From assembly GCF_000275865.1 (NCBI RefSeq), contig NZ_CM001555.1, forward strand, positions 310,001 to 374,000: DNA of 64,000 nt, written 5' to 3'. Below the pieces are notes generated by a model. It ran no database searches, was not told the origin of the DNA, and saw only the letters and a program-made list of their open reading frames with translations. The DNA comes from Methanofollis liminatans DSM 4140. Lineage in GTDB: Archaea; Halobacteriota; Methanomicrobia; Methanomicrobiales; Methanofollaceae. Positions within the stretch are counted from its first letter, which is position 1. Each line of letters starts with the position of its first letter. Below, piece after piece: positions 1 to 64,000 of this stretch. The position numbers were made by a program, and so were the translations under genes.

Positions 1-671
1 GCGTCCTCGCTGATCCGGTACCTGACCGCCCGCCCGTCGCGTTCCTGCCTGATGATCCGGTCCTCGGTCAGCTTCTTCATGTGCCAGGTGACGGCCGGCC
101 CCGAGATCCCGACCGTGTCGGCAACCTCCTGCCGCGACGCCCCCGGGTGCTCCAGGATCCCGATGAGGATCTCCCGTGTGGTCGTGTTCCTCAGGTGCTT
201 GAGCACTCGCTGCTGGGCAGCGGTGTAGGTCCCGCTGTTCTCGTAGAAGCGGAGGTAGCCGTCCTCGTCGAGCGAGGTGATCTTGTGATGCTCCTGCAGG
301 ACGGCAAGATGATACCTGAGGGTGCTCATCGAGATCGCCGCGCGCTCAGAGAGCGCCCTGAGATGGATGCCGGGCGCCGCCCTGATCATCGTGTAGATCT
401 CGGCTCTGGCCGCGCTCTCCAGGACGTTCTCGCGGCCCACCCTGCGGCACCCCAGAGAGAGGCAGGTCTTCGTCGCCCAGAGAAGTTCGAGCGGGACGAT
501 GCAGACCTCCAGAAGGATCACCCAGAGCGGAAGTTCCCAGAAGGCGACCTCGGACGGGACGAAGGGATCCTCTGAAGGGGGGTACAGGCTCCCCGGGCTG
601 ACGACGTAGGCTGCGGAGGCGATCTGTGCGAGGGCGACTGCAAGAAATACGGCGATCATCCATCCTCTCAT
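1..671 (-). CDS. membrane-anchored tandem winged-helix regulator (partial, C-terminus off window)
   Basis: The frame opens with ATG at 671 and runs off the left edge after about 223 codons. Residues 3-20 and about 44-66 are hydrophobic and should be two membrane segments with a short outer loop. Residues about 88-140 and 152-223 each look like a MarR/ArsR-type winged helix, with helix patterns such as MSTLRYHLAVLQEHHKI and GPAVTWHMKKLTEDRII. The start lies 4 bp after the stop of the upstream gene, behind a purine-rich GGTGAGGGG, so the two are cotranscribed. The architecture suggests a one-component regulator that senses the envelope and binds DNA from the membrane. The target is not known; the divergent ABC-NEW3 operon is the nearest candidate. 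An alternative in-frame ATG exists at 659. Confidence 0.85.
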   Translation of the reverse strand, partial: MRGWMIAVFLAVALAQIASAAYVVSPGSLYPPSEDPFVPSEVAFWELPLWVILLEVCIVPLELLWATKTCLSLGCRRVGRENVLESAARAEIYTMIRAAPGIHLRALSERAAISMSTLRYHLAVLQEHHKITSLDEDGYLRFYENSGTYTAAQQRVLKHLRNTTTREILIGILEHPGASRQEVADTVGISGPAVTWHMKKLTEDRIIRQERDGRAVRYRISED

Positions 672-675
672 CCCC

Positions 676-1443
676 TCACCCCATGTATGTCAGGAACGTG
701 TAGTTCCTCGACGTGAACGATTTCGACCCGCTGATCTTCAGGAACCAGTTCCCCTCTGCGATCCCCTCTTCGTTCGAGACCCTGAGATAGATCCTGCCGT
801 CCTCGTTGCCGTCGCTCATGTCGTCATAGGTGCCGAGCACGCCGCCCGGATAATAGATGGTGAGATCGAGCGGCCGATCAGGGTCTTTCCAGACGAGATC
901 GACCCAGAAACAGGTCATGTTCGGGGTGATCTCCAGCATATAGTAGCGGTTCCTCCCGCCGAATCCCGGCAGGACGGGGAGCGTGTTCGAGGATAGGAGC
1001 GGGGCCTCTGCCTCGCCTCCTCCGGAGAGAAGAGTGTCTTCTTTCGCCAGGGCGCCCCCGCCCTCTGCCTCTTTTTCAGGAGCACGGTAGATGACGGCAG
1101 ATGTGGCAGCCTCATCGCCGCTCTTCACCGTGTACACCGATACGCTGAGGGCGGAAGTCCGGGCATCCCTCTCCGCCGAAGCGGCGGGGAGGAGGGGGCC
1201 GTTCAGGATGGCGATATAGCCCGGGACCTCGACAAACCCGGACGATTCGATGGTGTTGACCGTGATCACGCCCCCGGTGCTGGAGGCCGCACCCCGGGCA
1301 TTGACGACCGTGACCGTGATCACCGACGGCAGGTCTGGATCGGCCTGGCTCATGCTGCCACCGCCCGAGACCGAAAAGACCGACGCGGAAGAGGCGACGA
1401 CCAGCAGCAGCACCAGCGCGCACCCCGCGACCCACCAACGCAT
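676..1443 (-). CDS. exported/membrane-anchored protein, partner of the winged-helix regulator
   Basis: A 255-residue protein starting MRWWVAG, with one N-terminal hydrophobic segment (about 4-24) and an otherwise extracytoplasmic body. The middle is low-complexity, rich in Ser, Ala, Glu and Gly. The last 100 residues resemble a pre-peptidase C-terminal beta-sandwich (YYMLEITPN, DLTIYYPGG, YLRVSNEEG, NWFLKISG). I chose the ATG at 1443 over one 14 codons upstream because a TTTAA-type TATA lies about 30 bp before it, which would place transcription start close to this codon. It is followed within 4 bp by the membrane-anchored regulator, so it may be its sensor or ligand-binding partner. This role is inferred; the family itself has no function I know of. 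Confidence 0.75.
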   Translation of the reverse strand: MRWWVAGCALVLLLVVASSASVFSVSGGGSMSQADPDLPSVITVTVVNARGAASSTGGVITVNTIESSGFVEVPGYIAILNGPLLPAASAERDARTSALSVSVYTVKSGDEAATSAVIYRAPEKEAEGGGALAKEDTLLSGGGEAEAPLLSSNTLPVLPGFGGRNRYYMLEITPNMTCFWVDLVWKDPDRPLDLTIYYPGGVLGTYDDMSDGNEDGRIYLRVSNEEGIAEGNWFLKISGSKSFTSRNYTFLTYMG

Positions 1444-1528
1444 GGGTATGATCTGGTACCTATCCCCTCTTAAATCATCTGGCACATCTGTTTACATGTT
1501 GCAGGTCTCAAACGGGCTATCAGAACGT

Positions 1529-1560
1529 GTAAACGATTGCGTCAGAAGTCTATTATAAAA
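1529..1560 (+). promoter_or_regulatory. shared 22-bp promoter box plus TATA, copy 1
   Basis: Positions 1529-1550 begin GTAAACGATTGCGTCAGAAG. All 22 bp recur exactly at 36022-36043, and 19 bp recur at 38572-38590. A TATA-like TATTATAAAA follows immediately at 1551-1560. Transcription would start near 1580-1585 and drive the ABC transporter ATPase at 1608. Flanking bases differ from the other two copies, so this is not part of the large duplication there. The position just upstream of BRE/TATA fits an activator site. Confidence 0.7.
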
Positions 1561-1607
1561 TGTGACCAATACCTGACTGTCTGTCCAATCAGAGGAATGT
1601 AAATCCC

Positions 1608-2516
1608 ATGATACGATGTGAACACCTTACCAAGGTCTATAACGGGGTGGCGGCGGTCGACGACCTCAACCTGGCGATCCCGGCCGGCGAGATTTTCGGG
1701 CTCCTCGGCCCGAACGGCGCCGGCAAGAGTACCACGATCCTGATGCTGATCGGGCTCATCGAACCGACATCAGGGGCGTGCTTTATCGACGGCATCGAGG
1801 TGGCGAAAAACCCGATCGAGGTGAAACACCGGATCGGCTACATGCCCGAGGACGTCGGGTTCTACGCCACCCTCACGGCCGAAGAGAACCTCGACTACTC
1901 GGCGAAACTCTACGGCATGGACGCCGCCGTGCGGCGGAAGCGGATCCCCGACCTCCTCTCCCTCGTCGGCCTCGACGGGGTCGAGAAGGTCGTCGGCGGC
2001 TACTCGAAGGGGATGCGCCAGCGCCTCGGGCTTGCGAAGGCCCTGATCAACGAGCCGAAGGTGATCATCCTGGACGAACCGACGGCAAACCTCGACCCGC
2101 AGGGCGTCGCCGATTACCGCCGGATCCTCGGGGAGACGGCGGAAAACGGGACGACGGTGCTCGTTTCCTCCCACATCCTCTCCGAGGTGAACCGGGTCTG
2201 CACCTCGGCCGCCATCCTCGCCCACGGGAAATATGTCGCCGGCGGCACCTGGGACGACCTCGCCCGCACCCGGGAGAAGGGAGAGTGCGTCATCCGCCTC
2301 GAGACGAGGTCTCCGATGCCCGAGATCGTCCACCCGGCCCTCCTCTCGGCCGAGTATGCCGACGGCCATAGGTCGGCGCGCCTCGTCGCCGGCGCCGACA
2401 TCAGGGACGAGATCGCCGCCGTCGCCGGTCCCGCCGGGATCAGGCGGCTGGAGGTAGAAGCCCCCGACCTCGAGGACGTCTTTCTCTCGTACTACCACGA
2501 GGAGGCGGCCTCATGA
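1608..2516 (+). CDS. ABC-2 type transporter, ATP-binding protein
   Basis: A 302-residue ABC ATPase with Walker A GPNGAGKS (residues 34-41), a signature region YSKGMRQRLGLAKAL and Walker B IILDEPTANLDP. The C-terminal extension after about residue 215 is typical of CcmA/NatA-type drug or polymer exporters. It energises the permease encoded directly downstream, whose ATG overlaps its stop. A GAGG sequence at 1592-1595 is a weak ribosome site; the shared promoter box lies at 1529-1550. The operon ends in a NEW3-domain surface protein, so the complex probably exports or remodels an envelope component. The substrate is unknown. Confidence 0.93.
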   Translation: MIRCEHLTKVYNGVAAVDDLNLAIPAGEIFGLLGPNGAGKSTTILMLIGLIEPTSGACFIDGIEVAKNPIEVKHRIGYMPEDVGFYATLTAEENLDYSAKLYGMDAAVRRKRIPDLLSLVGLDGVEKVVGGYSKGMRQRLGLAKALINEPKVIILDEPTANLDPQGVADYRRILGETAENGTTVLVSSHILSEVNRVCTSAAILAHGKYVAGGTWDDLARTREKGECVIRLETRSPMPEIVHPALLSAEYADGHRSARLVAGADIRDEIAAVAGPAGIRRLEVEAPDLEDVFLSYYHEEAAS

Positions 2517-3640
2517 GGTCGGCCGGGCTCAGGGTGATCGCCGCCAAGGAGTTCAACGACCACCTGCGGAGCAGGAAGTTCCACCTGATCTTCGGGATAT
2601 TCCTGGTGATCGCCGTCATCGGGCTCATCGGCGGCATGGTCACCTACCAGGAGCAGCTGGAGGACTACAACCGGGCGCAGTCGGCGGTCCAGGACACCGA
2701 CGAGTTCATGGAGAAATCGTATTACTCCTGGAAACCCTCGATGCTCTCGGCCTTCAACGAGATGTCCTCGTTGATGACGACGATCGGCGTGATCCTGGGC
2801 ATCGCCATGGGCTTTGACCTCGTTACGCGGGAGAAGGAGAGCAAATCCCTGAAGATCCTCCTCTCGCACCCGGTCTACCGGGACGAGGTGATCAACGGGA
2901 AGGCGCTCGGCGGTATCGCGGCGATCGCCCTCGCGATGGGGGTCGTGCTCGTCATCTCCCTTGCGGTGATGCTCCTCTTCGGGATCGTCCCGAATTTCGA
3001 GGAAACGGTGCGGATGTTCCTCTTCGGCGCCCTCTCGTTCCTGCTCGTCTTCTCGTTCTTCGCGATCGCCCTGTTCATGTCGACGGTCGCAAAGGACAGC
3101 GGGAGCGCGATCATCTACACGCTCATCGTGATGATCGTCCTCTCCTCCCTCCTCCCGATCTTCACCTACGGCTCGGTGTACACCGCAGCCTTCGGCCAGC
3201 CCCCTGACCCCCCGGAATCCACCATGGTGAGGTACGGCGGCTACGGCGGGACGTACGTCTCGTCGGCCGTCTCCGTCTCGGTCAGCGGCGAGGAGAAGGT
3301 GGACCCCATGGTCGACGAGGCCTGGCAGAAGTACGAGGAGGAATCCCGGGCCTACTGGGAGCGGCGGCAGGCAGTCAGCGACGCCGTATCTCTCCTCTCG
3401 CCGACGAGCAACTACCAGATGCTCGCCTATGCCGTGACCAACCCCGACATGGCGAGGATGATGCTCTCCAGCTCCCTTTTCTCGGTCGTGGAGATGGACG
3501 ACGAGATCCCGCAGGAAGGGTTCTCTGCCCTCTTCGCCCTCCTTGGCGAGATGGCGAAGAACATCGCCGCCCTCGTCATCACGCCCGCCCTCTTCTTCGG
3601 GCTTGCATGGGTGCGGTTCATGCGGGAGGACGTGCGATGA
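2513..3640 (+). CDS. ABC-2 type transporter permease
   Basis: A 375-residue membrane protein of the ABC-2/NatB class. It has an N-terminal membrane segment (about 24-44), a soluble loop, a cluster of four or five helices between residues about 80 and 220, a long extracytoplasmic stretch containing GGYGG, and a last helix near 345-365. The motif FDLVTREKESKSLKILLSHP is the usual cytoplasmic coupling region of this family. Its ATG overlaps the stop of the ATPase gene by 4 bp and its own stop overlaps the next start, so all three genes are translationally coupled. Confidence 0.92.
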   Translation: MRSAGLRVIAAKEFNDHLRSRKFHLIFGIFLVIAVIGLIGGMVTYQEQLEDYNRAQSAVQDTDEFMEKSYYSWKPSMLSAFNEMSSLMTTIGVILGIAMGFDLVTREKESKSLKILLSHPVYRDEVINGKALGGIAAIALAMGVVLVISLAVMLLFGIVPNFEETVRMFLFGALSFLLVFSFFAIALFMSTVAKDSGSAIIYTLIVMIVLSSLLPIFTYGSVYTAAFGQPPDPPESTMVRYGGYGGTYVSSAVSVSVSGEEKVDPMVDEAWQKYEEESRAYWERRQAVSDAVSLLSPTSNYQMLAYAVTNPDMARMMLSSSLFSVVEMDDEIPQEGFSALFALLGEMAKNIAALVITPALFFGLAWVRFMREDVR

Positions 3641-5067
3641 CGAAGGCGCCCGCCCTCCTCCTCGCCCTCCTGGTGCTCACCGCCGCCCTGCCCCTGCCGG
3701 CGGCGGCCGCCGCCTCGGCAACCGGCTCGGTCTCGATCCACTGCGATTTCCCCGGCCAGGTGGTCGAGGCCGGAGAGACGGCGACCTTCACCCTCGTCGC
3801 GGCGAACGACGGGAGCGCCGACCAGATCAAGATGTGGGCGGAGAACTTCGCCGGGAGCCGGGACTGGGAGATGCGGTTTGTCGACGGCACGACCGAGGTG
3901 AACCGGGTCTCCATCCCGAAGGGCGGGTCGAAGACCGTCACCCTTGAGGTCGAGACGGCGGCCGACACCCCGATCGGCGATTATCCCCTGAAGATGCATG
4001 TCGGCGACGGTGCGATCTGGCTTTACGTGACGATCTCGAAGACGCACACCGGCGAACTCGGCACCCTCCAGGTCCTGGTGACCGACAAGGACGGCGAGAA
4101 GGTGAAGGGGGCGACCGTCGATATCTACCGCGGGAGCGAGAGCGAGCCCTTCGACCGGGTGATGACGACCGCCGACGGCCGGATCAGCACCGGCCTCCCG
4201 CAGGACGTCTACCACCTCGTCATCACGAAGCCGGGCTACCGCTCTGCCGAGAAGAAGGACGTGAAGGTGAAGTGCGGGATCACCACCGACGCCGGCACGG
4301 TGATGCTCGAGAAGTCCTCGTACGCCGCCGAGGTGACGGTGAAGTCGGCCCTGATCACGACGCCTGCCGGGAAGAACCCGACCTTCGAGCTGACCCTGCG
4401 CAACGTCGGCAAGGCCGACGACACCTACCGGCTCTCGACTGCGGGGCTCCCTGAGGGCTGGTACGCCCGGTACAAGGAGGGCGCCGCCGAGACGAGCGAC
4501 ATCTCGGAGATCTTCGTCCCTGCCGGCGGCGAGCGGAGCCTCTTCCTTGAGGCGATCCCGCCGTACGGCGTGACGGTCGGGGACTACTTCCTCACGGCCA
4601 CAATCGAGTCGTCCTCGGACGCCTATACCGAGGATATGACGGCGAAGATCAGCGGGAGCTATGAGATGGGGCTCTCTGCGGACCGCTACCGCTACGAGGC
4701 GTCGATGGGCGAGACCGTCGAGTTCGATGTCTCGGTGAGGAACCTCGGCAATGCCGGCGCCCTGACCGGGATCAGGTTCGAGGTGAGCGCACCGCAGGGC
4801 TGGAAGGCCACGGTGACGCCGACGAATATTACGAGCCTCCAGCCAGGCGAGTCGAAGAAGGTGAGCGTGAAGGTGGTGCCGCCGTCGAGCATCGTCGCCT
4901 CCGAGTACAAGGTCACGCTGAAGGCGGTCTCCGACCAGGGCGAAGAGAGCGACGAGTTCAGGATCGTCGTGAAGGAGCAGTCGTTCGCGGCGATCGCCGG
5001 GCTTCTCCTCCTGGGTGCGATCGCCGGCGGGGTCTGGTACTACTTCAGGAAGTACCAGCGCCGGTGA
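3637..5067 (+). CDS. exported NEW3-domain (COG1470-like) protein, C-terminally anchored
   Basis: A 476-residue protein with a cleavable-looking signal peptide (residues 1-24), then repeated beta-sandwich modules: a NEW3-like domain (about 30-135), a carboxypeptidase-regulatory-like domain (about 145-235, with GATVDIYRG and VYHLVITKPGYRS), two further NEW3-like domains (about 240-350 and 355-450), and a terminal membrane helix with a basic tail (FRKYQRR). The start is the ATG overlapping the permease stop. Proteins of this type commonly follow ABC-2 genes in methanogens and sit outside the membrane facing the transporter. Its last 23 bp overlap the convergent PAS gene. Confidence 0.88.
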   Translation: MTKAPALLLALLVLTAALPLPAAAAASATGSVSIHCDFPGQVVEAGETATFTLVAANDGSADQIKMWAENFAGSRDWEMRFVDGTTEVNRVSIPKGGSKTVTLEVETAADTPIGDYPLKMHVGDGAIWLYVTISKTHTGELGTLQVLVTDKDGEKVKGATVDIYRGSESEPFDRVMTTADGRISTGLPQDVYHLVITKPGYRSAEKKDVKVKCGITTDAGTVMLEKSSYAAEVTVKSALITTPAGKNPTFELTLRNVGKADDTYRLSTAGLPEGWYARYKEGAAETSDISEIFVPAGGERSLFLEAIPPYGVTVGDYFLTATIESSSDAYTEDMTAKISGSYEMGLSADRYRYEASMGETVEFDVSVRNLGNAGALTGIRFEVSAPQGWKATVTPTNITSLQPGESKKVSVKVVPPSSIVASEYKVTLKAVSDQGEESDEFRIVVKEQSFAAIAGLLLLGAIAGGVWYYFRKYQRR

Positions 5068-6670
5068 GAGCGTCGTCGGGCGCTTCGCCCTCCCCCGGCT
5101 CCCCGGCCGGGACCGGGGCGAGCTGCTCGACGACCAGGCACACCTCCCCGTCCCGGTCGATGATCGGGACGCTCGTGCATCGCAGGTGCTGGTCCAGTTC
5201 GGGGACGTATTTCTCGATCGTCTCTGGTTTTCTGCTTTTGAGGGCCATCTCGGTGGCGCAGGCCTCGCAGGGGCGGGCCCTGCCGATGAGGGAGTAGCAG
5301 GGTTTTCCCGCCACCTCCTCCGGCGTCATCCCGAGGGCCTCGTAGCCGGCCCGGTTGTAGCGGATGACCCGGCGGTCGGGGCGCATGATCCCGACGATCT
5401 CGGGGAGGGCGTCGATCGTCCATTCGAGGAGGGCATTCGCCTCGTGCAGCGTCCGTTCTCCGGCGCGGATCTCGGTGATGTCGCGGAGCGACTCGATAGC
5501 GCCGACGGTCTCCCCGTCCGGCCCCCGCAGGGGCGTCGCCCGCCCCTGGAGCACACGCTCCTCGCCGTCGCCGGTGATGACGGTGATCTCCCCGGTGAGG
5601 CTCCCGTCCTCCCACCTGGCGGCGGTGTGGCGGCTTCTGGTCTCCCCTGACGCCCGCCCGAGGACGATCTCGGCGAGCACCGGGCGGACCTGGCCCCTGA
5701 TCTGGGGGTCGCAGTCAGACCGCCCGATCACGCCGGCGGCCGCCACCCCGGTCAGCCGCTCCATCTGGCGGTTCCAGAGCGTCACCCGCCCCTCCCTATC
5801 GATCGCGAAGGTCGGGTCGGGGAGCGACTCGATCACGCCTTTGAGGCGCTGTTCTGATGCGAGGATCGCTGCTTCCGCATTTTTATAGTCGGTGATGTCC
5901 CTGCCGACCGACTGGATCCTGATCAGGTTCCCCGCGGGGTCGAATGAGGCGCGGTCGGTCCAGCCGTGCCAGCGCACCTCGCCCGAGGGCATGACGACCT
6001 GGTGGTCGATGTGGGCGGCCGGATGGTCGGGGGTGAGGGAGGCGAAGTGGCGGCGGAGACGCCCCTGCTCGTGGACCGGAATTTTTGGGGTGAAGCGGCG
6101 CCCCACCATCTCCTTCCCCGGCACCCCGAAGTGCCTGCAGAATGCCTCGTTTGCAAACAGGATCACGCCTTCTGGATCGAACCAGCAGATCATCTCGGTC
6201 TGGTCCTCGACGACGGTGCGATACCGCTCCTCGCTCTCCTCCAGGGCCCGGGCGATCCGTCTCTTCTCGACCGCCTGGATGATGCTGTTTTCCAGTTCGG
6301 CAAATTGCGGCTTCGGCGCCCCGCCCTTCTGGAGGTAATAGTCCACCCCGGCGTTCAGCGCCTCGATCACCGCCTCCTCGCGCCCTTTTCCGGTGAAGAT
6401 GATGAAAGGGAGGGGGCCGTAGCGTCTCCTTACCTCCCGCAGGAGTTCGATCCCGTCCATGCCCGGCATCTGCAGGTCAGAGACCACACCGTCGATGGCC
6501 CCGCCGGCCAGCAGCGGGAGCGCCTCCTCTGCGGAGGTGGCCGGGGTCACGGCGATCTTTCCTCCCCGTTCAAGGAATAATTTTCCAATTTCGACGAGTG
6601 CGGGTTCGTCGTCAATATAAAGAACAGATATTTTTTGTTTATTGGAATAATGGGGCTCCGGGAAATCCAT
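5045..6670 (-). CDS. response-regulator receiver with three PAS domains, no kinase domain
   Basis: A 541-residue cytoplasmic protein. Residues about 14-118 form a REC domain with the acidic pair D20-D21, phospho-acceptor D65 (in VVSDLQMPG), T93 and K115. Three PAS domains follow (about 145-262, 270-395 and 405-520); the third contains a Cys cluster (PCYSLIGRARPCEAC) that could bind a cofactor or metal. No DHp or HATPase_c region is present, so it cannot autophosphorylate by the usual route and must receive phosphate and pass the signal by protein contact. It is monocistronic; its 3' end overlaps the NEW3 gene. Confidence 0.9.
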   Translation of the reverse strand: MDFPEPHYSNKQKISVLYIDDEPALVEIGKLFLERGGKIAVTPATSAEEALPLLAGGAIDGVVSDLQMPGMDGIELLREVRRRYGPLPFIIFTGKGREEAVIEALNAGVDYYLQKGGAPKPQFAELENSIIQAVEKRRIARALEESEERYRTVVEDQTEMICWFDPEGVILFANEAFCRHFGVPGKEMVGRRFTPKIPVHEQGRLRRHFASLTPDHPAAHIDHQVVMPSGEVRWHGWTDRASFDPAGNLIRIQSVGRDITDYKNAEAAILASEQRLKGVIESLPDPTFAIDREGRVTLWNRQMERLTGVAAAGVIGRSDCDPQIRGQVRPVLAEIVLGRASGETRSRHTAARWEDGSLTGEITVITGDGEERVLQGRATPLRGPDGETVGAIESLRDITEIRAGERTLHEANALLEWTIDALPEIVGIMRPDRRVIRYNRAGYEALGMTPEEVAGKPCYSLIGRARPCEACATEMALKSRKPETIEKYVPELDQHLRCTSVPIIDRDGEVCLVVEQLAPVPAGEPGEGEAPDDALTGAGTS

Positions 6671-6778
6671 TGTGGTTCATAATGCGGCCATACTATATTT
6701 GTATATCGATATTTCACATAGTTTAAAATACGGCCGATTTGATGTTTTTCGCGAATCTGCGGGGCCGGCCGGTGCGTT

Positions 6779-7999
6779 TCACTCCTGGTCGCCCCCTCCT
6801 CCGGGAGCGGGGAGGCACCGCTCCACCTCCCGCGCCACCTCGCGGAGGGTGATCCCGCGTTCGCGGGCGATCTGCCGCATGTCCTCGTACTCGGGCTTGA
6901 CGGCGATCACCCGCCCGCAGGCCCGCGAGGTCTTCACCCGCACGGGAAAGGTGCGTCCCCCGACAACGACCTCCACCGTCTCCCGCCGCCGGTCGGCGAC
7001 CAGCCGCGGCTCCTCGCGCACCCGCACCCCGAGGGTGCCGGTCTCCTCCATCAGGACGGTCAGGAGGCGTGCATAGCGCTCCCGGTCGGTGATCACCGAG
7101 ATGACCTGGACCGGGCGGTTCTTCTTCCCGATCGCCGGGGTGACGAAGACATCGATCGCCCCCTCCTCGAGGAGGCGGCCGAGGGCGTGGGCGACCACTT
7201 CGCCGCTGATATCGTCCAGGTTCGTCTCCAGCAGGACGATCCGCTCCTCGACGAGGTCGCTCGTCTCGCACTCCACGACCCTGAGGATGTTGGCGCCGGC
7301 GCCGTTCGGGCGGGTCCCGGCCCCGTAGCCGGTGCGGATGGGCGTCATCGCCGGGAAACGGTCGGCCACGACGGCGAGGTTCGCCAGGAGGGCGGCGCCG
7401 GTCGGCGTCGTCAGCTCCATCGAGAGGGAACTTTCGGCGACCGGGATCCGGTGCGCCGCACAGATCTCCAGGGCCGCAGGCGCCGGGCCGCCGACCGTCC
7501 CGCCGCCGGTCGGGATCAGCCCGCCCCCGAGGGCCGGCGGGGTGGCGTGGACCTGACACCCGGCAAGCCCGGCCTCCTCGATCAGGAGGAGGGGGGCGAG
7601 GATGTCGAAGATCGTGTCGGCCGAGGCGACGGCGTGCCGCGAAAAACCCGTGGGGTGGAGGCGCCGCTCGGCGGCGAGAAGATCGCCGAGGACCCTCTCC
7701 GCCCGCTCCCGCCCCCATGCGGAGAGCCCGACCGAAGCGGCCACCTGGGCCAGGGCGGCGGCGAGGTCCCCGTCCGATCCCGCGGGCTTCTCGCGCACCT
7801 TAAAGGCGAGCCGCCTGGCCCTGACACCGCCGTCGGCCTCCTCCAGCCTCACCGAGAACTCCGCACACCCGGGAAGGGCGGCGATCGCTGCGCCAAGCCG
7901 TTCGAGGGGCTCGGCCGATCCCGTCAGGTCGGCCAGGGCGGCGGCGAGCATGTCCCCGGATATCCCGCCGGTGCGAGGATCGATGAGCAGTGCCCTCAT
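6779..7999 (-). CDS. larC: LarC-family protein (nickel-pincer cofactor biosynthesis / nickel insertion)
   Basis: A 406-residue protein with the family N-terminus GGISGDMLAAALADL and the later blocks TPTGAALLANL, ETNLDDISGEVVAHALGRL and EYEDMRQIARERG. LarC is the CTP-dependent nickel insertase that completes the nickel-pincer cofactor of lactate racemase-type enzymes. In lactobacilli it is made by ribosomal frameshifting; here the frame is continuous. Its ATG overlaps the stop of the 617-residue gene upstream by 4 bp, so the two are translationally coupled. No larA, larB or larE is seen in the window, so the cofactor client is unclear. Confidence 0.88.
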   Translation of the reverse strand: MRALLIDPRTGGISGDMLAAALADLTGSAEPLERLGAAIAALPGCAEFSVRLEEADGGVRARRLAFKVREKPAGSDGDLAAALAQVAASVGLSAWGRERAERVLGDLLAAERRLHPTGFSRHAVASADTIFDILAPLLLIEEAGLAGCQVHATPPALGGGLIPTGGGTVGGPAPAALEICAAHRIPVAESSLSMELTTPTGAALLANLAVVADRFPAMTPIRTGYGAGTRPNGAGANILRVVECETSDLVEERIVLLETNLDDISGEVVAHALGRLLEEGAIDVFVTPAIGKKNRPVQVISVITDRERYARLLTVLMEETGTLGVRVREEPRLVADRRRETVEVVVGGRTFPVRVKTSRACGRVIAVKPEYEDMRQIARERGITLREVAREVERCLPAPGGGGDQE

Positions 8000-9849
8000 G
8001 CTGCAGGCGGGAAGGGCTCGTTGATCTTCGCGTACACCCGCTGCGCCAGTTTCGCCACCTCGAAGGCCTTCTCGCCGGCGCCCGGGATGGCGCGGGTCAG
8101 GAAGGCGCCGTCCTCCGCGCTGAATGCGGCGTCCTTCGCATCCATTCCGACGAGGGCCGCCACCGCCGCCGGGACCGTGATGTTGATGATCGTGTGCCCG
8201 ATGTACTGGAGCTCCTGCGTCAGCACCGCTCCGCAGAAGAGAGCCGTCGCCCAGTTCGGGTCGTCACGGTTCTTTCCCTCGAGGGCGAAGGCCGGCACCT
8301 CCTTCCCGCCCAGGTTCTCCACGTGATAGGGCTTGCCGTCGATGGAGACGTCGTAGGAGACGTTGGAGTCAAAGCCCCAGTAACGTGCGGTGAACTTGTC
8401 GGTCCGGCGGCCGTGCGCCTTGATCGAGGTGTACTTGAAGCTGATCTGCTTTCCCGTGAAGCCCGAGAGGACCGCCGAGCCCCGGCGCTCCACATAGGCC
8501 TGCCGCTCGGCGTCCAGGGTCTGCGTCGCTTCGGCCACCGTCTTTCCGGCCTTCATCAGGTCGTAGGTGTGGGCGGCCCGCCGGTAGATCGCCCGGTCCC
8601 GCACCCCTTCCGATGCGAGGATGCAGGCCTTCGTGATCTTGCCGCGGCTCACCTGCTCGGCCTTGCGGGCGATCGTGTTCAGGCCGCAGAGGGCCATCTC
8701 GGGATCGATGAAGGCGTTCATCTTGTAGTCCCGGATCGCCTCGGCAACGGCGAAGACGTCGCCGTTGTGCTTCACGAGCAGCCGCATCGCCGGGACGCAG
8801 TCGCCCTCCAGGTGGCCGAGGGGCGGGTTCACCGGGCCGCCGGAGAACCCGGCCCCGATCATCGCCGCCTCCTCGAAGGCGGCGAAGATCTCGGAGAGGG
8901 CCATCGAGCCGATGACCGATGGGCCGCCGATATCCTTGAGGATCAGCCCGAAGTCGCCGATCACCCTGGCGGTGTCGTACTCCTCGTGCGTGCCGCGGAT
9001 ATGGATCTTCTCCGGCAGGCCGGCGGCGTCGCGGGCGCCTTTCCCGGCGAGATAGGCCGAGTCCACCCGCCCGAACTTCCCGAACTCCTCGCCCAGGAGG
9101 GCGTCCGGGTGCACGAGTTCCATCGTCACCGCCGCACCGATCAGGGCCGGCCAGAGGGCGTAGGGCGTGATCCCCGCACCCTCCATGCTCCGCATCATCG
9201 CCTCGGTCCCGACCTTTGCGGCGTTGTAGGCGAGTTCAGGGATGTTGTAGTCCTCGCCGAGTGCGGAATGGCCGTAGATCGCCCCGCCTGCGATGAAGGG
9301 CGGGAGGATGGCGCCGTCCACCCGCGTCAGTTTCTTCCCCATCAGCCCCTCGTAGATCGCGAGGTAGGCCGGGAAGGCCTGGATGCGGTGGGTGAACTTC
9401 CCGGTGACCAGGGCGATGGCGCTCGTCCGGGCGGCGCCGGCGTGCATCCGGGCGATCGCCCCGAGCTTGCGGTTGCCGAGCGGCACGCCAGACCTGGCGC
9501 AGGAGCCCGAGAAGTAGGCGAGCGACGCCACGATCAGGGCGGCGTTTGCCGGTTCAGCCCCGGCGTTCATCGCCGCCCGCACGGCCTTCTCGATCACCAT
9601 GTCGAGCGGGAGCTCGGGGGCGGAGGCGTCCACCACGGTCATCCGTCCCATCAGGCTCATCTCCTCGGCCCCGATCGGGCAGAAGATATCGCCGGCAAGG
9701 GAGTTTGCCGCCGCAAACACCGGGATCACCATGGAGCCGTGCCCCTTCGTCGCCGCCTCGAGTTTGTCGTTGGTCATCGAGTCCGGCTCAAAGGTCGCCG
9801 CCATCGTGGCGGCAAAGATGACTTTGTCCTTTTCGTGTGCATCAGCCAT
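7996..9849 (-). CDS. conserved-looking 617-residue protein of unknown function, coupled to larC
   Basis: I do not recognise this protein. It is a soluble-looking, Ala/Gly-rich polypeptide with no signal peptide, and several motif-like blocks: GDIFCPIGAEEMSLMGR near residue 53, GSCARSGVPLGNRK near 123, PVNPPLGHLEGDCVPAMRLL in the middle, and CGLNTIARKAEQVSRG later. A TATA-like CCTATATTTACC lies at about 9892-9903 and a strong GGAGG sits 8 bases before the ATG, so it is the first gene of a two-gene operon with larC. The tight coupling suggests a nickel-linked or pincer-cofactor-linked enzyme. That is inference from context only. Confidence 0.85.
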   Translation of the reverse strand: MADAHEKDKVIFAATMAATFEPDSMTNDKLEAATKGHGSMVIPVFAAANSLAGDIFCPIGAEEMSLMGRMTVVDASAPELPLDMVIEKAVRAAMNAGAEPANAALIVASLAYFSGSCARSGVPLGNRKLGAIARMHAGAARTSAIALVTGKFTHRIQAFPAYLAIYEGLMGKKLTRVDGAILPPFIAGGAIYGHSALGEDYNIPELAYNAAKVGTEAMMRSMEGAGITPYALWPALIGAAVTMELVHPDALLGEEFGKFGRVDSAYLAGKGARDAAGLPEKIHIRGTHEEYDTARVIGDFGLILKDIGGPSVIGSMALSEIFAAFEEAAMIGAGFSGGPVNPPLGHLEGDCVPAMRLLVKHNGDVFAVAEAIRDYKMNAFIDPEMALCGLNTIARKAEQVSRGKITKACILASEGVRDRAIYRRAAHTYDLMKAGKTVAEATQTLDAERQAYVERRGSAVLSGFTGKQISFKYTSIKAHGRRTDKFTARYWGFDSNVSYDVSIDGKPYHVENLGGKEVPAFALEGKNRDDPNWATALFCGAVLTQELQYIGHTIINITVPAAVAALVGMDAKDAAFSAEDGAFLTRAIPGAGEKAFEVAKLAQRVYAKINEPFPPAA

Positions 9850-9945
9850 TTCTTATCCCTCCATTTCCGATGATCCAGACTGAGGGCCTTCCGGTAAATA
9901 TAGGTTGGCGTCGGGGAGGGAGACGAAAAGAGAAGAGTTCAGGGT

Positions 9946-10164
9946 CTATGCGCTCTCTTTTGCCGCGGTGTAGGCGTCGTACATGGAGTAGAGCCAGACC
10001 AGCAGGTAGAACGGGATGCCGATCATGATCGTCGAAAGGCCGCCGAAGACGACCGCAAGCACGAAGAGGACGATGGCCTTCACCATCTGCCCGGTATAGA
10101 ACTGGCCGAGGCCCGGGATGAAGAACGAGAGGACGACAGCGACAAGGGGGGATGCCATATCCAT
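9946..10164 (-). CDS. small TM2-like membrane protein
   Basis: A 72-residue protein with two hydrophobic helices (about 5-20 and 27-62) and the motif FFIPGLGQFYTGQ, which is characteristic of TM2-domain small membrane proteins. The C-terminus YSMYDAYTAAKES is the usual polar end of this family. The function of the family is not established. It is divergent from the ABC operon that starts near 10258. Confidence 0.8.
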   Translation of the reverse strand: MDMASPLVAVVLSFFIPGLGQFYTGQMVKAIVLFVLAVVFGGLSTIMIGIPFYLLVWLYSMYDAYTAAKESA

Positions 10165-10257
10165 CTCTCGGTCGTCGTGCGCAAAATAGATTCCCCCCCC
10201 GGCGGCATTGCCCGCAGGCGGAACCCTGAATTACCCGGAGGGATGTATCACTCCCCC

Positions 10258-11172
10258 ATGGAGGAGCGCGCCGCCATCTCTGCACGGGGCCTGACCAAAC
10301 GGTTCGGCGATGCCGAGGCTGTGAGGGGGATCGACTTTACCGTCCTCGAAGGCGAGGCATTCGGCTTTCTCGGGCCGAACGGCGCCGGAAAGACCACGAC
10401 GATGCGGATGATCCAGTGCGCCTCGCCCAGGAGCGGCGGCGACCTCCGCGTCCTGGGGATGGACCCGGATATGCACCCGCGGGAGATCAAGGCCCTCCTC
10501 GGGATCGTGCCCCAGGAGAACAACCTCGACCCGGACCTCACCGGCCGCGAGAACCTCGTCTCCTATGCCAGATACTTCGGCATTCCCCGTGCCGCGGCAG
10601 AAGAGCGCGTGGAAGACCTCCTCGGATTCGTGCAGGTGCGGGAGAAGGCGGACGTCGTCATCGAGAGCCTCTCCGGCGGGATGCGGCGGCGTCTGATCCT
10701 GGCCCGCGCCCTGGTCAACGATCCTGCGATCCTGATCCTGGACGAACCCACCACCGGCCTCGACCCGCAGGCCCGGCACCAGATCTGGGAGAAACTCAGG
10801 GCGCTCCAGCGGGAAGGGCGGACGATCGCCCTCACCAGCCACTATATGGAGGAGGCCGAACGCCTCTGCGACCGGCTGGTGATCATGGACGAAGGACGGA
10901 TCCTCACCCGGGGCGCTCCGGCCGACCTGGTCAGATCGCGGATCGGCCGGTACGTGATCGAGACCGAACCGACCGACCCGGTCCGCGCCTGCCTGGGGCG
11001 GCACGGGATCAGGTACGAGGAGGGGGGCGGGAGCATCCAGGTCCCGGTCGAGGACCCGGCGGCGGTCTCGAAGGCCCTCCTGGACGAGTGCGGGGCGATC
11101 CGCCTCTCGACCCGGCCCGCCACCCTGGAAGACGTCTTTCTCACCCTCACGGGAAGGAGGCTGCGGGAATGA
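10258..11172 (+). CDS. ABC-2 type transporter, ATP-binding protein (DrrA-like)
   Basis: About 304 residues from the ATG at 10258. Walker A is GPNGAGKT, the Q-loop region is IVPQENNLDP, the signature is LSGGMRRRLILARAL and Walker B is ILILDEPTTGLDP, all near-canonical for the daunorubicin-resistance/NodI branch. A second in-frame ATG at 10243 sits directly on the GGAGG at 10237-10241, too close to use it; the ATG at 10258 is 16 bases away, so the start is not certain. It is coupled by a 4-bp overlap to the permease gene downstream. The substrate is unknown. Confidence 0.92.
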   Translation: MEERAAISARGLTKRFGDAEAVRGIDFTVLEGEAFGFLGPNGAGKTTTMRMIQCASPRSGGDLRVLGMDPDMHPREIKALLGIVPQENNLDPDLTGRENLVSYARYFGIPRAAAEERVEDLLGFVQVREKADVVIESLSGGMRRRLILARALVNDPAILILDEPTTGLDPQARHQIWEKLRALQREGRTIALTSHYMEEAERLCDRLVIMDEGRILTRGAPADLVRSRIGRYVIETEPTDPVRACLGRHGIRYEEGGGSIQVPVEDPAAVSKALLDECGAIRLSTRPATLEDVFLTLTGRRLRE

Positions 11173-11942
11173 TGCCGGAGAACCTGAGCCGCCTTGCCTG
11201 GGCCGTCTGGCGCCGCAACCTCGACGTCTATCTCAAATCCTGGCGGGTGAACCTGCTCACCCCGGCGTTTGAGCCCGTCCTCTACCTCCTCGCCCTCGGT
11301 TTCGGAGTCGGGTCGTACATCAGCGAGATCGACGGCGTCCCGTACGTCAGGTTCATCGCCCCGGCCCTCGTCGCCATCTCGGTGATGAACGCCTCCTTCT
11401 TCGAGTGCACCTACGGGAGTTACGTGCGGATGTACTACCAGAAGACCTTCGACGCCATCGTCGCCACCCCGGTCTCGATCGAGGAGGTGATCGCCGGCGA
11501 GATCCTCTGGGGGGCGACCCGGAGCCTCATCTCCGCCTCCCTGATGCTCCCGGTGCTGGTCCTCTTCGGCGTCGTCGCCCTCCCGTCGTCCCTCTTCCTC
11601 ATCCCCTTCGCCTTTGCGGCCGGCCTGCTCTTCGCCTCCATCGCGATGTGCTTCACCTCGATCATCCCGAACATCGAGTCGATCAACTACCCGGCCTTCC
11701 TCTTCATCACCCCGATGTTCCTCTTCTCCGGGACCTTCTTCCCTCTCGACCTCCTGCCCGCCCCGCTGCAGGCCCTCGCCCTTGCGGCCCTGCCCCTGGC
11801 GCACGTCGTCAACGTCTGCCGCGCCCTCACCCTGATGGCGGGGTGGGAACTCCTCGCCCTCGGGCTTGCCTGGATCGCCGTCGTCACCCCCCCGCTCTTT
11901 CTCCTGGCCCTGCGGCTGATGCGCCGGCGGCTTGTCGTCTGA
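11169..11942 (+). CDS. ABC-2 type transporter permease (DrrB/NodJ-like)
   Basis: A 257-residue integral membrane protein with six predicted helices. The stretch TPAFEPVLYLLALGFGVG, the coupling helix YQKTFDAIVATPVSIEEV and the late FLFSGTFFPLDLLP are the hallmark blocks of NodJ/DrrB permeases. The start is ATG-ATG overlapping the ATPase stop at 11169-11172. With the gene before it, it forms a two-component exporter. No accessory exported protein follows, unlike the ABC operon at 1608. Confidence 0.92.
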   Translation: MMPENLSRLAWAVWRRNLDVYLKSWRVNLLTPAFEPVLYLLALGFGVGSYISEIDGVPYVRFIAPALVAISVMNASFFECTYGSYVRMYYQKTFDAIVATPVSIEEVIAGEILWGATRSLISASLMLPVLVLFGVVALPSSLFLIPFAFAAGLLFASIAMCFTSIIPNIESINYPAFLFITPMFLFSGTFFPLDLLPAPLQALALAALPLAHVVNVCRALTLMAGWELLALGLAWIAVVTPPLFLLALRLMRRRLVV

Positions 11943-12006
11943 GGGGAGGGCGCCGGGAACAATTCAGAGCCGTTATCACCGCCCAGGCACCAGATAGGAT
12001 CGAGGA

Positions 12007-12648
12007 ATGATGGAAGGAAACGATCGCCCCGAGAGCATCGGGTTCTCGAAGTCCAGGTTTGAGGCGCTGACCGACGGCATATTCGCGATCGCCATGACCC
12101 TTCTCGTCCTCGGGCTTGCGGTCCCTGCCGCGGGGACGATCCGGACGTCGACGGGCCTCATCGAGGCCCTTATGGGGCTTTTCCCGGACTTTGTCCACTA
12201 CGTGATCGCCTTCTTCATCCTCCACGGCATGTGGGTCTCCCACCACGTCCTCTCCAGGCGGATGGCTTTTATCGACCGCCGGTTTCTGGAGATCAACCTC
12301 TGGCTGCTGATGGCCATCTGCCTCATTCCCTTCACCACCTCGTTTTCAGGGGATTTCGAGGATATTTCTCTCGCCGCCGTTGTCCTGGAGGCAAACCTCC
12401 TCGTCGTCGGCATCCTCCTCCTCCTCCAGTGGCAGTATGTCGCCCGCACCCCGCACCTCCTCTCCCCTGAGTTCACGCCGTCCGGTCTCGCCGTCGGGAT
12501 GCAGAAGACCGCCGTCACCCCGGCGGTCTCCGTCCTCGGCATCGCGCTCGCTCTCCTCGGGGTCACCTGGAGCACGGCGGTGTACCTCCTGATCCCGGTG
12601 ATCTTCTGGGCGATGAAGACTCCGCGCCTGCGGAGGGAGGCAAAATGA
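12007..12648 (+). CDS. TMEM175-family (DUF1211) potassium channel
   Basis: A 213-residue membrane protein with six helices. The first carries the family motif RFEALTDGIFAIAMTLLVL (residues about 17-35), which in TMEM175 proteins lines a potassium-selective pore without a TVGYG filter. Bacterial and archaeal members act as tetramers of six-helix subunits. Two adjacent ATGs (12007 and 12010) are possible starts. It converges on a conventional potassium channel gene, whose end is 15 bp away. Confidence 0.88.
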   Translation: MMEGNDRPESIGFSKSRFEALTDGIFAIAMTLLVLGLAVPAAGTIRTSTGLIEALMGLFPDFVHYVIAFFILHGMWVSHHVLSRRMAFIDRRFLEINLWLLMAICLIPFTTSFSGDFEDISLAAVVLEANLLVVGILLLLQWQYVARTPHLLSPEFTPSGLAVGMQKTAVTPAVSVLGIALALLGVTWSTAVYLLIPVIFWAMKTPRLRREAK

Positions 12649-12663
12649 GAGGGATGAACCGGC

Positions 12664-13482
12664 CTACTCGACGATCGCCGACGCTTCGGGGTTGAACGGG
12701 TTCGTCCGCGCCGCAAGGGAGAAGAGGTACGGATAGGTCGCCTGCAGGTGCTCCATATAGCCGAGCCATCCATGCATCATTGCACGGTATGCCCGCCCGA
12801 GGTCGCCGCTGAGGTGGGCGAGGTCGGTCTCCGGGAGGGCGGCGAGGTCGTCGCGGTACGAGAGTTCGTCTGCAAGGTGGAAGACGGCATGGAGCACCCC
12901 GGTGAAACCCTCGTCCTCCAGGAGGAGGGGGTTCTCCATCAGCCTCAGGAGGAAGTCCTTTTTCTCATCGAGGAAGGTGCGGATCTCTTTGAGGTCGAGA
13001 TCAGACGCAGCAGGGCCGGACGCATGTGTCAGCACCACCTTTTTCATCCGTGCGAAGTCTTTTGCGCTCCAGTCCGCCGTCACCATCAACCCTTCCCTGA
13101 TCGTCCCGATCAGGGGGTCGGACCGGGCGAACGTCCTCAGGAGCGTCGTTCCTGTCGTGGAGAAGAAGATCCCGACGAGCATGTTCACCTTTCTCTTCCG
13201 CTCCTGCCGCTCCCTTCGCTCCATCCAGGTCTCGAAGAGGTTTGCGATCACCCCGACGAAGGTGCCGACCCCGGCGACGATCACCAGGATTGCAAGCACC
13301 TTCCCGGCCGCGGTCACCGGGTGGATCTCGCCGTAGCCGACGGTGGCGACGGTGACGATGCAGAAGTACACGGCGTCGAGGGGGGAGAGCCCCTCGGTGA
13401 AGACAAAACCGGCGGTGCCGATGACGACGACGGCGGCGAGGATGGCGAGGTTGATTCTCAGACGGGTGGTGGTCGCGGCCAT
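12664..13482 (-). CDS. two-helix potassium channel with unusual helical C-terminal domain
   Basis: A 272-residue protein with membrane helices at about 8-28 and 58-84 flanking a pore loop whose selectivity filter TVGYGE lies at residues 47-52 (Ion_trans_2/KcsA type). The remaining 185 residues are hydrophilic and mostly helical; I see no RCK nucleotide-binding fold or cyclic-nucleotide domain, so gating is not evident. A polybasic stretch (RRERQERKRK) follows the second helix. It is downstream of, and 12 bp from, a cupin gene on the same strand, and they are probably cotranscribed. Confidence 0.9.
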   Translation of the reverse strand: MAATTTRLRINLAILAAVVVIGTAGFVFTEGLSPLDAVYFCIVTVATVGYGEIHPVTAAGKVLAILVIVAGVGTFVGVIANLFETWMERRERQERKRKVNMLVGIFFSTTGTTLLRTFARSDPLIGTIREGLMVTADWSAKDFARMKKVVLTHASGPAASDLDLKEIRTFLDEKKDFLLRLMENPLLLEDEGFTGVLHAVFHLADELSYRDDLAALPETDLAHLSGDLGRAYRAMMHGWLGYMEHLQATYPYLFSLAARTNPFNPEASAIVE

Positions 13483-13494
13483 GGCTTCCTCAGT

Positions 13495-13860
13495 TCAGAG
13501 GATCTCCTCGTCCCCTTCGCTCCACATCGGATCGACGATCGCAAGGATGACGAGGTCGCCCTCGCCGGTGTTCTCGATCCACTGGGTGGCGCCTGCCGGG
13601 ATAGAGACGACCTGCCCCTCCCGCACCGGCGCGGATTCGTCGCCGATGTGCATCTGCCCCTCCCCCGCGAGGATATAATAGGTCTCGGACGAGGTCTTCA
13701 GCCGGTGCGGCAGGGTCGCCTCGCCGTGGGGGACGACGGCGTGGGCGAGGCTGTAGCGGTTTGTGCACTCCCGTTCGTGTGCCGGGTGGAGGAGTTCGCA
13801 GAGGACCGAGCGGTCTTTTGCCCGGGCGTATGATCCGTTTCTGATGTCCCTGATCAGCAT
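13495..13860 (-). CDS. cupin-domain protein
   Basis: A 121-residue single-domain cupin. Motif 1 is PHRLKTSSETYYILAGEGQMHIG and motif 2 is SIPAGATQWIENTGEGDLVIL, giving the metal-binding His and Glu positions of the barrel. Small cupins of this shape are common in methanogens and their substrates are mostly unknown. I placed the start at the ATG at 13860 (MLIRDIRNG) rather than an upstream one, because the earlier residues do not resemble the fold. It precedes the potassium channel gene by 12 bp. Confidence 0.85.
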   Translation of the reverse strand: MLIRDIRNGSYARAKDRSVLCELLHPAHERECTNRYSLAHAVVPHGEATLPHRLKTSSETYYILAGEGQMHIGDESAPVREGQVVSIPAGATQWIENTGEGDLVILAIVDPMWSEGDEEIL

Positions 13861-14061
13861 GCTCGATCCTATTCTCTGCCCTGACGGGTGCATATACCCA
13901 CCGGCCCGAGAGCCCTCAATATCCCGGACGATCGCGAGGGGCCTCTATAGTGATGCCCGGGAGCCATACATAACCCCTTTGTTTCCACTGGAGATCTGCA
14001 TGTCCCTCCCCTTCCCAACCTATATCTCTGTCGAAGGCCAACCTTTCTGGAATCCTGCCCC
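13861..14061. promoter_or_regulatory. divergent intergenic region, cupin-channel operon versus DMT transporter
   Basis: About 200 bp separate the two divergent starts. On the + strand a TATA-like CCTATATCTC at about 14020-14029 lies some 35 bp before the DMT transporter ATG. I saw no strong inverted repeat. Confidence 0.5.
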
Positions 14062-15144
14062 ATGGCCGCCCGCACCTCTCTGCCCTACGTCTATGCCATC
14101 GCCGCCGCCGCGCTCTTCGGGAGCGGGGCCCCGTTTGCGAAGGTGCTCCTCGGGGGGATCGGCCCGGCCACCCTTGCCGGCCTCCTCTATATGGGCAGCG
14201 GCCTCGGGATGGCGGCCTATCTTGCTCTCGTGCGCCTCGGCGGAAACGACCGGGAGGTCGCCGAGGCCTCTCTCTGCCGCAGCGATCTCCCCTGGATCGC
14301 AGGGGTCGTGATCTTCGGGGGCTTTCTGGCCCCTCTCACCCTGATGCTCAGTCTGCAGGCGACCCCGGCGGCGACGGCCGCCCTCCTCCTGAACTTCGAG
14401 GCGGTGGCGACCGCCGGCATCGCCGCACTCCTTTTTGCCGAGGCGGTCGGGCGGCGCACCTGGGCGGCGCTCGGCCTGATCACGGCATCGTGCCTGATCC
14501 TCTCCCTCGCCGAGGAAGGGCCCGGCGGTTTTTCCCTCGCCGCTTTCGGGATCCTCCTGGCCTGCACCTTCTGGGGGCTGGACAACAATTTCAGCAGGAA
14601 CGTCTCGGCAAAGGACCCGCTGGCCACGGTGATGATCAAGGGGATCGGCGCCGGCGTCCTCTCCCTTCTGCTCGCCCATCTCCTTGCCGAGCCCTTCCCG
14701 GCGCCGGGCCCGGCCCTGATCGCGATGGCCGTCGGCCTCCTGAGTTATGGCGGTCTGACCAGCGTCCTCTTCCTCCTCTCGCTCCGCAGGGTCGGGTCGG
14801 CGCGGACCGGGTCGCTCCTTGCGATCTCGCCGTTTTTCGGGATCGTCGTCTCGTTCGCCCTCTTCGCCGCCCCGCCAGACGGCCCCTTCTACCTCGCCCT
14901 CCCGGTGATGGCCCTCGGGGCGTGCCTCCTGGTCACCGAGCGCCACTCCCACCCCCACGAGCACCCGCCGGTAGTCCACGAGCACCGGCACCGGCACGAC
15001 GATCTCCACCACGAGCACCACCACCTGCCCTGCACGCCTCTGCCGGACCGGAACGGCGAGCACTCCCACTCACATGCCCACGAGGGGATCAGGCACGAGC
15101 ACCCGCACGTGCCTGATATCCACCACCGCCACCGGCATGATTGA
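14062..15144 (+). CDS. DMT/EamA-family transporter with His-rich cytoplasmic tail
   Basis: A 360-residue protein. The first 293 residues form ten predicted helices of two EamA repeats (the first beginning YAIAAAALFGSGAPFAK, the second GILLACTFWGLDNNFSR), typical of drug/metabolite exporters. The last 67 residues contain 24 histidines in HxH and HHxHHH arrangements plus one Cys, an obvious metal-binding tail. The EamA core is not known for metal specificity, but the tail argues for nickel, cobalt or zinc export, or metal-regulated activity. It stands alone; its neighbours are aIF1A and a cupin. Confidence 0.9.
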   Translation: MAARTSLPYVYAIAAAALFGSGAPFAKVLLGGIGPATLAGLLYMGSGLGMAAYLALVRLGGNDREVAEASLCRSDLPWIAGVVIFGGFLAPLTLMLSLQATPAATAALLLNFEAVATAGIAALLFAEAVGRRTWAALGLITASCLILSLAEEGPGGFSLAAFGILLACTFWGLDNNFSRNVSAKDPLATVMIKGIGAGVLSLLLAHLLAEPFPAPGPALIAMAVGLLSYGGLTSVLFLLSLRRVGSARTGSLLAISPFFGIVVSFALFAAPPDGPFYLALPVMALGACLLVTERHSHPHEHPPVVHEHRHRHDDLHHEHHHLPCTPLPDRNGEHSHSHAHEGIRHEHPHVPDIHHRHRHD

Positions 15145-15217
15145 GTTATAATACCTCTTAAAAATCAAATATCTCTATTCGGGGCGCATTTCTCCCTCTA
15201 TGCACATGATGCATACC

Positions 15218-15227
15218 CTTATATGCT
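15218..15227 (+). promoter_or_regulatory. TATA box of the aIF1A gene
   Basis: The sequence CCTTATATGC places transcription start about 25 bp downstream, near 15245-15250. That is downstream of the in-frame ATGs at 15200-15211, which therefore should not be in the mRNA. This decides the start-codon question for aIF1A. Confidence 0.6.
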
Positions 15228-15277
15228 CTCAGCAGAAAAGGGTGCAGAAGAATGTACAATATAGTGGAGTTGATTAC

Positions 15278-15592
15278 CTGACAAATCCTGGAAGAAAAAA
15301 CGATAAAGGACCTGAAGAAGAGATCGTACGGGTGCGTTTGCCGAACAAGCGCAACAGAGAGATGTTTGCGAGTGCCGATCTGATGCTCGGCGCAAACCAT
15401 ATCAGGGTTCGCTGCTTTGACGGAGAGACCCGCGTCGGCAGGATCAAGGGGAAGATTAAAAAGCGCGTCTGGATCCGGGAAGGCGACGTCCTGATCGTGG
15501 TCCCGTGGGACTTCCAGGCCGATAAGTGCGATATTATCTACCGTTATACCCGCCCGCAGGTGGACTGGCTCCGCGGCCACGGTTATCTCTAA
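15278..15592 (+). CDS. translation initiation factor aIF1A, probable CTG start
   Basis: The OB-fold protein aIF1A (eIF1A homologue) helps place initiator tRNA and scan the 30S subunit. The body matches the family closely: EEEIVRVRLPNKRNREMF, MLGANHIRVRCFDGETRVGRI, WIREGDVLIVVPWDFQ and YRYTRPQVDWL. From a CTG at 15278 the protein has 104 residues and begins (M)TNPGRKNDKGPEEE, matching the short charged N-terminus of the family. A GGAG lies 8 bases before this CTG. The only in-frame ATGs lie at 15200-15211, upstream of the expected transcription start. An in-frame GTG at 15242 is the main alternative. Confidence 0.85.
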   Translation: MTNPGRKNDKGPEEEIVRVRLPNKRNREMFASADLMLGANHIRVRCFDGETRVGRIKGKIKKRVWIREGDVLIVVPWDFQADKCDIIYRYTRPQVDWLRGHGYL

Positions 15593-15607
15593 AAAAATAC
15601 TTTTTTT
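15591..15607. terminator. bidirectional oligo-A/oligo-T terminator
   Basis: Seven As at 15591-15597 and seven Ts at 15601-15607 lie between the convergent aIF1A gene and the pilin-like operon. Each strand thus ends in a T7 tract, the usual archaeal intrinsic termination signal. Confidence 0.7.
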
Positions 15608-15613
15608 CGGCGC

Positions 15614-16384
15614 TCAGACAGAGAGCACCAGGATATCGTATTTTTTGACGATCAGACGATCTGCACTGATTGTGTAGGTGTCAGGGGCCGTTTTGGACAT
15701 CCCGAGGCTCCCGGTGAGATAGTTCTCCCAGGCCTTCGAGAAGTTGCTGGCGGGATCCGGGGTGTAGACAACCTGCACGGTTCCCCCTGCGGTGGTGTTA
15801 TCCATCAGGGTCTCTGTTTTGTCGAGTTTCAATCTGACCCCGCCCATTCCGCTCCTGGCCATCGTGCCGGTGGCGTTCAGGGCGATGAGGTTGATCACCA
15901 GGGTGTCGCTCGCGTCGTCGAAGTACCACCGCGGTTCGGCGAGCATCGACGATCCGCCGGCCTGCGCCCGGATCACCGCCCCGCTTTCCAGGGCGATGGC
16001 GGCGTCCTGGTTGTCCGAGTCATAAAGGAGCATGCCCGGAGAGAACGATCTGGTGGTCTCGGCCCCGCCCGGACTCTCTTTCCAGGTGATATTGAATCTC
16101 TGGTCCGTCTCGCTGGTGTTCACCACCGCCAGCGACCCGCCGCTCACCTGCATCGAGGTCTCCTTGTACGGGACGTTCTTGTAGCAGAGGCTCTTGATAT
16201 CGTTCTGGAGCACGACCGTCGTCTGCTCCATGTTCCGCACGTCGGCGTTGCTCTGCTGCTGCATGAGCATCGGGTAGCCGTACAGGGTGATCAGGGCGAT
16301 CCCGGTCAGCACCAGCCCGAAGATGATGATGAACCCGATCGCCTCGGAGACCGCTTCTTCGTTGTTTCCTGCTGAAATTTTCAT
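15614..16384 (-). CDS. type IV pilin-like surface protein (class III signal)
   Basis: A 256-residue protein with an N-terminal pilin-like helix, EAVSEAIGFIIIFGLVLTG (residues about 10-28), preceded by a short charged leader as in archaeal prepilins processed by EppA/PibD-type peptidases. The rest is a beta-rich ectodomain with NxS/T sites. It resembles haloarchaeal DUF7289 proteins from memory of that family's N-terminus. It is the last gene of a six-gene operon of similar single-anchor proteins (19291 to 15614) and is probably part of a surface assembly. Confidence 0.8.
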   Translation of the reverse strand: MKISAGNNEEAVSEAIGFIIIFGLVLTGIALITLYGYPMLMQQQSNADVRNMEQTTVVLQNDIKSLCYKNVPYKETSMQVSGGSLAVVNTSETDQRFNITWKESPGGAETTRSFSPGMLLYDSDNQDAAIALESGAVIRAQAGGSSMLAEPRWYFDDASDTLVINLIALNATGTMARSGMGGVRLKLDKTETLMDNTTAGGTVQVVYTPDPASNFSKAWENYLTGSLGMSKTAPDTYTISADRLIVKKYDILVLSV

Positions 16385-16385
16385 C

Positions 16386-16826
16386 TTAAACCCCGCTCGA
16401 GTTGTAGACGATCCGGTTGATCCCGCCCCCGGTCGTGCTGCCGGTCACGCCCATCGTCGCCCCGATCCCGGCGATGGCGATCCGGCTCCTGATATCGCCC
16501 CGGGAGATCATCACCACCTGGTCCCCCCCGCTCCCGTCCAGGTCGACGGCATAGTCCTGGCCGGCCACGTCGTCAGGGATATCGAACTCGGTAGCGATCG
16601 TCCCGTTGTCCGGGGCGATCATGTAGACGTCCACGACCCTGGTGGAAAGGCCGTTGCCGATGTCCACGAAGGAGTGGTAGGCGAGTTTGTTCGCCGGGCC
16701 CTCCATGAAGACGGCGTTCACGGCGAACATCGTGATCACCAGGAGCACCACCAGGATGCCGGTGATGGTGACGTATTCGATCATGCTTGTCGCGCCGTCT
16801 TCGTCAGTAATGGATCGTTGCGTCAT
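16386..16826 (-). CDS. pilin-like single-anchor surface protein
   Basis: A 146-residue protein with a short acidic leader (MTQRSITDEDGAT), a hydrophobic helix (about 16-42) and an ectodomain containing FVDIGNGLSTRVVDVYMIAPDNGTI. The layout matches archaeal type IV pilin-like minor components (DUF7266-like in haloarchaea). Its start lies 23 bp inside the preceding gene, and the next gene begins 1 bp after its stop, so it is tightly embedded in the operon. Confidence 0.75.
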   Translation of the reverse strand: MTQRSITDEDGATSMIEYVTITGILVVLLVITMFAVNAVFMEGPANKLAYHSFVDIGNGLSTRVVDVYMIAPDNGTIATEFDIPDDVAGQDYAVDLDGSGGDQVVMISRGDIRSRIAIAGIGATMGVTGSTTGGGINRIVYNSSGV

Positions 16827-17190
16827 ACTCTGTCACCCCGTTGTTGAAGTGCAATTTCGTTAGGTTATATTTTATTCCGGTTCCTGACGTGGTGATCTTA
16901 TTGACCGAATAATTCACGATGGTGTTTTTTCTGGTCTCTTCGAGGACGAGGATGTCCTGATGGAGGGACGCGTTGATCGCACCGTCGTACACGTCTCCGG
17001 TATCGATGAGGGTGAAGACCTCGCTCTGGAGGTCCCTGATCTCGCTCTTCGGGAATTCGAGCACGCCCTCCGCGGTCGTCTGCCCGACCAGGGTCGCCTG
17101 GTTGATGACCAGCGCCAGGAAGAAGATGGAGACCGCCACGATAAAGCCCATCATCACGATCCACTGCCCCTCGTCGTCTAATTTCTCCAT
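16804..17190 (-). CDS. pilin-like single-anchor surface protein
   Basis: A 128-residue protein: leader MEKLDDEGQW, a helix of about residues 11-33 (IVMMGFIVAVSIFFLALVI) and a small ectodomain. The DEGQ-before-helix pattern resembles haloarchaeal DUF7261 proteins. It overlaps the genes on both sides (13 bp and 23 bp). The central ectodomain segment SEIRDLQSEVFTLIDTG looks helical and may pack against the pilin-like helix. No catalytic motif is visible. Confidence 0.75.
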   Translation of the reverse strand: MEKLDDEGQWIVMMGFIVAVSIFFLALVINQATLVGQTTAEGVLEFPKSEIRDLQSEVFTLIDTGDVYDGAINASLHQDILVLEETRKNTIVNYSVNKITTSGTGIKYNLTKLHFNNGVTEYDATIHY

Positions 17191-17684
17191 ATGAGCACCT
17201 CCAGCATCACGACTCGATCTCTGTCAATAAAGTCTGTGGGCGTGCCTGTCGGTTTGCCCGGGATTGTTGCGAGTCTCGTCACCCGCACCGCCTGCTCGTA
17301 ACCGGTCCTTCCGCCGTCGAATCCGAATGGTGTTGTGTTGATCTTGCTGTCGGCCTTCCTGTACAAGACCCCGGCGGCGAACTGGAGGGTGTCGTTGGCC
17401 CCTGTGGTTCTGTTGTTCAACAGTGAACCGAACTCGCTTCTGAAATCGGGGGTGTTCCATGTCCTGAGGTAGCGCGTGAGGTTGCTCTCCTCACCCTCCT
17501 CTGCGGGCGTGTCCATCACCAGGAGGACGTCGTTTCCCAGCACCTCCAGCTGCATGTCGGTGATATGGGAGTCGCCGGGCGTGTAGATGCTCGTCGTGCC
17601 TGCCACGAGGTACACGGTGGCCAGGATCACGAAGGCGGCGGCGATCCCCTCCATCGTGTAGAGCTGGGCCGAGTCGTCTACCAT
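17178..17684 (-). CDS. pilin-like single-anchor surface protein
   Basis: A 168-residue protein with leader MVDDSAQLYTMEG and a hydrophobic helix at about 14-30. The AQLYTMEG block before the helix corresponds to the A-x-TLEG pattern of haloarchaeal DUF7288 proteins. The ectodomain has no recognisable enzymatic motif. Overlaps of 7 bp upstream and 13 bp downstream show translational coupling with its neighbours. Confidence 0.75.
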   Translation of the reverse strand: MVDDSAQLYTMEGIAAAFVILATVYLVAGTTSIYTPGDSHITDMQLEVLGNDVLLVMDTPAEEGEESNLTRYLRTWNTPDFRSEFGSLLNNRTTGANDTLQFAAGVLYRKADSKINTTPFGFDGGRTGYEQAVRVTRLATIPGKPTGTPTDFIDRDRVVMLEVLIWRN

Positions 17685-18742
17685 ACTGCCACCTCCAGCA
17701 CGGCGGGTTTCAGGAGCGGCTTCGTGACGTTGCGCAGGTCGGTCGGGGTGTAGGGGAAGGTGCCGGTGATGTTAGTGTTCTGGTTTTCAGTGTTTTCGAA
17801 CTCGAAAACTACATCTATTCTATCTCTGTATGGTATTTCGTAAAGGAGCCCTGGTTTAATGAGCAAGGAGATATTGCTACTCACGTTTATTGGGCTGTCA
17901 CCGTCTTCTATTGGAGGTTTTTTAATCTCTCCATCGACACGGAAGAGGATAAACCGGGTCGACTGTGTTTCAGTGATAGGTATTTTGCTGTCATGCTTGA
18001 GCGTCACCTTCGTAAGGCTGGCATTAACTGCTGTTTCATTCTGGGTTTTGTCCAGGTTGTCAAGGGTGATCGCTATCTCCTCTCCTAAAGGATCGACCCG
18101 GTACGCCGGCGACGGCGCCAGCAGATCGGTGAAGTTCAGGCTGACGCTGAAGGTCGAGGTCGCCCCCGGCGCCGTCGCCGGATCAGCAGCATAATCTTTC
18201 AGCACACTCTCATTGGAGAAGTCCAGCCTCGCCGAACTGGCGTTCTTCACCAGCACCACCCTCCTGATAGAGCCGTACTCCCCGTCCGGAGTTTCGTCGC
18301 CGAGGTGGTACTCGAATGACTCGTCCTTCGCCTTCAGGGTGATGTTAAAGGAGTATGGGATATCTGAAAAGAATACTCTGCTCCGGTAGAACGCGGGGTC
18401 TTCTCTGTACTTCGTCTGGTTTAAAAACCGCGCGACCTTTGCAATCGAAAGAATATTTGGCGTTTCCTTCGAGACTGCAAGCCCCATCCGCTGTATTTCA
18501 TCGTCCCGTTTGATCTCCCACCGGGATCCCACCCCTCCATTCACATCCTCAAACCACCCCGGGTCCTCGGCGAGGATCACCGAGGTGCGGTAGGCGACGC
18601 CGTCGTAGTCGATCGTGGCGCTCTGGAGCCCTGCGAGCATCCCGGGCACCATCCCGGCCGCGACGATGAGGGAGAGGAGAAAGATCGTGAACCCCGCGAG
18701 GAAATCTATGGACATGAGGGCGTCGTCGTTTATCCGGGCCAT
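17678..18742 (-). CDS. large pilin-like single-anchor surface protein
   Basis: A 354-residue protein with leader MARINDDALMS, an anchor helix at about 12-36 (IDFLAGFTIFLLSLIVAAGM) and a large beta-rich ectodomain with many N-x-S/T sequons. The N-terminus resembles haloarchaeal DUF7287. It is the largest ectodomain of the operon and begins directly at the stop of the lipoprotein gene with no gap. Part of the 3' half (about 17760-18060) is visibly richer in A and T than the rest, suggesting fast-evolving or imported ectodomain sequence. Confidence 0.75.
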   Translation of the reverse strand: MARINDDALMSIDFLAGFTIFLLSLIVAAGMVPGMLAGLQSATIDYDGVAYRTSVILAEDPGWFEDVNGGVGSRWEIKRDDEIQRMGLAVSKETPNILSIAKVARFLNQTKYREDPAFYRSRVFFSDIPYSFNITLKAKDESFEYHLGDETPDGEYGSIRRVVLVKNASSARLDFSNESVLKDYAADPATAPGATSTFSVSLNFTDLLAPSPAYRVDPLGEEIAITLDNLDKTQNETAVNASLTKVTLKHDSKIPITETQSTRFILFRVDGEIKKPPIEDGDSPINVSSNISLLIKPGLLYEIPYRDRIDVVFEFENTENQNTNITGTFPYTPTDLRNVTKPLLKPAVLEVAVW

Positions 18743-19291
18743 TCAGATCGCCTCGCCGGTGCGTGCATCGAAGGTGGCGGCGTCGGGGCGGTCGCTGTGC
18801 GACCGTATGGTATAGGTGCCGTCCTCCAGCAGCAGGTCGGTCTGCTTTCCGGGAATGCCGATCGTCGCCGCGTGCAGGCGGTAGAGGTCGCCGGGCATCA
18901 CGATCTCGTCGAGGTGGAGGGGTTCGTCGGGCAGGGCCCCGCTCCATGCAAACCTCGACCACGTGCCGCGAGAATAGACGAGGAGAGAGGTGGCGTTCTC
19001 CTGGCGCACGCCGAGCACCCAGGTGCCCGCGCTCGCCGTTTCGGTGACGGCGGTGCCGCTCACCATGACGACCTGCATGCCGGTGACGTTCTCCAGCCCT
19101 TCCCCTGCGAGCATATCGAGTTCTTCGAGCGCCGTTTCGAGATCCGTCTTCGTTTCCAGAACCGGGCGGGTGATGTCCTGGATCCCGGCACCCTCACCTG
19201 ACGGCTGAGAGGGCGCCGAGGTGCACCCGCAGACGACGGAGAACGCGAAGATGCAGCAGATCGCCAGAATGAGCGGGGGGATAGGCTTCAT
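18743..19291 (-). CDS. lipoprotein heading the pilin-like operon
   Basis: A 182-residue protein with a lipoprotein signal: hydrophobic residues 8-20, then VVCGC with the candidate lipidated Cys at residue 23. An acidic central region (LETALEELDMLAGEGLENV) is followed by a beta-rich domain. The start is the ATG at 19291, behind GAGG at a spacing of 9; longer in-frame starts run through the promoter. A TATATATA at about 19319-19326 is the promoter. It is the first gene of the operon and may anchor or chaperone the pilin-like subunits. Confidence 0.8.
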   Translation of the reverse strand: MKPIPPLILAICCIFAFSVVCGCTSAPSQPSGEGAGIQDITRPVLETKTDLETALEELDMLAGEGLENVTGMQVVMVSGTAVTETASAGTWVLGVRQENATSLLVYSRGTWSRFAWSGALPDEPLHLDEIVMPGDLYRLHAATIGIPGKQTDLLLEDGTYTIRSHSDRPDAATFDARTGEAI

Positions 19292-19318
19292 ATCTGTGAT
19301 CCTCTTTAGGGTGGTTAC

Positions 19319-19326
19319 TATATATA
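19319..19326 (-). promoter_or_regulatory. TATA box of the pilin-like operon
   Basis: An ATATATAT run lies about 28-35 bp upstream of the lipoprotein start at 19291, at the right distance for a short leader. Confidence 0.55.
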
Positions 19327-19468
19327 TCGATCGAATCTCTATTATCGGTTTCAGATAGTTAGAATTCTGTTTTACGTCATTATGTCTCTCTTTGTCCGGC
19401 TGTGCCCCTTCCCGGTCCACGGATCGATCTGCGGGGGTGTGCCGGGCCGCAGGCGCCGGAGATCGTAT

Positions 19469-19498
19469 GGTAATACTTTTTTCATATCAGGTATTACC
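19469..19498. promoter_or_regulatory. inverted repeat operator upstream of the FmdE-family gene
   Basis: GGTAATAC at 19469-19476 and its exact reverse complement GTATTACC at 19491-19498 are separated by 14 bp and end 7 bp before the ATG at 19506. The arm length and 14-bp spacer are like the two-half-site operators of metal-responsive NikR/ModE-type regulators, but I cannot name the regulator. A protein bound here would cover the transcription start. Confidence 0.65.
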
Positions 19499-19505
19499 CT
19501 ATCGT

Positions 19506-20114
19506 ATGCAATCACCAACATACGAGGATGTGATCCGCTTCCACGGTCACACCTGCCCGGGCGTCACCTTCGGCTACCGTGCTGCCGGGATCGCCATGGA
19601 GCGGACCGGTTCGGTGCGGGCGCCCGACGAAGAGCTCGTCGTCATCGTCGAGAACGACGCCTGCGGCGTGGACGCCTTCCAGGTCATCACCGGCTGCACC
19701 GTCGGGAAGGGAAACCTTCTCCTCCGCGACCTCGGCAAGAACGCCTGGACCCTCATCAACCGCACCACCGGCAAAGCCGTGCGGATCGCGACCCGCCCCT
19801 CTTTCTCGATCGAGGCGATCGACCCCGAGTTCCTGCCCCTGCGGGCGCGGGCATGGGGTGCCGGTGCAACCCCTGAAGAGAAACAGGCCTATGAAGAGCA
19901 CTTAATGGCGATCTGCGATGCGATCCTGACGCGGCCGGCCGAGGAGATCTTCACGATCCAGGAGATCGAGCCCGAGATCCCGGAACGGGCGCGGATCTTC
20001 AGGTCGTACATCTGCGCCGTCTGCGGCGAGTCGGTCGCCGAGTCCAGGGTGCGCATGCGGGACGGCAAGACGGTCTGCATCCCCTGCGCCGGCGAATATA
20101 CGCGGGGCTGGTGA
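19506..20114 (+). CDS. FmdE-family protein with C-terminal zinc ribbon
   Basis: A 202-residue protein. Residues 13-19 are HGHTCPG, the metal-binding motif of FmdE (formylmethanofuran dehydrogenase subunit E) proteins, and NDACGVDAFQVITGCTVGKGN is the second conserved block. The C-terminus carries a zinc ribbon (CAVCGES and CIPCAGEY). FmdE-type proteins are linked to molybdenum or tungsten formylmethanofuran dehydrogenase but many free-standing copies have no proven role. The gene is monocistronic, preceded by a perfect 8-bp inverted repeat and followed by oligo-T and oligo-A tracts. The catalytic fmd genes are not in the window. Confidence 0.88.
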   Translation: MQSPTYEDVIRFHGHTCPGVTFGYRAAGIAMERTGSVRAPDEELVVIVENDACGVDAFQVITGCTVGKGNLLLRDLGKNAWTLINRTTGKAVRIATRPSFSIEAIDPEFLPLRARAWGAGATPEEKQAYEEHLMAICDAILTRPAEEIFTIQEIEPEIPERARIFRSYICAVCGESVAESRVRMRDGKTVCIPCAGEYTRGW

Positions 20115-20130
20115 GCGGCCCCTCCGCACA

Positions 20131-20145
20131 TTTTTCTAAAAAAAA
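20131..20145. terminator. bidirectional oligo-T/oligo-A terminator
   Basis: Five Ts (20131-20135) and eight As (20138-20145) separate the convergent FmdE-family and DUF1015 genes, giving T-rich 3' ends on both strands. Confidence 0.65.
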
Positions 20146-20146
20146 G

Positions 20147-21418
20147 TTATTCTTTCTTCCCCTCGCCCAGGGTGTGGATCACAAGCCCGGAGAGGAGTTT
20201 AGGCTCGAACCAGGTCGACTTCGGGGGCATGACCTTGCCGTCGTCGGCGATCGCCATCACCGTCTCCACGTCGACGGGCTGCATCGAGAAGGCGACGGCG
20301 AACTCCCCTGAGTCCACCCGCTCCTCCAGGTCGGCCAGGGGCCGCGCCCCGCCGAGGTACTGGAGGCGGGCGTCGCCGCGGGGGTCGGTGATCCCGAGCA
20401 TCCCTTCGAGCACCGTCCGCTGGAGGTACGAGACGTCGAGAGAGCCGATGACGTCCTCCGGGTTTTTCACCGGCGTGGAGAGTTCGTACCATATCCCGCC
20501 GAGGTACATGTGGACGACGTGGAGGTTCGCCGCCTCTTTCAGGGGGGGCACGCGGAAGACCGTGTCGTCGATCTCGCCGTACGGCCTGACGTCGAAGCGC
20601 TCCTTCAGGGCCGCGAGGAACGACGCCGGGGTGTACTGCCCGAGGTCGGTGACCAGGCGGGAATACCCGTGGATCTTCACCCGCTTGTGGGCGAAGAGGA
20701 TCGCCATGAACCGCCCGTCCTCTGGCCCGTAGGTCCCGGCCTTCCGGCGCTCCTGTGCGATCGTGACCGCCGACTTCGCACGGTGGTGGCCGTCGGCGAT
20801 ATATGCCGCCGGCACCCTGGCGAAGAGGTCCTCGATATGGGCGAGGCGGACGCGGTCGGTGATCCTGAAGAGTTCGTGGACATTGCCCTGCTCGGTCTTG
20901 ACCACGGCGTCGGGTTCGCCCTCAGGGAGGATCGATTCGATGTAGCCGAAGACGTCGCCCTCGTCCGGGTAGAGGACGACCACCAGCCCGGTGTTGGCGT
21001 TCGTGGCGTCGATGTGCCTGGTCCGGTCCCGCTCCTTGTCGTAGCGGGTGTGCTCGTGCTTCTTGATCACGTCGTCGATGTAGTCGTCCACGTCCAGGCA
21101 GGCGACCAGGCCGAGATAGAGGCTGCCGCCCTGCTTCACCCGGTAGAGGTAGACCGAGGGGGCGTCGTCGCGCTGGAGCATCCCCTTCTCCTGCAGCTCC
21201 TGGAAGTTCTCCCTGGCCTGCACGTAGATCTGCTCGTCATCCGCCGGGATGTCAGGGAGGAGGGCGTCGGTACGGCTCACATGCAAAAACGAGAGCGGGT
21301 TTTTTCTGATGATCTCTGCCGCTTCATCGGCCGTCACGACGTCGTACGGCACCGAGGCTATCTGCGCGGCATATGCGCGTTGTGGCCTGAGCCCTGTAAA
21401 CCGGTATACCTTCACCAT
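20147..21418 (-). CDS. DUF1015-family protein
   Basis: A 423-residue soluble protein with family blocks RPQRAYAAQIASVPYDVV, NPLSFLHVSR, IYVQARENFQEL, HEHTRYDKERDRTRHIDATNAN and AYIADGHHRAKSA. The HEHT and DGHHR segments look like a nucleotide- or metal-binding site. The function is not established in the literature I know. The ATG at 21418 (MVKVYRF) has AGGTG 10 bases upstream; a GTG three codons earlier is less likely. It is monocistronic. Confidence 0.88.
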   Translation of the reverse strand: MVKVYRFTGLRPQRAYAAQIASVPYDVVTADEAAEIIRKNPLSFLHVSRTDALLPDIPADDEQIYVQARENFQELQEKGMLQRDDAPSVYLYRVKQGGSLYLGLVACLDVDDYIDDVIKKHEHTRYDKERDRTRHIDATNANTGLVVVLYPDEGDVFGYIESILPEGEPDAVVKTEQGNVHELFRITDRVRLAHIEDLFARVPAAYIADGHHRAKSAVTIAQERRKAGTYGPEDGRFMAILFAHKRVKIHGYSRLVTDLGQYTPASFLAALKERFDVRPYGEIDDTVFRVPPLKEAANLHVVHMYLGGIWYELSTPVKNPEDVIGSLDVSYLQRTVLEGMLGITDPRGDARLQYLGGARPLADLEERVDSGEFAVAFSMQPVDVETVMAIADDGKVMPPKSTWFEPKLLSGLVIHTLGEGKKE

Positions 21419-21497
21419 GAGGATCACGCACCTGATAAGCTGGTAGTAGTTTTGTCGGCGTCAATATATTATCTCCCGCGGGAATAGATGAGAAGAG

Positions 21498-21962
21498 ATG
21501 GAAGGGCCAGGATTTTTTCTTCGAAGGGCGAAAGCAGAGGACATCCCGGCGATTGTCGCCATCGAGAAGGAGTCCTTCGTCGACCCCTGGAACGAGGAGA
21601 CGTTTCAGCAGTCACTGGAGTACTGGGCCGACTCGTTCTTTGTTGCGGTTGTCGGCGGTCATGTCGCCGGTTTCATCGTCGGCGGGCTTGAAGATACGGG
21701 CGAGGCGATCTACGGGCATATCTGCAACTTCGCGGTCGCCGAACGCTTCCGGGGGTGCGGCATCGGGCGGGTGCTCGTCCGCCGGGCCGAGCAGCAGTTC
21801 GCCCTCCGCCTCGCCGAAGGGGTGCAGCTGGAGGTGCGGGTCTCCAACACCCCCGCGCAGGCGTTCTACCAGAAGCTGGGGTATGAACCGGTCTTCACCG
21901 TCGGGGGCTACTACTCGAATGGCGAGGACGCCCTGGTGATGATGAAGTGGTTCAGGTTTTAG
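21498..21962 (+). CDS. rimI: GNAT acetyltransferase, RimI-like
   Basis: A 154-residue GNAT protein. Motif A is ICNFAVAERFRGCGIGRVLV with the acetyl-CoA pyrophosphate loop RGCGIG, and the RimI-type N-terminus is RRAKAEDIPAIVAIEKESFVDPW. The block LEVRVSNTPAQAFYQKLGY matches N-terminal acetyltransferases that modify ribosomal and other proteins. Its stop overlaps the convergent HMG-CoA reductase stop by 4 bp. Confidence 0.9.
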   Translation: MEGPGFFLRRAKAEDIPAIVAIEKESFVDPWNEETFQQSLEYWADSFFVAVVGGHVAGFIVGGLEDTGEAIYGHICNFAVAERFRGCGIGRVLVRRAEQQFALRLAEGVQLEVRVSNTPAQAFYQKLGYEPVFTVGGYYSNGEDALVMMKWFRF

Positions 21963-23167
21963 CCGCGGCCGAGTTCTTTGTGGGCCCGGGCGAGGTGGTT
22001 TGCGGCGAGGGCGCCCAGGAGGGAGAGTTCGCCGGCGAGCACCCCTGCAGCGATGATCTCGGCGAAGGCCTTTGCGTTCGCTCCTTCGGGCTCGCCGCCG
22101 CCGGCGACGCCGAGGAGGGAGAGGCAGGCCGCCTGGGTGTCGATCCCGGTCCCGCCGCCGACGGTGCCGACCTGGACGGCCGGGAGGGTGACGGCGACAT
22201 ATGCGCCGTCGTCGGTCGCCTCGGCCGTGGTGATGCAGCTGCTCCCCTCGACGACGTGGGCGGCGTCCTGGCCGCAGGCGAGGTAGAGGGCGGCAATGAT
22301 GTTTGCGGCGTGGGCATTGAAGCCGAGGGCGCCGGCCCGCACCGATCCGATGAGGTTTTTGCGGTAGTTGACCTCGGCGAGGGTCTTCGCGTCGGTCTTT
22401 AAGACCGTCTCGATCAGGTCGTTGCTCAGGTGCACGCCGGCGACGACGCTCTTGCCCCGCCCCTCGATCATGTTGATGGCAGAGGGCTTTTTGTCGGTGC
22501 ACATGTTGCCGGAGAGGGCGATGAGCCGCGCTCCCGTGGCCGCCTCCACACGGTCGGCGATCTCGGCGGTGGCGATCGTCACCATGTTCATGCCCATGGC
22601 GTCCTTGGTGTCATAGGCGCAGCGGAGGAAGACGTTGGTCCCGACGATATAGGGCGTGATCGAGAGGAGTTTTCCGCGTGCCGTGGTCTGTTCGGCCGCC
22701 GCGGCGAGGTCGGCGGTGTGGGCGGCGGCCCAGTCGGCGATCTCCCTGGCGTGGACGATGTCCCGTGCGGCAAAGACCGGGGCGCGGGTCATGCCGTCCT
22801 TGATGATCCTGACGTCGGCCCCGCCGGCCTTCGTGATCGCCGAGCAGCCGCGGTTCGCCGAGGCGACGAGCGCCCCCTCGGTCGTGGCGAGCGGGAGCCA
22901 GTAGGTCCCGTTCGCGTACTCGCCCATCACCTTCAATGGACCGGCGACGCCGACCGGCACCTGGACGGCGCCGATCATGTTCTCGATGTTCCGCTTCACC
23001 ACGCGGTCGATCCCGATCGAGAAGGTGCCGAGGGCCGCGAGGTCGGCGCCGGTTTCATCCTCGATATAGGCACGCCTGACCCTGACCGCCTCCTTTGGGG
23101 GCAGTTCCTTCTCCAGGGCGTAGAGTTTGAGGGTTCCATTTTTTAGTTTTGCGAGAGGATCATCCAT
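21959..23167 (-). CDS. hmgA: HMG-CoA reductase (class I)
   Basis: A 402-residue enzyme that reduces HMG-CoA to mevalonate with NADPH, the committed step towards archaeal isoprenoid lipids. Motifs include ENMIGAVQVPVG (catalytic Glu, residues 62-73), TTEGALVAS, DAMGMNMV and GTVGGGTG near the C-terminus. The start MDDPLAKLKNG at 23167 fits the family; a longer open frame upstream overlaps the divergent Trm5-like gene and is not used. The 30 bp between the two divergent ATGs leave little room for a promoter. Confidence 0.95.
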   Translation of the reverse strand: MDDPLAKLKNGTLKLYALEKELPPKEAVRVRRAYIEDETGADLAALGTFSIGIDRVVKRNIENMIGAVQVPVGVAGPLKVMGEYANGTYWLPLATTEGALVASANRGCSAITKAGGADVRIIKDGMTRAPVFAARDIVHAREIADWAAAHTADLAAAAEQTTARGKLLSITPYIVGTNVFLRCAYDTKDAMGMNMVTIATAEIADRVEAATGARLIALSGNMCTDKKPSAINMIEGRGKSVVAGVHLSNDLIETVLKTDAKTLAEVNYRKNLIGSVRAGALGFNAHAANIIAALYLACGQDAAHVVEGSSCITTAEATDDGAYVAVTLPAVQVGTVGGGTGIDTQAACLSLLGVAGGGEPEGANAKAFAEIIAAGVLAGELSLLGALAANHLARAHKELGRG

Positions 23168-23197
23168 GAGAATAGTGTTGGGAGATCCGGGATAAAG

Positions 23198-24121
23198 ATG
23201 CATGCCGAAGGCGACGAACTCTGGGGCCTCAGGGTGGATAAGAGGCGGGCCGAGGAGATGCGGCAGGACCTGATCGGCCGCGGCCTGCTGGAGCGGGGCT
23301 ATCGGCCGAGATCCGAGGGGGAGAGCCTGCTCCTGCCGCTGACCGGGGAAGTGCCGGGCGCCGAGCGGGCGGTCTTCACGCCCTTCCCGCCCAGGGAAGA
23401 CCTGGCGCGCCACGAGCTCGTGGGCGGGATCGCGATCCTGCAGGAGGAGGACCGGGCCGCCGCAGAGCGGATCCTCGCCTCCCGCCCGTCCCTCCACACG
23501 GTCGTCGTCCCGACCGGCCCGGTCTCCGGGGAATTTCGGACGCGTGCGCTCAAGGTCCTCGCGGGAGAGCCGACCACCCGGACGGTCGTCACCGAGCACG
23601 GCCGCCGCTTCGCCGTCGACCTCGCCCACGCCTATTTCTCGGCCCGCCTCTCGACCGAGCGGCAGCGGGTGCACGGCCTGATGGCCGAGGGCGAGGAGGT
23701 CTGCGATATGTTCGCCGGGGTCGGACCGTTTGCGATCGCCCTTTCGGACCGCGCTTCCTTCGTCGTCGCCGCCGACTTAAACCCGGCGGCGGTCTCCCTC
23801 CTCTGCGAGAACGTCAGGATGAACCGGTGCAGGAACGTCCTGCCGGTCCTCGCCGACGCCGCCCACCTGCCCGGGGTCTTCCCCCGCACCTTCGACCGGG
23901 TGATCATGAACCTCCCGATGGAGTCGGCGCAGTTCCTGCCGGCGGCCTTCGCCCTCTGCCGTCCCGGCGGGACGATCCACTATTATGCCCTCCAGGAGGA
24001 GGAGGGGGCGTACCTCGACCGCATCCGCGCCTTCCCGGTTGCGTCGGTCGCCGAGCGGCGGGTGCGGAGCTATTCGCCGGGCGAGTGGCACGCGGTGTAC
24101 GATATCGTGGTCGGGGAGTGA
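23198..24121 (+). CDS. Trm5-like tRNA (guanine-N1)-methyltransferase
   Basis: A 307-residue class I SAM methyltransferase. The Trm5 signature DLAHAYFSARLSTERQR lies at about 141-157, the SAM-binding loop CDMFAGVGPF at 169-178, the acidic loop AADLNPAAV shortly after, and the catalytic NLP motif in VIMNLPMES. These enzymes make m1G37, the first step of wyosine synthesis in archaeal tRNA-Phe. The next step, TYW1, is encoded at 41017-41922 in this window. The N-terminal 60 residues are more divergent. Confidence 0.88.
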   Translation: MHAEGDELWGLRVDKRRAEEMRQDLIGRGLLERGYRPRSEGESLLLPLTGEVPGAERAVFTPFPPREDLARHELVGGIAILQEEDRAAAERILASRPSLHTVVVPTGPVSGEFRTRALKVLAGEPTTRTVVTEHGRRFAVDLAHAYFSARLSTERQRVHGLMAEGEEVCDMFAGVGPFAIALSDRASFVVAADLNPAAVSLLCENVRMNRCRNVLPVLADAAHLPGVFPRTFDRVIMNLPMESAQFLPAAFALCRPGGTIHYYALQEEEGAYLDRIRAFPVASVAERRVRSYSPGEWHAVYDIVVGE

Positions 24122-24130
24122 GGTGTTCCC

Positions 24131-25036
24131 GTGCACCTCACCCGCTCCTTCACGCGGCGTATCCTGATCGCAGTGGCGGCTCTCCTTCTGCTGGTCTATA
24201 TCGCGCTCCCGGTGTTGTTCGGCGTCTTTGTCGTCATCCCGGCCGGCGCCGGGGTCGGCGCCCCGCCTTCCGGTTTTGAGGAGGTGACGCTCGTGGCCGA
24301 GGACGGCGTGCCGCTTGCCGCCTGGTACGCCCCGCCGTCAGGCACTGCGGCGATCATCCTGATCCACGGGGCCGGGGGTTCGCGTGAAGATCTGCGCCCT
24401 TACGCCGCCATGCTCAAAAAGCACGGTTACGGTGTCCTCGCCATCGACATGCGGGGGCACGGGATGAGCGGGGGCGCCACCAACCAGTTTGGCTGGGAGA
24501 GCGGCCGCGACGTGGGCGCCGCCGTCGCCTTTCTGGAGGGGCGCGAGGAGGTCGCCGCCATCGGCGGTATGGGGCTCTCCCTCGGCGGCGAGGTGCTCAT
24601 GGGTGCGGCGTCTGAATATCCTGAAGTCCGGGCGATCGTCGCTGACGGCGCCACGCACCGCTCCCCTGACGATCTTCTGGCGCTGGAGTCCGAGCGTCCT
24701 CTCTACCGGAGTTTCACGGCGCTGCTGATGTACGCCGCCGTGGGGGTGCTGAGCGGCGACCAGACGCCCGAACCGATACGGGACTCGATCGGTGATGCGG
24801 GGTCCACCGAATTTCTGCTGATCGTGGGGGGCGAAAAACCGATGGAGGAAGCATTCGGCCGCATGTACGCCCTGAGCGGGGACGGGCGGGCTTCCCTCTG
24901 GATCGCTCCCGGTGCCGGTCATACCGAAGCGTTCGCTCTTCTGCCTGACGAATACGAGGGGCGGGTCGTCGCCTTTTTCGACGAATATCTGCCGGTCGGC
25001 GCCCCGCTCCTCTACAGCGCCGCCGTCTTCAGGTAA
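24131..25036 (+). CDS. membrane-anchored alpha/beta hydrolase
   Basis: A 301-residue protein with a GTG start, an N-terminal membrane helix (about 10-38) and an alpha/beta-hydrolase domain facing outward. The oxyanion segment is IHGAGGS, the nucleophile elbow is GLSLGG, and the late His is in GAGHTEAF. It resembles COG1073/BEM46-type esterases or peptidases. It begins 9 bp after the Trm5-like gene and is probably cotranscribed. The substrate is unknown. Its last 25 bp overlap the convergent lipoprotein gene. Confidence 0.85.
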   Translation: MHLTRSFTRRILIAVAALLLLVYIALPVLFGVFVVIPAGAGVGAPPSGFEEVTLVAEDGVPLAAWYAPPSGTAAIILIHGAGGSREDLRPYAAMLKKHGYGVLAIDMRGHGMSGGATNQFGWESGRDVGAAVAFLEGREEVAAIGGMGLSLGGEVLMGAASEYPEVRAIVADGATHRSPDDLLALESERPLYRSFTALLMYAAVGVLSGDQTPEPIRDSIGDAGSTEFLLIVGGEKPMEEAFGRMYALSGDGRASLWIAPGAGHTEAFALLPDEYEGRVVAFFDEYLPVGAPLLYSAAVFR

Positions 25037-27189
25037 TCTTTTTCGGCAGCGATCGCCCGCTCCTGCCACCCGGCGGCAAGCCCTGCATACTCCTCGAAGC
25101 GCGGGGAGACAAAAAGCCCGGTGCCGCCGTTCTGGAGCGTCCAGACCTCCCTTCCCGGCGTGAACCGCCCGTGCATCTCGTTCTCCACGGCATGATAAAC
25201 GATGGCGTCGATCTGCTTCACCACCGATGCGGCGACGAGGGTGGGGGCGAGGTACGACTGGTCGGTGTCCTCGCCGATCAGGTAGACGCCCCGGCTCTCC
25301 CGGGCGGCGTCCACGATCCCGGTGTTCGAGGATCCCGCGATCATCAGGATCACATCGACGCTTTCTGCCCGGAGTTCCTGCGTCAGCGCACCCGCACGCC
25401 CGGGCATGCCGAACCCCTCGAAACTCTCGCCGACGTAGCGGACCGTGACGTTCACCGCGGGGTCATAGGCCCCTGCCCCGGCCCGAAACCCCTCGACGAA
25501 CGGGTCGATGACGGCGACGGGCGCCCCGGCGATCGCGCCGATCCTGCCGGTCGCCGTCATATTCGCCGCCATCACGCCCGCAAGGTAGGAGGCCCCGTAC
25601 GGGACCATCAGGACGTCGCAGGCATTCGGGAGGCCGAAGTCCGCCTGCTCGAGGGTGAAGAACCTGATGTCGGGGTTCGCCTCAGCCCAGGTACGGGAGG
25701 CGGGGGTGAACTCGAACCCCTCGGTGATCACCAGGTCGGGTTTCTCGGTGAAGTTCTGTGCAGAGAAGACGGCGTCGAGGAGGGCGAGATCGTCGTACGA
25801 ACACTCCCGCTTGTCGAAGGAGAACGATTCCTGCGCACGGAACAGGCCCCGGTACGCCGTGTCGGCGAACGAGCGGTCGCCCTTTGCGAGGGGGTAGACC
25901 ATCCAGACCACCGGCCTCTCTCCGGCGGTGCCGGGGGACGGGTCATAGGAGAGGGCGGGCAGGCGCACGGAGAGATCCGAGGACGCGACCGGTTCACCCT
26001 CGCAGAACTCCCCGCCCTCGACCGTCCAGTGGGTGTAGTAGCCGGCGAGGGGGCCTGATGAGGGCTCTTCGGCGAACCTGAGGGGGCCTGAGGCGCCGGT
26101 GATCGCCGGGTGCCCGCCGGCCAGGATCATCGCCGCCGCCTCGGTCGCCTCCTGCGGGTCCCAGCCTTTCGTGATGCCGTCGCCGGAGACGACCCACCGC
26201 AGGGAGGCGGCGAGCGACTCGTCAGGCGCTGTCTCCTGCCTTGCTGCGGTATAGACGGCGAGGAGGAGGGCGTCGTAGGTCTGTGCGGCATACGGCGGCG
26301 GGGCCTTGCCGAAGGTCTCCTCGTAGGCGATCGCATATCCGGTCGAGGGGTCGGGGGAGAGCGAGGTGCCCTGGATGCCCTCCGCCCGCTCGCCCAGGCT
26401 CTCCAGCAGGTAGGGCGAGCGCCCGGCATCGGTCAGGAAGAGGCCGGCGGGCGATCCCGCCGCGGCGAGCGCCTCCGCAAGCCTGACCGCCTCTTCGGGG
26501 TACACGGCGGCGACGACCATCCCGGGTTCCTCGTCGCCGATTTGTGCAGCGATCTTCGCGAAGTCGTCGGATGCGTCGACCGATGCCGCCCCGGCGATCC
26601 CGACCCCCATCGCCGCGGCCGCATCAGGGGCGAGGCGTGCAAAGGTCTCGCCGTAGGGGGTGTCTGCGGTGACGAGGGAGACGTTCCGGACGCCGGTCTC
26701 CCGGAGGATACGGAAGATCGCCTCTGTCTGCCGCCCGTCGGTGGGGCAGGTCCGCCAGACGAGATCGCTCTCTGTGACGGACTCGGCCGTGACGCTCGGG
26801 GTGATGAGGAGTTTGCCCCGCTTCGTGACGAGAGGGGCGATCTGCGTCAGTTCCGCGCCTGTCGCCGGGCCGACGACGATCTCGATATCGTCGCGCCCGG
26901 CCAGTTCCTCCGCGTATGCGGATATATTGCCGGCGCTCGTGTCGCGGTACACGACCTCGATCATGCGGCCGCCGACACCGCCCTGCCTGTTCATCGCCTC
27001 CGCCGCCCAGGCGAGCCCTTCGGGGGAGTGCATGGCGAGGGGGCCGCTCGCGGGGAGAAGGACGCCGATACTGATGGGATCGGTCTCCGATCCGGCGGTG
27101 CACCCTGCGGCGCAAGCCCCTATCGTGACGATGCAGATGAGCGCGATGAGCCAGACGTGGCCTCCTGTGAACCGTGGTCGTAGAGTCAT
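25012..27189 (-). CDS. fused solute-binding lipoprotein: Leu/Ile/Val-binding domain plus BMP/Med domain
   Basis: A 725-residue lipoprotein with lipobox AAGC (Cys30). Residues about 38-400 are a type I periplasmic binding fold of the branched-chain amino acid receptor family (IGVLLPASGPLAMHSPEGLAWAAEAMNRQGG and later YGETFARLAPDAAAAMG). Residues about 455-715 are a second binding fold of the BMP/PnrA nucleoside-receptor family (PVVWMVYPLAKGDRSFADTAYRG, PYGASYLAGVMAAN, YLIGEDTDQSYLAP). I know both families as separate proteins; the fusion is unusual. No permease or ATPase is adjacent, so it may be a receptor for signalling rather than uptake. Its 3' end overlaps the hydrolase gene. Confidence 0.88.
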   Translation of the reverse strand: MTLRPRFTGGHVWLIALICIVTIGACAAGCTAGSETDPISIGVLLPASGPLAMHSPEGLAWAAEAMNRQGGVGGRMIEVVYRDTSAGNISAYAEELAGRDDIEIVVGPATGAELTQIAPLVTKRGKLLITPSVTAESVTESDLVWRTCPTDGRQTEAIFRILRETGVRNVSLVTADTPYGETFARLAPDAAAAMGVGIAGAASVDASDDFAKIAAQIGDEEPGMVVAAVYPEEAVRLAEALAAAGSPAGLFLTDAGRSPYLLESLGERAEGIQGTSLSPDPSTGYAIAYEETFGKAPPPYAAQTYDALLLAVYTAARQETAPDESLAASLRWVVSGDGITKGWDPQEATEAAAMILAGGHPAITGASGPLRFAEEPSSGPLAGYYTHWTVEGGEFCEGEPVASSDLSVRLPALSYDPSPGTAGERPVVWMVYPLAKGDRSFADTAYRGLFRAQESFSFDKRECSYDDLALLDAVFSAQNFTEKPDLVITEGFEFTPASRTWAEANPDIRFFTLEQADFGLPNACDVLMVPYGASYLAGVMAANMTATGRIGAIAGAPVAVIDPFVEGFRAGAGAYDPAVNVTVRYVGESFEGFGMPGRAGALTQELRAESVDVILMIAGSSNTGIVDAARESRGVYLIGEDTDQSYLAPTLVAASVVKQIDAIVYHAVENEMHGRFTPGREVWTLQNGGTGLFVSPRFEEYAGLAAGWQERAIAAEKDYLKTAAL

Positions 27190-27364
27190 GATAATCGTCG
27201 TCCGGGTGCCCGGATTGGTTGCCTTTAATTCTACTCGGCGGCGCTTCAATATGCTTTTTTGTGACGGTGGATCGATCCCTTTCCGGGGAGAGGGGCAGAT
27301 CGGAATCGGCCGGGGACTCTTCTGGAACGGCCGCCACGGGATATGGAGTGACCCGAACAGCCGC

Positions 27365-27376
27365 AAAAAAGAAAAA
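27365..27376 (-). terminator. oligo-T terminator of the lipoprotein gene at 27389
   Basis: On the minus strand two T tracts (T5 and T6) separated by one base occur within 25 bp after the stop at 27389. Confidence 0.55.
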
Positions 27377-27388
27377 TCGGGGAGTTTC

Positions 27389-27832
27389 TCAGCTCCGCTT
27401 CAGCGAATCGATTGCGATGCTGAAGGGCTCGGCCCCATTGGCGTAGATGAACTCGATCTCTTCGGGGGCGATGATGGAGCCGGAAGAGTAGCCTCCTCCC
27501 TCCTCGACCAGGGTCAGCGCCCTGCCGTCACGGCCGATCACGCCGGCGCAGGGGGTGGCCTCCCGGGTGGCATAGCCGCTGCTGTTCGTGAAGGTGATCT
27601 CGCCTGAGAAGATCCGGCCGTTCTGTTCGGCGACCCGGAGGGTCATGGTCGAACCGGCATAGTCGGTGTAGCCCTTTCCATGTTCGTAGCCTGTCATCTG
27701 GCCGGTCCAGTTCCCGAGAAGGTCTGGGGTTTCGGCAGGAGCGGCGGTGCTCTCCCCGGGTGAGGTCGTGCACCCGCAGATCAGGACGGCGAGGAGGAGG
27801 ACGGTCGCACACAGGGCGGCTTTTTGTTTCAT
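27389..27832 (-). CDS. small lipoprotein of unknown function
   Basis: A 147-residue protein with lipobox LICGC (candidate lipidated Cys21), a Ser/Ala/Pro linker and a small beta-barrel-like domain (LLGNWTGQMTGYEHGKGY, GRIFSGEITFTNSSG, VIGRDGRALTLVEEGGG). The domain resembles lipocalin/avidin-like small barrels of methanogen lipoproteins, but I cannot assign a family. A TATA-like ATTTATCC about 30 bp upstream indicates a short leader. Confidence 0.8.
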   Translation of the reverse strand: MKQKAALCATVLLLAVLICGCTTSPGESTAAPAETPDLLGNWTGQMTGYEHGKGYTDYAGSTMTLRVAEQNGRIFSGEITFTNSSGYATREATPCAGVIGRDGRALTLVEEGGGYSSGSIIAPEEIEFIYANGAEPFSIAIDSLKRS

Positions 27833-28139
27833 GGTGTTTGCATGACGCCGGGAAGGGGATAAATGAGATCTTTTGGTCTTGCCGGGCTGTGCAGCCCCCT
27901 TACGGCTCTTTTCGCAGAAAAATGCGAGATGTGATGCGGTGCACGTTCGCTTTCTCTCCTGTCGGATCGATCTGTCGTGGGGAGTTTTAGGGGTGAAATA
28001 GGTTTTGCTGGGGTGGATGGAACCCCGAGCGGGGAGAGTGTAGCGAATCTTCCGGTATAGGTATCATTCCGGGTCTTCTCTCCGGCGGTACAGAGTACCT
28101 GATCATTCTCTTGAACCCGACCCGCTCGGATTCTCCGGT
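27833..28139. other. intergenic region between two lipoprotein genes
   Basis: About 307 bp without a convincing gene. It holds the TATA-like ATTTATCC for the 27832 start (about 27860-27868) and a small CCCCGAGCGGGG hairpin at 28023-28034, roughly 110 bp beyond the 28140 gene stop, which could help end that transcript. I see nothing else. Confidence 0.5.
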
Positions 28140-28913
28140 TCAGGCCGTCTGCGTTTCGTTCTCCGGGATCTCCGGGCCCGGCCCCATGGCGGGCAGGGTG
28201 GGGGCGGGGAGGATGGACGCCGCCCAGGTGGACGGGTTCTCCCTGGCGATGACGCTCAGGATGTAGTCGCCGGACTCGGGGACGGTGATGAACTTGAACG
28301 TCTCCGTGGAGATTTCGCCGAAGCCGGGCTGGACATAGGAGTTGTTTGCGTCCATGAGCGGGCTTGCGTTCACGTAACTCAGGAGGTACAGCGGCGAGGA
28401 GAGGCCGGTCTGCTGCCGCTCGAAGATGTACTGCCCCTTCTCCAGGTACAGCGTCGGCGCCACCCCGGTGCCGTTGCCGGTGAGGTTCTGCGGCACCTTC
28501 TGGCTTTCGCCGGGCACGTAGCGCGAGGCCTCCGCGGTCCATGCGCCGGTCCCTGAGATGTTCAGCCAGTATTCATCTTTCTGCGGGATCTCGAAGATGA
28601 GCGTTCCGTCATACGGGCCGGCGATGGGGATCTCGTTGCTCGCCATGTATTCGTTCGATACGCTCGCGAAGGTGACCGTCATCTTCTGCGCCCCGTCGGC
28701 GTGGAACGAGAGGAGGAGGACGCCGGCGTCCAGGGAGAGCGAGGCGTTGGGGCTGGACGAGGAGAGCTCTGCCGGGAGAGACCCCGCGGGTGCGGCCGTT
28801 TCCACAGGGGTCGGCGTCGCGATCGTTGTTTCGGGTGCGGTGCTCTGCTGCGTGCAGCCGCAGACGAGCATGAAGGCTGCAAGAAGAAGTGCGATCCAGA
28901 ATATCTGTTTCAT
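28140..28913 (-). CDS. lipoprotein of unknown function
   Basis: A 257-residue protein with lipobox LVCGC (Cys20), a Thr/Pro-rich linker (APETTIATPTPVETAAPAG) and a long beta-rich domain, possibly two jelly-roll-like halves (about 58-140 and 150-235). The first half looks like a pre-peptidase C-terminal type sandwich (YDGTLIFEIPQKDEYWLNIS). A TATA-like ATATAGTT at 28941-28948 sits 30 bp upstream, so the transcript has almost no leader. The function is unknown. Confidence 0.8.
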   Translation of the reverse strand: MKQIFWIALLLAAFMLVCGCTQQSTAPETTIATPTPVETAAPAGSLPAELSSSSPNASLSLDAGVLLLSFHADGAQKMTVTFASVSNEYMASNEIPIAGPYDGTLIFEIPQKDEYWLNISGTGAWTAEASRYVPGESQKVPQNLTGNGTGVAPTLYLEKGQYIFERQQTGLSSPLYLLSYVNASPLMDANNSYVQPGFGEISTETFKFITVPESGDYILSVIARENPSTWAASILPAPTLPAMGPGPEIPENETQTA

Positions 28914-29035
28914 GTGCAGATTTCTTGCTGTTTGCCTGCAATATAGTTTTCTTTTTCATCATTGCTCGAATTGAAGGCATTGAATCGCCGGGTGGATATG
29001 GAATGCGCCTGCCGGCCGGGAGCGTGACCTCTCCC

Positions 29036-30235
29036 CTATTCTCTCCTGTAGGTGCCTTTCACCCGTTCGGGCAGGGTGATCGCCTGAAATGTCTCGAAAA
29101 AGTAGCGGTCGGTCATCCCGGCGATGAAGTCCCTCACCTTATCGCCCTCGCCCGCCGTGTCCAGATAGTCCCCGGAGACCCACGTGGAATCGAGGTAGTC
29201 GGTGTAGATGAGCGAACCGGTCTTCCCCTCTTCCAGGTCCGCGGAGAAATGGTCGAAGAGGGTGGAGAACATCCGTTCGATCTTCTCCTGCTGGGAGGTG
29301 AGTCTCGGGTTGTTGTAGATGCGGTCGATGCTGAATTGCTGCATCTTTTTCACGCCTTCCGCGGCCGCCTCCGAGAAGGCGATCTCCCCCTTTCCGAAAC
29401 TCTCGTTGACGAGGTCCTTGATGAGGGTGTCGATGACTGTCCAGTTGATCGCCCGCTCGTCGTCGGTCCCGAGGGTCTTCCGGCAGATCGCGGCGAGGTC
29501 TTCGTCGTCCCGGTCGATCAGCCCGACCTCGATGGCGTCCTGGAGGTCGCGGCCGAGGTAGCCGATCACGTCCGCGGCCCTGACGACGCACCCCTCCATC
29601 GTGGAGGGGAGGACGGGCTCTTCGGCGCCGCTCCCGATCCTCTCGCATTTGGCGGCGAAGGCCGGCGCCGTGATCGGTTCGGCCGGGGCGAGGCGCCTGA
29701 CGAAGCGTTCGCCGTCATGGCAGAGGATGCCGTCGAGGGTCTGGAGGGTGAGGTCCAGGTCTTCGATGACGTCGAGGAACCGGACGCTCTGGAGGTTGTG
29801 CCTGAAGGCCCCGATCCCCTCCCGCCGGCAGATGGCGTCGAGGCACGCCTCCCCCTTGTGCCCGAAGGGGGTGTGCCCGATGTCGTGGCCGAGAGCGATC
29901 GCCTCGATCAGGTCTTCGTTGAGGCCGAGGGCCCGGCCGATGGTCCGGCCGATCTTGGAGACGAGCTGGACGTGGAGGACGCGGTGGGTGATGTGGTCGT
30001 TGTCGATGAGGAAGAAGACCTGCGTCTTGTCGATGTAGCGGGTGTAGGCCCTGGAGTGGAGGATGCGGTCGTTGTCGCGGTAGAAGGGGGGACGGATGAC
30101 CGGCTCTTCGGGCCTTTTCGGGCTGGCTTTCTTCCGGACCGCCTCGGCGTTCCTGGTGGCGTGGGGGGAGTGGGTCTGCTCGACGGCGGCCTGCCGGTCG
30201 CGGATCTCGGCGAGGATTTCGGGGTAGAGGTCCAT
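29036..30235 (-). CDS. dGTPase-type HD-domain dNTP triphosphohydrolase
   Basis: A 399-residue HD protein of the deoxyguanosinetriphosphate triphosphohydrolase family. It has the N-terminal RDNDRILHSRAYTRYIDKTQVF, the HD motif LGHDIGHTPFGHKGE (H117-D118 and the following His residues) and the late conserved AADVIGYLGRDL. The enzyme hydrolyses dNTPs to deoxynucleosides and triphosphate, controlling pools and sometimes acting in phage defence. The ATG at 30235 gives the family-length protein; an upstream extension lacks similarity. The gene borders the accessory toxin-antitoxin region. Confidence 0.9.
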   Translation of the reverse strand: MDLYPEILAEIRDRQAAVEQTHSPHATRNAEAVRKKASPKRPEEPVIRPPFYRDNDRILHSRAYTRYIDKTQVFFLIDNDHITHRVLHVQLVSKIGRTIGRALGLNEDLIEAIALGHDIGHTPFGHKGEACLDAICRREGIGAFRHNLQSVRFLDVIEDLDLTLQTLDGILCHDGERFVRRLAPAEPITAPAFAAKCERIGSGAEEPVLPSTMEGCVVRAADVIGYLGRDLQDAIEVGLIDRDDEDLAAICRKTLGTDDERAINWTVIDTLIKDLVNESFGKGEIAFSEAAAEGVKKMQQFSIDRIYNNPRLTSQQEKIERMFSTLFDHFSADLEEGKTGSLIYTDYLDSTWVSGDYLDTAGEGDKVRDFIAGMTDRYFFETFQAITLPERVKGTYRRE

Positions 30236-30393
30236 CTGAATGGGTGGATCTCGGTTATGGCGGTATTTGAATGTGTGGGGCTGGCGGGCTGTGCTGGTGC
30301 GGCTGACCGTGATGGGGTGTCGGCAGCCCGGACGGCTGAGAGGCAGGAGAACGAATCGTCCTCCTCGAAGGGGTGGATGACGTCCCTCTGCCC

Positions 30394-30738
30394 TCAGGAC
30401 ATTTTTTTGAGGATCTCCTCGATCCTGTCCTTCAAATGAGGGAGATCGGAGCGGGCCGTCTCCCAGATGATCCTCATGTCGACGCCGAAATAATGGTGGA
30501 TGAGTTTGTCCCGCATCCCTGCGACGGCACGCCACCCCACCTCGGGATGCGCCTCCCTGAATTCGGCCGGGAGCTTTTTCACCGCTTCCCCGATGATTTC
30601 GAGGTTCCTGATCACGGCATCCTGCGTCTTTGTATCGTGCAGGAATTCCTCAAAACCGATTGACTGGGTATAACGCTCTATGCGGTCGATGGCTTCGAGA
30701 ATATCGTTGCAATAGAGAAGAGGGTCCGGCTCAGACAT
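30394..30738 (-). CDS. HepT-type HEPN toxin (DUF86)
   Basis: A 114-residue HEPN protein with the RNase/AMPylation motif R76-x4-H81-x-Y83 (RDKLIHHYF), the exact RX4HXY arrangement of HepT toxins. In characterised MntA/HepT pairs the Tyr is adenylylated by the MNT partner, which neutralises the RNase. Its start overlaps the MntA stop by 8 bp. It belongs to the left copy of a duplicated hicB-hicA-mntA-hepT block; the right copy of hepT has been lost. Confidence 0.92.
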
Positions 30739-31024
30739 AGGCCGTCTCGCCCGCGATCCGCTCCCTCATCCTCGGTTTGATGGCGTCGGGCGTCACCAGG
30801 TCGACCGGGGCGCCGAGCCGATCCGAGAGGTAGTCTTCCAGCTCCATGAAGGTGAAAAAGCCGACCGGCCGGGAGAACTCGACCAGGATATCGATGTCGC
30901 TTGCGGGCGTCTGCTCGCCGCGGGAGACCGAGCCGAAGACGCCGATCCTGGCGACGTGGAAGCGGACTTCGAGGTCGTCTTTAAGGGTGGCGAGGAGGGC
31001 GAGGACGCTCTCACGGGAGTGCAT
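30731..31024 (-). CDS. MntA-type minimal nucleotidyltransferase antitoxin
   Basis: A 97-residue nucleotidyltransferase with GSVSRGE (residues 31-37) and SDIDIL (catalytic D43 and D45), the full MNT active site. It is expected to AMPylate the adjacent HepT. A TTTATCC TATA-like element about 27 bp upstream predicts a leaderless message. A decayed paralogue lies at 32657-32930, where GS has become GP and the frame is broken. This copy looks intact. Confidence 0.92.
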
Positions 31025-31068
31025 GGGGGGATCATCTGTTGGGGGGAGGATAAAGGTTGTGGATGGCG

Positions 31069-31092
31069 GGAGAGGACGGGAATCTCAGGCAT
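31069..31092 (-). pseudogene. hicA remnant: first eight codons only
   Basis: The sequence encodes MPEIPVLS, matching the start of the intact HicA (MPEVPVLS) at 33210. It then jumps straight into the mntA promoter. Comparing the distance from hicB stop to mntA start in the two copies gives a net 212-bp deletion here. Confidence 0.75.
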
Positions 31093-31205
31093 ATGCTTCG
31101 ACCGGCAGCGTATATTCGAGGATGTCCTCCTCGGTCGGGATCTTTTCGCCCCTGTCGGTCAGGTCTTCCAGGTACACCTCGATCGCCTCCTTTGCCATTG
31201 CGATC
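31085..31205 (-). pseudogene. hicB remnant: C-terminal fragment
   Basis: About 40 codons (AMAKEAIEVYLEDL, TDRGEKIPTEED, LEYTLPVEAYA) match the C-terminal half of the HicB antitoxin at 33203-33437. Homology stops abruptly at 31205 next to an AT-rich TTAAAAAT, so the N-terminal domain is gone. The ATGCCTGA overlap with the hicA start is preserved as in the right copy. Confidence 0.8.
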
Positions 31206-31207
31206 TT

Positions 31208-31263
31208 AAAAATAGATGTCACGGTTGTTATTCCGCCCCGGATCCAGACACTGTCCGGGGCGG
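31208..31263 (-). terminator. stem-loop terminator of the Cache lipoprotein gene
   Basis: A perfect 10-bp inverted repeat (CCGCCCCGGA at 31233-31242, TCCGGGGCGG at 31254-31263, 11-bp loop) lies about 20 bp beyond the stop at 31283 and is followed on the minus strand by a T5 tract (31208-31212). Confidence 0.7.
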
Positions 31264-31282
31264 ATGCCGGTGGGAAAAATAG

Positions 31283-31822
31283 TTACTGCATTGGAGACTG
31301 GTCTGCCGGGCCGGTGTATATTCCGGAACCAAGCCACCAGTCATCATCGATACTCACACCATACACCAGTTTTGATTCGAGCGTCCGGTTGTGCGTGGGA
31401 TTGACATACTTTATCCGGTAAAAACCGCTTCCATTCCTGACGGCATCGATGGTGCCCCGGAGATAGATCCCTGTGTCTCCCTCATCCAGACGGTTTACTC
31501 CGACCTTCTCAGGATTGACCGGGTGGGCGAGGGTTGTGCCGTTGAAGTCGTAGGCGTAGATATAGAGTTCGCCCCTGATAAAAGAACCATTCGGGTTGTT
31601 AAATTCTGCAAGGGATTTTTCTTTGCCGTTTGTTTTCACATAGGCGGCCGCACTCTCAACGAAGGCGACGAGCGTTTCATTGGAGGTGTAGGTCTCCTGC
31701 TGAATCTCAGTACTTCCCGACGTTGAAGTGGCGACGTCGGGCTGATTCTGTGTGCACCCGGCTGTTACAAGAAACAGGCCGAGAACCAGCAGAATCAGGA
31801 ATGAAACTGACGGTTTTTGCAT
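31283..31822 (-). CDS. lipoprotein with a single Cache-like sensor domain
   Basis: A 179-residue protein with lipobox VTAGC (Cys23) and a Cache-type small-ligand domain: a long helix TLVAFVESAAAYVKTNGKEKSLAEFNN, then GELYIYAYDFNGTTLAHPVNP and a C-terminal GSGFYRIKYVNP and KLVYGVSIDDDWWLGSGIY. This matches single-Cache domains seen fused to kinases and chemoreceptors; here it is free. The ATG at 31822 follows a TTTATCGG TATA-like element by about 25 bp. The gene ends at a strong stem-loop. It separates the two decaying toxin-antitoxin copies. Confidence 0.85.
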   Translation of the reverse strand: MQKPSVSFLILLVLGLFLVTAGCTQNQPDVATSTSGSTEIQQETYTSNETLVAFVESAAAYVKTNGKEKSLAEFNNPNGSFIRGELYIYAYDFNGTTLAHPVNPEKVGVNRLDEGDTGIYLRGTIDAVRNGSGFYRIKYVNPTHNRTLESKLVYGVSIDDDWWLGSGIYTGPADQSPMQ

Positions 31823-31977
31823 GATATTAATGCGATTTTCCAGCCGATAAAGATTCTGTATCAACAGATGCCTTTAATGGGGTTTTTATCGAGATTTCTG
31901 CTCTATATGTGGACATTGTGCGCAATATCGGCTATTTTTGGGTCATCAAAGGGTTCTCAACGGTCTCGCATCGAATG

Positions 31978-32165
31978 CCGTCCTGGCGGTCAGGTTCGTC
32001 GAACTCTTCCTGGACCGCGAGATCGTGCTCGCCTTCGACCGGATGCGGGGGAAGCGGCATATCGGGGCCTGCGATATGGCGGGGACAGTCTCGGAGGAGG
32101 AAGCGAACAATGCGGTTTCGCGCGCGGAGGCATTCCTTGATGCCATAGAGGGGCTTCTCCGCTGA
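31978..32165 (+). pseudogene. HEPN-domain protein remnant
   Basis: An open stretch ends at 32165 and encodes a segment containing RFVELFLDREIVLAFDRMRGKRHIG and GTVSEEEANNAVSRAEAFL. That resembles the C-terminal half of HEPN proteins: the RxxRH-type motif followed by the helix with VSEEEA. No N-terminal half or start is visible upstream and no nucleotidyltransferase is adjacent, so it is probably a relic. Confidence 0.5.
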
Positions 32166-32231
32166 GAGTGTTCTGGCTCACGTGCCATGAAGGTTTAATG
32201 CGCCGACCGGCCGGCACCTCTTCGCCGGGGA

Positions 32232-32369
32232 TCAGATCCTGAAAAGAGTTGCAAGTTTTGCGTTGACCTCTGCCCTGAGGTCATCGTCGAGTTCGCCGAG
32301 TTCGCCTACCATCAGGTCTTTCAGGACGGTTGCGATCTTGTCCAGCCTGATCACGGAATCGACCTTCAT
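32232..32369 (-). CDS. 45-residue ORF coupled to the 63-residue ORF
   Basis: The frame starts MKVDSVIRLDKIATVLKDL and ends ATLFRI. It looks helical, with a regular acidic centre (GELGELDDDLRAEVNAKL). Its ATG overlaps the stop of the preceding small ORF as ATGA, a coupling typical of genuine gene pairs. Family unknown; small-protein partner or antitoxin are possible. Confidence 0.6.
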   Translation of the reverse strand: MKVDSVIRLDKIATVLKDLMVGELGELDDDLRAEVNAKLATLFRI

Positions 32370-32557
32370 CGGTACACGACCTTCAGGTCCCTGACGGCGT
32401 AGAGGTCTGGCTCCTCCTCAAGAAACGCGGAGAGCGACCGCTCGGAGAGTTTCATCATGGCTGCCGTCTCCCTCTCGTGGAGGAGTTCGTCGATCTTTTC
32501 GGTGAGCATCCTGATGCTCTCCTTGATCTCCCTGACGTCCGCTTCGATGCCGGTCAT
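32366..32557 (-). CDS. 63-residue coiled-coil-like ORF
   Basis: The frame starts MTGIEADVREIKESIRML and has a heptad-like helix (about residues 4-30, ADVREIKESIRMLTEKIDEL) followed by MMKLSERSLSAFLEEEPDLY and a basic end. I do not recognise a family. The coiled coil plus a C-terminal binding segment resembles the organisation of small antitoxins. It overlaps the 45-residue ORF by 4 bp and follows the decayed mntA copy. Confidence 0.6.
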   Translation of the reverse strand: MTGIEADVREIKESIRMLTEKIDELLHERETAAMMKLSERSLSAFLEEEPDLYAVRDLKVVYR

Positions 32558-32656
32558 GGTGGGGCCTCCCGTTATGCAGATGATCGGTGGGACGGGCTAT
32601 CAAACTTTGCGTTCGGGATCGGATGGTCTGTATGAGGTGTGGCGGACGGTTTCGGG

Positions 32657-32930
32657 CATCGGCTGTTTCGCCCGTGATCCTCTCCCGCATCGCCGGTTTG
32701 ATGGCGTCGGGCGTCGCCGGGTCGTTCGGAGAGGTATTCTTCCAGCTCCATGAAGGTGAAATGTGCCGACCGGCCGGGAGAACGCAGGCCGGGATGTCGA
32801 TGTCGCGTGCGGGCGTCTGCTCGCCGCGGGAGACCGGGCCGAAGACGCCGATCCTGGCGACGGGGAAGCGGACCGCAAGGTCGTCTTTGAGGGTGGCGAG
32901 GAGGGCGAGGACGCTCTCACGGGAGTGCAT
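32657..32930 (-). pseudogene. decayed mntA paralogue (right copy), with hepT start remnant
   Basis: It starts like the intact mntA ([18 protein letters not shown]) but GSVSRGE is GPVSRGE and SDIDIL is RDIDIP. A frame change then scrambles the middle, and the segment equivalent to LGAPVDLV is missing, before PDAIKPAMRERITGETA restores the original frame. A few codons resembling the hepT start (MPETV) overlap the end, but the rest of hepT is absent. Catalytic activity is not expected. Confidence 0.8.
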
Positions 32931-32985
32931 GGGGGATCATCTGTTGGGGGGAGGATAATGGTTGTGGATGGCGGGAGAGAACGGA

Positions 32986-33210
32986 TCATTTCAGATCTTC
33001 GAGTTCTTCCCTTTCAATTCCGGCCTGTCTGAGGATTTCAAGAAGAGTCCCTGCAGGCAGATCTGGTGCATGAACCGGGACAGTCACGCGTCTTCCCGTT
33101 TCCGGATGACGATAGAGGTGGTGACTGCCCCGTGTTCGTGCAAGGACGAATCCTTTTGTTTCAAGGATTTTGATGACTTTTTGCGGAGAGAGGACGGGAA
33201 CCTCAGGCAT
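32986..33210 (-). CDS. hicA: HicA-type mRNA interferase toxin
   Basis: A 74-residue double-stranded RNA-binding-like toxin with QKVIKILETKGFVLARTRGSHH, where the catalytic His is in GSHH (residue 30), and the C-terminal VPVHAPDLPAGTLLEILRQAG. All features of an active HicA are present. Its ATG overlaps the stop of hicB, the cognate antitoxin gene, but that hicB has a frameshift. A second, almost fully deleted copy lies at 31069-31092. Confidence 0.92.
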   Translation of the reverse strand: MPEVPVLSPQKVIKILETKGFVLARTRGSHHLYRHPETGRRVTVPVHAPDLPAGTLLEILRQAGIEREELEDLK

Positions 33211-33437
33211 ATGCTTCGACCGTCAGGGTATATTCGAGGTTATCCTCCTCGGTCGGGATCTTTTCGCCCCTGTCGGTCAGGTCTTCCAGGTACACCTCGA
33301 TCGCCTCCTTTGCCATTGCGATCGCCTCCTCGATCGTGCCGCCGAAGGTGACGCAGCCCGGGAAGGGTTGGTTCTATAACTGTATGCCTGCCTTTCGCCT
33401 CTTTCCGGAGGAGGATACGGTGCTGCAGAGGTTTCAT
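33203..33437 (-). pseudogene. hicB: hicB antitoxin gene with a frameshift
   Basis: The first part reads MKPLQHRILLRKEAKGRH and continues to PTLPG, as in HicB; the second part, in another frame, reads CVTFGGTIEEAIAMAKEAIEVYL and continues to TVEAYA. The two halves join at LPG/CVT, so one extra base near 33353-33361 breaks the gene. The C-terminal half is well preserved, which suggests a recent break, a read error or recoding. It overlaps the intact hicA start. Confidence 0.8.
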
Positions 33438-33494
33438 CGCGTCCCTTTTAAGAGTACAACTACCCGCTGACGCATAAGAAACACCGCCCGAATC

Positions 33495-33505
33495 CTTTAT
33501 CTCCC
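33495..33505 (+). promoter_or_regulatory. TATA box of the winged-helix/YwgA-like/MazF operon
   Basis: ATCCTTTATCTCC lies about 40 bp before the ATG at 33542 in the 104-bp space divergent from hicB. Confidence 0.5.
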
Positions 33506-33541
33506 CCTGCTCCAACATCTACTCAAAGTTTAAAGTCGCTT

Positions 33542-33883
33542 ATGTCGGATGATCTGATAGCAATCGTGGAAGAATCCGAGGACGTGAACAGCACCCTCAT
33601 CTCCCGGGTGCGCCTGGAGATACTCTGGGCGCTCTCCGAGCTCGGCGAGGACGGGGCCACCGCACGGCAGCTCAAAGCCGGGCTGAACCTGAGCGACGGC
33701 GTGCTCTACGCAAACCTCAAGAAACTTGTCGAGATGGGATACCTCCGCTCCGAGAAGGTGACGCTTGAAGGGAAGGAACTGGAGCTCTGCGCCATCACCC
33801 CGGAAGGGCTCGGCGAGTGGCGGCGTGTCCGGGGCTGGCTCTGCAAACTCCTCGGCTGCGAAGGTGATATCTGTGAACGATAG
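33542..33883 (+). CDS. winged-helix regulator heading a putative toxin-antitoxin operon
   Basis: A 113-residue PadR/MarR-like winged-helix protein. The helix-turn-helix is GATARQLKAGLNLSDGVLYANLKKLVEMGYL and the wing is RSEKVTLEGKELELCAITPEG. The C-terminus WLCKLLGCEGDICE is Cys-containing. It is followed, with an 11-bp overlap, by a YwgA/Panacea-like gene, and 1 bp after that by mazF, so it is likely the autoregulator of the three-gene operon, in place of the DNA-binding domain antitoxins normally carry themselves. Confidence 0.85.
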   Translation: MSDDLIAIVEESEDVNSTLISRVRLEILWALSELGEDGATARQLKAGLNLSDGVLYANLKKLVEMGYLRSEKVTLEGKELELCAITPEGLGEWRRVRGWLCKLLGCEGDICER

Positions 33884-34403
33884 AAGCAAAGTCATTGCCT
33901 GTTTCCGAGAAGCTGGGTTCCGTATGGATAAAGGCCAGTTCGAGCACCGGCTCATCGCCCAGAAGCTTGTTTATCTGCTGAAGCTGAAGGGTGTCGAATT
34001 TGCGTATCCGTTTCATCTCTACGTCCGGGGACCCTACTCCCCGGACCTTGCACGGGAGTACTACCAGCACGCCGACGAGTTTTCCCGGTGCGAGACGGAG
34101 CGCGCGCTCTCCCCCGTCGAAGCGGACTCTGTTGCCGGGCTCACCGGCCTCTTCGGCAAAAGCCCGTCCCTGCTTGAGATCGGGGCGACTTACGGGTATC
34201 TGGCCTACGAGATGCACCAACCGCCGCAGCAGGCATACCGGGCAGTCCGGAGGATGAAGTCCTTCTACTCCAATGAGCAGATCGTCAAGGGTATCAACCG
34301 GGTGAAGCAGTACCTCTTTGCCCCCACTGACGAAGAGAAGGCGGTGCTTGACTCCGAGCTGCAGGAGTGGCAACGAGCCGGTATCCAGTCGATGAGGCAT
34401 TAG
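33873..34403 (+). CDS. YwgA/Panacea (DUF4065)-like protein, candidate antitoxin for MazF
   Basis: A 176-residue protein with a GTG start at 33873 supported by AGGTGA five bases upstream. The block EHRLIAQKLVYLLKLKG, then FHLYVRGPYSPDLAREYYQHADEF, matches the YwgA and DUF4065 (Panacea/SocA) pattern of a Q-K-L-x-Y-L helix followed by a YGPYS-type loop. Panacea domains are known as interchangeable antitoxins for many toxin types. It is sandwiched between a winged-helix gene and mazF, with overlap and a 1-bp gap. The family assignment is by eye and needs a profile search; the antitoxin role is inference. Confidence 0.65.
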   Translation: MNDRSKVIACFREAGFRMDKGQFEHRLIAQKLVYLLKLKGVEFAYPFHLYVRGPYSPDLAREYYQHADEFSRCETERALSPVEADSVAGLTGLFGKSPSLLEIGATYGYLAYEMHQPPQQAYRAVRRMKSFYSNEQIVKGINRVKQYLFAPTDEEKAVLDSELQEWQRAGIQSMRH

Positions 34404-34404
34404 G

Positions 34405-34740
34405 ATGCGCCGGAGCAGAGGCGATATCTGGTTCGTCGATCTTACCGACGCACGGGGGCACGAGCAGAGCGGGCTGCGTCCTGCCGTGGTGCTCGCCGTC
34501 GCCTACGGGGGTATGACCATCGCGGTCCCGCTGACGACGACCCCGGTGGCTTTTTCGTTCCCGCACACCCACGGTATCGAGAAGAGTTCACAGAACGGGC
34601 TGATTTCCAATAGTGCGGCGCTGGTCTTCCAGATTGTTGCCCTCTCGGAAGATCGTTTCGTCCGGAAGATCGGGCGGTGCTCGGTCGAGGATATGGAAGC
34701 AATAAGCGTTCTTTTGAAAGACCTGTTGGCGCTGGAATAG
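34405..34740 (+). CDS. MazF/PemK-type mRNA interferase toxin
   Basis: A 111-residue protein with the MazF N-terminus RGDIWFVDL, the core GHEQSGLRPAVVLAVAYGG and the following MTIAVPLTTTP, including the conserved Arg (R25) and the Thr-rich strand of the RNase site. The C-terminus RFVRKIGRCSVEDMEAISVLLKDLL is also typical. No MazE-type antitoxin is adjacent; instead it lies 1 bp after the YwgA/Panacea-like gene, which is the natural candidate to neutralise it. Confidence 0.9.
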   Translation: MRRSRGDIWFVDLTDARGHEQSGLRPAVVLAVAYGGMTIAVPLTTTPVAFSFPHTHGIEKSSQNGLISNSAALVFQIVALSEDRFVRKIGRCSVEDMEAISVLLKDLLALE

Positions 34741-35117
34741 CGGTCTTTTCCGGCGAAAGAGAGATGTCGGTACAATCCCATCCACCTTCCCGCGACATCA
34801 TGCCGCGTGGCGATTCCCCGGATACTATTCAAACGATAATTTCCGCGATTTTATTCAAACCGGGACCGTAACCTGGGGAACGCCTTGCCATGGTGCTGTA
34901 TATACGGGAAAAAGCACAGAACCAAACGAGCAATTTCTATGCCTCCTACTGATCGTTCTGGGCATGCAGTTTTTCGCGTTCGTTATTCTGTTTTTAATGA
35001 TGGAAAGCCTATAAATTATTCAAGGGGGGATTCTAAAAAGCCGATCGTCATTTTAATGGGGTATGGTGCACGGAGTATAGTATCCATGAACCCCCTATAA
35101 ATCATACTGAGATTGCA
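34741..35117. other. start of AT-rich island, no convincing gene
   Basis: From about 34815 the base composition drops visibly below the surroundings and the G+C third-position bias of the neighbouring genes disappears. A short open frame (34939-35100, starting MPPTDRSGHAVFRVRYSVF) ends at a stop, and the next frame continues with an unrelated-looking sequence, so this may be a broken foreign gene. I cannot identify it. Confidence 0.5.
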
Positions 35118-35396
35118 ATGCGAAATATTTCTCGTGTTTTGTATTATACCAAGGATGATCCTGAGAGATGGTACAAAGTCAACTGGATAATTGTCAGTAC
35201 GTCTCATGCAGTTTACAAAACACATGGGGGGCGTGGGCATAAAGTAAGGCAGAAAATTCGCCATCAGTTATGGAGCAAAGCACAAAGAAAATACCCCGTT
35301 CTCAACAGATACTCGATTCCATATGAAATCTCTGGCGACAGTAAGTGCAAAATAAAGTGGTATTATCGGATCCTGGATTTCTTCTCTTTTTTATAG
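35118..35396 (+). CDS. 92-residue basic ORF in AT-rich island, possibly a gene fragment
   Basis: The frame starts MRNISRVLYYTKDDPERWYKV and is rich in Lys, Arg, Trp and Tyr. Its AT-rich codons differ sharply from the surrounding genes. The frame is open a little further upstream (EPPINHTEIA before the Met), which hints that it is the 3' part of a longer gene broken near 35090. No family is recognised. Confidence 0.35.
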   Translation: MRNISRVLYYTKDDPERWYKVNWIIVSTSHAVYKTHGGRGHKVRQKIRHQLWSKAQRKYPVLNRYSIPYEISGDSKCKIKWYYRILDFFSFL

Positions 35397-35562
35397 AATG
35401 GTGAAAGATCATTTGAGTATCAAACTGAATATTACATTAAATGTCGAAAAATGCTGAAGGGGATTAACTCCACTTTCTGCAGTAAAAGGGTTTGTGTCCA
35501 AAATAGTGCTCGTTATATGGTTCTTTGACCCTATTTTCTGAAGATTGAGCCCCCTCAAAAAA
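35397..35562. other. end of AT-rich island
   Basis: AT-rich sequence with no supported gene. It ends sharply at the sepS fragment starting at 35563, where GC-rich codon usage resumes. Confidence 0.4.
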
Positions 35563-35897
35563 TTATTCGAGGATCTCTCCCCGCACCGTCAAAAACACCG
35601 GCCCCCGCACATCCACCTTCCTCTTATTATCCGTAATATACCGCATCGCCCATTCCGGTATCCTCAGATTCACGTCAGAAGGCGTCTTCGCCATCTTCAC
35701 CTGCACGACCACGCCCTCGCCGCAGCGGGCCGCCTCCTCGATCCTGGCCGCGGCGAGATTCGCCGCCGCCGTCAGGTACGAGATCCCGGTCGGGGCGCCG
35801 TTCGCCCGGACGTCCGCGAACTTCTCGGTGTCCGGGACGCCGAGCACCTTGCCCTCCTGCACGAAGACCTCGTTGAAGGTCGCGGGGCCGCAGAGGC
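35563..35897 (-). pseudogene. orphan sepS 3' fragment 1 (SepRS C-terminal domain)
   Basis: These 335 bp encode the last 110 or so residues of SepRS ([19 protein letters not shown] through [13 protein letters not shown]), nearly identical to 39419-39753. Homology to sepS stops at 35897; beyond it the sequence is the spacer shared with 38448-38570. The reading frame is still open, but there is no catalytic domain and no start. It came from a tandem duplication whose breakpoint lies inside sepS. Confidence 0.88.
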
Positions 35898-36021
35898 AAT
35901 CGAAGCGCTGGACACTTTCGGCACCGTTCTTTTTTTTAGTGGGCATGAGGGGTCCCGATCCGTGACATACGCCACTGTAGGGTCTCATCCCCTTCCCGGT
36001 CCGGCGAGATCGACGCGACAG
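35898..36021. repeat. duplicated spacer, copy 1
   Basis: This spacer between the sepS fragment and the promoter box is closely repeated at 38448-38571 (shared blocks include ATCGAAGCGCTGGACACTTT and CCGGCGAGATCGACGCGACA). It is upstream promoter DNA of the lipoprotein gene carried along in the duplication. Confidence 0.75.
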
Positions 36022-36053
36022 GTAAACGATTGCGTCAGAAGTCGTATATATTA
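36022..36053 (+). promoter_or_regulatory. shared 22-bp promoter box plus TATA, copy 2
   Basis: Positions 36022-36043 are identical to 1529-1550 over 22 bp. TATATATTA follows at about 36045-36053. In the duplicated unit this promoter originally served the lipoprotein gene; now an inserted AT-rich gene (ATG 36222) lies behind it. Confidence 0.7.
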
Positions 36054-36221
36054 AAACAGCCATATTTGGTGATGTGGAGATCAAACTGGTCTCCCGGCGG
36101 GGGTCCGCCGTGTTTTCGAGACGCTGACGGTGCCCCGCACTGCCCGGAGGCATGACAATGTACTCTTTTCTAATACTTAAGGGTGTGTTTCGTTCCTCCG
36201 AGAAAGACTGGAGGTAAACGA

Positions 36222-37280
36222 ATGAAAACAAAACTTTATACTGGGATTCCTCTGTTTCTGGTTATCCTACTGGTCTGTACTGTGGTCCCTCCTGGCGCAG
36301 CTGAGAATCAAACGTTGGCTCCTATAAACATGAGTCAACCTTATGTCTATGAGATTCGCGATCTGAGCAACCCAATTACTGAATCTGAAATTATAGATTT
36401 GCGGAGCAACCTTATTTCAAAGCAAAACCATTTATTCCGTTCAACCGAAGGGGATGGCCCAACTCTTGCCTATGCAAATCCGAGGATCTTAGATAATGGA
36501 ACAATCGTGGCTTATGGGTTTTATATTGATCCTGAAGGTACGACTCACCAATTGATCGGTGTTGTCAATGACGAAAGTTGTATTGACGACATGTATGAGA
36601 TAGCCAATCAATGGCTTGAAAATATGAGTAACGAACAGAATCTTCTATCGTCCTCAGATGTTCAGGATGGTTGGGATTGCTTCTCACAGGATGACCTCTA
36701 TTATGAAGCCGAGCCGTATGGGTTAGTTGAGAACAACTATGAACTGTATCGCAATATCGAAGAAGATGATCCAGATCAGGACTGTTATGCAGTTAAACAA
36801 TTTTTTTCAATGGAACCTGGATTTCATAGGTGGAGAGAAGATAACTGGAGTAAATGGATTAGTGAATCGGGTTTTTGTTGGAACGACTGGTCATATGCCC
36901 CCAACTCCCTTAGTTCCTCGTTACATAACCGCCAACCTTTCGGAACCTATGTGGGACCAACAACCCTTCAGTTATCTCTTTATCCGGAACCATGTATGTC
37001 TTGGTCGCTAATCCTTGATTCTGTCTCCATTGAGGATAACAGCGATCCGGTTACTCAAACAGCACGATGGGATATGTCATTTAACTCTGCCGAAGCGCAA
37101 AAAACAATACAGGGGTGGAGAGTAGGGAGTTCTATATTAGCAGACGTTCCTAACGTTGCCGGGGAGTATCATCTGACACGTCTATATGTTGATGGAAAAT
37201 TTGTTGATCCCACTTCACCATGGTATGATCGCCAGTATCGGGATCTCAGAACCGCTTGGGATTTCTGGGTTGATTATTAA
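36222..37280 (+). CDS. exported protein of unknown function in an AT-rich insertion
   Basis: A 352-residue protein with a signal peptide ([20 protein letters not shown] to about residue 26, ending PPGAAE) and an acidic, Trp/Tyr-rich ectodomain ([49 protein letters not shown]) with five Cys residues. A strong GGAGGT lies 6 bases before the ATG. I recognise no family. Codon usage is clearly AT-richer than in flanking genes. It sits between promoter-box copy 2 and lipoprotein copy 1, where the other repeat unit has nothing, so it is a net insertion of about 1244 bp. Confidence 0.85.
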
Positions 37281-37345
37281 ATGATTACTCAATCATTTCT
37301 AATCTTTATTTTGATTCCCATTGAGCAAAAGTATGGGTGACAACC

Positions 37346-38065
37346 ATGCACACATCATATTTCATACCCGGACTCTTTCTTCTTCTCATCTGCACCGCAG
37401 GCTGCAGCGGACTTACGGACCGGACCTTCACCCTCCCTGCCGAAACATCGGGTCCGCCGCTCACCGCCCTCTGGGAGGGGGCCGTGGAGGCGACCGGCAT
37501 CGACGAAGAGAGCGGTCTGGTGAGCGAATTCACCCTGCTCAGGGGAGGGGACGGCCATATCGTCCTGATGGACCTCTCTTTCTCCGGTGACGTGAACGGA
37601 GAGCGACGACACTTCAATGCCTACCGCCGGCAGAGCGGCACCGTGACGGTCAGACCGATCGCAGAACGTTCTCCCGCGGGCCTCCGCCATCCCGGCCGGG
37701 TCTTTAAGGATCTCGAAGCCCTCGGTTCGAACACCTCGTTCTGGGAGAACGACTGGAGCATTCACCTGAAAAATATCCGGGGCGCGACCTACAGGAGTGA
37801 ATCCTTCCCGGTGTATCTCCTGGAGAACGGAACCCTCGTCTCTCTCGATTGGGTCTCGACCGCGGGTGCGCCGTCGCAGGTCTATTACTTCTCCTTCTGC
37901 AAGACCGGGGTCTTCGACGGGTCCGCAGCGAGTGAGCAGGGAGGCGGTGCCACGGCATTCGTCGGCCGGGGCGAGTGTTCCGTCATCTTCACGCCGGAAG
38001 AACTGGAAAAAACGTCGTACCAAAAAATGGATGGGGGAGAGGACGATCTCGTGTCCCCCTCATAA
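37346..38065 (+). CDS. duplicated lipoprotein, copy 1
   Basis: A 239-residue lipoprotein: hydrophobic N-terminus and lipobox CTAGC with candidate lipidated Cys20, then a beta-rich domain (TLLRGGDGHIVLMDLSFSG, NDWSIHLKNIRGATYRSES, PSQVYYFSFCKTG). It differs from copy 2 at 28 of 239 positions by my count, most of them in the N-terminal 60%; the 3' end is almost identical. A GTG three codons upstream is an alternative start. Its original promoter was displaced by the insertion at about 36065-37336, so it may now depend on read-through. Family unknown. Confidence 0.85.
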   Translation: MHTSYFIPGLFLLLICTAGCSGLTDRTFTLPAETSGPPLTALWEGAVEATGIDEESGLVSEFTLLRGGDGHIVLMDLSFSGDVNGERRHFNAYRRQSGTVTVRPIAERSPAGLRHPGRVFKDLEALGSNTSFWENDWSIHLKNIRGATYRSESFPVYLLENGTLVSLDWVSTAGAPSQVYYFSFCKTGVFDGSAASEQGGGATAFVGRGECSVIFTPEELEKTSYQKMDGGEDDLVSPS

Positions 38066-38112
38066 AACAGCGGCGAGGTGTCGGGCCCGGCACGAGAGGG
38101 TCGCCGGCCCGT

Positions 38113-38447
38113 TCACTCCCCGATCTCCGCCCGCACCGTCAAAAACACCGGCCCCCGCACATCCACCTTCCGCTTATTATCCGTAATATACCGCATCGCC
38201 CATTCCGGTATCCTCAGATTCACGTCAGAAGGCGTCTTCGCCATCTTCACCTGCACGACCGCCGCCTCCCCGCACCGGGCCGCCTCCTCGATCCTGGCCG
38301 CGGCCAGGTTCGCCGCCGCCGTCAGGTAGGAGATCCCGGTCGGGGCGCCGTTCGCCCGGACGTCCGCGAACTTCTCGGTGTCGGGGACGCCGAGCACCTT
38401 GCCGTCCTGCACGAAGAGCTTGTTAGAGGTGGCGGGACCGGAGAGAC
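38113..38447 (-). pseudogene. orphan sepS 3' fragment 2 (SepRS C-terminal domain)
   Basis: A second 335-bp copy of the sepS 3' end with exactly the same boundaries as fragment 1. It has drifted more at its upstream edge ([16 protein letters not shown] against [16 protein letters not shown]). The frame remains open but lacks the catalytic core. It is the junction half of the 1306-bp tandem duplication. Confidence 0.88.
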
Positions 38448-38571
38448 AATCGAAGCGCTGGACACTTTCGACACCGTTCTTTTTTGTAGCGGGCACGAGG
38501 GGTGCCGATCCGTGACATGCGCCACTGTAGGGTCTCATCCTCTTCCTGGCCCGGCGAGATCGACGCGACAG
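38448..38571. repeat. duplicated spacer, copy 2
   Basis: Copy of 35898-36021, lying between sepS fragment 2 and promoter box copy 3. Confidence 0.75.
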
Positions 38572-38604
38572 GTAAACGATTGCGTCAGAAACGGTATATA
38601 TTGA
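38572..38604 (+). promoter_or_regulatory. shared promoter box plus TATA, copy 3
   Basis: Nineteen bp of the box (GTAAACGATTGCGTCAGAA, 38572-38590) are preserved, followed by TATATATTGA at about 38595-38604. The lipoprotein ATG is 48 bp beyond the TATA, giving a leader of about 25 nt. Confidence 0.7.
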
Positions 38605-38642
38605 AACGGACATATTTCAGGCAGCGGCGACCGGAGGCGCGA

Positions 38643-39753
38643 GTGACAACCATGAACACACCATATCTTATACCCGGACTCTGTCTTCTGCTCATCTGCA
38701 CCGCAGGCTGCAGCGGACTTACGGACCAGACCTTCACCCTTCCTGCCGGGGTGTCGGGTCCGCCGCTCACCGCCCTCTGGGAGGGGGTCGTGGAGGCGAC
38801 CGGCATCGACGAAGAGAGCGGCATGGTGAGCGACTTCACCCTGCTCAGGGGAGGGGACGGCCATATCGTCCAGATGGAGCTCTTGTTCTCCGGTGACGTG
38901 AACGGAGAGCGCCGGTACTTCGAGGCCTCCCGCCGGCAGAGCGGCACCGTGACGGCCAGGTCGATGACCGGCCTCTCCCCCGCGGGCCTCCGCCATCCCG
39001 GCCGGGTCTTCGGGGATCTCGAAGCCCTCGGTTCGAACACCTCGTTCTGGGAGAACGACTGGAGCATCCACCTGAAAAATATCCGGGGCGCGACCTACAG
39101 GAGTGAATCCTCCCCGGTGTATCTCCTGGAGAACGGAACCCTCGTCCCTCTCGATTGGGTCTCGACCGCGGGTGCGCCGTCGCAGGTCTATTACTTCTCC
39201 TTCTGCAAGACCGGGATCTTCGACGGGTCTGCAGCGAGTGAGCAGGGAGGCGGTGCCACGGCGTTCGTCGGCCGGGGCGAGTGTTCCGTCATCTTCACGC
39301 CGGAAGAACTGGAAAAAACGTCGTACCAAAAAATGGATGGGGGAAAGGACGATCTCCTGTCCCCCTCATAAAACGGTGGCGAGGTGTCGGGCCCGGCACG
39401 AGAGGGTCGCCGGCCCGTTCACTCCCCGATCTCCCCCCGCACCGTCAAAAACACCGGCCCCCGCACATCCACCTTCCGCTTATTATCCGTAATATACCGC
39501 ATCGCCCATTCCGGTATCCTCAAATTCACATCAGACGGCGTCTTCGCCATCTTCACCTGCACGACCACGGCCTCGCCGCACCGGGCCGCCTCCTCGATCC
39601 TGGCCGCGGCCAGGTTCGCCGCCGCCGTCAGGTAGGAGATCCCGGTCGGGGCGCCGTTCGCCCGGACGTCCGCGAACTTCTCGGTGTCGGGGACGCCGAG
39701 CACCTTGCCGTCCTGCACGAAGACCTCGTTGAAGGTCGCCGGGCCGCAGAGGC
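38643..39753. repeat. 1306-bp tandem repeat, unit 2 (merges into sepS)
   Basis: The second unit runs from just before the lipoprotein start to 39753 inside full-length sepS, where the duplicated segment ends. Beyond 39753 the sequence is unique sepS coding DNA. Confidence 0.8.
38652..39371 (+). CDS. duplicated lipoprotein, copy 2
   Basis: A 239-residue lipoprotein (lipobox CTAGC, Cys20), paralogous to 37346-38065 at roughly 88% identity by my count. This copy retains the complete promoter with the shared box. It is convergent with full-length sepS, 47 bp stop to stop, which is presumably the ancestral arrangement before the duplication. An upstream in-frame GTG (38643) is possible. The function is unknown; the shared box suggests coregulation with the ABC-NEW3 operon. 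Confidence 0.87.
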   Translation: MNTPYLIPGLCLLLICTAGCSGLTDQTFTLPAGVSGPPLTALWEGVVEATGIDEESGMVSDFTLLRGGDGHIVQMELLFSGDVNGERRYFEASRRQSGTVTARSMTGLSPAGLRHPGRVFGDLEALGSNTSFWENDWSIHLKNIRGATYRSESSPVYLLENGTLVPLDWVSTAGAPSQVYYFSFCKTGIFDGSAASEQGGGATAFVGRGECSVIFTPEELEKTSYQKMDGGKDDLLSPS

Positions 39754-41020
39754 GCGAGTTCTCCTCCGGCTCCTCCACAAAGACTCGGATCTTCCTGCCC
39801 GCGAACGCCCCTTCATACGCGAGGAACGAGCACGGCCCGGAGGCGGCGGCGTTCGCCGTCGCCGTGGCGACGATCGCCGATACGAGCCGCCGCCCCTCGA
39901 CGGTCCGCGGCTCTTCGCGCAGGCCAATCGCCGCCGCGATCTCGCGGTCGGTGAGGGTCCGGGGGAAGAACTGCGGGTGGGTGAGCTGCCGAACGTCGTT
40001 GGACTTATAGAGGATCATCGCCAGGCGCTCGACGCCCAGGCCCAGGTTCATCACCGGGACGCCGACGCCGTACTCGCCCAGGGCCGAGGGCGAGTACATC
40101 CCGAAAGTGGCGACCTCCACCCACCCGATCTCGGGGTGCTTCGCATACACCTCGGTCTGGGTGTCGGGAATATAGTATTTCGAACGCTTCTCGTCGGGGC
40201 GGAACTGGAAGTCCTCGAAGCCGAAGGCCGAGAGCAGGGCCTCGGATACGGCTTTCCCGTCATCGATCGTCACGTCCTCGCCCGCGATGATGCACGAGGC
40301 CGAGTGATAGGTCATCAGGCGGGTCGGCCCCTCCTCCTGCTCCCGGCGGAAACAGCGGTCGATCGAGAAGAGGCGGATCGGGTGGGCGTAGTGCTCCCAC
40401 ATCGCCCCAAGAGAGAGGAACCACCCGCTCGTCATGTGCGAGCGCAGCGTCGTCCTGGACGACTCAGGGGCGAGGTTCCGAAACTCGGGGAAGACCGAGT
40501 CCAGGATGTGGACCACGAGGCCGTCGTCGATCGCGAGGTCGGCGGCGATCTCGTGGGTCAGTTCGTCGCCGTCGATCGTCGCCTTCTTGTAGGCGTGGAA
40601 GGTCCGCTGGAGTTTTTCCTTCACCGTCTCGGGGGCGACGGCGAAGTTCTCCTCGTGCGACGCGATGATCGCCATGATCTCGTCGAGCTGTTTATCCGAG
40701 ATCCCCACGTTCGGCCGCGGCAGCCCGCCCAGGTAGAAGACCCGGTCCAGGACGGCGCTCGCCTCGGGGCCGAACTGCCGGTAGACGTCCGATTCCTCGA
40801 TCATCACCGGGACGCGTGCCTCGTCGAAGCCCATCGAGAGGTAGACCTCGCGGAGGCGCTGGATCGTCTCGGCGATCGGGTGCGGCGCCGCCCGCCGGTA
40901 GGCCTTCCGCGGATAGGTCTCCGCAAGGGACGGGGGCGTCAGCACCTCGGGGCCCCGGTGCCACGCCGTTTCGAAATCGCTCCTTGACAGTTCCTTCCGC
41001 TCTTCTGGATCAAATCTCAT
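39419..41020 (-). CDS. sepS: O-phosphoseryl-tRNA(Cys) synthetase (SepRS)
   Basis: A 533-residue class II aminoacyl-tRNA synthetase that charges tRNA-Cys with phosphoserine, later converted to Cys by SepCysS. The N-terminus ([12 protein letters not shown]) and motif 2 region ([13 protein letters not shown], then [10 protein letters not shown]) and motif 3 ([15 protein letters not shown]) are diagnostic. The C-terminal domain begins at about residue 400 and ends [13 protein letters not shown]. Its ATG overlaps the taw1 stop by 4 bp; it is the last gene of prf1-argS-taw1-sepS. Its last 335 bp are duplicated twice downstream as orphan fragments. No sepcysS gene is in the window. Confidence 0.95.
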
Positions 41021-41922
41021 ACTTCTCTCTCCATCAGGACCACCCTGGATATCGGGCTCTCGTCGGTGATCCGGTAACTGCAGTGCCCGGCGATCGCCTC
41101 GGCGAAGCGGCGGACCTCCTCGTGCTCCGGCATCGCACTCCGTGAGAGGCGTTTTCGACTGTATCCGAGATACATGTATCCCTTCACCTCGATGAAGGTG
41201 GCGCCCGAGGCTTCGTAGATCGCCGCATAGCCCTCGGGGTCGAAATCGTTCTTCCCCTTCACGAGGGTCGTCCTGACCGCCGACCGCCGGGCGGGGAGGA
41301 GCGAGAGGCTCTCGTGGATCCGGTCCCAGTAGTCCTCCTGCGGGTTGCAGAGGGCGAGGTAGGTCTCCCTATCGGGAGCGTCCACCGAGATGTAGGTCTG
41401 GTACGGACGGCACCGCCTGATCATATCTGGCATCGTCCCGTTCGAGACGAGAAACGTCGTGTAGCCGCGCTCGTTCAAGAGGTCGATGTATTCGGGGAGG
41501 TGGGGGTAGAGCGTCGGTTCGCCCGAGAGGGAGATCGCCACCATGTTCGGGTCCAGCGCCTCGGCGAACCGCTCGGAGGTGACGTACTGCGAGACCTTGT
41601 AGCCGGAGAGCGCTTTTTTCTGGAGGGCGGGCAGGGCGTCTGCGATCTCTTCGGGGGTGCAGAACCGCTCATCGGTCGTCTCGTGCTCGAACGAGCGCCA
41701 GCAGAAGAGGCAGCGCTGGTTGCACCGCAGGGTCGGCGTCATCTGGACGCAGCGGTGGCTCTCGATCCCGTAAAACTGGTGTTTGTAGCACATGTCGCCG
41801 CCGCGGAGCGTCCGCTTGTTCCACATGCACGGCTTGACCGCGGCGGTGGCGTCGGGGGCGACGAACTGGTAGCCCTGCTTGCGCAGGGCGATCCGTCCCT
41901 CCTCACATGGTGCGGATGGCAT
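41017..41922 (-). CDS. taw1: 4-demethylwyosine synthase (TYW1/Taw1), radical SAM
   Basis: A 301-residue radical SAM enzyme that builds the tricyclic 4-demethylwyosine base on m1G37 of tRNA-Phe using pyruvate. The radical SAM cluster is C67-x3-C71-x2-C74 (CNQRCLFCW). The second cluster's ligands C32, C45 and C58 keep the 13-residue spacing seen in Methanocaldococcus TYW1. It also has [23 protein letters not shown] and [14 protein letters not shown]. It overlaps argS by 20 bp and sepS by 4 bp. The Trm5-like enzyme making its substrate is encoded at 23198. Confidence 0.95.
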
Positions 41923-43567
41923 CGATCCCCAGGGTCTCGAGGGCTTCTTTCAGGGTGTTCTGCGCCGCGGCGACCAGGGTGAGCCTGCTCTGCAGGGTCT
42001 CGCCCTCGCTCTTGAGCACCGGCACATAGCGGTAGAAGGTGTTGAACTGGTCGGCGAGCTCGCGGGCATAGGCGGCCAGCAGGTGCGGGCGCAGTTCCCT
42101 GACGACGCGGTCGATCACCGCCGGGAACCGGGCGATCTGTTTGGCGAGGGCGATCTCGTGCGGGTCTGAGAAGACGAAGGCGCGCTCGAACGCACCCGCC
42201 TTCTCCAGGATCGAGCAGGCGCGGGCGTGGGAGTACTGGACGTACGGCCCGCTCTGCCGCTCGAAATCCAGGGCCTCGTTCCAGTCGAAGACCGTTGATT
42301 TCTCCGGCGAGATCTTCACGATATCGTACCTGACGGCGGCCAGGGCGACCGCACGGGCGATCCCCTCGCGCTCCTCCTCGGGGAGTTCGGGGCGACGTTC
42401 CGAGACCTCGGCGAAGGCCTTGTTCGTCACCTCGGCGATCAACTCGTCGGCAGAGACGAACTTGCCGGCCCTCGTCGACATCGAACCCTCGGGCAGGGAG
42501 ACGAACTCGAAGATCACGATCTCGGGCGCCCTCTCGCCGAGGAGGCGCATGGTGCACTGGAGCTGCGAGCCGATCAGCTTGTGGTCGGCCCCCAGGACGT
42601 CGATGGCGCGGTCGAAGTTCCGGCTCTTCCAGGTGTGGTAGGCGAGGTCGCGGGCGGCGTAGACCGAAGTCCCGTCGCTCCTGCGGATGACGTAGTCCTT
42701 CTCGAAGCCGCACTCGGTGAGGTCGATAGAGAGAGTGCCGTCGTGCTTTGCCTGCGGCAGGCGCTCGATCTTCGCGATCACCCGCTCCATGTCGCCGTTG
42801 CGCACGAAGTCCGACTCCCAGACAAAGCGGTCGTGGGCGACGTTGAGGTTCTTCATCGTCACCTTGAAGCCGTCCAGGCAGTGGGAGACGACCTCGCGGA
42901 AGTTCTTCCTGGTCTCGGGGTCGCCGGCCTCGATCTGCTGCATCAGGCGGTCGACCTCGGCCGTGATCGTCTCGTCGGCCTCGATCGCCCGGTTTGCCGC
43001 CACGTAGACGCGTGCGATGTGGTGGTCCGACTTCTCGCCCTCCTCCGCGGGCAGGGGGTTGTGGGAAAAGCCCCAGGAGACGATGGCGATCTGCCGCCCC
43101 ATATCGTTCACGTAGTAATGGACTTCGAGGGGATAGCCCGCCTTCCTGAAGGCGCGTGCAAGGGTGTCGCCGATGATCGAGTTCCTGATATGCCCGACGT
43201 GCAGGGGGCCGTTCGGGTTGGCGCTCGTGTGCTCCAGGATCACCCGCTCGCCCCGCTCGGGGAGGCGGCCGAAGCCGGGTTCGAGGGCCGCTGCAACGGC
43301 GTCCCTGACATACTCGCCGCTCACCTGGAAGTTGACGTACGGCCCGGCCGCCTCGACCGTGATCCCGGTCCCCGCGAGGCGTTCCCTGAGGTCTTCTGCC
43401 AGTCCGGCCGCAATCGCCGCCGGGGCCTTCCGCTGTTTCTTCGCAAGGGAGAATGCGATGGGGGTGGCGAAATCCGCATGCTCGCCGCCCTCGCCGAGGT
43501 CCACCGTCTCCTCGCCGGTGCACGCCTTGAGGGCCGCTTCAATCTGCCGATATGTGTTGAAATACAT
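41903..43567 (-). CDS. argS: arginyl-tRNA synthetase
   Basis: A 554-residue class I synthetase with HIGH-type motif HVGHIRN in EHTSANPNGPLHVGHIRNS, preceded by the Arg-tRNA synthetase N-terminal domain, and the later blocks YAARDLAYH and GPYVQYSHARACSIL. The anticodon-binding C-terminus has YARELADQFNTFYRYVPVL. The ATG at 43567 (MYFNTYRQIEA) is 1 bp after the prf1 stop; upstream in-frame ATGs lie inside prf1. Length is normal for archaea. Confidence 0.95.
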   Translation of the reverse strand: MYFNTYRQIEAALKACTGEETVDLGEGGEHADFATPIAFSLAKKQRKAPAAIAAGLAEDLRERLAGTGITVEAAGPYVNFQVSGEYVRDAVAAALEPGFGRLPERGERVILEHTSANPNGPLHVGHIRNSIIGDTLARAFRKAGYPLEVHYYVNDMGRQIAIVSWGFSHNPLPAEEGEKSDHHIARVYVAANRAIEADETITAEVDRLMQQIEAGDPETRKNFREVVSHCLDGFKVTMKNLNVAHDRFVWESDFVRNGDMERVIAKIERLPQAKHDGTLSIDLTECGFEKDYVIRRSDGTSVYAARDLAYHTWKSRNFDRAIDVLGADHKLIGSQLQCTMRLLGERAPEIVIFEFVSLPEGSMSTRAGKFVSADELIAEVTNKAFAEVSERRPELPEEEREGIARAVALAAVRYDIVKISPEKSTVFDWNEALDFERQSGPYVQYSHARACSILEKAGAFERAFVFSDPHEIALAKQIARFPAVIDRVVRELRPHLLAAYARELADQFNTFYRYVPVLKSEGETLQSRLTLVAAAQNTLKEALETLGIDAIRTM

Positions 43568-43568
43568 T

Positions 43569-44840
43569 TCAATATCCCGTCCTGTACCTGAGGATCGCCG
43601 CGATCCCGCCGAAGGCGGAGTAGAGCACCGACCCTTCTTCAAATTCGTCTGATATGATCTCGACCTTCGTCCCGCTCGCGTCGGCGAGGGCCGTGAGTTC
43701 GTCGATGATGTCGCTTTCTTCCTCGATCTGGAGGGGGGCGCTGCACTTCGGGCAGTTTCCGAGTTCGATGTCCCTGGTCGTCTTTCCAGACTCGCTCTTG
43801 ATCGTCCGCTCCTCTGAGTAGCCGCAGGCCCCGCACCTGATCTTCAGGCGGGACTCGCGCAGGCGGTCGGAAAGGAGGAGGATATCGACTGATCCGGTCT
43901 CAAGGTTGGCCCGGACGCTCTCCTCGCCATAGGCGGCAAGCCCGTCGTCCTTGACCAGTTCTTTGAGGAACCGGTTCATCAGGTCTTTCTCCTTGACGAC
44001 CGCCATCCCCTTCAGGACGTCGGCGGCGGCGTCGACGAGTTCGGGAAGCCCGCTCTCGTTCGTATAGGCGACGTCGAAGAGGCCAAGGACTCTCTTCTGG
44101 ACCTCGTGGTGGAGGTATCCGCCCTCGGCGAACTCCTCCTTCGTCGGCGAAGGCCCGCCGATCAGCAGCCCCTTGAACCGCTCGAAGAAGTCCTTCTCGG
44201 CCATGAAGATCTCGCTCGAATGGTCGCCGACCTTCTTGTAGAACTCGTTGATCGCGATCAGCCGCAGGCGCTGGAACCGGGCTGCCGACTGCCCGCCCTT
44301 GCGCTGTTTGCCCGGCACCGTGGAGGTGGAGCCGCCGATGGGCTCGATCCGGTTGCCCCGCAGGAACCCCCAGTACGCCTCACGCCGGTCGATGACCAGG
44401 AGGCCGTAGACGTACTTCTCCTCGAGCATCGCCTTGAGGGGTTCGAGCTCGAAGTTCGAGGAGCAGCGGTACATATAGAGGCCGAGGGGCTCGGGCGGAT
44501 AGACGATCTCGCACTGGAGGTCGGTGCGGTCGCCGACCGTATTGATGCTCCCGCAGAAGATGGCCATCCCGTTCTCGGGCGGCTTCTTGAAGTACTTCAG
44601 CCTGGAGAGGATGGAGGAGATGGCGCTCTGGACATTGGTTTTTGTCTGTTTGCTCTTGATGTTCGAGCACTGGCCGAACTCGTCGCGCAGCTGGGCGGTC
44701 ACGTCGTAGATCTGTTTGTCCGGGGGGATGTAGAGGGAGATCAGCTCCGTCCCGCTCCCCTGTTTAGCCTCCAGCCGCTCGAGCATCTTTTTGAACTCGT
44801 AGCGCAGCCTCGCCGGGTCCATCTCCTCAATTTCGGTCAT
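43569..44840 (-). CDS. prf1: peptide chain release factor aeRF1
   Basis: A 423-residue archaeal/eukaryotic class 1 release factor. The stop-codon recognition motif NIKS is at residues 60-63, and the peptidyl-tRNA hydrolysis motif GGQ at 182-184 lies in PGKQRKGGQSAARF. A C-terminal zinc ribbon (CGACGYSEE and CPKCSAPL) is present. It heads the prf1-argS-taw1-sepS operon. A TTTATAGG TATA box at about 44889-44897 and GGTGAATAAGAG before the ATG define the 5' end. Confidence 0.96.
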   Translation of the reverse strand: MTEIEEMDPARLRYEFKKMLERLEAKQGSGTELISLYIPPDKQIYDVTAQLRDEFGQCSNIKSKQTKTNVQSAISSILSRLKYFKKPPENGMAIFCGSINTVGDRTDLQCEIVYPPEPLGLYMYRCSSNFELEPLKAMLEEKYVYGLLVIDRREAYWGFLRGNRIEPIGGSTSTVPGKQRKGGQSAARFQRLRLIAINEFYKKVGDHSSEIFMAEKDFFERFKGLLIGGPSPTKEEFAEGGYLHHEVQKRVLGLFDVAYTNESGLPELVDAAADVLKGMAVVKEKDLMNRFLKELVKDDGLAAYGEESVRANLETGSVDILLLSDRLRESRLKIRCGACGYSEERTIKSESGKTTRDIELGNCPKCSAPLQIEEESDIIDELTALADASGTKVEIISDEFEEGSVLYSAFGGIAAILRYRTGY

Positions 44841-44888
44841 CTCTTATTCACCAGTGTTCAAAGCTAGTACGTATTCGATTCAGATTCC

Positions 44889-44897
44889 TATAAACCA
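44889..44897 (-). promoter_or_regulatory. TATA box of the prf1-argS-taw1-sepS operon
   Basis: On the minus strand GGTTTATAGG lies about 50 bp before the prf1 ATG, giving a leader of roughly 25 nt that includes GGTGA. Confidence 0.6.
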
Positions 44898-44920
44898 CAC
44901 GCATCAGGCGAACCGCCCTC

Positions 44921-45418
44921 TCAGCCGAGGCACCTGAAGGCCAGGGCGATCGTCTTTGCGTCCGAGATCCGGCCGTCCCGGCACATGGCCGGAAGGTCGG
45001 CGAGCGGCACCCGCACGACCTCGATCTGCTCGTCGTCGTCGGGAGAAAAGGCCGAGGAGGGCGAGAGGGCCCGCGCCTCGAAGAGGTAGACCCGCTCGTC
45101 CGAGAAGCCCGGCGTGGTGTAGATGAACCCCCGCGGGATCATCTCCCCGGCGGCGAGGCCGCACTCCTCGATGATCTCCCGGCGTGCGGTCTCGATCGGG
45201 TCTTCCCCCTCCTCCAGGGTCCCGGCCGGGGCTTCGTAGATCCACGCCCCGATCGCGAAGCGGTACTGCCTGAGGAGGTAACAGTGGTCGTCCTCGATCG
45301 GGAGCATCGCCGCGGCGTTTCCCGGCTTCACGACGACCCGCTCCCGCTCGGTCCCGTCGGGCAGGGTGAAGCGGTTCAGCTCCACCGAAAGCCTCCGGCC
45401 CCGGTAGATCTCGGTCAC
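44921..45418 (-). CDS. NUDIX hydrolase (ADP-ribose pyrophosphatase-like)
   Basis: A 165-residue NUDIX protein with a complete box, G-x5-E-x7-REUxEExGU, in [20 protein letters not shown] followed by CGL. The fold blocks [19 protein letters not shown] and [16 protein letters not shown] match ADP-ribose/nucleoside-diphosphate-sugar pyrophosphatases. The GTG start at 45418 overlaps the queC stop (GTGA). It is the last gene of the queD-queE-queC operon, where it could clean up a nucleotide by-product; that link is only positional. Confidence 0.92.
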
Positions 45419-46086
45419 GGCCTCACCCGGTACGGGATCGGGTCCTCGATCCCGAGGGCGCGGAAGGCCTCGAGCCTGAAATGGCACGAGTCGCAGGTCC
45501 CGCAGGCGACCTCGTTCTCGGTGTAGCAGGACCAGGTCTGGTCGTACGGCACGCCGAGGTCGAGCCCCTTCTGCACGATCTCGGTCTTGTTCATGTGCAC
45601 GAAGGGGGTCATCAGTTTGATTGTCCCGCCGGCGGCGGTGCCGAGGTCCACCGCCCGCTGGAAGGCCTGGATGAACTCCTCCCGGCAGTCCGGGTAGCCC
45701 GAGTAGTCAGAGGACTGCACCCCGATGAACACCGCATCGGCGTCGCGGGACTCGGCAAAGCTGACGGCCATCGCGAGGAGGTTGGCGTTCCTGAACGGCA
45801 CATAGGTCTTCGGGATCCCCGCGTGCCCCTCGCTGTAGTCCTCAACCGCAATCCCCGGATCGGTGAGGGCGCTCTTGCCGAACTGCGAGAAATACCCGAC
45901 GTCGATCTCGAGGAACTCCTCGGCCCCGAGGAGGCCCGCGACCGTCCGCGCGCATGCCCGCTCCTTCGCCTCGGTCAGCTGGCCGTAGTTGAGGTGGAGG
46001 GCGAGGATATCGTAGCCCATGTCTTTTGCCACGTAGGCGAGGGTGGTCGAGTCCATCCCGCCCGAAAGAAGGCATACCGCTTTCAT
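45415..46086 (-). CDS. queC: 7-cyano-7-deazaguanine synthase QueC
   Basis: A 223-residue ATP-dependent enzyme that converts 7-carboxy-7-deazaguanine to preQ0, the precursor of archaeosine in tRNA. It has the PP-loop SGGMDSTT (residues 8-15), [18 protein letters not shown], the substrate block [17 protein letters not shown] and the zinc site CxxxxxxxCGTCDSC. It begins 2 bp after the queE stop. Family-typical length. Confidence 0.96.
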
Positions 46087-46088
46087 CC

Positions 46089-46703
46089 TTATTTCATCTC
46101 CAGGTACTTGTGGAGCTGGATCTGGAAGCGCACCGGCAGCCCGGTATCGATCACCCAGGCGGCGATCTGCCGCTCGTCTGCCCCATAGACCGGCGAGATG
46201 AAGATCTCGCCGCGGGCCGGGCAGTGGGTGAGCACCTTCTCCGCGAAGGCGAGGTCGTCCTCCCCGGCGACGACGAACTTCACGCTGTCGGCGTCGCGGG
46301 TGTACTGGAGGAGAGAGAGATCGCTCTTCTGGCCGGAGGACGGGCACTTCACGTCCATGCAGATCGAGGCGAAGGGCTGGACCGGCCTGAAGTCGATCGT
46401 CCCGTTCGTCTCGATCTCCACCGAGTAGCCCATCCGGTGAAGGCGGCGGCACGCCTCGACGACCTCGCCCATCTGGAGGAGGGGCTCGCCGCCGGTGATG
46501 CAGACATTGCGGCACTTCATCCGCCAGATCCGGTCGAGGACGGCGTCCACCGTCATCGCCTTCCCGGCCTCTTCTTCCTGCGACTCGGGCGTATCGCACC
46601 AGGCGCACCGCAGGTTGCAGCCCGCCAGCCTGATAAAGGTGGTCGGGCGCCCCTGGTGCTGCCCCTCGCCCTGCAGGGATCCGAATATATCACAGACCAG
46701 CAT
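46089..46703 (-). CDS. queE: 7-carboxy-7-deazaguanine synthase QueE
   Basis: A 204-residue radical SAM enzyme that makes 7-carboxy-7-deazaguanine from carboxytetrahydropterin. The cluster motif is CNLRCAWC in [17 protein letters not shown], with [17 protein letters not shown] before it and [13 protein letters not shown] after. The start MLVCDIFGS at 46703 overlaps queD by 14 bp. Together with queD and queC it completes the preQ0 pathway from dihydroneopterin-type precursors. Confidence 0.95.
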
Positions 46704-47103
46704 AATCGATCTCCGCATAGCAGGTCTGCGCTTCCCAGACCCGGACCTTCGTCACCCGCGCGTCGGTCCCTTCCCTGATGCACGCCTCGTTGAGGAGGTC
46801 GGCGATGATCTCCGCAAGCGCCTCGCTCGTCGGGTCGCCGGCGGTCGTCACCACCTCATGGAACTGGCGGATGCAGGGGACCATGGGATCGTCCTCGTTG
46901 AGGATCACCTGGTGGTCGAACCGGTCGGTCACCGCCCTGATGCAGTTGAAGTCGATGAGGATCCCGGTCCGTTCGTCAGGCGTGCCCGCGATCCATACCT
47001 CCACCCGCCATCGGTGCCCGTGCAGGCGGTTGCACTTGCCCACGTAGTGGAGGAGGCGGTGGCTTGCGTCGAAGGTGGTTTCTTTGTAGATGCAGGTGAC
47101 CAT
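46690..47103 (-). CDS. queD: 6-carboxytetrahydropterin synthase QueD
   Basis: A 137-residue PTPS-family enzyme. Zinc ligands are His15 in FDASHRL and the two His of RLHGHRW; the catalytic Cys is in GKCNRLHGH. It provides carboxytetrahydropterin to QueE. It heads the queD-queE-queC-nudix operon. A TTATATGC TATA box at about 47126-47135 lies just 25 bp before the ATG, so the message is leaderless or nearly so. It is divergent from rps12. Confidence 0.94.
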   Translation of the reverse strand: MVTCIYKETTFDASHRLLHYVGKCNRLHGHRWRVEVWIAGTPDERTGILIDFNCIRAVTDRFDHQVILNEDDPMVPCIRQFHEVVTTAGDPTSEALAEIIADLLNEACIREGTDARVTKVRVWEAQTCYAEIDYAGL

Positions 47104-47172
47104 CACTCCATTATTCGTCCGGCGGGCATATAAGATTATTATAGAGAACATCCCATGAATAATACCAGATTT

Positions 47173-47204
47173 CGGAACGATGGACAATATATAAATTCGT
47201 TCCG
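47173..47204. promoter_or_regulatory. inverted repeat enclosing the rps12 TATA box
   Basis: CGGAACGA (47173-47180) and its exact complement TCGTTCCG (47197-47204) flank a 16-bp spacer that contains ATATATAAAT (about 47187-47196). A second dyad, GGTATTATACC, follows at 47211-47221 near the expected transcription start. A factor on this site would directly control TBP access to the ribosomal-protein operon, and could also touch the divergent queD promoter. Confidence 0.65.
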
Positions 47205-47271
47205 CGCCTTGGTATTATACCACAGTGAAGGGTATCCACATCCAGAAATCCGACTCTAAAGAGGGTATTCA

Positions 47272-47700
47272 ATGGGAATGGGAAAATTTGCAGCCAGAAA
47301 AATGAAGCGTGATGCCAACAAGACTCGTTGGAATGATGTCGACTACGCACGCCGTGAATTGATGCTCGATGTTAAGTCCGACCCCCTCGAGGGCGCCCCG
47401 CAGGCCCGCGGTATCGTGCTCGAGAAGGTCGGTGTCGAGGCGAAACAGCCGAACTCCGCTATCCGTAAGTGCGTGCGCGTGCAGCTGATCAAGAACGGCC
47501 GCCAGGTCACCGCCTTCGCGGTCGGCGACGGCGCGATCAACTTCATCGACGAGCACGACGAAGTCACCATCGAAGGTATCGGCGGTCGTCTCGGCCGTTC
47601 GAAGGGTGATATCCCCGGGGTCCGCTTCTGCGTGACCAAGGTGAACGATGTCTGCCTCCAGGAAATGGTGCTTGGCCGTAAGGAGAAGCCGCGCAGGTGA
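47272..47700 (+). CDS. rps12: 30S ribosomal protein S12 (uS12)
   Basis: A 142-residue archaeal S12. It has [15 protein letters not shown] at the N-terminus, the decoding-centre loop [16 protein letters not shown] and the second conserved segment [17 protein letters not shown]. It is first in the rps12-rps7-fusA operon. The 5' leader carries AAAGAGGG shortly before the ATG as ribosome site. Confidence 0.97.
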
Positions 47701-48317
47701 TGATGATGACCGAAGCAGAGATGCCTGTCCAGGCAGAAGAGCAGGAGACTGGCGTAAAGCAGCTCCTTTTCAATAAGTGGGACATTTCCGAGGTCCAGAT
47801 TACGGACCCCGGCCTTGTCAGATATGTGAACCTCACCTCCATGATCGTCCCGCACTCCTGCGGGAAGCTCTCGCAGCAGCAGTTTGCGAAGAGCGAGATG
47901 CTCGTCGTCGAGCGCCTGATCAACAAACTGATGCAGACCGAGAACAACACCGGCAAGAAACAGCTCGCCATCAGGATCGTCGAGGAAGCCTTCGACAGAG
48001 TCCACAAGAAGACGAAGAAGAACCCGGTGCAGGTCCTGGTCGACGCCATTTCCAACGCCGGCCCCCGCGAGGAGACCGTCCGCCTGAAGTACGGCGGCAT
48101 CAACGTCCCCAAGTCGGTCGACACCGCCCCGCAGCGCCGGGTCGACGCCGCCATCGGCTTCCTTGCCACCGCCACCTACAACGGCTCCCACAAGAGCAAG
48201 CGTGCGGCCTCCGACGTCCTCGCCGACGAGCTGATCGCCGCGGCGAAGGGAGACGCCAAGTGCTTCTCCGTTTCCAAGAAAGAAGAACGCGAGCGTGTTG
48301 CGAAGGCTGCACGCTAA
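47700..48317 (+). CDS. rps7: 30S ribosomal protein S7 (uS7)
   Basis: A 205-residue archaeal S7 with [37 protein letters not shown] and [13 protein letters not shown]. The start is ambiguous among GTG 47697 and ATGs at 47700, 47703 and 47706, all within a repeated GATGATGATG next to AGG; translation is coupled to the S12 stop. The N-terminus is longer than bacterial S7, as usual in archaea. Confidence 0.96.
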
Positions 48318-48342
48318 ACCCCTTTTTTTCTGAGGCACCCCA

Positions 48343-50535
48343 ATGACACGAAGGAAAAAGATGGTAGAGCGGGTCACCGAGCTGATGGATAAGCCCCAGC
48401 GGATCCGCAACATTGGTATCGTAGCACACATCGACCACGGCAAGACCACCCTCTCCGACAACCTGCTTGCAGGCGCCGGGATGATCTCCGAGGAACTCGC
48501 CGGCCACCAGCTCTTCATGGACTCCGACGCCGAAGAGCAGGCCCGCGGGATCACCATCGACGCTTCCAACGTCTCGATGGTCCACGAGTACGGCGGCGAG
48601 GAGTACCTGATCAACATGATCGATACCCCCGGCCACGTGGACTTCGGCGGCGACGTCACCCGTGCGATGCGCGCCGTGGACGGTGCGGTCGTCGTCGTGG
48701 ACGCTGTCGAGGGCACCATGCCCCAGACCGAGACGGTGCTCCGCCAGGCCCTCAAGGAGGGCGTCAAGCCCGTGCTCTTCATCAACAAGGTGGACCGCCT
48801 GATCAACGAGATCAAGGTCGACTCGACCGAGATGCAGATCCGCCTGGGCCGCGTCATCGACAAGGTGAACAAGCTGATCAAGGGCATGAACGAGAAGATG
48901 TACAACGACGGCTGGAAGCTCGACGCTGCAAAGGGCACCGTCGCATTCGGCTCGGCGCTGTACAACTGGGCGGTCTCGGTGCCGTACATGAAGAAGAGCG
49001 GCGTGAACTTCCAGGAAGTCTACGACCGTTGCCGCGCCGGCGAGATGAAGGCGCTCGCGAAGAGCAGCCCCCTTGCCGAAGTGCTCCTCGACATGGTGGT
49101 CAAGCACCTCCCCGACCCGATCGACGCCCAGGACCGGCGTGTCCACATCATCTGGCACGGGGACTATGAGTCCGAGGTCGGCAAGTCGATGATCAACTGC
49201 GACCCGAACGGCCCGATCGCCATGATGGTCACCGACATCTCCTTCGACCCGCATGCGGGCGAGGTCGCCACCGGCCGTCTCTTCTCCGGCACCCTCCGCC
49301 GGGGCGGCGAGGTCTACATCTCCGGCACCGCAGGCAAGTCCAACCGTCTCCAGCAGGTCGGCATCTTCATGGGCCCTGAGCGTATCGAGGTCGAGAGCCT
49401 CTGCGCCGGCAACATCGCCGCCGTCACCGGTCTGAGAGACGCCATCGTCGGCTCCACCGTCACCTCCCTGATGGAGATGACCCCGTTCGAGTCCCTCCAG
49501 CACTACTCCGAGCCCGTCATGACCGTCGCCGTCGAGGCGAAGAACATGAAGGACCTCCCGAAGCTCGTCACCGTGTTGCGGCAGGTCGCAAAGGAAGACC
49601 CGACCGTGCGCGTCACGATCAACGAGGAGACCGGCGAGCACCTGATCTCCGGCATGGGCGAGCTCCACCTGGAGATCATCACCGGCCGTATCAAGCGCGA
49701 CAAGGGCGTCGAGATCCTCACCTCCCCGCCGATCGTCGTCTACCGCGAGACCCCCACCCAGAAGGCCGGCCCGGTCGAGGGCAAGTCCCCGAACCGGCAC
49801 AACAGGTTCTACATCGAGCTGGAGCCGATGCCTGAGGAGCTCGTCAAGATGATCAAGGACGGCGATATCACGATGAACATGTCCGAGCTTGAGCGGCGTG
49901 ACGCCCTGCTCAAGGGCGGTCTCGAGAAGGACGAGGCAAAGAACCTCAAGGCGATCGAGGCGACGAACATGTTCTTCGACATGACCAAGGGTATCCAGTA
50001 CCTCAACGAGACGATGGAACTCGTCCTCGAAGGCTGGCGCGAGGCCCTTGCGGGCGGTCCGCTCGCCGAGGAGCAGGTGCAGAACCTGAAGATCCGTCTC
50101 GTCGATGTGAAGCTCCACGAGGACGCGATCCACCGCGGTCCGGCGCAGGTGATCCCGGCCGTCCGTTCGGCCGTGAAGGCCGGTATCCTGATGGCCGGCG
50201 ACTCCCTCCTCGAACCGATGCAGAAGATCCAGATCACGGTCCCGATGGACCAGATGGGCGCTGCAACCGGGCAGATCCAGGGCCGCCGCGGCCAGGTCTT
50301 CGACATGCAGAGCATGGGCGACTCGATCACCGTCACGGGCAAGGCCCCGGTCGCAGAACTCTTCGGGTTTGCGGGCGACCTGCGCTCGGCGACCGAGGGT
50401 CGTGCGATGTGGTCCACCGAGTTCGCCGGTTTCGAGGTCGTTCCCCAGGGCCTCCTCCCCGAGGTCGTCAAGGCGATCCGGAAGAGGAAGGGTCTCAAGG
50501 AACAGATCCCGCGGCCTGACGACTATCTGGCGTGA
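48343..50535 (+). CDS. fusA: translation elongation factor aEF2
   Basis: A 730-residue translocation GTPase. The P-loop is AHIDHGKTT, switch II is [10 protein letters not shown] and NKVD is in FINKVDRL. The domain IV loop with the candidate diphthamide His is in [17 protein letters not shown]. Length is typical for archaeal EF2. It starts 25 bp after rps7, separated by a T7 tract that could give partial termination. No tuf or rps10 follows within the window. Confidence 0.97.
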
Positions 50536-50688
50536 GCGTCGGGCGTACCCATTCCCGGGGATACCCTCCCCGCAATCATTTTTTGTCCATTTCTTTCCGG
50601 AGCGGGCAGTGTCGAGACTTTCAGGGAGCGGTCTCTGCGGCGCGGCCATCGCTGCTTTTATGTCCCTTCACTGCGAGTCCTCCTGTCG
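50536..50688. other. intergenic region after fusA
   Basis: About 150 bp. A CATTTTTTGTCC stretch around 50578-50586 is a plausible oligo-T terminator of the ribosomal operon. I see no gene or clear hairpin. Confidence 0.4.
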
Positions 50689-51030
50689 ATGCCATGGGGT
50701 TCGGTCAGGATCGGCGACGAGGTCTATGACGGTGACGTCGTCGTGCACCCGGGCGGTCGGGTGGAGAAGCGGAAGAAGAAACGCTCGAAGCACCTGAGGG
50801 GAGAGTACGGTCACACGCCTCTGAGCGAGGCAGAACTCGGGTTTCTGGAAGAGGAGCGCCCGGAGGTCGTGTACATCGGCACGGGCTACGAGGGTGCCCT
50901 GCCCATCACGCCGGGGGCGAGGGCGATGCTGGAGGGTTACGAGACGGTGATCGCCCCGACCCCCGAGGTCGAGGCGCGTATGGGCCAGGAGCGGCGGCGG
51001 TTTGCCGCCCTCGTCCACGTGACCTGCTGA
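50689..51030 (+). CDS. Mth938-like (DUF498) domain protein
   Basis: A 113-residue protein with the Mth938 fold pattern: GSVRIGDEVYDGDVVVHPGG, then HTPLSEAELGFLEEERPEVVYIGTGYEGALPI and the C-terminal FAALVHVTC. The PE-x-x-x-IGTG segment is diagnostic. The family includes mitochondrial NDUFAF3, an assembly factor; the archaeal role is not known. It is monocistronic and ends where the convergent regulator gene ends. Confidence 0.88.
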   Translation: MPWGSVRIGDEVYDGDVVVHPGGRVEKRKKKRSKHLRGEYGHTPLSEAELGFLEEERPEVVYIGTGYEGALPITPGARAMLEGYETVIAPTPEVEARMGQERRRFAALVHVTC

Positions 51031-52128
51031 TCAGCGCAGCGTCGCAACGTATTCCTCTATCGGCACCGCCTGTTCTTTGTAATGCCGAAAGAGCCGCTCG
51101 CCCCACCTCACCGCCCCCTCGGTCCTGCCGACCAGGTCGTGCACGGTGTCGTAGGTGCCGTCAGGGTTACAGAGTCCAAAGGAGAGGGCGCTGTCGGTGA
51201 CGGTGAGCCCGACCGTGACCGGGACGGTCGAGACATAGAGCCTGAAGGTGGGGAAGGCCGCGGGGTCTCTCCCCTTTTTTACGATTTCCTCCTCCCAGAG
51301 GGCGCCGGCAAGTTCAGGCGTGATCACCAATTCGATCTCTGCCCCGGCGACCGCCCGCTCCCAGATCGCCGCGGCGATCTGCGGCAGGGAATAGTTCGAG
51401 ACCCCGTGGAGCCATCCCGCCTCCCTGATGATCTCCAGGTAATACGCGAACCCCTGCTCCGCGCTCACCGGCTGGTCCACGACCAGCCCGGCATTGATAA
51501 GGTCTCCGATCTCTTTTATGGCGATTTCCGGGACGCCGCTTGTGGCATGGCTCTCGAAAAATTCGTTGAACCGGTCGATGGTGGCGATCGTCCTGCTGCA
51601 GCGGTCGAGGAAAGTGAGGTAGGCCCGGCCTTTCCCGGTCAGGGAGAAGGCACCGTCCGTCTCCGAGATATGGCCGTTGGAGCGCATCCACGCCAGGATC
51701 TCCGGGTCTGCACGTTCCGGGCATTCGAACGCCTCGATATAGGCGGGCAGGGTCAGGCGGCCGATATCGTCGAGCACACCCTCGGCGACGAGGGGCATAG
51801 GCGGGAGGGATGAGCCTGACCTGCCATAGAGCGTCTGAAAGAGCCTGGAGGCGCAGGCGAGGAGCCGGCCTGCCAGGAGTTCCCCGCTCCTGGTGAGACG
51901 GTAGCGCCCCCACTCATGGACGACGATCCCGCGCTGCCTGAGGTCGCGGAGGATCGGTTCGGTCTCGCCCCGCCGGCACCCGGTGATGACGGCGAGATGG
52001 GCCGGGGGCTGCGCGCCGCGCACGAGCGCCACAAGGATGCGGACCGTCGCCGGCGTGGTGTACAATCCGATCTGGCCGGGATCGATGCGGCAGTCTGACC
52101 TTTCGTGTGCGTACATCTGTTCTCCCAT
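51031..52128 (-). CDS. FilR1-type winged-helix regulator
   Basis: A 365-residue methanogen regulator. The N-terminal winged helix is TPATVRILVALVRGAQPPAHL, then ITGCRRGETEPILRDLRQRGIV. The middle to C-terminal part (about residues 130-350) matches the FilR1/DUF1724 ligand-like domain, for example LPQIAAAIWERAVAGAEIELVITPELAGALWEEEIVKKG. FilR regulators were described in Methanothrix filament control. It shares many blocks with the paralogue at 53055-54167, and both flank a peptidase-like gene in one operon. Confidence 0.9.
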   Translation of the reverse strand: MGEQMYAHERSDCRIDPGQIGLYTTPATVRILVALVRGAQPPAHLAVITGCRRGETEPILRDLRQRGIVVHEWGRYRLTRSGELLAGRLLACASRLFQTLYGRSGSSLPPMPLVAEGVLDDIGRLTLPAYIEAFECPERADPEILAWMRSNGHISETDGAFSLTGKGRAYLTFLDRCSRTIATIDRFNEFFESHATSGVPEIAIKEIGDLINAGLVVDQPVSAEQGFAYYLEIIREAGWLHGVSNYSLPQIAAAIWERAVAGAEIELVITPELAGALWEEEIVKKGRDPAAFPTFRLYVSTVPVTVGLTVTDSALSFGLCNPDGTYDTVHDLVGRTEGAVRWGERLFRHYKEQAVPIEEYVATLR

Positions 52129-52140
52129 GTATAGATCGGT

Positions 52141-53064
52141 TCAGACCCTCAATCTTTCTGCCGTCTCTGCCCCGGCGAGGAACTCCCTGACGAGACGGAG
52201 GTAGTCGGCGGTGTCCTCCAGGTGGTGCTCGTGCGACGCCCCTTCGAAGACGGCGATCTCCGATCCCGGCATCATGCGGTGGTAGTACGCCGTCGTCGCC
52301 GGGGTCGCCTCGTCGAACTCCCCGCAGGTGAAGAGGGCGGGGACCCCGATCTCGTGGAGGCGTTCGGCGCGCTCGAAGTCCCTGAGGCTGCCGGTGATGG
52401 TGAACTCGCTCGGCCCCCACATCTGCAGGTATATTTCGGTGTTCAGGCGCTCGAAGGACCGCGTCAGGCACGCCGGCCAGGGGTCGAGGCGGCAGAGGTG
52501 GCGGCGGTAATAGGCCATCATCGCCTCCCCGTAGGCGGGGTCGTCGTAGACGCCTGTCTCCTCGGCGCGGAGGACCGCCTGCCGGTGCTCCTCAGGGAGG
52601 TTCTGGAGGTAGCGCCGCCCGTCCGCTGCCCAGCGCGAGGCCGAGAGGCAGGGGGCGGAGAGCACCAGGCTCACCACCCCGGCCGGGCGGCGCGTGAGCA
52701 TGTATTCGACGGCAAGCATCGTCCCCCAGGACTGGCCGAGAATGTGGAGGCGATCGAGCCCGAGCGCCTCCCTGACGGCGACGAGTTCGTCGACGGAGCG
52801 CTCCAGCGTCCAGAGCGAGGGGTCGTCGGGCCGGTCGGAGTCGCCGCAGCCGAGCTGGTCGTAGAAGATCACCGGCCGCCCGCCCTCGAGGGCGGAGAGG
52901 GGTTCGAGGTAATCCCACGTGCACCCCGGGCCGCCGTGGAGGACGAGGAGGGGGATGCCGTTCTGGTCGGCATCGGCGATGCGGTACCTGACCCGCCCGC
53001 CAGGCACCGGTGCAAAACCCTCTGAAGGGATATCCATACCTTCCTTCTTGACGTTCACCGGCAT
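52141..53064 (-). CDS. proline iminopeptidase-like alpha/beta hydrolase (S33 family)
   Basis: A 307-residue hydrolase with the oxyanion motif LHGGPGCTWDYLEPL, the nucleophile elbow LGQSWGTMLAVEYML and the acid/His pair near GEFDEATP and GASHEHHLED. The cap region (residues about 140-220) resembles tricorn-interacting factor F1 and proline iminopeptidases that release N-terminal residues from short peptides. Its start lies 10 bp inside the preceding FilR1-like gene and its stop is 12 bp before the next one, so the three are an operon. Confidence 0.9.
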   Translation of the reverse strand: MPVNVKKEGMDIPSEGFAPVPGGRVRYRIADADQNGIPLLVLHGGPGCTWDYLEPLSALEGGRPVIFYDQLGCGDSDRPDDPSLWTLERSVDELVAVREALGLDRLHILGQSWGTMLAVEYMLTRRPAGVVSLVLSAPCLSASRWAADGRRYLQNLPEEHRQAVLRAEETGVYDDPAYGEAMMAYYRRHLCRLDPWPACLTRSFERLNTEIYLQMWGPSEFTITGSLRDFERAERLHEIGVPALFTCGEFDEATPATTAYYHRMMPGSEIAVFEGASHEHHLEDTADYLRLVREFLAGAETAERLRV

Positions 53065-54167
53065 GAACCTGTTGCCCGCACCGCGTCGGAAAAGAACTCC
53101 TCGATTGGGACCGACCGCTCCCGGTAATGCCTGAAGAGCCGTTCGCCCCAGGCGACCGCCTCGGGAGTGAAACAGAGGAGGTCGTGGATCCGATCGTAGG
53201 TTTTGCCGTCCCTGAGAAACAGTCCCAGGGAAAGGGCTTTGTCGGTGACGGTGAGCCCGACCTTCACCGGTATGGTGCAGACGTAGAACCTGAGGTTCGG
53301 GAAGTCGGCCGGGTTTCGTCCTTTCCTGACAATCTCTTCGTTCCAGAGTGTTTCCGCAAGGTCAGGCGTGATCACCAGTTCGATCTCTGCCCCGGCGGTC
53401 ACGCGCTCCCAGATCGTCTCGGCGATCTGCGGCAGGAACCAGGTCGAGACCCCGTGGAGGCGGTCCGCCTTCCTGATCACGTCGTAGAAATAGGCGAGTC
53501 CCTGCTCGAAGTTCACCGGGACGTCGCAGATCAGGTCGGCGCAGATCAGGTCGTCGATGGTGGCGAGGGCGGATTCGGGCATGCCGTCGAGGGAATGGAT
53601 CTGGAAGAAGGAGTTGAACCGCTCGATCACCTCGAAGGTCCTGATGCACCGTTCGATGGATTCGAGCATCTCCGCGCCCTCTGCGCTCAGGGACGCCGCC
53701 CCGTCGGTCACGGCAAAAAAGCCCCGTTCGGCGAGCCATGCCCTCGTTTCGTCTCTGCCCGATCCCGGATCCCTGAGCGCATGGATCGAGTCCGGGCGCG
53801 TGATCCCGATCAGGTCGTCCTGCACCTCCTCGAAGAGTGCGGGCATGGGCTGGAGGCCGTGCGCTCCCCTGCCGCAGCGTGTTCGGTGCAGGGTCCCGCA
53901 GAGGTTCCGGAGCCGCAGGGCGAGCAGTGCGCCGTTGTTGGTGAGGGTATAGCCGTTCTCGTCCTGATCCACGATCCAGCGGTAGCGCAGCTGCCTGAGC
54001 GCTTCCTCTGCGCCGCACCCGCCGCATCCGGGGATCAGGGAGAGTTTGCCTGCACTCTGCCGTCCTTCGCCGAGTGCAACAAGGAGGCGCAGGATCGTGG
54101 GGTGGCAGTAGAGCCTGATCAGATCGCTCTGTGCGCGGGCACTCTCCCATGAACTCTCTGGCTGCAC
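53055..54167 (-). CDS. FilR1-type winged-helix regulator (paralogue)
   Basis: A 370-residue paralogue of 51031-52128. It has an N-terminal winged helix (HPTILRLLVALGEGRQSAGKL), a Cys-containing turn (PGCGGCGAEEALRQL) and the same FilR1-like C-terminal blocks (FLPQIAETIWERVTAGAEIEL, VPIEEFF). The CGGCG turn is absent from the other copy and could bind a metal or sense redox. It is the first gene of the regulator-peptidase-regulator operon and overlaps the peptidase start by 10 bp. Confidence 0.9.
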   Translation of the reverse strand: MQPESSWESARAQSDLIRLYCHPTILRLLVALGEGRQSAGKLSLIPGCGGCGAEEALRQLRYRWIVDQDENGYTLTNNGALLALRLRNLCGTLHRTRCGRGAHGLQPMPALFEEVQDDLIGITRPDSIHALRDPGSGRDETRAWLAERGFFAVTDGAASLSAEGAEMLESIERCIRTFEVIERFNSFFQIHSLDGMPESALATIDDLICADLICDVPVNFEQGLAYFYDVIRKADRLHGVSTWFLPQIAETIWERVTAGAEIELVITPDLAETLWNEEIVRKGRNPADFPNLRFYVCTIPVKVGLTVTDKALSLGLFLRDGKTYDRIHDLLCFTPEAVAWGERLFRHYRERSVPIEEFFSDAVRATGSCR

Positions 54168-54225
54168 GATCTGTCTCTCCTGTGAGAATGGGGCGGGGTG
54201 GGTATTGAGTCCTCCTGTTCTTCGC

Positions 54226-54624
54226 CTACTCGAGGGCCGCCTTCACGTACGGCCGCGGCGAGAGCACGCAGCCGCAGAAGGCTTCCCGTTCCCCGACAGC
54301 GACGATCTGCGCCCTGACCGGGGTGTCGGCGAGGCTGCGCTCGAACCCGGGCTCGATGCTCTCCATGAAGGCGAAGAAGCGGCGGAGCTCGATGAACGGA
54401 CGGTCGGGCTCGGGGACGAACTCGAAATTCGCGAGGTCCCGCTCGATGGTGGAGGCGGCGGCCACCTCTTCGTCGAAGTAGATCCAGACCTCGACGTCGC
54501 CGCGCTCGCCGATCTCTTTGAGGGCGAGCAGGTCGACCGTCTCTCCGGCCCTGATCCCGAGGGCGGCGAAGCGCTCCTCCGTGTTCTCGCCGGGCACCTG
54601 CTGGAAGGGGGTGAATGTGTCCAT
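54226..54624 (-). CDS. 132-residue protein of unknown function after aconitase X
   Basis: An acidic protein starting MDTFTPFQQVPGENTEERF, with DVEVWIYFDEEVAAASTIERDL and a C-terminal GEREAFCGCVLSPRPYV. I recognise no family. Its position, 9 bp after the phosphomevalonate dehydratase large subunit gene, is where the small subunit (DUF126) might be expected, but the sequence lacks the features I associate with DUF126. It is the last gene of the HD-ubiX-ubiD-aconitase X operon. Confidence 0.75.
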   Translation of the reverse strand: MDTFTPFQQVPGENTEERFAALGIRAGETVDLLALKEIGERGDVEVWIYFDEEVAAASTIERDLANFEFVPEPDRPFIELRRFFAFMESIEPGFERSLADTPVRAQIVAVGEREAFCGCVLSPRPYVKAALE

Positions 54625-54633
54625 GTTCTTACC

Positions 54634-55797
54634 TCATGCCGTGGCGACGGCCACGCACTCCTCCATCGTCCCGATCCGCGCCACGGCCCCGCACATCGTG
54701 GGGACGTAGGCGAGGGCCTTGCCCGAGTTCACCATGATCGCATCGAAGCGGTCGAGGGCCGGCGAGACGACGACGCAGGTGTCGGCGTAGACCCGCGCCC
54801 CGCTCCGCTCGATCCGCTCGACGGCGGCGCGGTTCCCGGCGATCACGCCGCGGGCGGCGAAGACGAAGAAGGGTTTTTTCACCTTTTTTCCCTCGAGAAG
54901 ACCTGCGAGCGTCTCCATCTCCGCCGGGGAGAGGTGGGGGCAGCCGACGGCGATCGCGTCCACCTCGATCGAGGAGAAGACCTCCCTGACCTCGGCCATC
55001 CTGATCTCGACCGTCTCCGGGACTTCGGCCTTGAAGGTCGGGAGGCGGGATTCGGGGGTGATCCCGGCCACGTGGTAGAGGGCCACGGCCCCGGTCGCCG
55101 CCATCGCCGCCCCGAGGGCCTTGAGGTGGTCGCGGTTCGGCCTGATCCCGGAGAAGAGGGGGATGCGGTTGCCGACGATCTTCCCGGCCACGTAGCCGAG
55201 CGCCCCGTAATCGGCGGCGTCCTTTATGGCGGCCGGGTCGTCGACGGCGATCCCGATCGAGGGCTGGCGGTTCTTGAAGATGTGCAGCCCGTAATACGGC
55301 GTCCTGCCGACGATCGCCGCTGCAAGGGCACCGGGCCCTCCCTCGCGGTTCGTCCTCGCCCCGATGACCGAGTTCGCATAGGCGACCGCCGAGGACTCGG
55401 CCCAGGCGAGGTGCTCGCCGTAGTGCGTGTTCGAGAGGTAATAGGGGGTGCAGGTGCATTCGAGCCTGATCCCGAGGCGCTCGTAGGCGTCGATCACCGC
55501 CTCCTGCTTCCCGGCGAACTCCTCGGGCACGCCCATCTCGCGCCAGCGGTCGCGGTCCATGCCGATCGGGTTCAAGACCGTCGGCACGGCCACGCGGGCG
55601 TCGAGCCCCTGCAGCCACTCCAGCCCCCAGCGCCCGATCGTCTTGTACGAGGCGCCGCTCACCTGGGCGCTCGCGATTGGGACGAGCCGTTCGGCCCCGA
55701 AGACGGTGCCCAGACCGACGAGCAGCTCCATCATCTGCTGGCGGGTCTCCCCGAACTCGCCGTTTAAGATCTGCTGTTCTTCAGACTCAAGAAACAT
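54634..55797 (-). CDS. aconitase X large subunit (phosphomevalonate 5-dehydratase, archaeal mevalonate pathway)
   Basis: A 387-residue aconitase X catalytic-type protein: SAQVSGASYKTIGRWGLEWL, TVLNPIGMDRDRW, ECTCTPYYLSNTHYGEHLAWAESSAVAYANSVIGARTNREGG and VADAIAVGCPHLS-like SIEVDAIAVGCPHLSPAEM, with Cys in TCTPY and GCPH placed to bind a 4Fe-4S cluster. In the archaeal mevalonate pathway this enzyme dehydrates 5-phosphomevalonate to anhydromevalonate phosphate. Its ATG overlaps the ubiD stop (TGATG), and the ubiD product catalyses the next step, which strongly supports this role. The small subunit is not recognised nearby. Confidence 0.9.
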   Translation of the reverse strand: MFLESEEQQILNGEFGETRQQMMELLVGLGTVFGAERLVPIASAQVSGASYKTIGRWGLEWLQGLDARVAVPTVLNPIGMDRDRWREMGVPEEFAGKQEAVIDAYERLGIRLECTCTPYYLSNTHYGEHLAWAESSAVAYANSVIGARTNREGGPGALAAAIVGRTPYYGLHIFKNRQPSIGIAVDDPAAIKDAADYGALGYVAGKIVGNRIPLFSGIRPNRDHLKALGAAMAATGAVALYHVAGITPESRLPTFKAEVPETVEIRMAEVREVFSSIEVDAIAVGCPHLSPAEMETLAGLLEGKKVKKPFFVFAARGVIAGNRAAVERIERSGARVYADTCVVVSPALDRFDAIMVNSGKALAYVPTMCGAVARIGTMEECVAVATA

Positions 55798-57044
55798 CAG
55801 GCATCCCACCTGGCCCGCACGAACTTCTCTTCCTCGCCGAGCACCATCGTGGCATCGACCCCGATCTTCACGTTCGTCCCGTCCCCCTCGCGGCAGGGGT
55901 CCAGGGACGAGCCGCGCACCCCGGCGATCACCATCAGGTCGCGGTCTCCCCGCACCCGTGTTGCGATCGCATACTCCACGTCGCCCATGTCGAAGGGGTT
56001 GATGTCCTCGTCCACGACGACGACGTGCTTGAGGGAGGTATGGGCGGCAAACGCTGCCATGATGGCGTTTTTGCCGTCCCCTTGAGTGTTCTTCCTGATC
56101 TGGACGACGGCGTGGAGGTAGCCGCAGCCCCCGGTCGTCAACACGACGTTCCGGACGCTCGTCACCCCGGCGACCGCCTTGTAGATCCGCGGCTCGTACG
56201 GCACGCCCATCAGGAGTTTGTGCTCGTTGCCGCCCGGGAGGATGGAGTGGTAGATCGGGTCGGGTTTTGTGTGCATCCCGGTGAACTCGATCACCGGCTG
56301 GATCCGCTCGAAGTCGTAGGTGCCGGTGATGTCCACGAACGGCCCCTCCTCGGCCCGTTCGGTGCCGATGTAGCCTTCGAGGACGATCTCGGCGTCAGGG
56401 ACCAGGACCCCGTTTGCGCACTCCCAGACCGGGAGTTCGCCGCCCATCAGTTCGGCGGCGAAGGCGAGTTCCTTCCCCTCGGGGACGCGGGTGCACGAGG
56501 CGAAGGTGACGGCCGGGTGCGTCCCGATGACGACGGCGATGGGCAGGCGAACGCCTGCGGCGAGGGCCTCGCGGTGCATCACGTCGGTGTGCCGGCCCTC
56601 GACCAGGCGGGCGGCGACACGGTCGTTTCCTACGACCATCATCCGGTGGATGGAGGCGTTCTCCACCTCGCCGGAGCGGGAGAAGACGATTCCTGCCGTG
56701 ATATAGGGCCCGCCGTCCTTCGGGAAGAAGGTCATGATCGGGATCTCGGAGAGGTCGACCGGGTGCATCTCAAGGGTGCCCATCAGGTTCAGCCGCCCGC
56801 TGTACGAGGCATCGGCGAGGCGTTTCACCAGGTCTTTCTCCTCGGCCCCGAGCGCCGCCGCAAGGGCGGGCCTTCCCGCCGTGAGGTTCATTACGGCCGG
56901 TTTTCCCCCGCAGTCGCGGAAGAGGAGGATCCGGTCGGTCTTTGCCGCCATCTGCGCCGCTTCAAAGCGGGTGGAGACCGGTTCGACGATCTCGTCGACC
57001 AGCCCGCGCTCCCGCATCTCTTCAATGAACCTTCTCATCGTCAT
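55797..57044 (-). CDS. UbiD-family decarboxylase (probable anhydromevalonate phosphate decarboxylase)
   Basis: A 415-residue prenylated-FMN enzyme. UbiD blocks include NLMGTLEMHPVDLSEIPIMTFFPKDGGPYITAG, ASIHRMMVVGNDRVAARL and EGPFVDITGTYD, which holds the catalytic Glu region, then PILPGGNEHKLLMG-like SILPGGNEHKLLMGVPYEPRIY. Linkage to aconitase X and ubiX points to decarboxylation of trans-anhydromevalonate 5-phosphate to isopentenyl phosphate. Start 57044 or the ATG two codons later. The 3' end overlaps aconitase X and the start overlaps ubiX by 23 bp. Confidence 0.92.
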   Translation of the reverse strand: MTMRRFIEEMRERGLVDEIVEPVSTRFEAAQMAAKTDRILLFRDCGGKPAVMNLTAGRPALAAALGAEEKDLVKRLADASYSGRLNLMGTLEMHPVDLSEIPIMTFFPKDGGPYITAGIVFSRSGEVENASIHRMMVVGNDRVAARLVEGRHTDVMHREALAAGVRLPIAVVIGTHPAVTFASCTRVPEGKELAFAAELMGGELPVWECANGVLVPDAEIVLEGYIGTERAEEGPFVDITGTYDFERIQPVIEFTGMHTKPDPIYHSILPGGNEHKLLMGVPYEPRIYKAVAGVTSVRNVVLTTGGCGYLHAVVQIRKNTQGDGKNAIMAAFAAHTSLKHVVVVDEDINPFDMGDVEYAIATRVRGDRDLMVIAGVRGSSLDPCREGDGTNVKIGVDATMVLGEEEKFVRARWDA

Positions 57045-57591
57045 CGTATCCGCTCCATCGTTTTCCTATATCGTGTTCGACCCCGAGGTGGTCGAGGATC
57101 CGGGCGACGACCATGTCCACCAGGTCGTCGACCGTCTGCGGCCGCCCGTAGAAGGGCGGGCTCGCCACCATCACCGTCGCCCCCGCCTCGTCGGCGGCGA
57201 GCATGTTCTTGAGGTGCACCCGCGAGAGGGGCATCTCGCGCAGCACCAGGATGCACCGCCGCCGCTCCTTGAGGCAGACGTCGGCCGCCCTGGCGATGAG
57301 GGTGTCCGAGAGCCCGGTCGAGATCGAGGCGAGGCTCTTCATCGAGCACGGGACGACGGCCATCCCGTCGTACCTGAACGACCCGCTGGCGATCTCGGCG
57401 GCGAGGTTGCGGTTGTCCTCCTCGATCACCGGAAAGCCTGCGAGGCTCACGCCTTCGAAGGCGGCGATCTCCCGTGCGATATCAGAGACGACCAGGTGCA
57501 CCCGCGCCTGTGCGCTGAGCACCTCGACGAGACGGCGGGCGTAGACGATCCCGCTTGCGCCCGTCACCCCGATGACATATTCTTTCCCCAT
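57022..57591 (-). CDS. ubiX: UbiX-type flavin prenyltransferase
   Basis: A 189-residue enzyme that makes prenylated FMN, the cofactor of the adjacent UbiD. The N-terminus VIGVTGASGIVYARRLVEVL and the blocks VVPCSMKSLASISTGLSDTLIARAADVCLKERRRCILVLREMPLS and VASPPFYGRPQTVDDLVDMVVARILDHLG are diagnostic. I chose the ATG at 57591 (MGKEYVIG), which has GGGAGA just upstream; an ATG four codons earlier overlaps the stop of the HD gene and would also give coupling. Confidence 0.94.
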   Translation of the reverse strand: MGKEYVIGVTGASGIVYARRLVEVLSAQARVHLVVSDIAREIAAFEGVSLAGFPVIEEDNRNLAAEIASGSFRYDGMAVVPCSMKSLASISTGLSDTLIARAADVCLKERRRCILVLREMPLSRVHLKNMLAADEAGATVMVASPPFYGRPQTVDDLVDMVVARILDHLGVEHDIGKRWSGYDDDEKVH

Positions 57592-57599
57592 GTTCTCCC

Positions 57600-58802
57600 T
57601 CATATTGGCAGCCTGTACTGCTGCGTCGGTTTTTTGATGTGCAATATCTCGATCGCCGCTCGTTCGACCTCGCCCCGCTGGTCCGGGAGGGTGTAGATAC
57701 CGAGACGCCACTGCTCCCGCCGCGTCTCGTTCAGGGTCGCAAGCAGGGGCGAGACCTGTTCGAGCCCGACGAGGGCGTCCCGGTCGCGCACCCGCACCTC
57801 CATCGACATCTCGCTCGGGAAGGGCGGGATGTCGACGAGCACCGTCTCCTCCTCCACGCCGGCCTCCGCGGCGATCGCCGCCGCGATCCGCCGGCTCTCG
57901 GCGACGGTGGTCAGGCTCTGGACCGAGGCGGCGTTCACCTGGCCCCTCCCCACGTACACGGCCCGCTTGTAGAGGTCCCGGCCGTAGAGCCGCCGTGCGA
58001 GGGTGCGGGCGGTCGGGTCCGGAGAGGCGAGGAGGCGGGTGAAGAGGGCGGCGTCGTCCATCCCCATCAGGTCGTCGACGGCGTCCTCACCCCCTTCGAT
58101 ATGGGAGAGGAGGGCGAGGTGGAACATCGAGGTGGCGATCCTGGAGACGTGGTGGTAATAGACCACCGGGCGCATCAGGGTCCGGGCGATGAGCAGGGAC
58201 TCGGCGGCGTTGATCCCGCCCTGGTCCAGGGCGATCCTGGTCTCGGTCAGGACGGTGGAGCGGATCAGCCGTGCGGCGTCGACGATCCCGTACGGCACGC
58301 CGGTGTAATGGGCGTCCCGCAGGAGGTAGTCCATCCGGTCCACATCGAGATCGCCGTGGATGATCCCGGCGTAGCGGTGGTGCCCGTTGATGACGGCGGC
58401 GACCTCGTCCGGGTCGAGGCCGCAGCGGGCGATCAGGGTCGCCGTCCGCTCCTCGTGGAGGAGTCCCTCGACCTCCTGGTGCCCCTTCCCCAGCATCTCG
58501 ACCATGAAGGCCTCTGAGACATGGGAGAAGGGGCCGTGGCCGATGTCGTGGAGGAGGGCGGCCACGGTGACGAGGTCGGCGTCGCGGCGGTCGAGGCCGA
58601 GGTGGCGGCAGAGAAGGGAGGCGAGGTGCATCGTCCCGAGGCAGTGCTCGAATCTGGTATGGTTTGCGCCCGGATAGACGAGATGGGCGAACCCGAGCTG
58701 CCTGACGTGGCGGAGGCGCTGGAGGGGCGGGGAGTCCAGGAGGACGAGCGCCGCCTCTCCCACTTCCACGTCGCCGTGCACCGGGTCCTTGATGATTTTC
58801 AT
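57600..58802 (-). CDS. HD-domain phosphohydrolase (COG1078/SAMHD1-like)
   Basis: A 400-residue HD protein. The N-terminus [15 protein letters not shown], the first metal His in [13 protein letters not shown], the HD doublet in [15 protein letters not shown] and the later [20 protein letters not shown] are characteristic of COG1078 dNTP/NTP hydrolases related to SAMHD1. It heads the operon leading into ubiX, ubiD and aconitase X; a link to isoprenoid metabolism is not obvious. A TTTTAAC A/T-rich stretch between it and the divergent cofD provides promoters. Confidence 0.92.
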
Positions 58803-58852
58803 CGGGCTTTCAGTTAAAATTCTTCATGTATGCGCAATTAAACTATTCTCTT

Positions 58853-59770
58853 ATGCTTACTTTCCTTTCGGGCGGGACCGGCACACCCAAGCTCCTGCGG
58901 GGGATGCGCAACCTCGTAAACGACAACGAGATCGCCGTCGTCGTCAATACGGCCGAGGACATGTGGATCTCGGGCAACCACATGTCCCCTGACATCGACA
59001 CGGTGCTCTACCTCTTTGCGGGCCTGCTCAACACCGAGACCTGGTGGGGGATCCGGGGCGACACCTTTGCGACCCATCGCTTCCTCGAACAGTTCGGCGA
59101 GGGCGAGTTCATCGCCGTCGGGGACAAGGACCGGGCCGTGCACATCGCGCGTGCGCACCTGCTCTGGAACGGCGCCACCCTCACGGAGGCGACGGCGGCG
59201 ATTGCGAAAACCCTGGGCGTGGAGGCGCGGGTGCTCCCGATGACCGACGCCGAGGTGACGACCTACGTGGAGACCGACAGCGGACCGATGCACTTCCAGG
59301 AGTACTGGGTCGGCCACCGGGGCGAGGTGGACATCGGCGGCGTCGTCAGGATGGGGCAGGCGAACCCGCAGGCGACTCCCGAGGTGCTCGCGGCGATCCG
59401 GGGGGCGGACGCCGTTATACTTGGCCCGTCCAACCCGGTGACGAGCATCTCCCCGATCCTGGAGTGCAGGGGCGTGCGGGAGGCGTTGCAGGAGAAATTC
59501 GTCATCGCGATCTCGCCGTTCATCGGGGACAAACCGGTCTCCGGCCCGGCGGCCGCCCTGATGGAGGCGTGGGGGATGGAGCCCTCGTCCGCCGGGACCC
59601 ATGCGCTCTACAAGGACTTCGTCGACGTCTTTGTCCAGGACGTGCGGGACACCTGCGAGGTGCCGGGCAGCCTCCGCCTCGACACCCTGATGTCGAACGA
59701 GAAGAGGGCCGAGGCCCTCGGATGGGAACTGATGGCGATCGTCAGGAGCGTCCGGAAAAAGAGAGCCTGA
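58853..59770 (+). CDS. cofD: 2-phospho-L-lactate transferase CofD (coenzyme F420 biosynthesis)
   Basis: A 305-residue enzyme that joins the lactyl-phospho-guanosine donor to Fo to give F420-0. The N-terminus [15 protein letters not shown], the block [29 protein letters not shown] and [14 protein letters not shown] are diagnostic of CofD. The ATG at 58853 fits the family; upstream in-frame ATGs would overlap the promoter, whose GTTAAAATTC lies about 40 bp before. Its 3' end overlaps the convergent metallo-beta-lactamase gene by 29 bp. Confidence 0.96.
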
Positions 59771-60578
59771 GCCCGACGCCGGTCTCGCGGACGTTTGCCG
59801 CCCCGGCAAGGGCGATCGTGGCGGCAAAGCCGGTGCAGTGGCAGGGGTGGACGGCCCCGGCGTCGAGGCCGGCGAAGTAGCGGCAGGTCGCATCTATCTG
59901 TTCCTGTGCGGCGTCGAGGAGGTGGAACCCGCCGATGACGCAGGCGATCCTGCTCTCGCCGCAGACCTCTTTTGCACGGGCGATCGTCGAGCAGATGCCG
60001 GCGTGGGCGCACCCGGTGATCACCACCAGACCGTCTTTTGAGCAGTAGGCGAGGGCGGTGTCGTCGGGCACGGTGTCGGGTGCGCCGTTGCACTCCCCGC
60101 AGGCCCCCTGCCCCTCGAAGGGGAAGCGCCGCGGGATCTCGCCCAGGAAGACCAGGTCGTCGGTGATCCAGACGGGCTCGCGGGAGAGGAGCACCTCGCC
60201 CTGTCTCGCCAGGGTCTCCCTGTCCACCGGCATCCCGATCTCAGGGACGCCGCCCGCGGTGACGCTCCTGAAGATCGCCGGGTGGGCGAGGAAGGTCGGG
60301 CGGATCTGCTCCTGCCCCTCGATGACGGCACGGGCCCGGTGGGCGAGCAGGGGCATAAGGCCCCAGGTGTGGTCGAGGTGGGCGTGGGAGAAGGCGACGA
60401 CGTCGGTCCTGAGGAGGTCGATCCCCATCGCCATGGCGTTTCGCAGGAAGACGTCTGAGTAGCCGAGGTCGAAGAGGACCGTCGTCTCCCCGTCCCTGAT
60501 ATGGATGGATATTCCGGGCTCTCCAAGAAAATACCGGTCGGTGATGGTCACGTTATCGCAGAGGACGGTGAGGTCCAT
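59742..60578 (-). CDS. metallo-beta-lactamase-fold hydrolase (COG1237-like)
   Basis: A 278-residue MBL protein with [14 protein letters not shown] as the HxHxDH motif, a preceding strand [14 protein letters not shown] and late metal ligands [11 protein letters not shown] and HPCHCTGF. The order and the CHC region match COG1237 proteins annotated near pterin metabolism (dihydropterin-linked MBLs). The substrate is not known here. The start is MDLTVLCDN at 60578. It is a single gene convergent with cofD. Confidence 0.9.
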
Positions 60579-60647
60579 GGGAAACCGTGGGCCGCGCCGC
60601 ATCTTAACCCTGCCGATGGGGTCAGGTTCATACGCTCAGGGGCCGAA

Positions 60648-61544
60648 ATGCCGTTTATGGCAGGTCACAGGACCGGCGACCGGGCCGCCCTGACGGCGGC
60701 GGTGGCGCTGACGGCTGCGGTGATGCTCCTCGAGGTGGCCGGGGGATACGTTTCCGGCTCCCTTGCTCTCCTCTCCGATGCCGGGCACATGCTCAGGGAC
60801 GTCCTCGCCCTCCTCCTCTCCCTCGGTGCGGTGATCATCGCCGAGCGCCTGCCCACGAAGACCAGGACCTTCGGCTACCACCGCGTCGAGGTGCTCGTCG
60901 CCTTCGTCAACGGCCTCCTCCTGATCGTCCTTGCCGGGGCGATCCTCTGGGAGGCGGCGCAGCGCCTCTCCGCCCCGGTCGCCGTCGGCGGGACGGTGAT
61001 GGGGGCGGTCGGGGCGGTCGGCCTTGCCGCCAACATCGCCGTCGCGTATATCCTCCACGGGCGCGACGACCTCAACGTGCGCAGCGCCTTTCTCCATGTC
61101 CTCGGCGACACCCTCTCCTCGGTGGCGGTGATCGCCGCCGCCCTCTGGATCGCCCTCACCGGCCAGACCTTCGTCGATCCCCTCCTCTCGGGTGCGATCG
61201 CCGTCGTCATCCTCGCCTCGTCCTATCCCCTCCTGCGCGAGACGGTGGCCGTCCTCCTCCAGTACACGCCCTCCGGCCTGGACTTCGACGAGGTGGTCAG
61301 GGCGATCGAAGGGGTGGACGGCGTGAAAAACGTCCATAACGTCCATCTCTGGAGCCTCTGCTCCCATATCAACATCCTTGACGCCCACGTGGTGACCTGT
61401 GCATCCGACTGCGCGGCGACCGGGGCGATCAAACGGGAGATCAGGCGCCGGCTCCTCGCCTTCGACGTGAAGTACAGCACCCTGGAGTTCGAAACAGAAC
61501 CCTGCCCAGGATGCGGGGAACTCTGCAGAATAGAGGCGGACTGA
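60648..61544 (+). CDS. cation diffusion facilitator (CDF) metal exporter
   Basis: A 298-residue membrane protein with six helices. Metal-site motifs are LLSDAGHMLRDVLALLLS in helix 2 and HVLGDTLSSVAVI in helix 5 (HxxxD), typical of Zn/Co/Cd-exporting CDF proteins. The cytoplasmic domain has DGVKNVHNVHLWSLC, and the tail ends ETEPCPGCGELCRIE, a Cys-rich metal-binding segment. Candidate ATGs are 60648 and 60657. It is convergent with the DGC zinc-protein gene. Confidence 0.93.
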   Translation: MPFMAGHRTGDRAALTAAVALTAAVMLLEVAGGYVSGSLALLSDAGHMLRDVLALLLSLGAVIIAERLPTKTRTFGYHRVEVLVAFVNGLLLIVLAGAILWEAAQRLSAPVAVGGTVMGAVGAVGLAANIAVAYILHGRDDLNVRSAFLHVLGDTLSSVAVIAAALWIALTGQTFVDPLLSGAIAVVILASSYPLLRETVAVLLQYTPSGLDFDEVVRAIEGVDGVKNVHNVHLWSLCSHINILDAHVVTCASDCAATGAIKREIRRRLLAFDVKYSTLEFETEPCPGCGELCRIEAD

Positions 61545-61573
61545 GAGGCGCCTCTCTCTCTCAGATCCCTGGC

Positions 61574-62038
61574 TTATTTCCTGCCGCACCCGCAGGTGCA
61601 GTCCCCGGCGTGATCGTGAGGCGCCCTCTTCTCTCCTCTGCCCTGCCCCTCCCAGACGGCGCCGAGCACGATCTCGATCTCCTCGTCCGAGATCTCGAAA
61701 TTGTGGGAGGTTTCGATCCCGAGTTCGCTGACGACGACCGCCTGGTCGGGCTCGATCCCCTGTGCCGCCGCGACCGTTGCGGCGCACCGGTTCGGGCAGC
61801 CGTCCAGGACGACGATCTCGTCCGCCTCTCTGCACTGCTCTTTCATCTCCGCAGCGCCGGCGGCGAGTTTTACGGTGCAGGCGAACGTCCCGTAGCCTTC
61901 GTCTTCGAGTTCGAGGGCGGCGATATTGGTGAGCTGCCCGACGTTCGAGGCGCCCGCGCACGGGAAGATGATCCGCTTCTTCCCCTCGCCCTCGCCCTCG
62001 CCGCCGCACCCGCAGGAGCAGCCTGTCTCAACGGCCAT
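61574..62038 (-). CDS. DGC-domain putative zinc-binding protein
   Basis: A 154-residue protein. The core has PCAGASNVGQLTN, LDGCPNRCAATVAA and KLAAGAAEMKEQCREADEIVVLDGCPN, the Cys-bearing blocks of DGC (D-G-C motif) proteins with four conserved Cys. Unusual CxCGCGG and CTCGCG clusters lie at the two ends. The ATG at 62038 follows GGAGG; an upstream ATG at 62086 is possible. Next to the CDF exporter it suggests metal handling. Confidence 0.85.
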   Translation of the reverse strand: MAVETGCSCGCGGEGEGEGKKRIIFPCAGASNVGQLTNIAALELEDEGYGTFACTVKLAAGAAEMKEQCREADEIVVLDGCPNRCAATVAAAQGIEPDQAVVVSELGIETSHNFEISDEEIEIVLGAVWEGQGRGEKRAPHDHAGDCTCGCGRK

Positions 62039-62277
62039 CAGGCCGCCTCCGCGTTCAGGCTGTCGCCTGGTGCTCTCTTCATACACTCATGGTCGGTCCC
62101 CAAAGATTATGCTCTTTTTCCCGGTTGTGTTCCCGGCGCCTCGCCCCTGCCTTCTGATGCCGCTCCCCCTCGCCGCCGTCGCCGTTGTGCGCCGGCACCT
62201 ATCGGCATGGTTATCAGGCACACCCGAGCAGTACTTTGTACGACAGGATCCGTTCGTGGATCCGGCCCGGAGACCTC

Positions 62278-63258
62278 ATGGAGCGGCAGGACCTCATCTC
62301 GATTGGTGCAGCGATTGCAATTGTTTTTTTTCTTGCCATTGTCGTAAAACCGGCCCTTACCGGAGGTTCGGGCGACGGCGCCGGCACGCTGCCCGCCCTC
62401 TCCCCCTGGCAGACGCGGACGGCGCCGACGCCGCCGGCCTTCTCGGAGAAGGCGGAGATGATCGAGCCGGCCTACCGCTGGACCGGCATCGACGGCGGCG
62501 TGCGCACCTGGACCTTCTCCGTCCCGAAAGACCTCTTCGCCTTCTATCGCGATATGCCCAGGATCCCGTACGCCTCGGCGTGGGGGCGCTACGCCCTCTC
62601 CGACGCCGACCGGCCGTACCTGGAGGCCCTCGTCGAGGCCGTCGCCCCGGACCGCTTCAACTCCCCGGACACCGCCTATTACCGCGTGATGGACGTGATC
62701 TTCTTTGTCCAGCAGATCCCGTACGCCTATGACAACAGCACGATGAGTTATCGTGAGGGAGCGTTTCCCCCTGCCTATCGCAGCGGTGCCGATTATCCGA
62801 AGTACCCGGTGGAGACCCTGGTCGACGGGAAGGGCGACTGCGAGGACACCTCGATCCTGGCCGCGGCGATGCTCGACCTGATGGGCTACGACGTCGTCCT
62901 CCTCCGCTACTCCGACCACATGGCCCTCGGGATCGAGATGGCGAAATTCTCGCCGTTTTACGCCGATTATCCCCCGAAATACTATGAATACGAGGGAAAA
63001 CGCTACTATTACGTCGAGACGACGAACTACCTCCAGATCGTCAGGATCGTCGAAGATGAATCCGATAACGCCACCGCCACCGCCACCGTGAGCCCCGAGC
63101 GCTGGGGGCGGCCGTGGTCGATCGGCAGGACTTCGGGAACCTCTCTTGCCAGTGTCCAGAAGGAGAAGCCCGAGATCATCCCCCTCCGCTACGTCGTCAG
63201 GCCGCAGTACCATACGATCTACCCGGCGCCCACCCTCTCCCTGGAGGCAGGGGAATGA
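62278..63258 (+). CDS. membrane-anchored transglutaminase-like protein
   Basis: A 326-residue protein with an N-terminal helix (about 9-27) and an outward domain of the archaeal transglutaminase-like type. The putative catalytic Cys is in VDGKGDCEDTSILAAAML and the His in RYSDHMALGIEM; the later Asp/Asn is not certain. Such domains may act as proteases or cross-linkers of surface proteins. The ATG at 62278 has GGAGACCTC just before it. It overlaps the next gene by 4 bp. Confidence 0.85.
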   Translation: MERQDLISIGAAIAIVFFLAIVVKPALTGGSGDGAGTLPALSPWQTRTAPTPPAFSEKAEMIEPAYRWTGIDGGVRTWTFSVPKDLFAFYRDMPRIPYASAWGRYALSDADRPYLEALVEAVAPDRFNSPDTAYYRVMDVIFFVQQIPYAYDNSTMSYREGAFPPAYRSGADYPKYPVETLVDGKGDCEDTSILAAAMLDLMGYDVVLLRYSDHMALGIEMAKFSPFYADYPPKYYEYEGKRYYYVETTNYLQIVRIVEDESDNATATATVSPERWGRPWSIGRTSGTSLASVQKEKPEIIPLRYVVRPQYHTIYPAPTLSLEAGE

Positions 63259-63797
63259 AGATCGCCCTGCCCGCGAAGGTCAAACTCCCGCGCGAGGTCC
63301 TGATCGGGATCGGGATCCTCCTCCTCGTTGCCCTGCTCATATTCGCCGGGTGGAGCCTGTACAAGGAGATGGACCGGACGGCGCGGATCACTTCGTTGAA
63401 CGATGCGATCGCCGGATCCCAGGAGGTCCTCCTCCCCCTGAACGCCGACATCTCCGCCCTCCTCACCTCCCTGCCCGACCGCCCCTCGCCGGGCGAGTGC
63501 GACGCCTATATGCTCGGGCTCCGGGCGCTCTCCGACCGGGGCGTGGTGCTGACGGCGGTGCACCGTGCAGAGGTCGCCGGGGTGGACGCTCCCCTCTCCG
63601 TCGCCGGGGCGCAGGGCGCCTATCTCGACGCTCTCGACCACCTGAACCGGGCGTTTGCGTTGTGGGGCGCCGCCGCCGACGCCTATTTCAGGGACGATTA
63701 CGACGGGGCGCAGGCCTCTATCGACCGCGCCGACGGGGAATGGCAGGCCTACCTGCAGGCGATTGGAGACTACCGGCGCATCGCCGCCGGCGGGTAA
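63255..63797 (+). CDS. membrane-anchored helical protein of unknown function
   Basis: A 180-residue protein with a basic N-terminus, one membrane helix (about 16-38) and a mainly helical extracytoplasmic domain (RITSLNDAIAGSQEVLLPLNADISALL and GAYLDALDHLNRAFALWGAAADAYFRDDYDGAQASIDRA). The second half resembles a bundle like those of four-helix sensor domains. Its ATG overlaps the stop of the transglutaminase-like gene (ATGA), so the two probably work together at the cell surface. Confidence 0.85.
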   Translation: MKIALPAKVKLPREVLIGIGILLLVALLIFAGWSLYKEMDRTARITSLNDAIAGSQEVLLPLNADISALLTSLPDRPSPGECDAYMLGLRALSDRGVVLTAVHRAEVAGVDAPLSVAGAQGAYLDALDHLNRAFALWGAAADAYFRDDYDGAQASIDRADGEWQAYLQAIGDYRRIAAGG

Positions 63798-63807
63798 AAA
63801 AGAGGGA

Positions 63808-64000
63808 TCAGACCAGATATTTCGCCGGCCCGAAGACCCTGACCGAGAAGGACTTGAGTCCGGTCGGGTGGATGACCATGTAATAGTCCCTGAACCCCTC
63901 CCTGAAGAGGAGGGCGCCTGAAGCGGTGAAGTTGGTCTCGGAGTCGTTATTGATGAAGTCCGGGCCTGATAATTCGATCCCGCCGACGTCCCGGTTCGGG
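63808..64000 (-). CDS. C-terminal fragment of a possible surface protein (runs off window)
   Basis: The last 64 codons of a gene extending beyond the right edge. The readable end includes PNRDVGGIELSGPDFINN, NFTASGALLFREG and KSFSVRVFGPAKYLV, with an N-x-T/S sequon. No domain can be assigned from this fragment. It is convergent with the gene ending at 63797. Confidence 0.6.
   Translation of the reverse strand, partial: PNRDVGGIELSGPDFINNDSETNFTASGALLFREGFRDYYMVIHPTGLKSFSVRVFGPAKYLV

What the first reader, a model, noticed from the sequence alone, without database searches (positions are those of the whole stretch)
1529..38604. A 22-bp promoter box shared by three envelope-protein promoters
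Positions 1529-1550 and 36022-36043 are identical over 22 bp (beginning GTAAACGATTGCGTCAGAAG), and 19 bp recur at 38572-38590. Each is followed within 0-5 bp by a TATA box. Copies 2 and 3 sit in duplicated DNA, but copy 1 is 34 kb away with unrelated flanks. Identity of 22 bp by chance is negligible at this window size. All three lead into envelope genes: an ABC-NEW3 operon, an exported protein and a lipoprotein. This looks like an unrecognised activator or operator site of a cell-surface regulon.
Basis: partly seen in the sequence, partly recalled or inferred. Interest (0 to 1): 0.85.

Follow-up and report, generated by a model that had tools for sequence, protein, structure and literature searches.

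The report
Methanogen surface-gene promoter box and regulator
A short DNA box just in front of the start signal of cell-surface genes is conserved across an order of methane-making archaea and is probably read by a little-studied membrane-anchored regulator encoded beside it, so it looks like a real, undescribed switch for remodelling the cell surface.

Summary
The 22-bp identity at 1529 and 36022 and the 19-bp copy at 38572 are exact; shuffles give none. The functional unit is a 19-bp box followed after 3-4 nt by a TATA box. A profile search of the 2.475-Mb genome reports only these four.

At Methanofollis ABC promoters the box keeps 0.85 pairwise identity, its upstream flank 0.29. A profile trained on Methanofollis sites alone hits 57 of 150 genomes of the order; its reversal hits 7. 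First genes behind boxes are mostly exported proteins or heads of ABC-2/NEW3 operons.

The divergent operon encodes a membrane-anchored tandem winged-helix protein, the only family member found in this genome. That layout recurs in the genus and in Methanoregula. Paralogous regulators have boxes with the same scaffold and other cores. The sister species lost both hub boxes and most of the ABC operon, and its regulator is frameshifted.

Best reading: operator of a membrane-anchored one-component surface regulon. Binding by this regulator, and activation rather than repression, are inferred; in some genomes boxes lack a nearby family member.

The parts
1529..1547 (+). Box copy 1 (19 bp; 22-bp identity to copy 2 runs to 1550), promoter of the ABC-NEW3 operon
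   Evidence: 30.3 bits; footprint in 8 Methanofollis species
1551..1559 (+). TATA box TATTATAAA of the ABC operon
   Evidence: offset conserved in orthologues
1477..1495 (-).
   Evidence: (21.9 bits), conserved in orthologues L042-L046
676..1443 (-). Exported protein, first gene of the divergent operon (weak PPC-domain similarity, below the Pfam cut-off)
1..659 (-). Membrane-anchored tandem winged-helix regulator (240 aa; the gene runs on past the left end of the window); candidate box-binding protein
   Evidence: AF2 model
1608..2516 (+). ABC-type ATPase
   Evidence: PF00005
2513..3640 (+). ABC-2 permease
   Evidence: PF12679
3637..5067 (+). Exported NEW3-domain protein
   Evidence: PF10633
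36022..36040 (+). Box copy 2; TATA at 36045-36052
   Evidence: 30.1 bits
36053..36221 (+). Leader with predicted structure (candidate leader RNA; see Noticed in passing)
36222..37280 (+). Exported protein behind copy 2 (no Pfam or NCBIfam match)
37346..38065 (+). Duplicate lipoprotein gene, second gene behind copy 2
38572..38590 (+). Box copy 3; TATA at 38595-38602
   Evidence: 29.1 bits
38652..39371 (+). Lipoprotein behind copy 3 (its 82%-identical orthologue in G009 also has a box, with another core)

Best explanation
The box is the binding site of a sequence-specific regulator placed directly upstream of, and probably touching, the BRE/TATA core promoter of cell-envelope genes. The regulator is most likely the membrane-anchored protein with two winged helices that is encoded 16 nt behind an exported protein in the divergent operon and carries the box in its own promoter. 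In this genome one regulator would control four promoters: its own operon, the ABC-2/NEW3 operon, and the two duplicated lipoprotein/exported-protein promoters about 35-37 kb away. Proposed working: a short outside segment, perhaps with the co-encoded exported protein, senses the envelope; the cytoplasmic winged helices bind the box (a GTARA half plus a TTG-N5-CAA-like dyad) and help recruit TFB/TBP. Shown here: box, position, conservation, gene context, gene layout, co-loss, covariation of cores with regulators. Inferred: physical binding, co-transcription, the sensing step, and activation (about 60:40 over repression).
For: Footprint at ABC promoters: box columns 0.85 mean pairwise identity vs 0.29 for 6-60 bp upstream, 8 species. 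A profile trained only on Methanofollis gives 247 matches in 57 of 150 genomes at E<=0.05, 205 of them in 46 genomes outside the genus (summed); its reversal gives 7 in 7 of 150, best E 0.00476. Same divergent layout (exported protein + regulator <- box, box -> ABC) in G000, G002, G003, G004, G008, G010 and, with a truncated first ATPase, G001, G006, G007; also f5 L203, L205 and Methanoregula L214-L216, the latter found by protein search. One family member in G000. Regulator loci fetched by protein match alone: 24 of 48 have a box >=18 bits within 1.5 kb upstream, 0 of 48 with the reversed matrix. R1 hits within 10 kb of a family member: genus 17 of 20 (0.62 expected at random), outside 13 of 33 (1.0 expected). 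Core mismatches rise as regulators diverge: Mantel r -0.28, p 0.0005, 25 representatives at <=60% identity. In G009 a variant core (GATCTGCTCA) sits in a divergent pair about 0.5 kb upstream of regulator P0007, in another divergent pair (L186) and at the lipoprotein orthologue, on three contigs, and in none of the other held loci (1.32 Mb, overlaps included). Sister species G011 lacks both hub boxes, the start of the exported protein, ATPase and permease, has a frameshifted regulator and no R1 match elsewhere. Structure: helices 2-14 and 45-75, two winged-helix folds. A MarR rival is absent from 11 of 12 Methanofollis genomes.
Against: No binding or expression data. Outside the genus 20 of 33 R1 hits (E<=0.002, 12 genomes) have no family member within 10 kb, among them all listed hits of G044, G049, G059 and G095, so binding there would be in trans or by another protein; a MarR-type gene lies in f4 clusters. 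In G000 itself copies 2 and 3 are 35-37 kb from the regulator. The layout is not seen in G009, where only what reads like a remnant of the regulator's last domain lies beside the ABC promoter. Half of the protein-fetched regulators have no box >=18 bits upstream, and 11 of 48 have one in the downstream control, because boxes cluster. The Mantel signal and the proximity test are partly shared descent, and the family profile A2 was built from members noticed beside boxes. The AF2 model is modest (pLDDT 70, pTM 0.40, 8 sequences). G011 is one lineage, and the 35-kb copies may never have existed there. 34 of 125 boxes have no called gene within 350 bp (crude gene caller).
Confidence: 0.7

Rival explanations
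1. The box is a genuine operator of an envelope regulon, but its reader is another protein (for example a MarR-type factor, or a TFB variant), and the adjacent membrane protein is only a target or acts indirectly.
For: All listed hits of f4 genomes G044, G049, G059 and G095 have no family member within 10 kb; a MarR-type gene (PF01047) and a lon gene (PF05362) sit in f4 box clusters; the box abuts the BRE.
Against: That MarR gene is absent from 11 of 12 Methanofollis genomes including this one. The tandem-winged-helix gene is the recurring neighbour in f1, f2 and f5. Cores vary with regulator paralogue.
Confidence: 0.22
2. Dispersed repeat, mobile-element end or duplication relic without regulatory function.
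For: Copies 2 and 3 lie in duplicated DNA.
Against: Four profile hits in the genome, all in promoters; conserved across species at orthologous promoters with diverged flanks; fixed TATA offset.
Confidence: 0.02
3. Part of the ordinary archaeal core promoter (BRE/TATA) with no dedicated regulator.
For: The box runs into the BRE/TATA region.
Against: Four profile hits in 2.475 Mb, far too few for a general promoter element; 19 bp of specificity beyond BRE/TATA.
Confidence: 0.03
4. A sub-case of the best explanation (its odds overlap with it): same site and regulator, but working as a repressor that blocks TFB at the BRE until an envelope signal releases it.
For: The 3' end of the box seems to overlap the BRE; the box in the regulator's own promoter suggests autoregulation; the winged helices resemble the ArsR fold, whose known members are mostly repressors (recalled). 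For Haloferax CsmR the authors speak of derepression in the deletion strain as well as of positive action (passages).
Against: Most of the box lies upstream of the BRE, where archaeal activators such as EarA act (passages of PMC13286277).
Confidence: 0.3

Closest known systems
Transmembrane transcription regulators (TTRs; PMC10269533, passages seen)
   Same: One polypeptide with a DNA-binding domain and a transmembrane segment; the paper reports Methanomicrobia as rich in them.
   Different: In the passages seen no regulon or DNA site was given for the methanogen members; here a site, targets and paralogue-specific cores are proposed.
ArnR/ArnR1 of Sulfolobus acidocaldarius (PMC6396743, passages seen)
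   Same: Membrane-bound one-component regulators of surface-structure genes with defined boxes upstream of the core promoter.
   Different: ArnR has an N-terminal HTH, a HAMP and sensor part and two C-terminal membrane helices; here the membrane helix is N-terminal and two winged helices are C-terminal. The ArnR boxes are two 15-bp inverted repeats.
EarA (Methanococcus) and CsmR (Haloferax) (PMC13286277, passages seen)
   Same: Winged-helix regulators binding upstream of BRE/TATA of cell-surface genes; positive action inferred from that position.
   Different: No membrane anchor mentioned in the passages seen; other sites (TACATA for EarA, from PMC6396743; TATCA-N4-TGATA for CsmR).
Bacterial ToxR/ToxS- or VtrA/VtrC-like pairs (recalled)
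   Same: A membrane-anchored transcription factor co-encoded with an exported or periplasmic partner.
   Different: Only an analogy of gene layout; no sequence relation was tested.

Membership tests
Transmembrane transcription regulator (TTR) | DNA-binding domain in the same protein | tested here: met
   PF24266 HTH_HVO_0163_N, PF13412 and PF12840 above their cut-offs
Transmembrane transcription regulator (TTR) | At least one transmembrane segment | tested here: inconclusive
   Hydrophobic N-terminal stretch and a second hydrophobic segment at about 43-66 in the alignment, helices 2-14 and 45-75 in a modest AF2 model; no dedicated topology predictor was run
ArnR/ArnR1 | N-terminal HTH, HAMP/sensor part, two C-terminal membrane helices | tested here: not met
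   Order reversed: hydrophobic segments N-terminal, two winged helices C-terminal, no HAMP match
Transcription factor operator (regulon box) | Fixed position relative to the core promoter | tested here: met
   Bare 19-mer: 8 of 10 hits with a clear TATA at the same offset, L006 weaker, L004 coding. Box-only matrix: best TATA-like 8-mer at offset 0-6 in 91 of 92 distinct hits (loci mostly pre-selected by a model that includes TATA)
Transcription factor operator (regulon box) | Conservation above flanking DNA in orthologous promoters | tested here: met
   0.85 vs 0.29 mean pairwise identity, 8 species
Transcription factor operator (regulon box) | Bound by a specific protein in vitro or in vivo | not testable with these tools
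   none
Dispersed repeat | Many copies in coding and non-coding DNA without relation to promoters | tested here: not met
   4 profile hits in the genome, all in promoters; 2 of 92 box-only hits in called genes

The most novel reading that the evidence does not exclude
An order-wide, paralogous operator code in methanogenic archaea. A family of membrane-anchored regulators with two winged helices has expanded by duplication. Each copy keeps a common box scaffold fused to BRE/TATA but changes the central core, so that banks of surface proteins are assigned to different outside signals. Part of these transcripts also carry a conserved structured leader RNA with an alternative pairing that could hide the ribosome-binding site, giving a second layer of control.
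Probability: 0.4. Interest if true: 0.85.

Novelty: new variant of a known kind. Interest (0 to 1): 0.72.

Why it matters
Methanomicrobia are reported to be rich in transmembrane transcription regulators (PMC10269533, passages), yet in the passages and listings seen here no site or target set was given for them. This finding proposes both for a whole family, with a site exact enough for gel shifts, ChIP or promoter fusions. It offers a route to ask how archaea sense their envelope and choose surface proteins, and how a one-protein membrane regulator can meet the archaeal core promoter.

Tried and rejected
Integration (att) site or mobile-element end: considered because two 22-bp direct repeats 34 kb apart could flank an element. 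Rejected because the boxes are conserved at orthologous promoters; no tRNA and no Rfam match at gathering in the window.

Order-wide consensus search with 3 mismatches: 140 of 150 genomes match and the backwards control also matches in many, so it is mostly noise. Replaced by a sequence-only covariance model with a reversed control. In some searches only part of the first-look candidates was scored (150 per genome, 45 per genome), so counts are lower bounds for both models.

MarR-type gene of f4 clusters as the general binder: absent from 11 of 12 Methanofollis genomes; the one weak match is in G009.

Regulator proximity as the test of the binder: holds for 17 of 20 hits in the genus and 13 of 33 outside; the misses are told as evidence against.

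RNAalifold on the leader alignment A6: found only the long-range GGAGGC/GCCUCC pairing with hardly any covariation; MAFFT had not aligned the second hairpin. Replaced by an own-versus-foreign arm test.

Rfam at a permissive threshold on five loci with leaders (L110, L118, L121, L201, L207): only matches below the gathering scores. Paper searches for this box, regulon or regulator family listed nothing that describes it; listings and starts of abstracts were seen, and passages of PMC13286277, PMC6396743 and PMC10269533.

In one search identical first genes were counted once.
Full report
WHAT IS THERE. The box GTAAACGATTGCGTCAGAAGTC is identical at 1529-1550 and 36022-36043, and its first 19 bases recur at 38572-38590. 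In 100 dinucleotide shuffles of the window no match to the 20-mer appears. In the whole genome (2,475,100 bases, one contig) the 19-mer at up to 3 mismatches is found at these three places, and its backwards control nowhere. Each box is followed after 3-4 nt by a TATA box: TATTATAAA, TATATATT, TATATATT.

A FOURTH COPY. Orthologous ABC loci of the genus (10 of 12 genomes with a match at E<=1e-60) showed a second box on the opposite strand, back to back with copy 1. In the window it is 1477-1495 minus, GTAAACAGATGTGCCAGAT followed by TTTAA, and it serves the divergent operon starting with the exported protein 1443..676. A sequence-only profile R1, built from 20 Methanofollis sites, reports these four sites and no other in the genome at E<=10 (150 of 206 first-look candidates were scored). 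In the window with filters off the next match has E 4.5.

CONSERVATION. With eight species' ABC promoters anchored on the box and left ungapped, the 19 box columns have mean pairwise identity 0.85, the next 13 columns (TATA) 0.53, the 5 bases before the box 0.66, and the DNA 6-60 bp upstream 0.29. The box is therefore under selection and is not a duplication relic, although copies 2 and 3 do lie in duplicated DNA (92.7% and 94.0% identity).

SPREAD. In the order sample, R1 has matches in 57 of 150 genomes at E<=0.05 (49 of 108 good ones); adding up the call's table gives 247 matches, 205 of them in 46 genomes outside the genus that supplied the training sites. The same model reversed has 7 matches in 7 of 150 genomes, the best at E 0.00476. 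Genus names come: the window's genus is Methanofollis, and Methanoregula loci resemble f5. f4 is probably Methanoculleus (inference, not tested). In f4, boxes form clusters ahead of many small exported proteins, some with, by eye, the same motif as the window's lipoprotein (LWEGVVEATGIDE here, MWAIVQDRTGVEN there).

POSITION AND TARGETS. The check that does not presuppose a TATA box is the bare 19-mer in 12 genus genomes: of 10 hits, 8 are followed by a clear TATA box, one (L006) by a weaker A/T element, and one (L004) is in coding DNA. With a box-only matrix, 92 distinct hits in the examined loci include 2 inside called genes, and A/T content is 0.87-1.0 at positions 5-10 behind the box; most of those loci had been chosen through R1, which includes the TATA box. 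Of 125 boxes >=22 bits, 91 have a called gene within 350 bp on the same strand and 34 do not. Among 86 distinct first genes 59 have a hydrophobic N-terminus, against 234 of 517 other genes in the same loci (Fisher p 6.5e-5, a crude rule). By my count of that list, 21 of the remaining 27 are ATPase heads (three of them truncated) of ABC operons.

THE CANDIDATE READER. Sixteen bases behind the exported protein gene lies a 240-residue protein, running from window 659 past the left end. It has an N-terminal hydrophobic stretch, a second hydrophobic segment, and two winged-helix domains (PF24266; PF13412/PF12840). An AlphaFold2 model of residues 1-219, of modest confidence, shows helices 2-14 and 45-75 and two winged-helix folds. 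Foldseek's matches are ScpB, ArsR-type, SelB and other winged-helix proteins at weak E-values (best 1.1e-4). It is the only member of its family found in this genome. The layout exported protein + regulator <- box, box -> ABC operon is seen in G000, G002, G003, G004, G008 and G010, and with a truncated first ATPase in G001, G006 and G007. In G005 the contig ends just behind the second box. In G009 the layout is not seen: the ABC promoter has its box, but beside it lies only what reads like a remnant of the regulator's last domain. In G011 it is lost (below). Outside the genus the layout is seen in f5 (L203, L205) and in Methanoregula loci found by protein search and not by box (L214-L216). In the five Methanoregula loci R1 gives strong boxes in L213, L214, L215 and L216 and only weak ones in L217; the reversed model gives none at E<=1.

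PROXIMITY. For R1 hits at E<=0.00203 (the listing is complete to there) in the 19 genomes where all family members were located (G011 has no hit), 17 of 20 hits in the genus and 13 of 33 outside lie within 10 kb of a family member; 0.62 and 1.0 would be expected at random. The family profile was built from members noticed beside boxes, so the test is not fully independent. The misses include copies 2 and 3 of this genome and all listed hits of G044, G049, G059 and G095.

PARALOGUES AND CORES. Among 63 regulators outside the training loci, 33 have a box of >=18 bits within 1.5 kb upstream, 0 with the reversed matrix, and 15 in the downstream region of equal length. In the 48 regulators whose loci were fetched by protein match alone the numbers are 24, 0 and 11. 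Selecting boxes by scaffold alone (core columns left out), 46 of 72 regulators have one. The cores differ by paralogue (e.g. GTTTTGACCG or GTTTTGAACG for three G064 paralogues, CGATTGGACC in f2, GAAATTGGAC in f4) and differ more as the regulators diverge: Mantel r -0.28, p 0.0005, 25 representatives at <=60% identity. Shared descent contributes to this. A sharper case is G009. About 0.5 kb upstream of regulator P0007 lies a divergent pair with core GATCTGCTCA, and the same core stands in front of the orthologue of the window's lipoprotein on another contig and in a second divergent pair on a third contig. None of the other held loci (1.32 Mb, overlaps included) has it. P0007 also has a box of the common type about 1.4 kb on its other side. 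In G000 that lipoprotein has instead the core of box copy 1 at the hub of the only regulator found.

NATURAL LOSS. G011, the closest relative (aligned stretches 88-96% identical), lacks the DNA from inside the exported protein gene through both boxes, ATPase, permease and about half of the NEW3 gene. Its regulator is split by a frameshift and it has no R1 match at E<=10. This fits one functional unit, but is one lineage.

MECHANISM. Shown: site, position, conservation, targets, layout, co-loss, covariation. Inferred: the regulator binds the box; the short outside segment and the exported partner sense the envelope; DNA binding just upstream of the BRE aids TFB recruitment. Activation is preferred because EarA acts from upstream of the BRE and CsmR's authors infer positive action from this position, although they also speak of derepression in the deletion strain (passages of PMC13286277). 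Repression by BRE overlap is not excluded.

RESULTS AGAINST. Beside the proximity misses, a MarR-type gene (PF01047) lies in the f4 clusters. It is absent from 11 of 12 Methanofollis genomes, so it cannot be the general reader, but it may be a reader in f4. Half of the protein-fetched regulators show no box at the threshold used.

KNOWN OR NEW. Membrane-anchored one-component regulators are a known kind (TTRs, PMC10269533; ArnR, PMC6396743). The domain order here differs from ArnR, and the order-wide, paralogue-specific box family fused to the core promoter was not found in the papers searched. I rate it a new variant of a known kind.

Noticed in passing
window 36053-36221 and L110, L111, L112, L113, L118, L121, L189, L199, L200, L201, L206, L207: Leaders of about 165-190 nt behind many boxes share a structured element: hairpin, second hairpin, conserved GCCCGGAGGCA that can pair with a downstream GCCUCCGGG, which can in turn pair with the ribosome-binding GGAGG. 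Second-hairpin arms pair better with their own partner than with foreign ones (17 leaders, permutation p 5e-5; 13 less redundant, p 5e-5), though in 4 of 17 the own pairing is weaker than the foreign mean. RNAalifold on the MAFFT alignment gave almost no covariation. No Rfam match at gathering in the window; in five loci with leaders only matches below gathering. A candidate new leader RNA with a possible translation switch.
   Followed up: partly
window 35563-41020: The O-phosphoseryl-tRNA synthetase gene 39419-41020 minus (PF01409, SepRS_C PF18006) has two truncated 3' copies (35572-35897 and about 38122-38445) from a tandem duplication that also copied the box promoter and the lipoprotein.
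   Followed up: partly
L176 (G011): Sister species in which remnants of the exported protein and NEW3 genes are brought together by loss of the DNA between, plus a frameshifted regulator: a natural loss of the hub.
   Followed up: partly
L191, L195, L197, L198, L208, L209, L210: In f4 genomes box clusters lie beside a MarR-type gene and a lon protease gene (Pfam tested for L195 only; the others by likeness).
   Followed up: partly
L114, L115 (G006, G001): The hub is followed by tandem ABC operons, the first with a badly truncated ATPase, each behind its own box.
   Followed up: no

What the first reader, a model, noticed from the sequence alone, without database searches (positions are those of the whole stretch)
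33542..34740. Winged-helix / YwgA-Panacea-like / MazF operon: possible three-part toxin system
MazF normally pairs with a MazE-type antitoxin. Here it follows, with overlapping or 1-bp-spaced genes, a PadR-like regulator and a protein with the QKLVYLLK and YVRGPYSPDL signature of YwgA/DUF4065 proteins. Panacea (DUF4065) antitoxins are known to neutralise unrelated toxins. A split system with separate regulator and neutraliser for MazF in a methanogen would be new to me.
Basis: partly seen in the sequence, partly recalled or inferred. Interest (0 to 1): 0.75.

Follow-up and report, generated by a model that had tools for sequence, protein, structure and literature searches.

The report
MazF toxin module with DarG-like antitoxin
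A methanogen carries a compact three-gene cassette (DNA-binding regulator, antitoxin, RNA-cutting MazF toxin) whose antitoxin belongs to no named family but resembles the part of DarG that blocks an unrelated toxin, and the same trio recurs across several groups of archaea.

Summary
Window 33542-34740 encodes a winged-helix protein (HTH_34), a 176-aa protein with no Pfam family (P2) and a good MazF (PF02452, 71.7 bits), overlapping or 1 bp apart. The trio is conserved in Methanomicrobiales and also in Diapherotrites, Micrarchaeota and a Thermoplasmatales MAG. Between genera, DNA similarity is essentially confined to a 1.25-kb cassette (33487-34740): promoter, palindromic operator and three genes. 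Genome comparison looks like a toxin-antitoxin system: intact trio-type MazF is not found without P2 next to it, while in 16 of 56 loci MazF is broken or gone and P2 and the regulator stay intact. One MAG keeps P2-MazF without the regulator. P2 is not a detectable member of Panacea/DUF4065. Profile comparisons and fold search place it with the C-terminal domain of DarG, which blocks DarT. Best reading: a split type II system in which the winged helix represses the operon and P2, a DarG-CTD-type antitoxin replacing MazE, neutralises MazF. Toxicity, binding and repression are untested. New variant of a known kind: three-gene systems with a separate regulator, and Panacea paired with MazF-like toxins, are published; this antitoxin family and archaeal MazF trio were not found described.

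The parts
33495..33501 (+). TATA-like box (CTTTATC), conserved across the Methanoculleus-type loci; start of transcription expected about 25 nt downstream, inside the operator (inferred)
   Evidence: alignment of upstream regions; archaeal TATA spacing from general knowledge
33521..33536 (+). Imperfect palindromic operator ACTCAAAGTTTAAAGT, ending 5 nt before the start codon; a variant of the motif precedes the winged-helix gene in most other clades
   Evidence: the 18-nt site is unique in this genome at up to 2 mismatches
33542..33883 (+). Winged-helix regulator, 113 aa (HTH_34); inferred operon repressor
   Evidence: 64.5 bits; dN/dS about 0.19
33873..34403 (+). P2, 176 aa: inferred antitoxin of the DarG C-terminal-domain superfamily, with a conserved C-terminal tail (about 151-176) that the relatives seem to lack
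34405..34740 (+). MazF/PemK-type endoribonuclease toxin, 111 aa; R25 nearly invariant and T44 invariant in the family
33487..34740 (.). Cassette unit: the only long stretch of the region similar in DNA between this genome and four more distant genomes (apart from short HicB-region matches)

Best explanation
A split (tripartite) type II toxin-antitoxin cassette. MazF is an mRNA-cutting toxin (inferred from family, fold and conserved active-site residues). P2 is its cognate antitoxin: it replaces MazE and inhibits MazF by direct binding through a DarG-CTD-type helical core plus a conserved, trio-specific C-terminal tail (binding and the role of the tail are inferred). The winged-helix protein is a separate DNA-binding autorepressor: as a dimer it binds the palindrome that overlaps the start of transcription and controls the whole operon (operator shown by conservation, binding inferred). 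Translational coupling (11-nt overlap and 1-nt gap) puts antitoxin before toxin. When P2 falls, MazF is released and stops growth; the trigger, such as virus infection or loss of the cassette, is unknown.
For: Trio conservation across four archaeal groups. MazF family, fold and active residues. 39 of 40 trio-type MazF hits of at least 100 bits in 199 genomes lie next to P2; the exception, in G008, is N-terminally truncated beside a P2 remnant. MazF broken or missing in 16 of 56 loci with intact P2 and regulator, by clearly different lesions where inspected; no locus with broken P2 and intact MazF, except one cut by a contig end. Two-gene P2-MazF without the winged helix in Ca. Methanofilum arcanum. 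P2 to DarG CTD: 15 of 28 members hit the DarG model, the window protein in its C-terminal part, Foldseek top hits are 7yk3 (DarTG complex) at probability 1.00 with everything else at or below 0.13, and hhalign chain 99.6% then 98.4%. DarG CTD blocks DarT by binding (PMC11481870). Operator motif. Cassette-bounded homology. Purifying selection, dN/dS 0.11-0.19.
Against: No experiment. A stop-readthrough model of P2-MazF gave pTM 0.67 with confident domains, which neither shows nor excludes an interface. P2 is net neutral to basic, so simple charge mimicry of RNA is not evident; two of the three archaeal DarG CTDs checked are basic too. In one genome MazF lies convergent to P2 (L053). The operator motif was not recognised in L050, L052-L055, L095 and L096. 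Direct hhalign of P2 vs DarG CTD is only 73.7%. Some MazF lesions lie in MAGs and could be assembly errors.
Confidence: 0.75

Rival explanations
1. The winged-helix protein is the antitoxin (DNA binding plus neutralisation, as in classic type II systems) and P2 is an accessory factor.
For: Type II antitoxins often carry the DNA-binding domain; it is the first gene of the operon and conserved with the others.
Against: Ca. Methanofilum keeps P2-MazF with no winged helix next to it; P2, not the winged helix, resembles a known toxin-binding domain.
Confidence: 0.1
2. P2 is a proteolytic adaptor that delivers MazF to a protease, like SocA for SocB (type VI).
For: The superfamily is distantly linked to Panacea, which includes SocA (PMC8832971).
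Against: Tested Panacea antitoxins neutralise without ClpXP or Lon and bind their toxins directly (PMC8832971); the nearer relative, DarG CTD, acts by binding.
Confidence: 0.1
3. The MazF-like protein is not a toxin but a regulated RNase with a house function, and the operon is an ordinary stress regulon.
For: Low dN/dS in intact copies; no toxicity data.
Against: Patchy distribution (54 of 199 genomes), cassette mobility and the one-sided loss of MazF fit a toxin, not a house function.
Confidence: 0.05

Closest known systems
MazEF / PemIK type II toxin-antitoxin systems
   Same: Toxin is a bona fide MazF by profile and fold.
   Different: No MazE; the antitoxin is a 176-aa helical protein of another superfamily, and regulation sits in a separate winged-helix gene.
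DarTG, C-terminal domain of DarG (PDB 7yk3)
   Same: P2 has its fold and distant sequence similarity; likely the same job, direct toxin inhibition.
   Different: No macrodomain, no DarT; the partner is MazF; P2 has an extra conserved C-terminal tail.
Panacea (DUF4065, PF13274) toxin-antitoxin pairs
   Same: Distantly related core around QK...GPYS; published Panacea pairs include PemK/MazF-like toxins (PMC8832971).
   Different: PF13274 does not hit P2; the Panacea GPV motif reads GPY or GSY here; the remaining profile similarity is short.
Tripartite systems with a separate regulator (paaR-paaA-parE, omega-epsilon-zeta)
   Same: Regulator, antitoxin and toxin as three co-directed genes, as reviewed in PMC4803016.
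   Different: Unrelated proteins; the published examples read here are bacterial and none has MazF.

Membership tests
MazF/PemK toxin (PF02452) | Profile score above the curated cut-off | tested here: met
   71.7 bits vs 23.1
MazF/PemK toxin (PF02452) | Active-site Arg and Thr (R25 and T48 in B. subtilis MazF; numbering from general knowledge) | tested here: met
   R25 in at least 90% of members, T44 invariant in alignment A2; equivalence with BsMazF T48 judged by eye
MazF/PemK toxin (PF02452) | RNA cleavage and growth arrest | not testable with these tools
   needs bench work
MazEF module | MazE-type antitoxin gene before mazF | tested here: not met
   neighbour is P2, no Pfam hit at E<=1; first gene is HTH_34
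Panacea / DUF4065 (PF13274) | Hit to PF13274 | tested here: not met
   no hit at E<=1 for P2, and PF13274 not among hits at E<=0.1 for 28 members
Panacea / DUF4065 (PF13274) | Conserved GPV motif needed for neutralisation (PMC8832971) | tested here: not met
   GPY in most members, GSY in some
DarG C-terminal domain superfamily | Sequence-profile relationship | tested here: met
   15 of 28 members hit the DarG model; A1-A5 99.6%, A5-A4 98.4%; direct A1-A4 73.7%
DarG C-terminal domain superfamily | Same fold | tested here: met
   7yk3 chains B and D, probability 1.00, TM 0.49, E 0.02
DarG C-terminal domain superfamily | Physical inhibition of the partner toxin | not testable with these tools
   readthrough fold model inconclusive
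B. subtilis YwgA | Direct sequence match | not tested
Tripartite toxin-antitoxin system | Separate regulator gene in the operon, conserved with the pair | tested here: met
Tripartite toxin-antitoxin system | Regulator represses the operon promoter | not testable with these tools
   only the conserved operator was seen

The most novel reading that the evidence does not exclude
P2 founds a third branch of a Panacea / DarG-CTD superfamily of interchangeable toxin-blocking domains: one ancient archaeal and bacterial fold that has been fitted to unrelated toxins (DarT, MazF, perhaps the neighbouring HD enzymes), here as a MazF-specific version that gained a C-terminal clamp and outsourced DNA binding to a winged-helix protein.
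Probability: 0.4. Interest if true: 0.7.

Novelty: new variant of a known kind. Interest (0 to 1): 0.55.

Why it matters
It gives MazF a candidate antitoxin family that no profile library searched here names, in archaea, where few toxin-antitoxin modules have been worked out. It also connects three groups usually treated apart (Panacea, the DarT-blocking domain of DarG, and HD-linked stand-alone proteins), which makes the question 'how does one fold learn to neutralise unrelated toxins?' directly testable with small proteins.

Tried and rejected
P2 in plasmids, phages and viral contigs: no match. P2 vs PDB sequences: only weak NLRC4 matches (best E 0.0034), taken as chance. P2 vs Panacea by hhalign: 12%, membership rejected. 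Charge mimicry of nucleic acid: net charge is about neutral to basic in P2 and basic in two of three archaeal DarG CTDs, not informative. Complex prediction through a natural in-frame TGA readthrough (L082, table 4): pTM 0.67, inconclusive. tblastn for MazF remnants in a script returned nothing for any locus, a technical failure of that run; HMM search replaced it.

Full report
Observation. Three co-directed ORFs lie at 33542-33883, 33873-34403 and 34405-34740, with an 11-nt overlap and a 1-nt gap. The first is a winged-helix protein (HTH_34 64.5 bits; PadR only 19.5 bits, below its cut-off), the third a MazF (PF02452 71.7 bits), and the second, P2, has no Pfam family at E<=1.

Conservation. 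P2 occurs in 54 of 199 genomes of the order, at E<=0.001 (some of these hits are remnants or distant relatives). A script with profiles of all three genes showed the same order and strand in nearly all complete P2 loci. A scan of 84,980 species genomes returned 40 loci, all archaeal: Methanomicrobiales, a MAG labelled only as Euryarchaeota, Diapherotrites (L091, L103), Micrarchaeota (L093, L096, L101) and a Thermoplasmatales MAG (L095), the last three groups with all three genes; in L093 MazF is split. The scan uses conserved peptide patterns, so remote bacterial relatives could be missed. Distances among the three genes correlate across 41 trios (r 0.89-0.91), and dN/dS in the Methanoculleus-type clade is 0.19, 0.16 and 0.11. 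The correlation shows joint inheritance, not interaction; one of the 41 (L067) duplicates a frameshifted locus.

Cassette. Against four more distant genomes (L208-L211), DNA similarity to the window in this region covers 33487/33497 to 34739/34740, that is promoter, operator and trio, apart from short matches in the HicB region upstream. In a sister species (L206) the flanks are shared too. One genome carries two copies (L017, L034).

Toxin-antitoxin logic. Forty trio-type MazF hits of at least 100 bits were found in 199 genomes. Thirty-nine lie next to P2, and the exception (G008) is N-terminally truncated beside a P2 remnant. Of 56 loci with complete P2 and winged helix and enough sequence downstream, MazF is broken or absent in 16: L008, L011, L018, L020, L023, L024, L026, L030, L032, L036, L037, L040, L042, L052, L054, L093. 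The script's length threshold counted five frameshifted or interrupted copies as intact (L011, L018, L020, L023, L052); they are recounted here from the coordinates and. The lesions differ where inspected: single-base deletions in L011 and L018, a 2-base insertion in L020, truncations in L008, L026, L032 and L036. No locus has a broken P2 beside an intact MazF; L105, cut by its contig end, cannot be judged. This one-sided decay is what a toxin with a surviving antitoxin gives.

Which gene neutralises? In Candidatus Methanofilum arcanum (L098), P2 and MazF overlap as a two-gene operon with no winged-helix gene upstream; the nearest upstream ORF is a short Phd-like one (judged by eye). So P2 and MazF can exist as a pair. 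This is one MAG. In L053 MazF is convergent to P2, an unexplained exception.

What P2 is. Fifteen of 28 members match the DarG model; for the window protein the match lies in DarG's C-terminal part. AlphaFold2 gives a confident fold (pLDDT 91.6, pTM 0.83), and Foldseek against the PDB puts DarG of the DarTG complex first (7yk3_B and _D, probability 1.00, E 0.02, TM 0.49) with everything else at or below 0.13. hhalign: P2 family vs stand-alone relatives 99.6%, these vs archaeal DarG C-terminal domains 98.4% over 154 columns, P2 vs DarG directly 73.7%, relatives vs Panacea 95.1% over 60 columns, P2 vs Panacea 12.1%. Three of the relatives lie next to HD-domain genes (L059, L061, L153; HD assignment by eye). 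P2 is therefore related to the DarT-blocking domain and is not a Panacea protein by test. The last 25 residues are conserved (0.57-0.66 per block), are poorly modelled on the core (pLDDT 55-73) and appear to be missing from the HD-linked relatives by length comparison, which suggests a partner-binding element (inference).

Regulation. Upstream of the winged-helix gene in most clades is an imperfect palindrome: ACTCAAAGTTTAAAGT in the window (33521-33536), ACTTTAAACTTTAAGT in Methanoregula-like loci, ACTTTGAAAATTGAAGT in Micrarchaeota L093. Shuffles seldom reach it in the euryarchaeal clades and L093 (p at or below 0.025 except L036 and L082, where the site lay beyond the 90 nt scored); it is weaker in L091, L103 and L101 and not recognised in L050, L052-L055, L095 and L096. 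The window's 18-nt site occurs once in the genome at up to 2 mismatches. The shuffles preserve single-base composition only, and the pattern was drawn from the same sequences. With a TATA-like CTTTATC at 33495-33501, transcription should start inside the palindrome (inference), as for a local autorepressor.

Mechanism and confidence. Shown by sequence: MazF family and fold, trio conservation, operator conservation, asymmetric decay, P2's relation to the DarG C-terminal domain. Inferred: toxicity, binding, repression, role of the tail. A readthrough model of P2-MazF gave pTM 0.67, inconclusive; its MazF half matches solved MazF structures.

Comparison with the literature. Panacea antitoxins pair with many toxins, PemK and MazF-like RNases included, bind them directly, and need a GPV motif (PMC8832971). 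DarG's C-terminal domain occludes DarT (PMC11481870; Deep et al. 2023, cited there and in PMC12170906). Separate regulators are known in paaR-paaA-parE and omega-epsilon-zeta (PMC4803016). Searches of the open-access library returned no description of this trio; most subscription papers were not searchable.

Noticed in passing
window 30394-31024 (-): HepT-like RNase (PF01934) and a MntA-type nucleotidyltransferase (PF01909) pair, with a decayed second copy of the nucleotidyltransferase at about 32418-32930; with HicA this makes a toxin-antitoxin island next to the trio.
   Followed up: partly
window 32986-33316 (-): HicA toxin (PF07927, 76 bits) preceded by a shortened HicB-like ORF (33203-33316, 37 aa).
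   Followed up: partly
window 32232-32369 (-): 45-aa ORF matching the C-terminal part of MazF (PF02452, 22 bits, below cut-off): probably a MazF remnant.
   Followed up: partly
window 35572-39727: Three copies of the 3' end of the O-phosphoseryl-tRNA synthetase gene (full gene 39419-41020, -), 95-96% alike, with a duplicated putative lipoprotein gene (37337, 38643) between them.
   Followed up: partly
L039, L041, L049, L082, L095: P2 and MazF lie in one reading frame separated by a single TGA in all five loci inspected; the possible readthrough product was used only for modelling.
   Followed up: partly
L002 (own genome 762339-762647): A second MazF in the same genome sits behind an ordinary 65-aa antitoxin-like ORF, so both arrangements coexist in one cell.
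   Followed up: no
L059, L061, L153: P2-like proteins next to HD-domain (dNTPase-like) genes in other archaea: possible partners of this domain other than MazF and DarT.
   Followed up: partly
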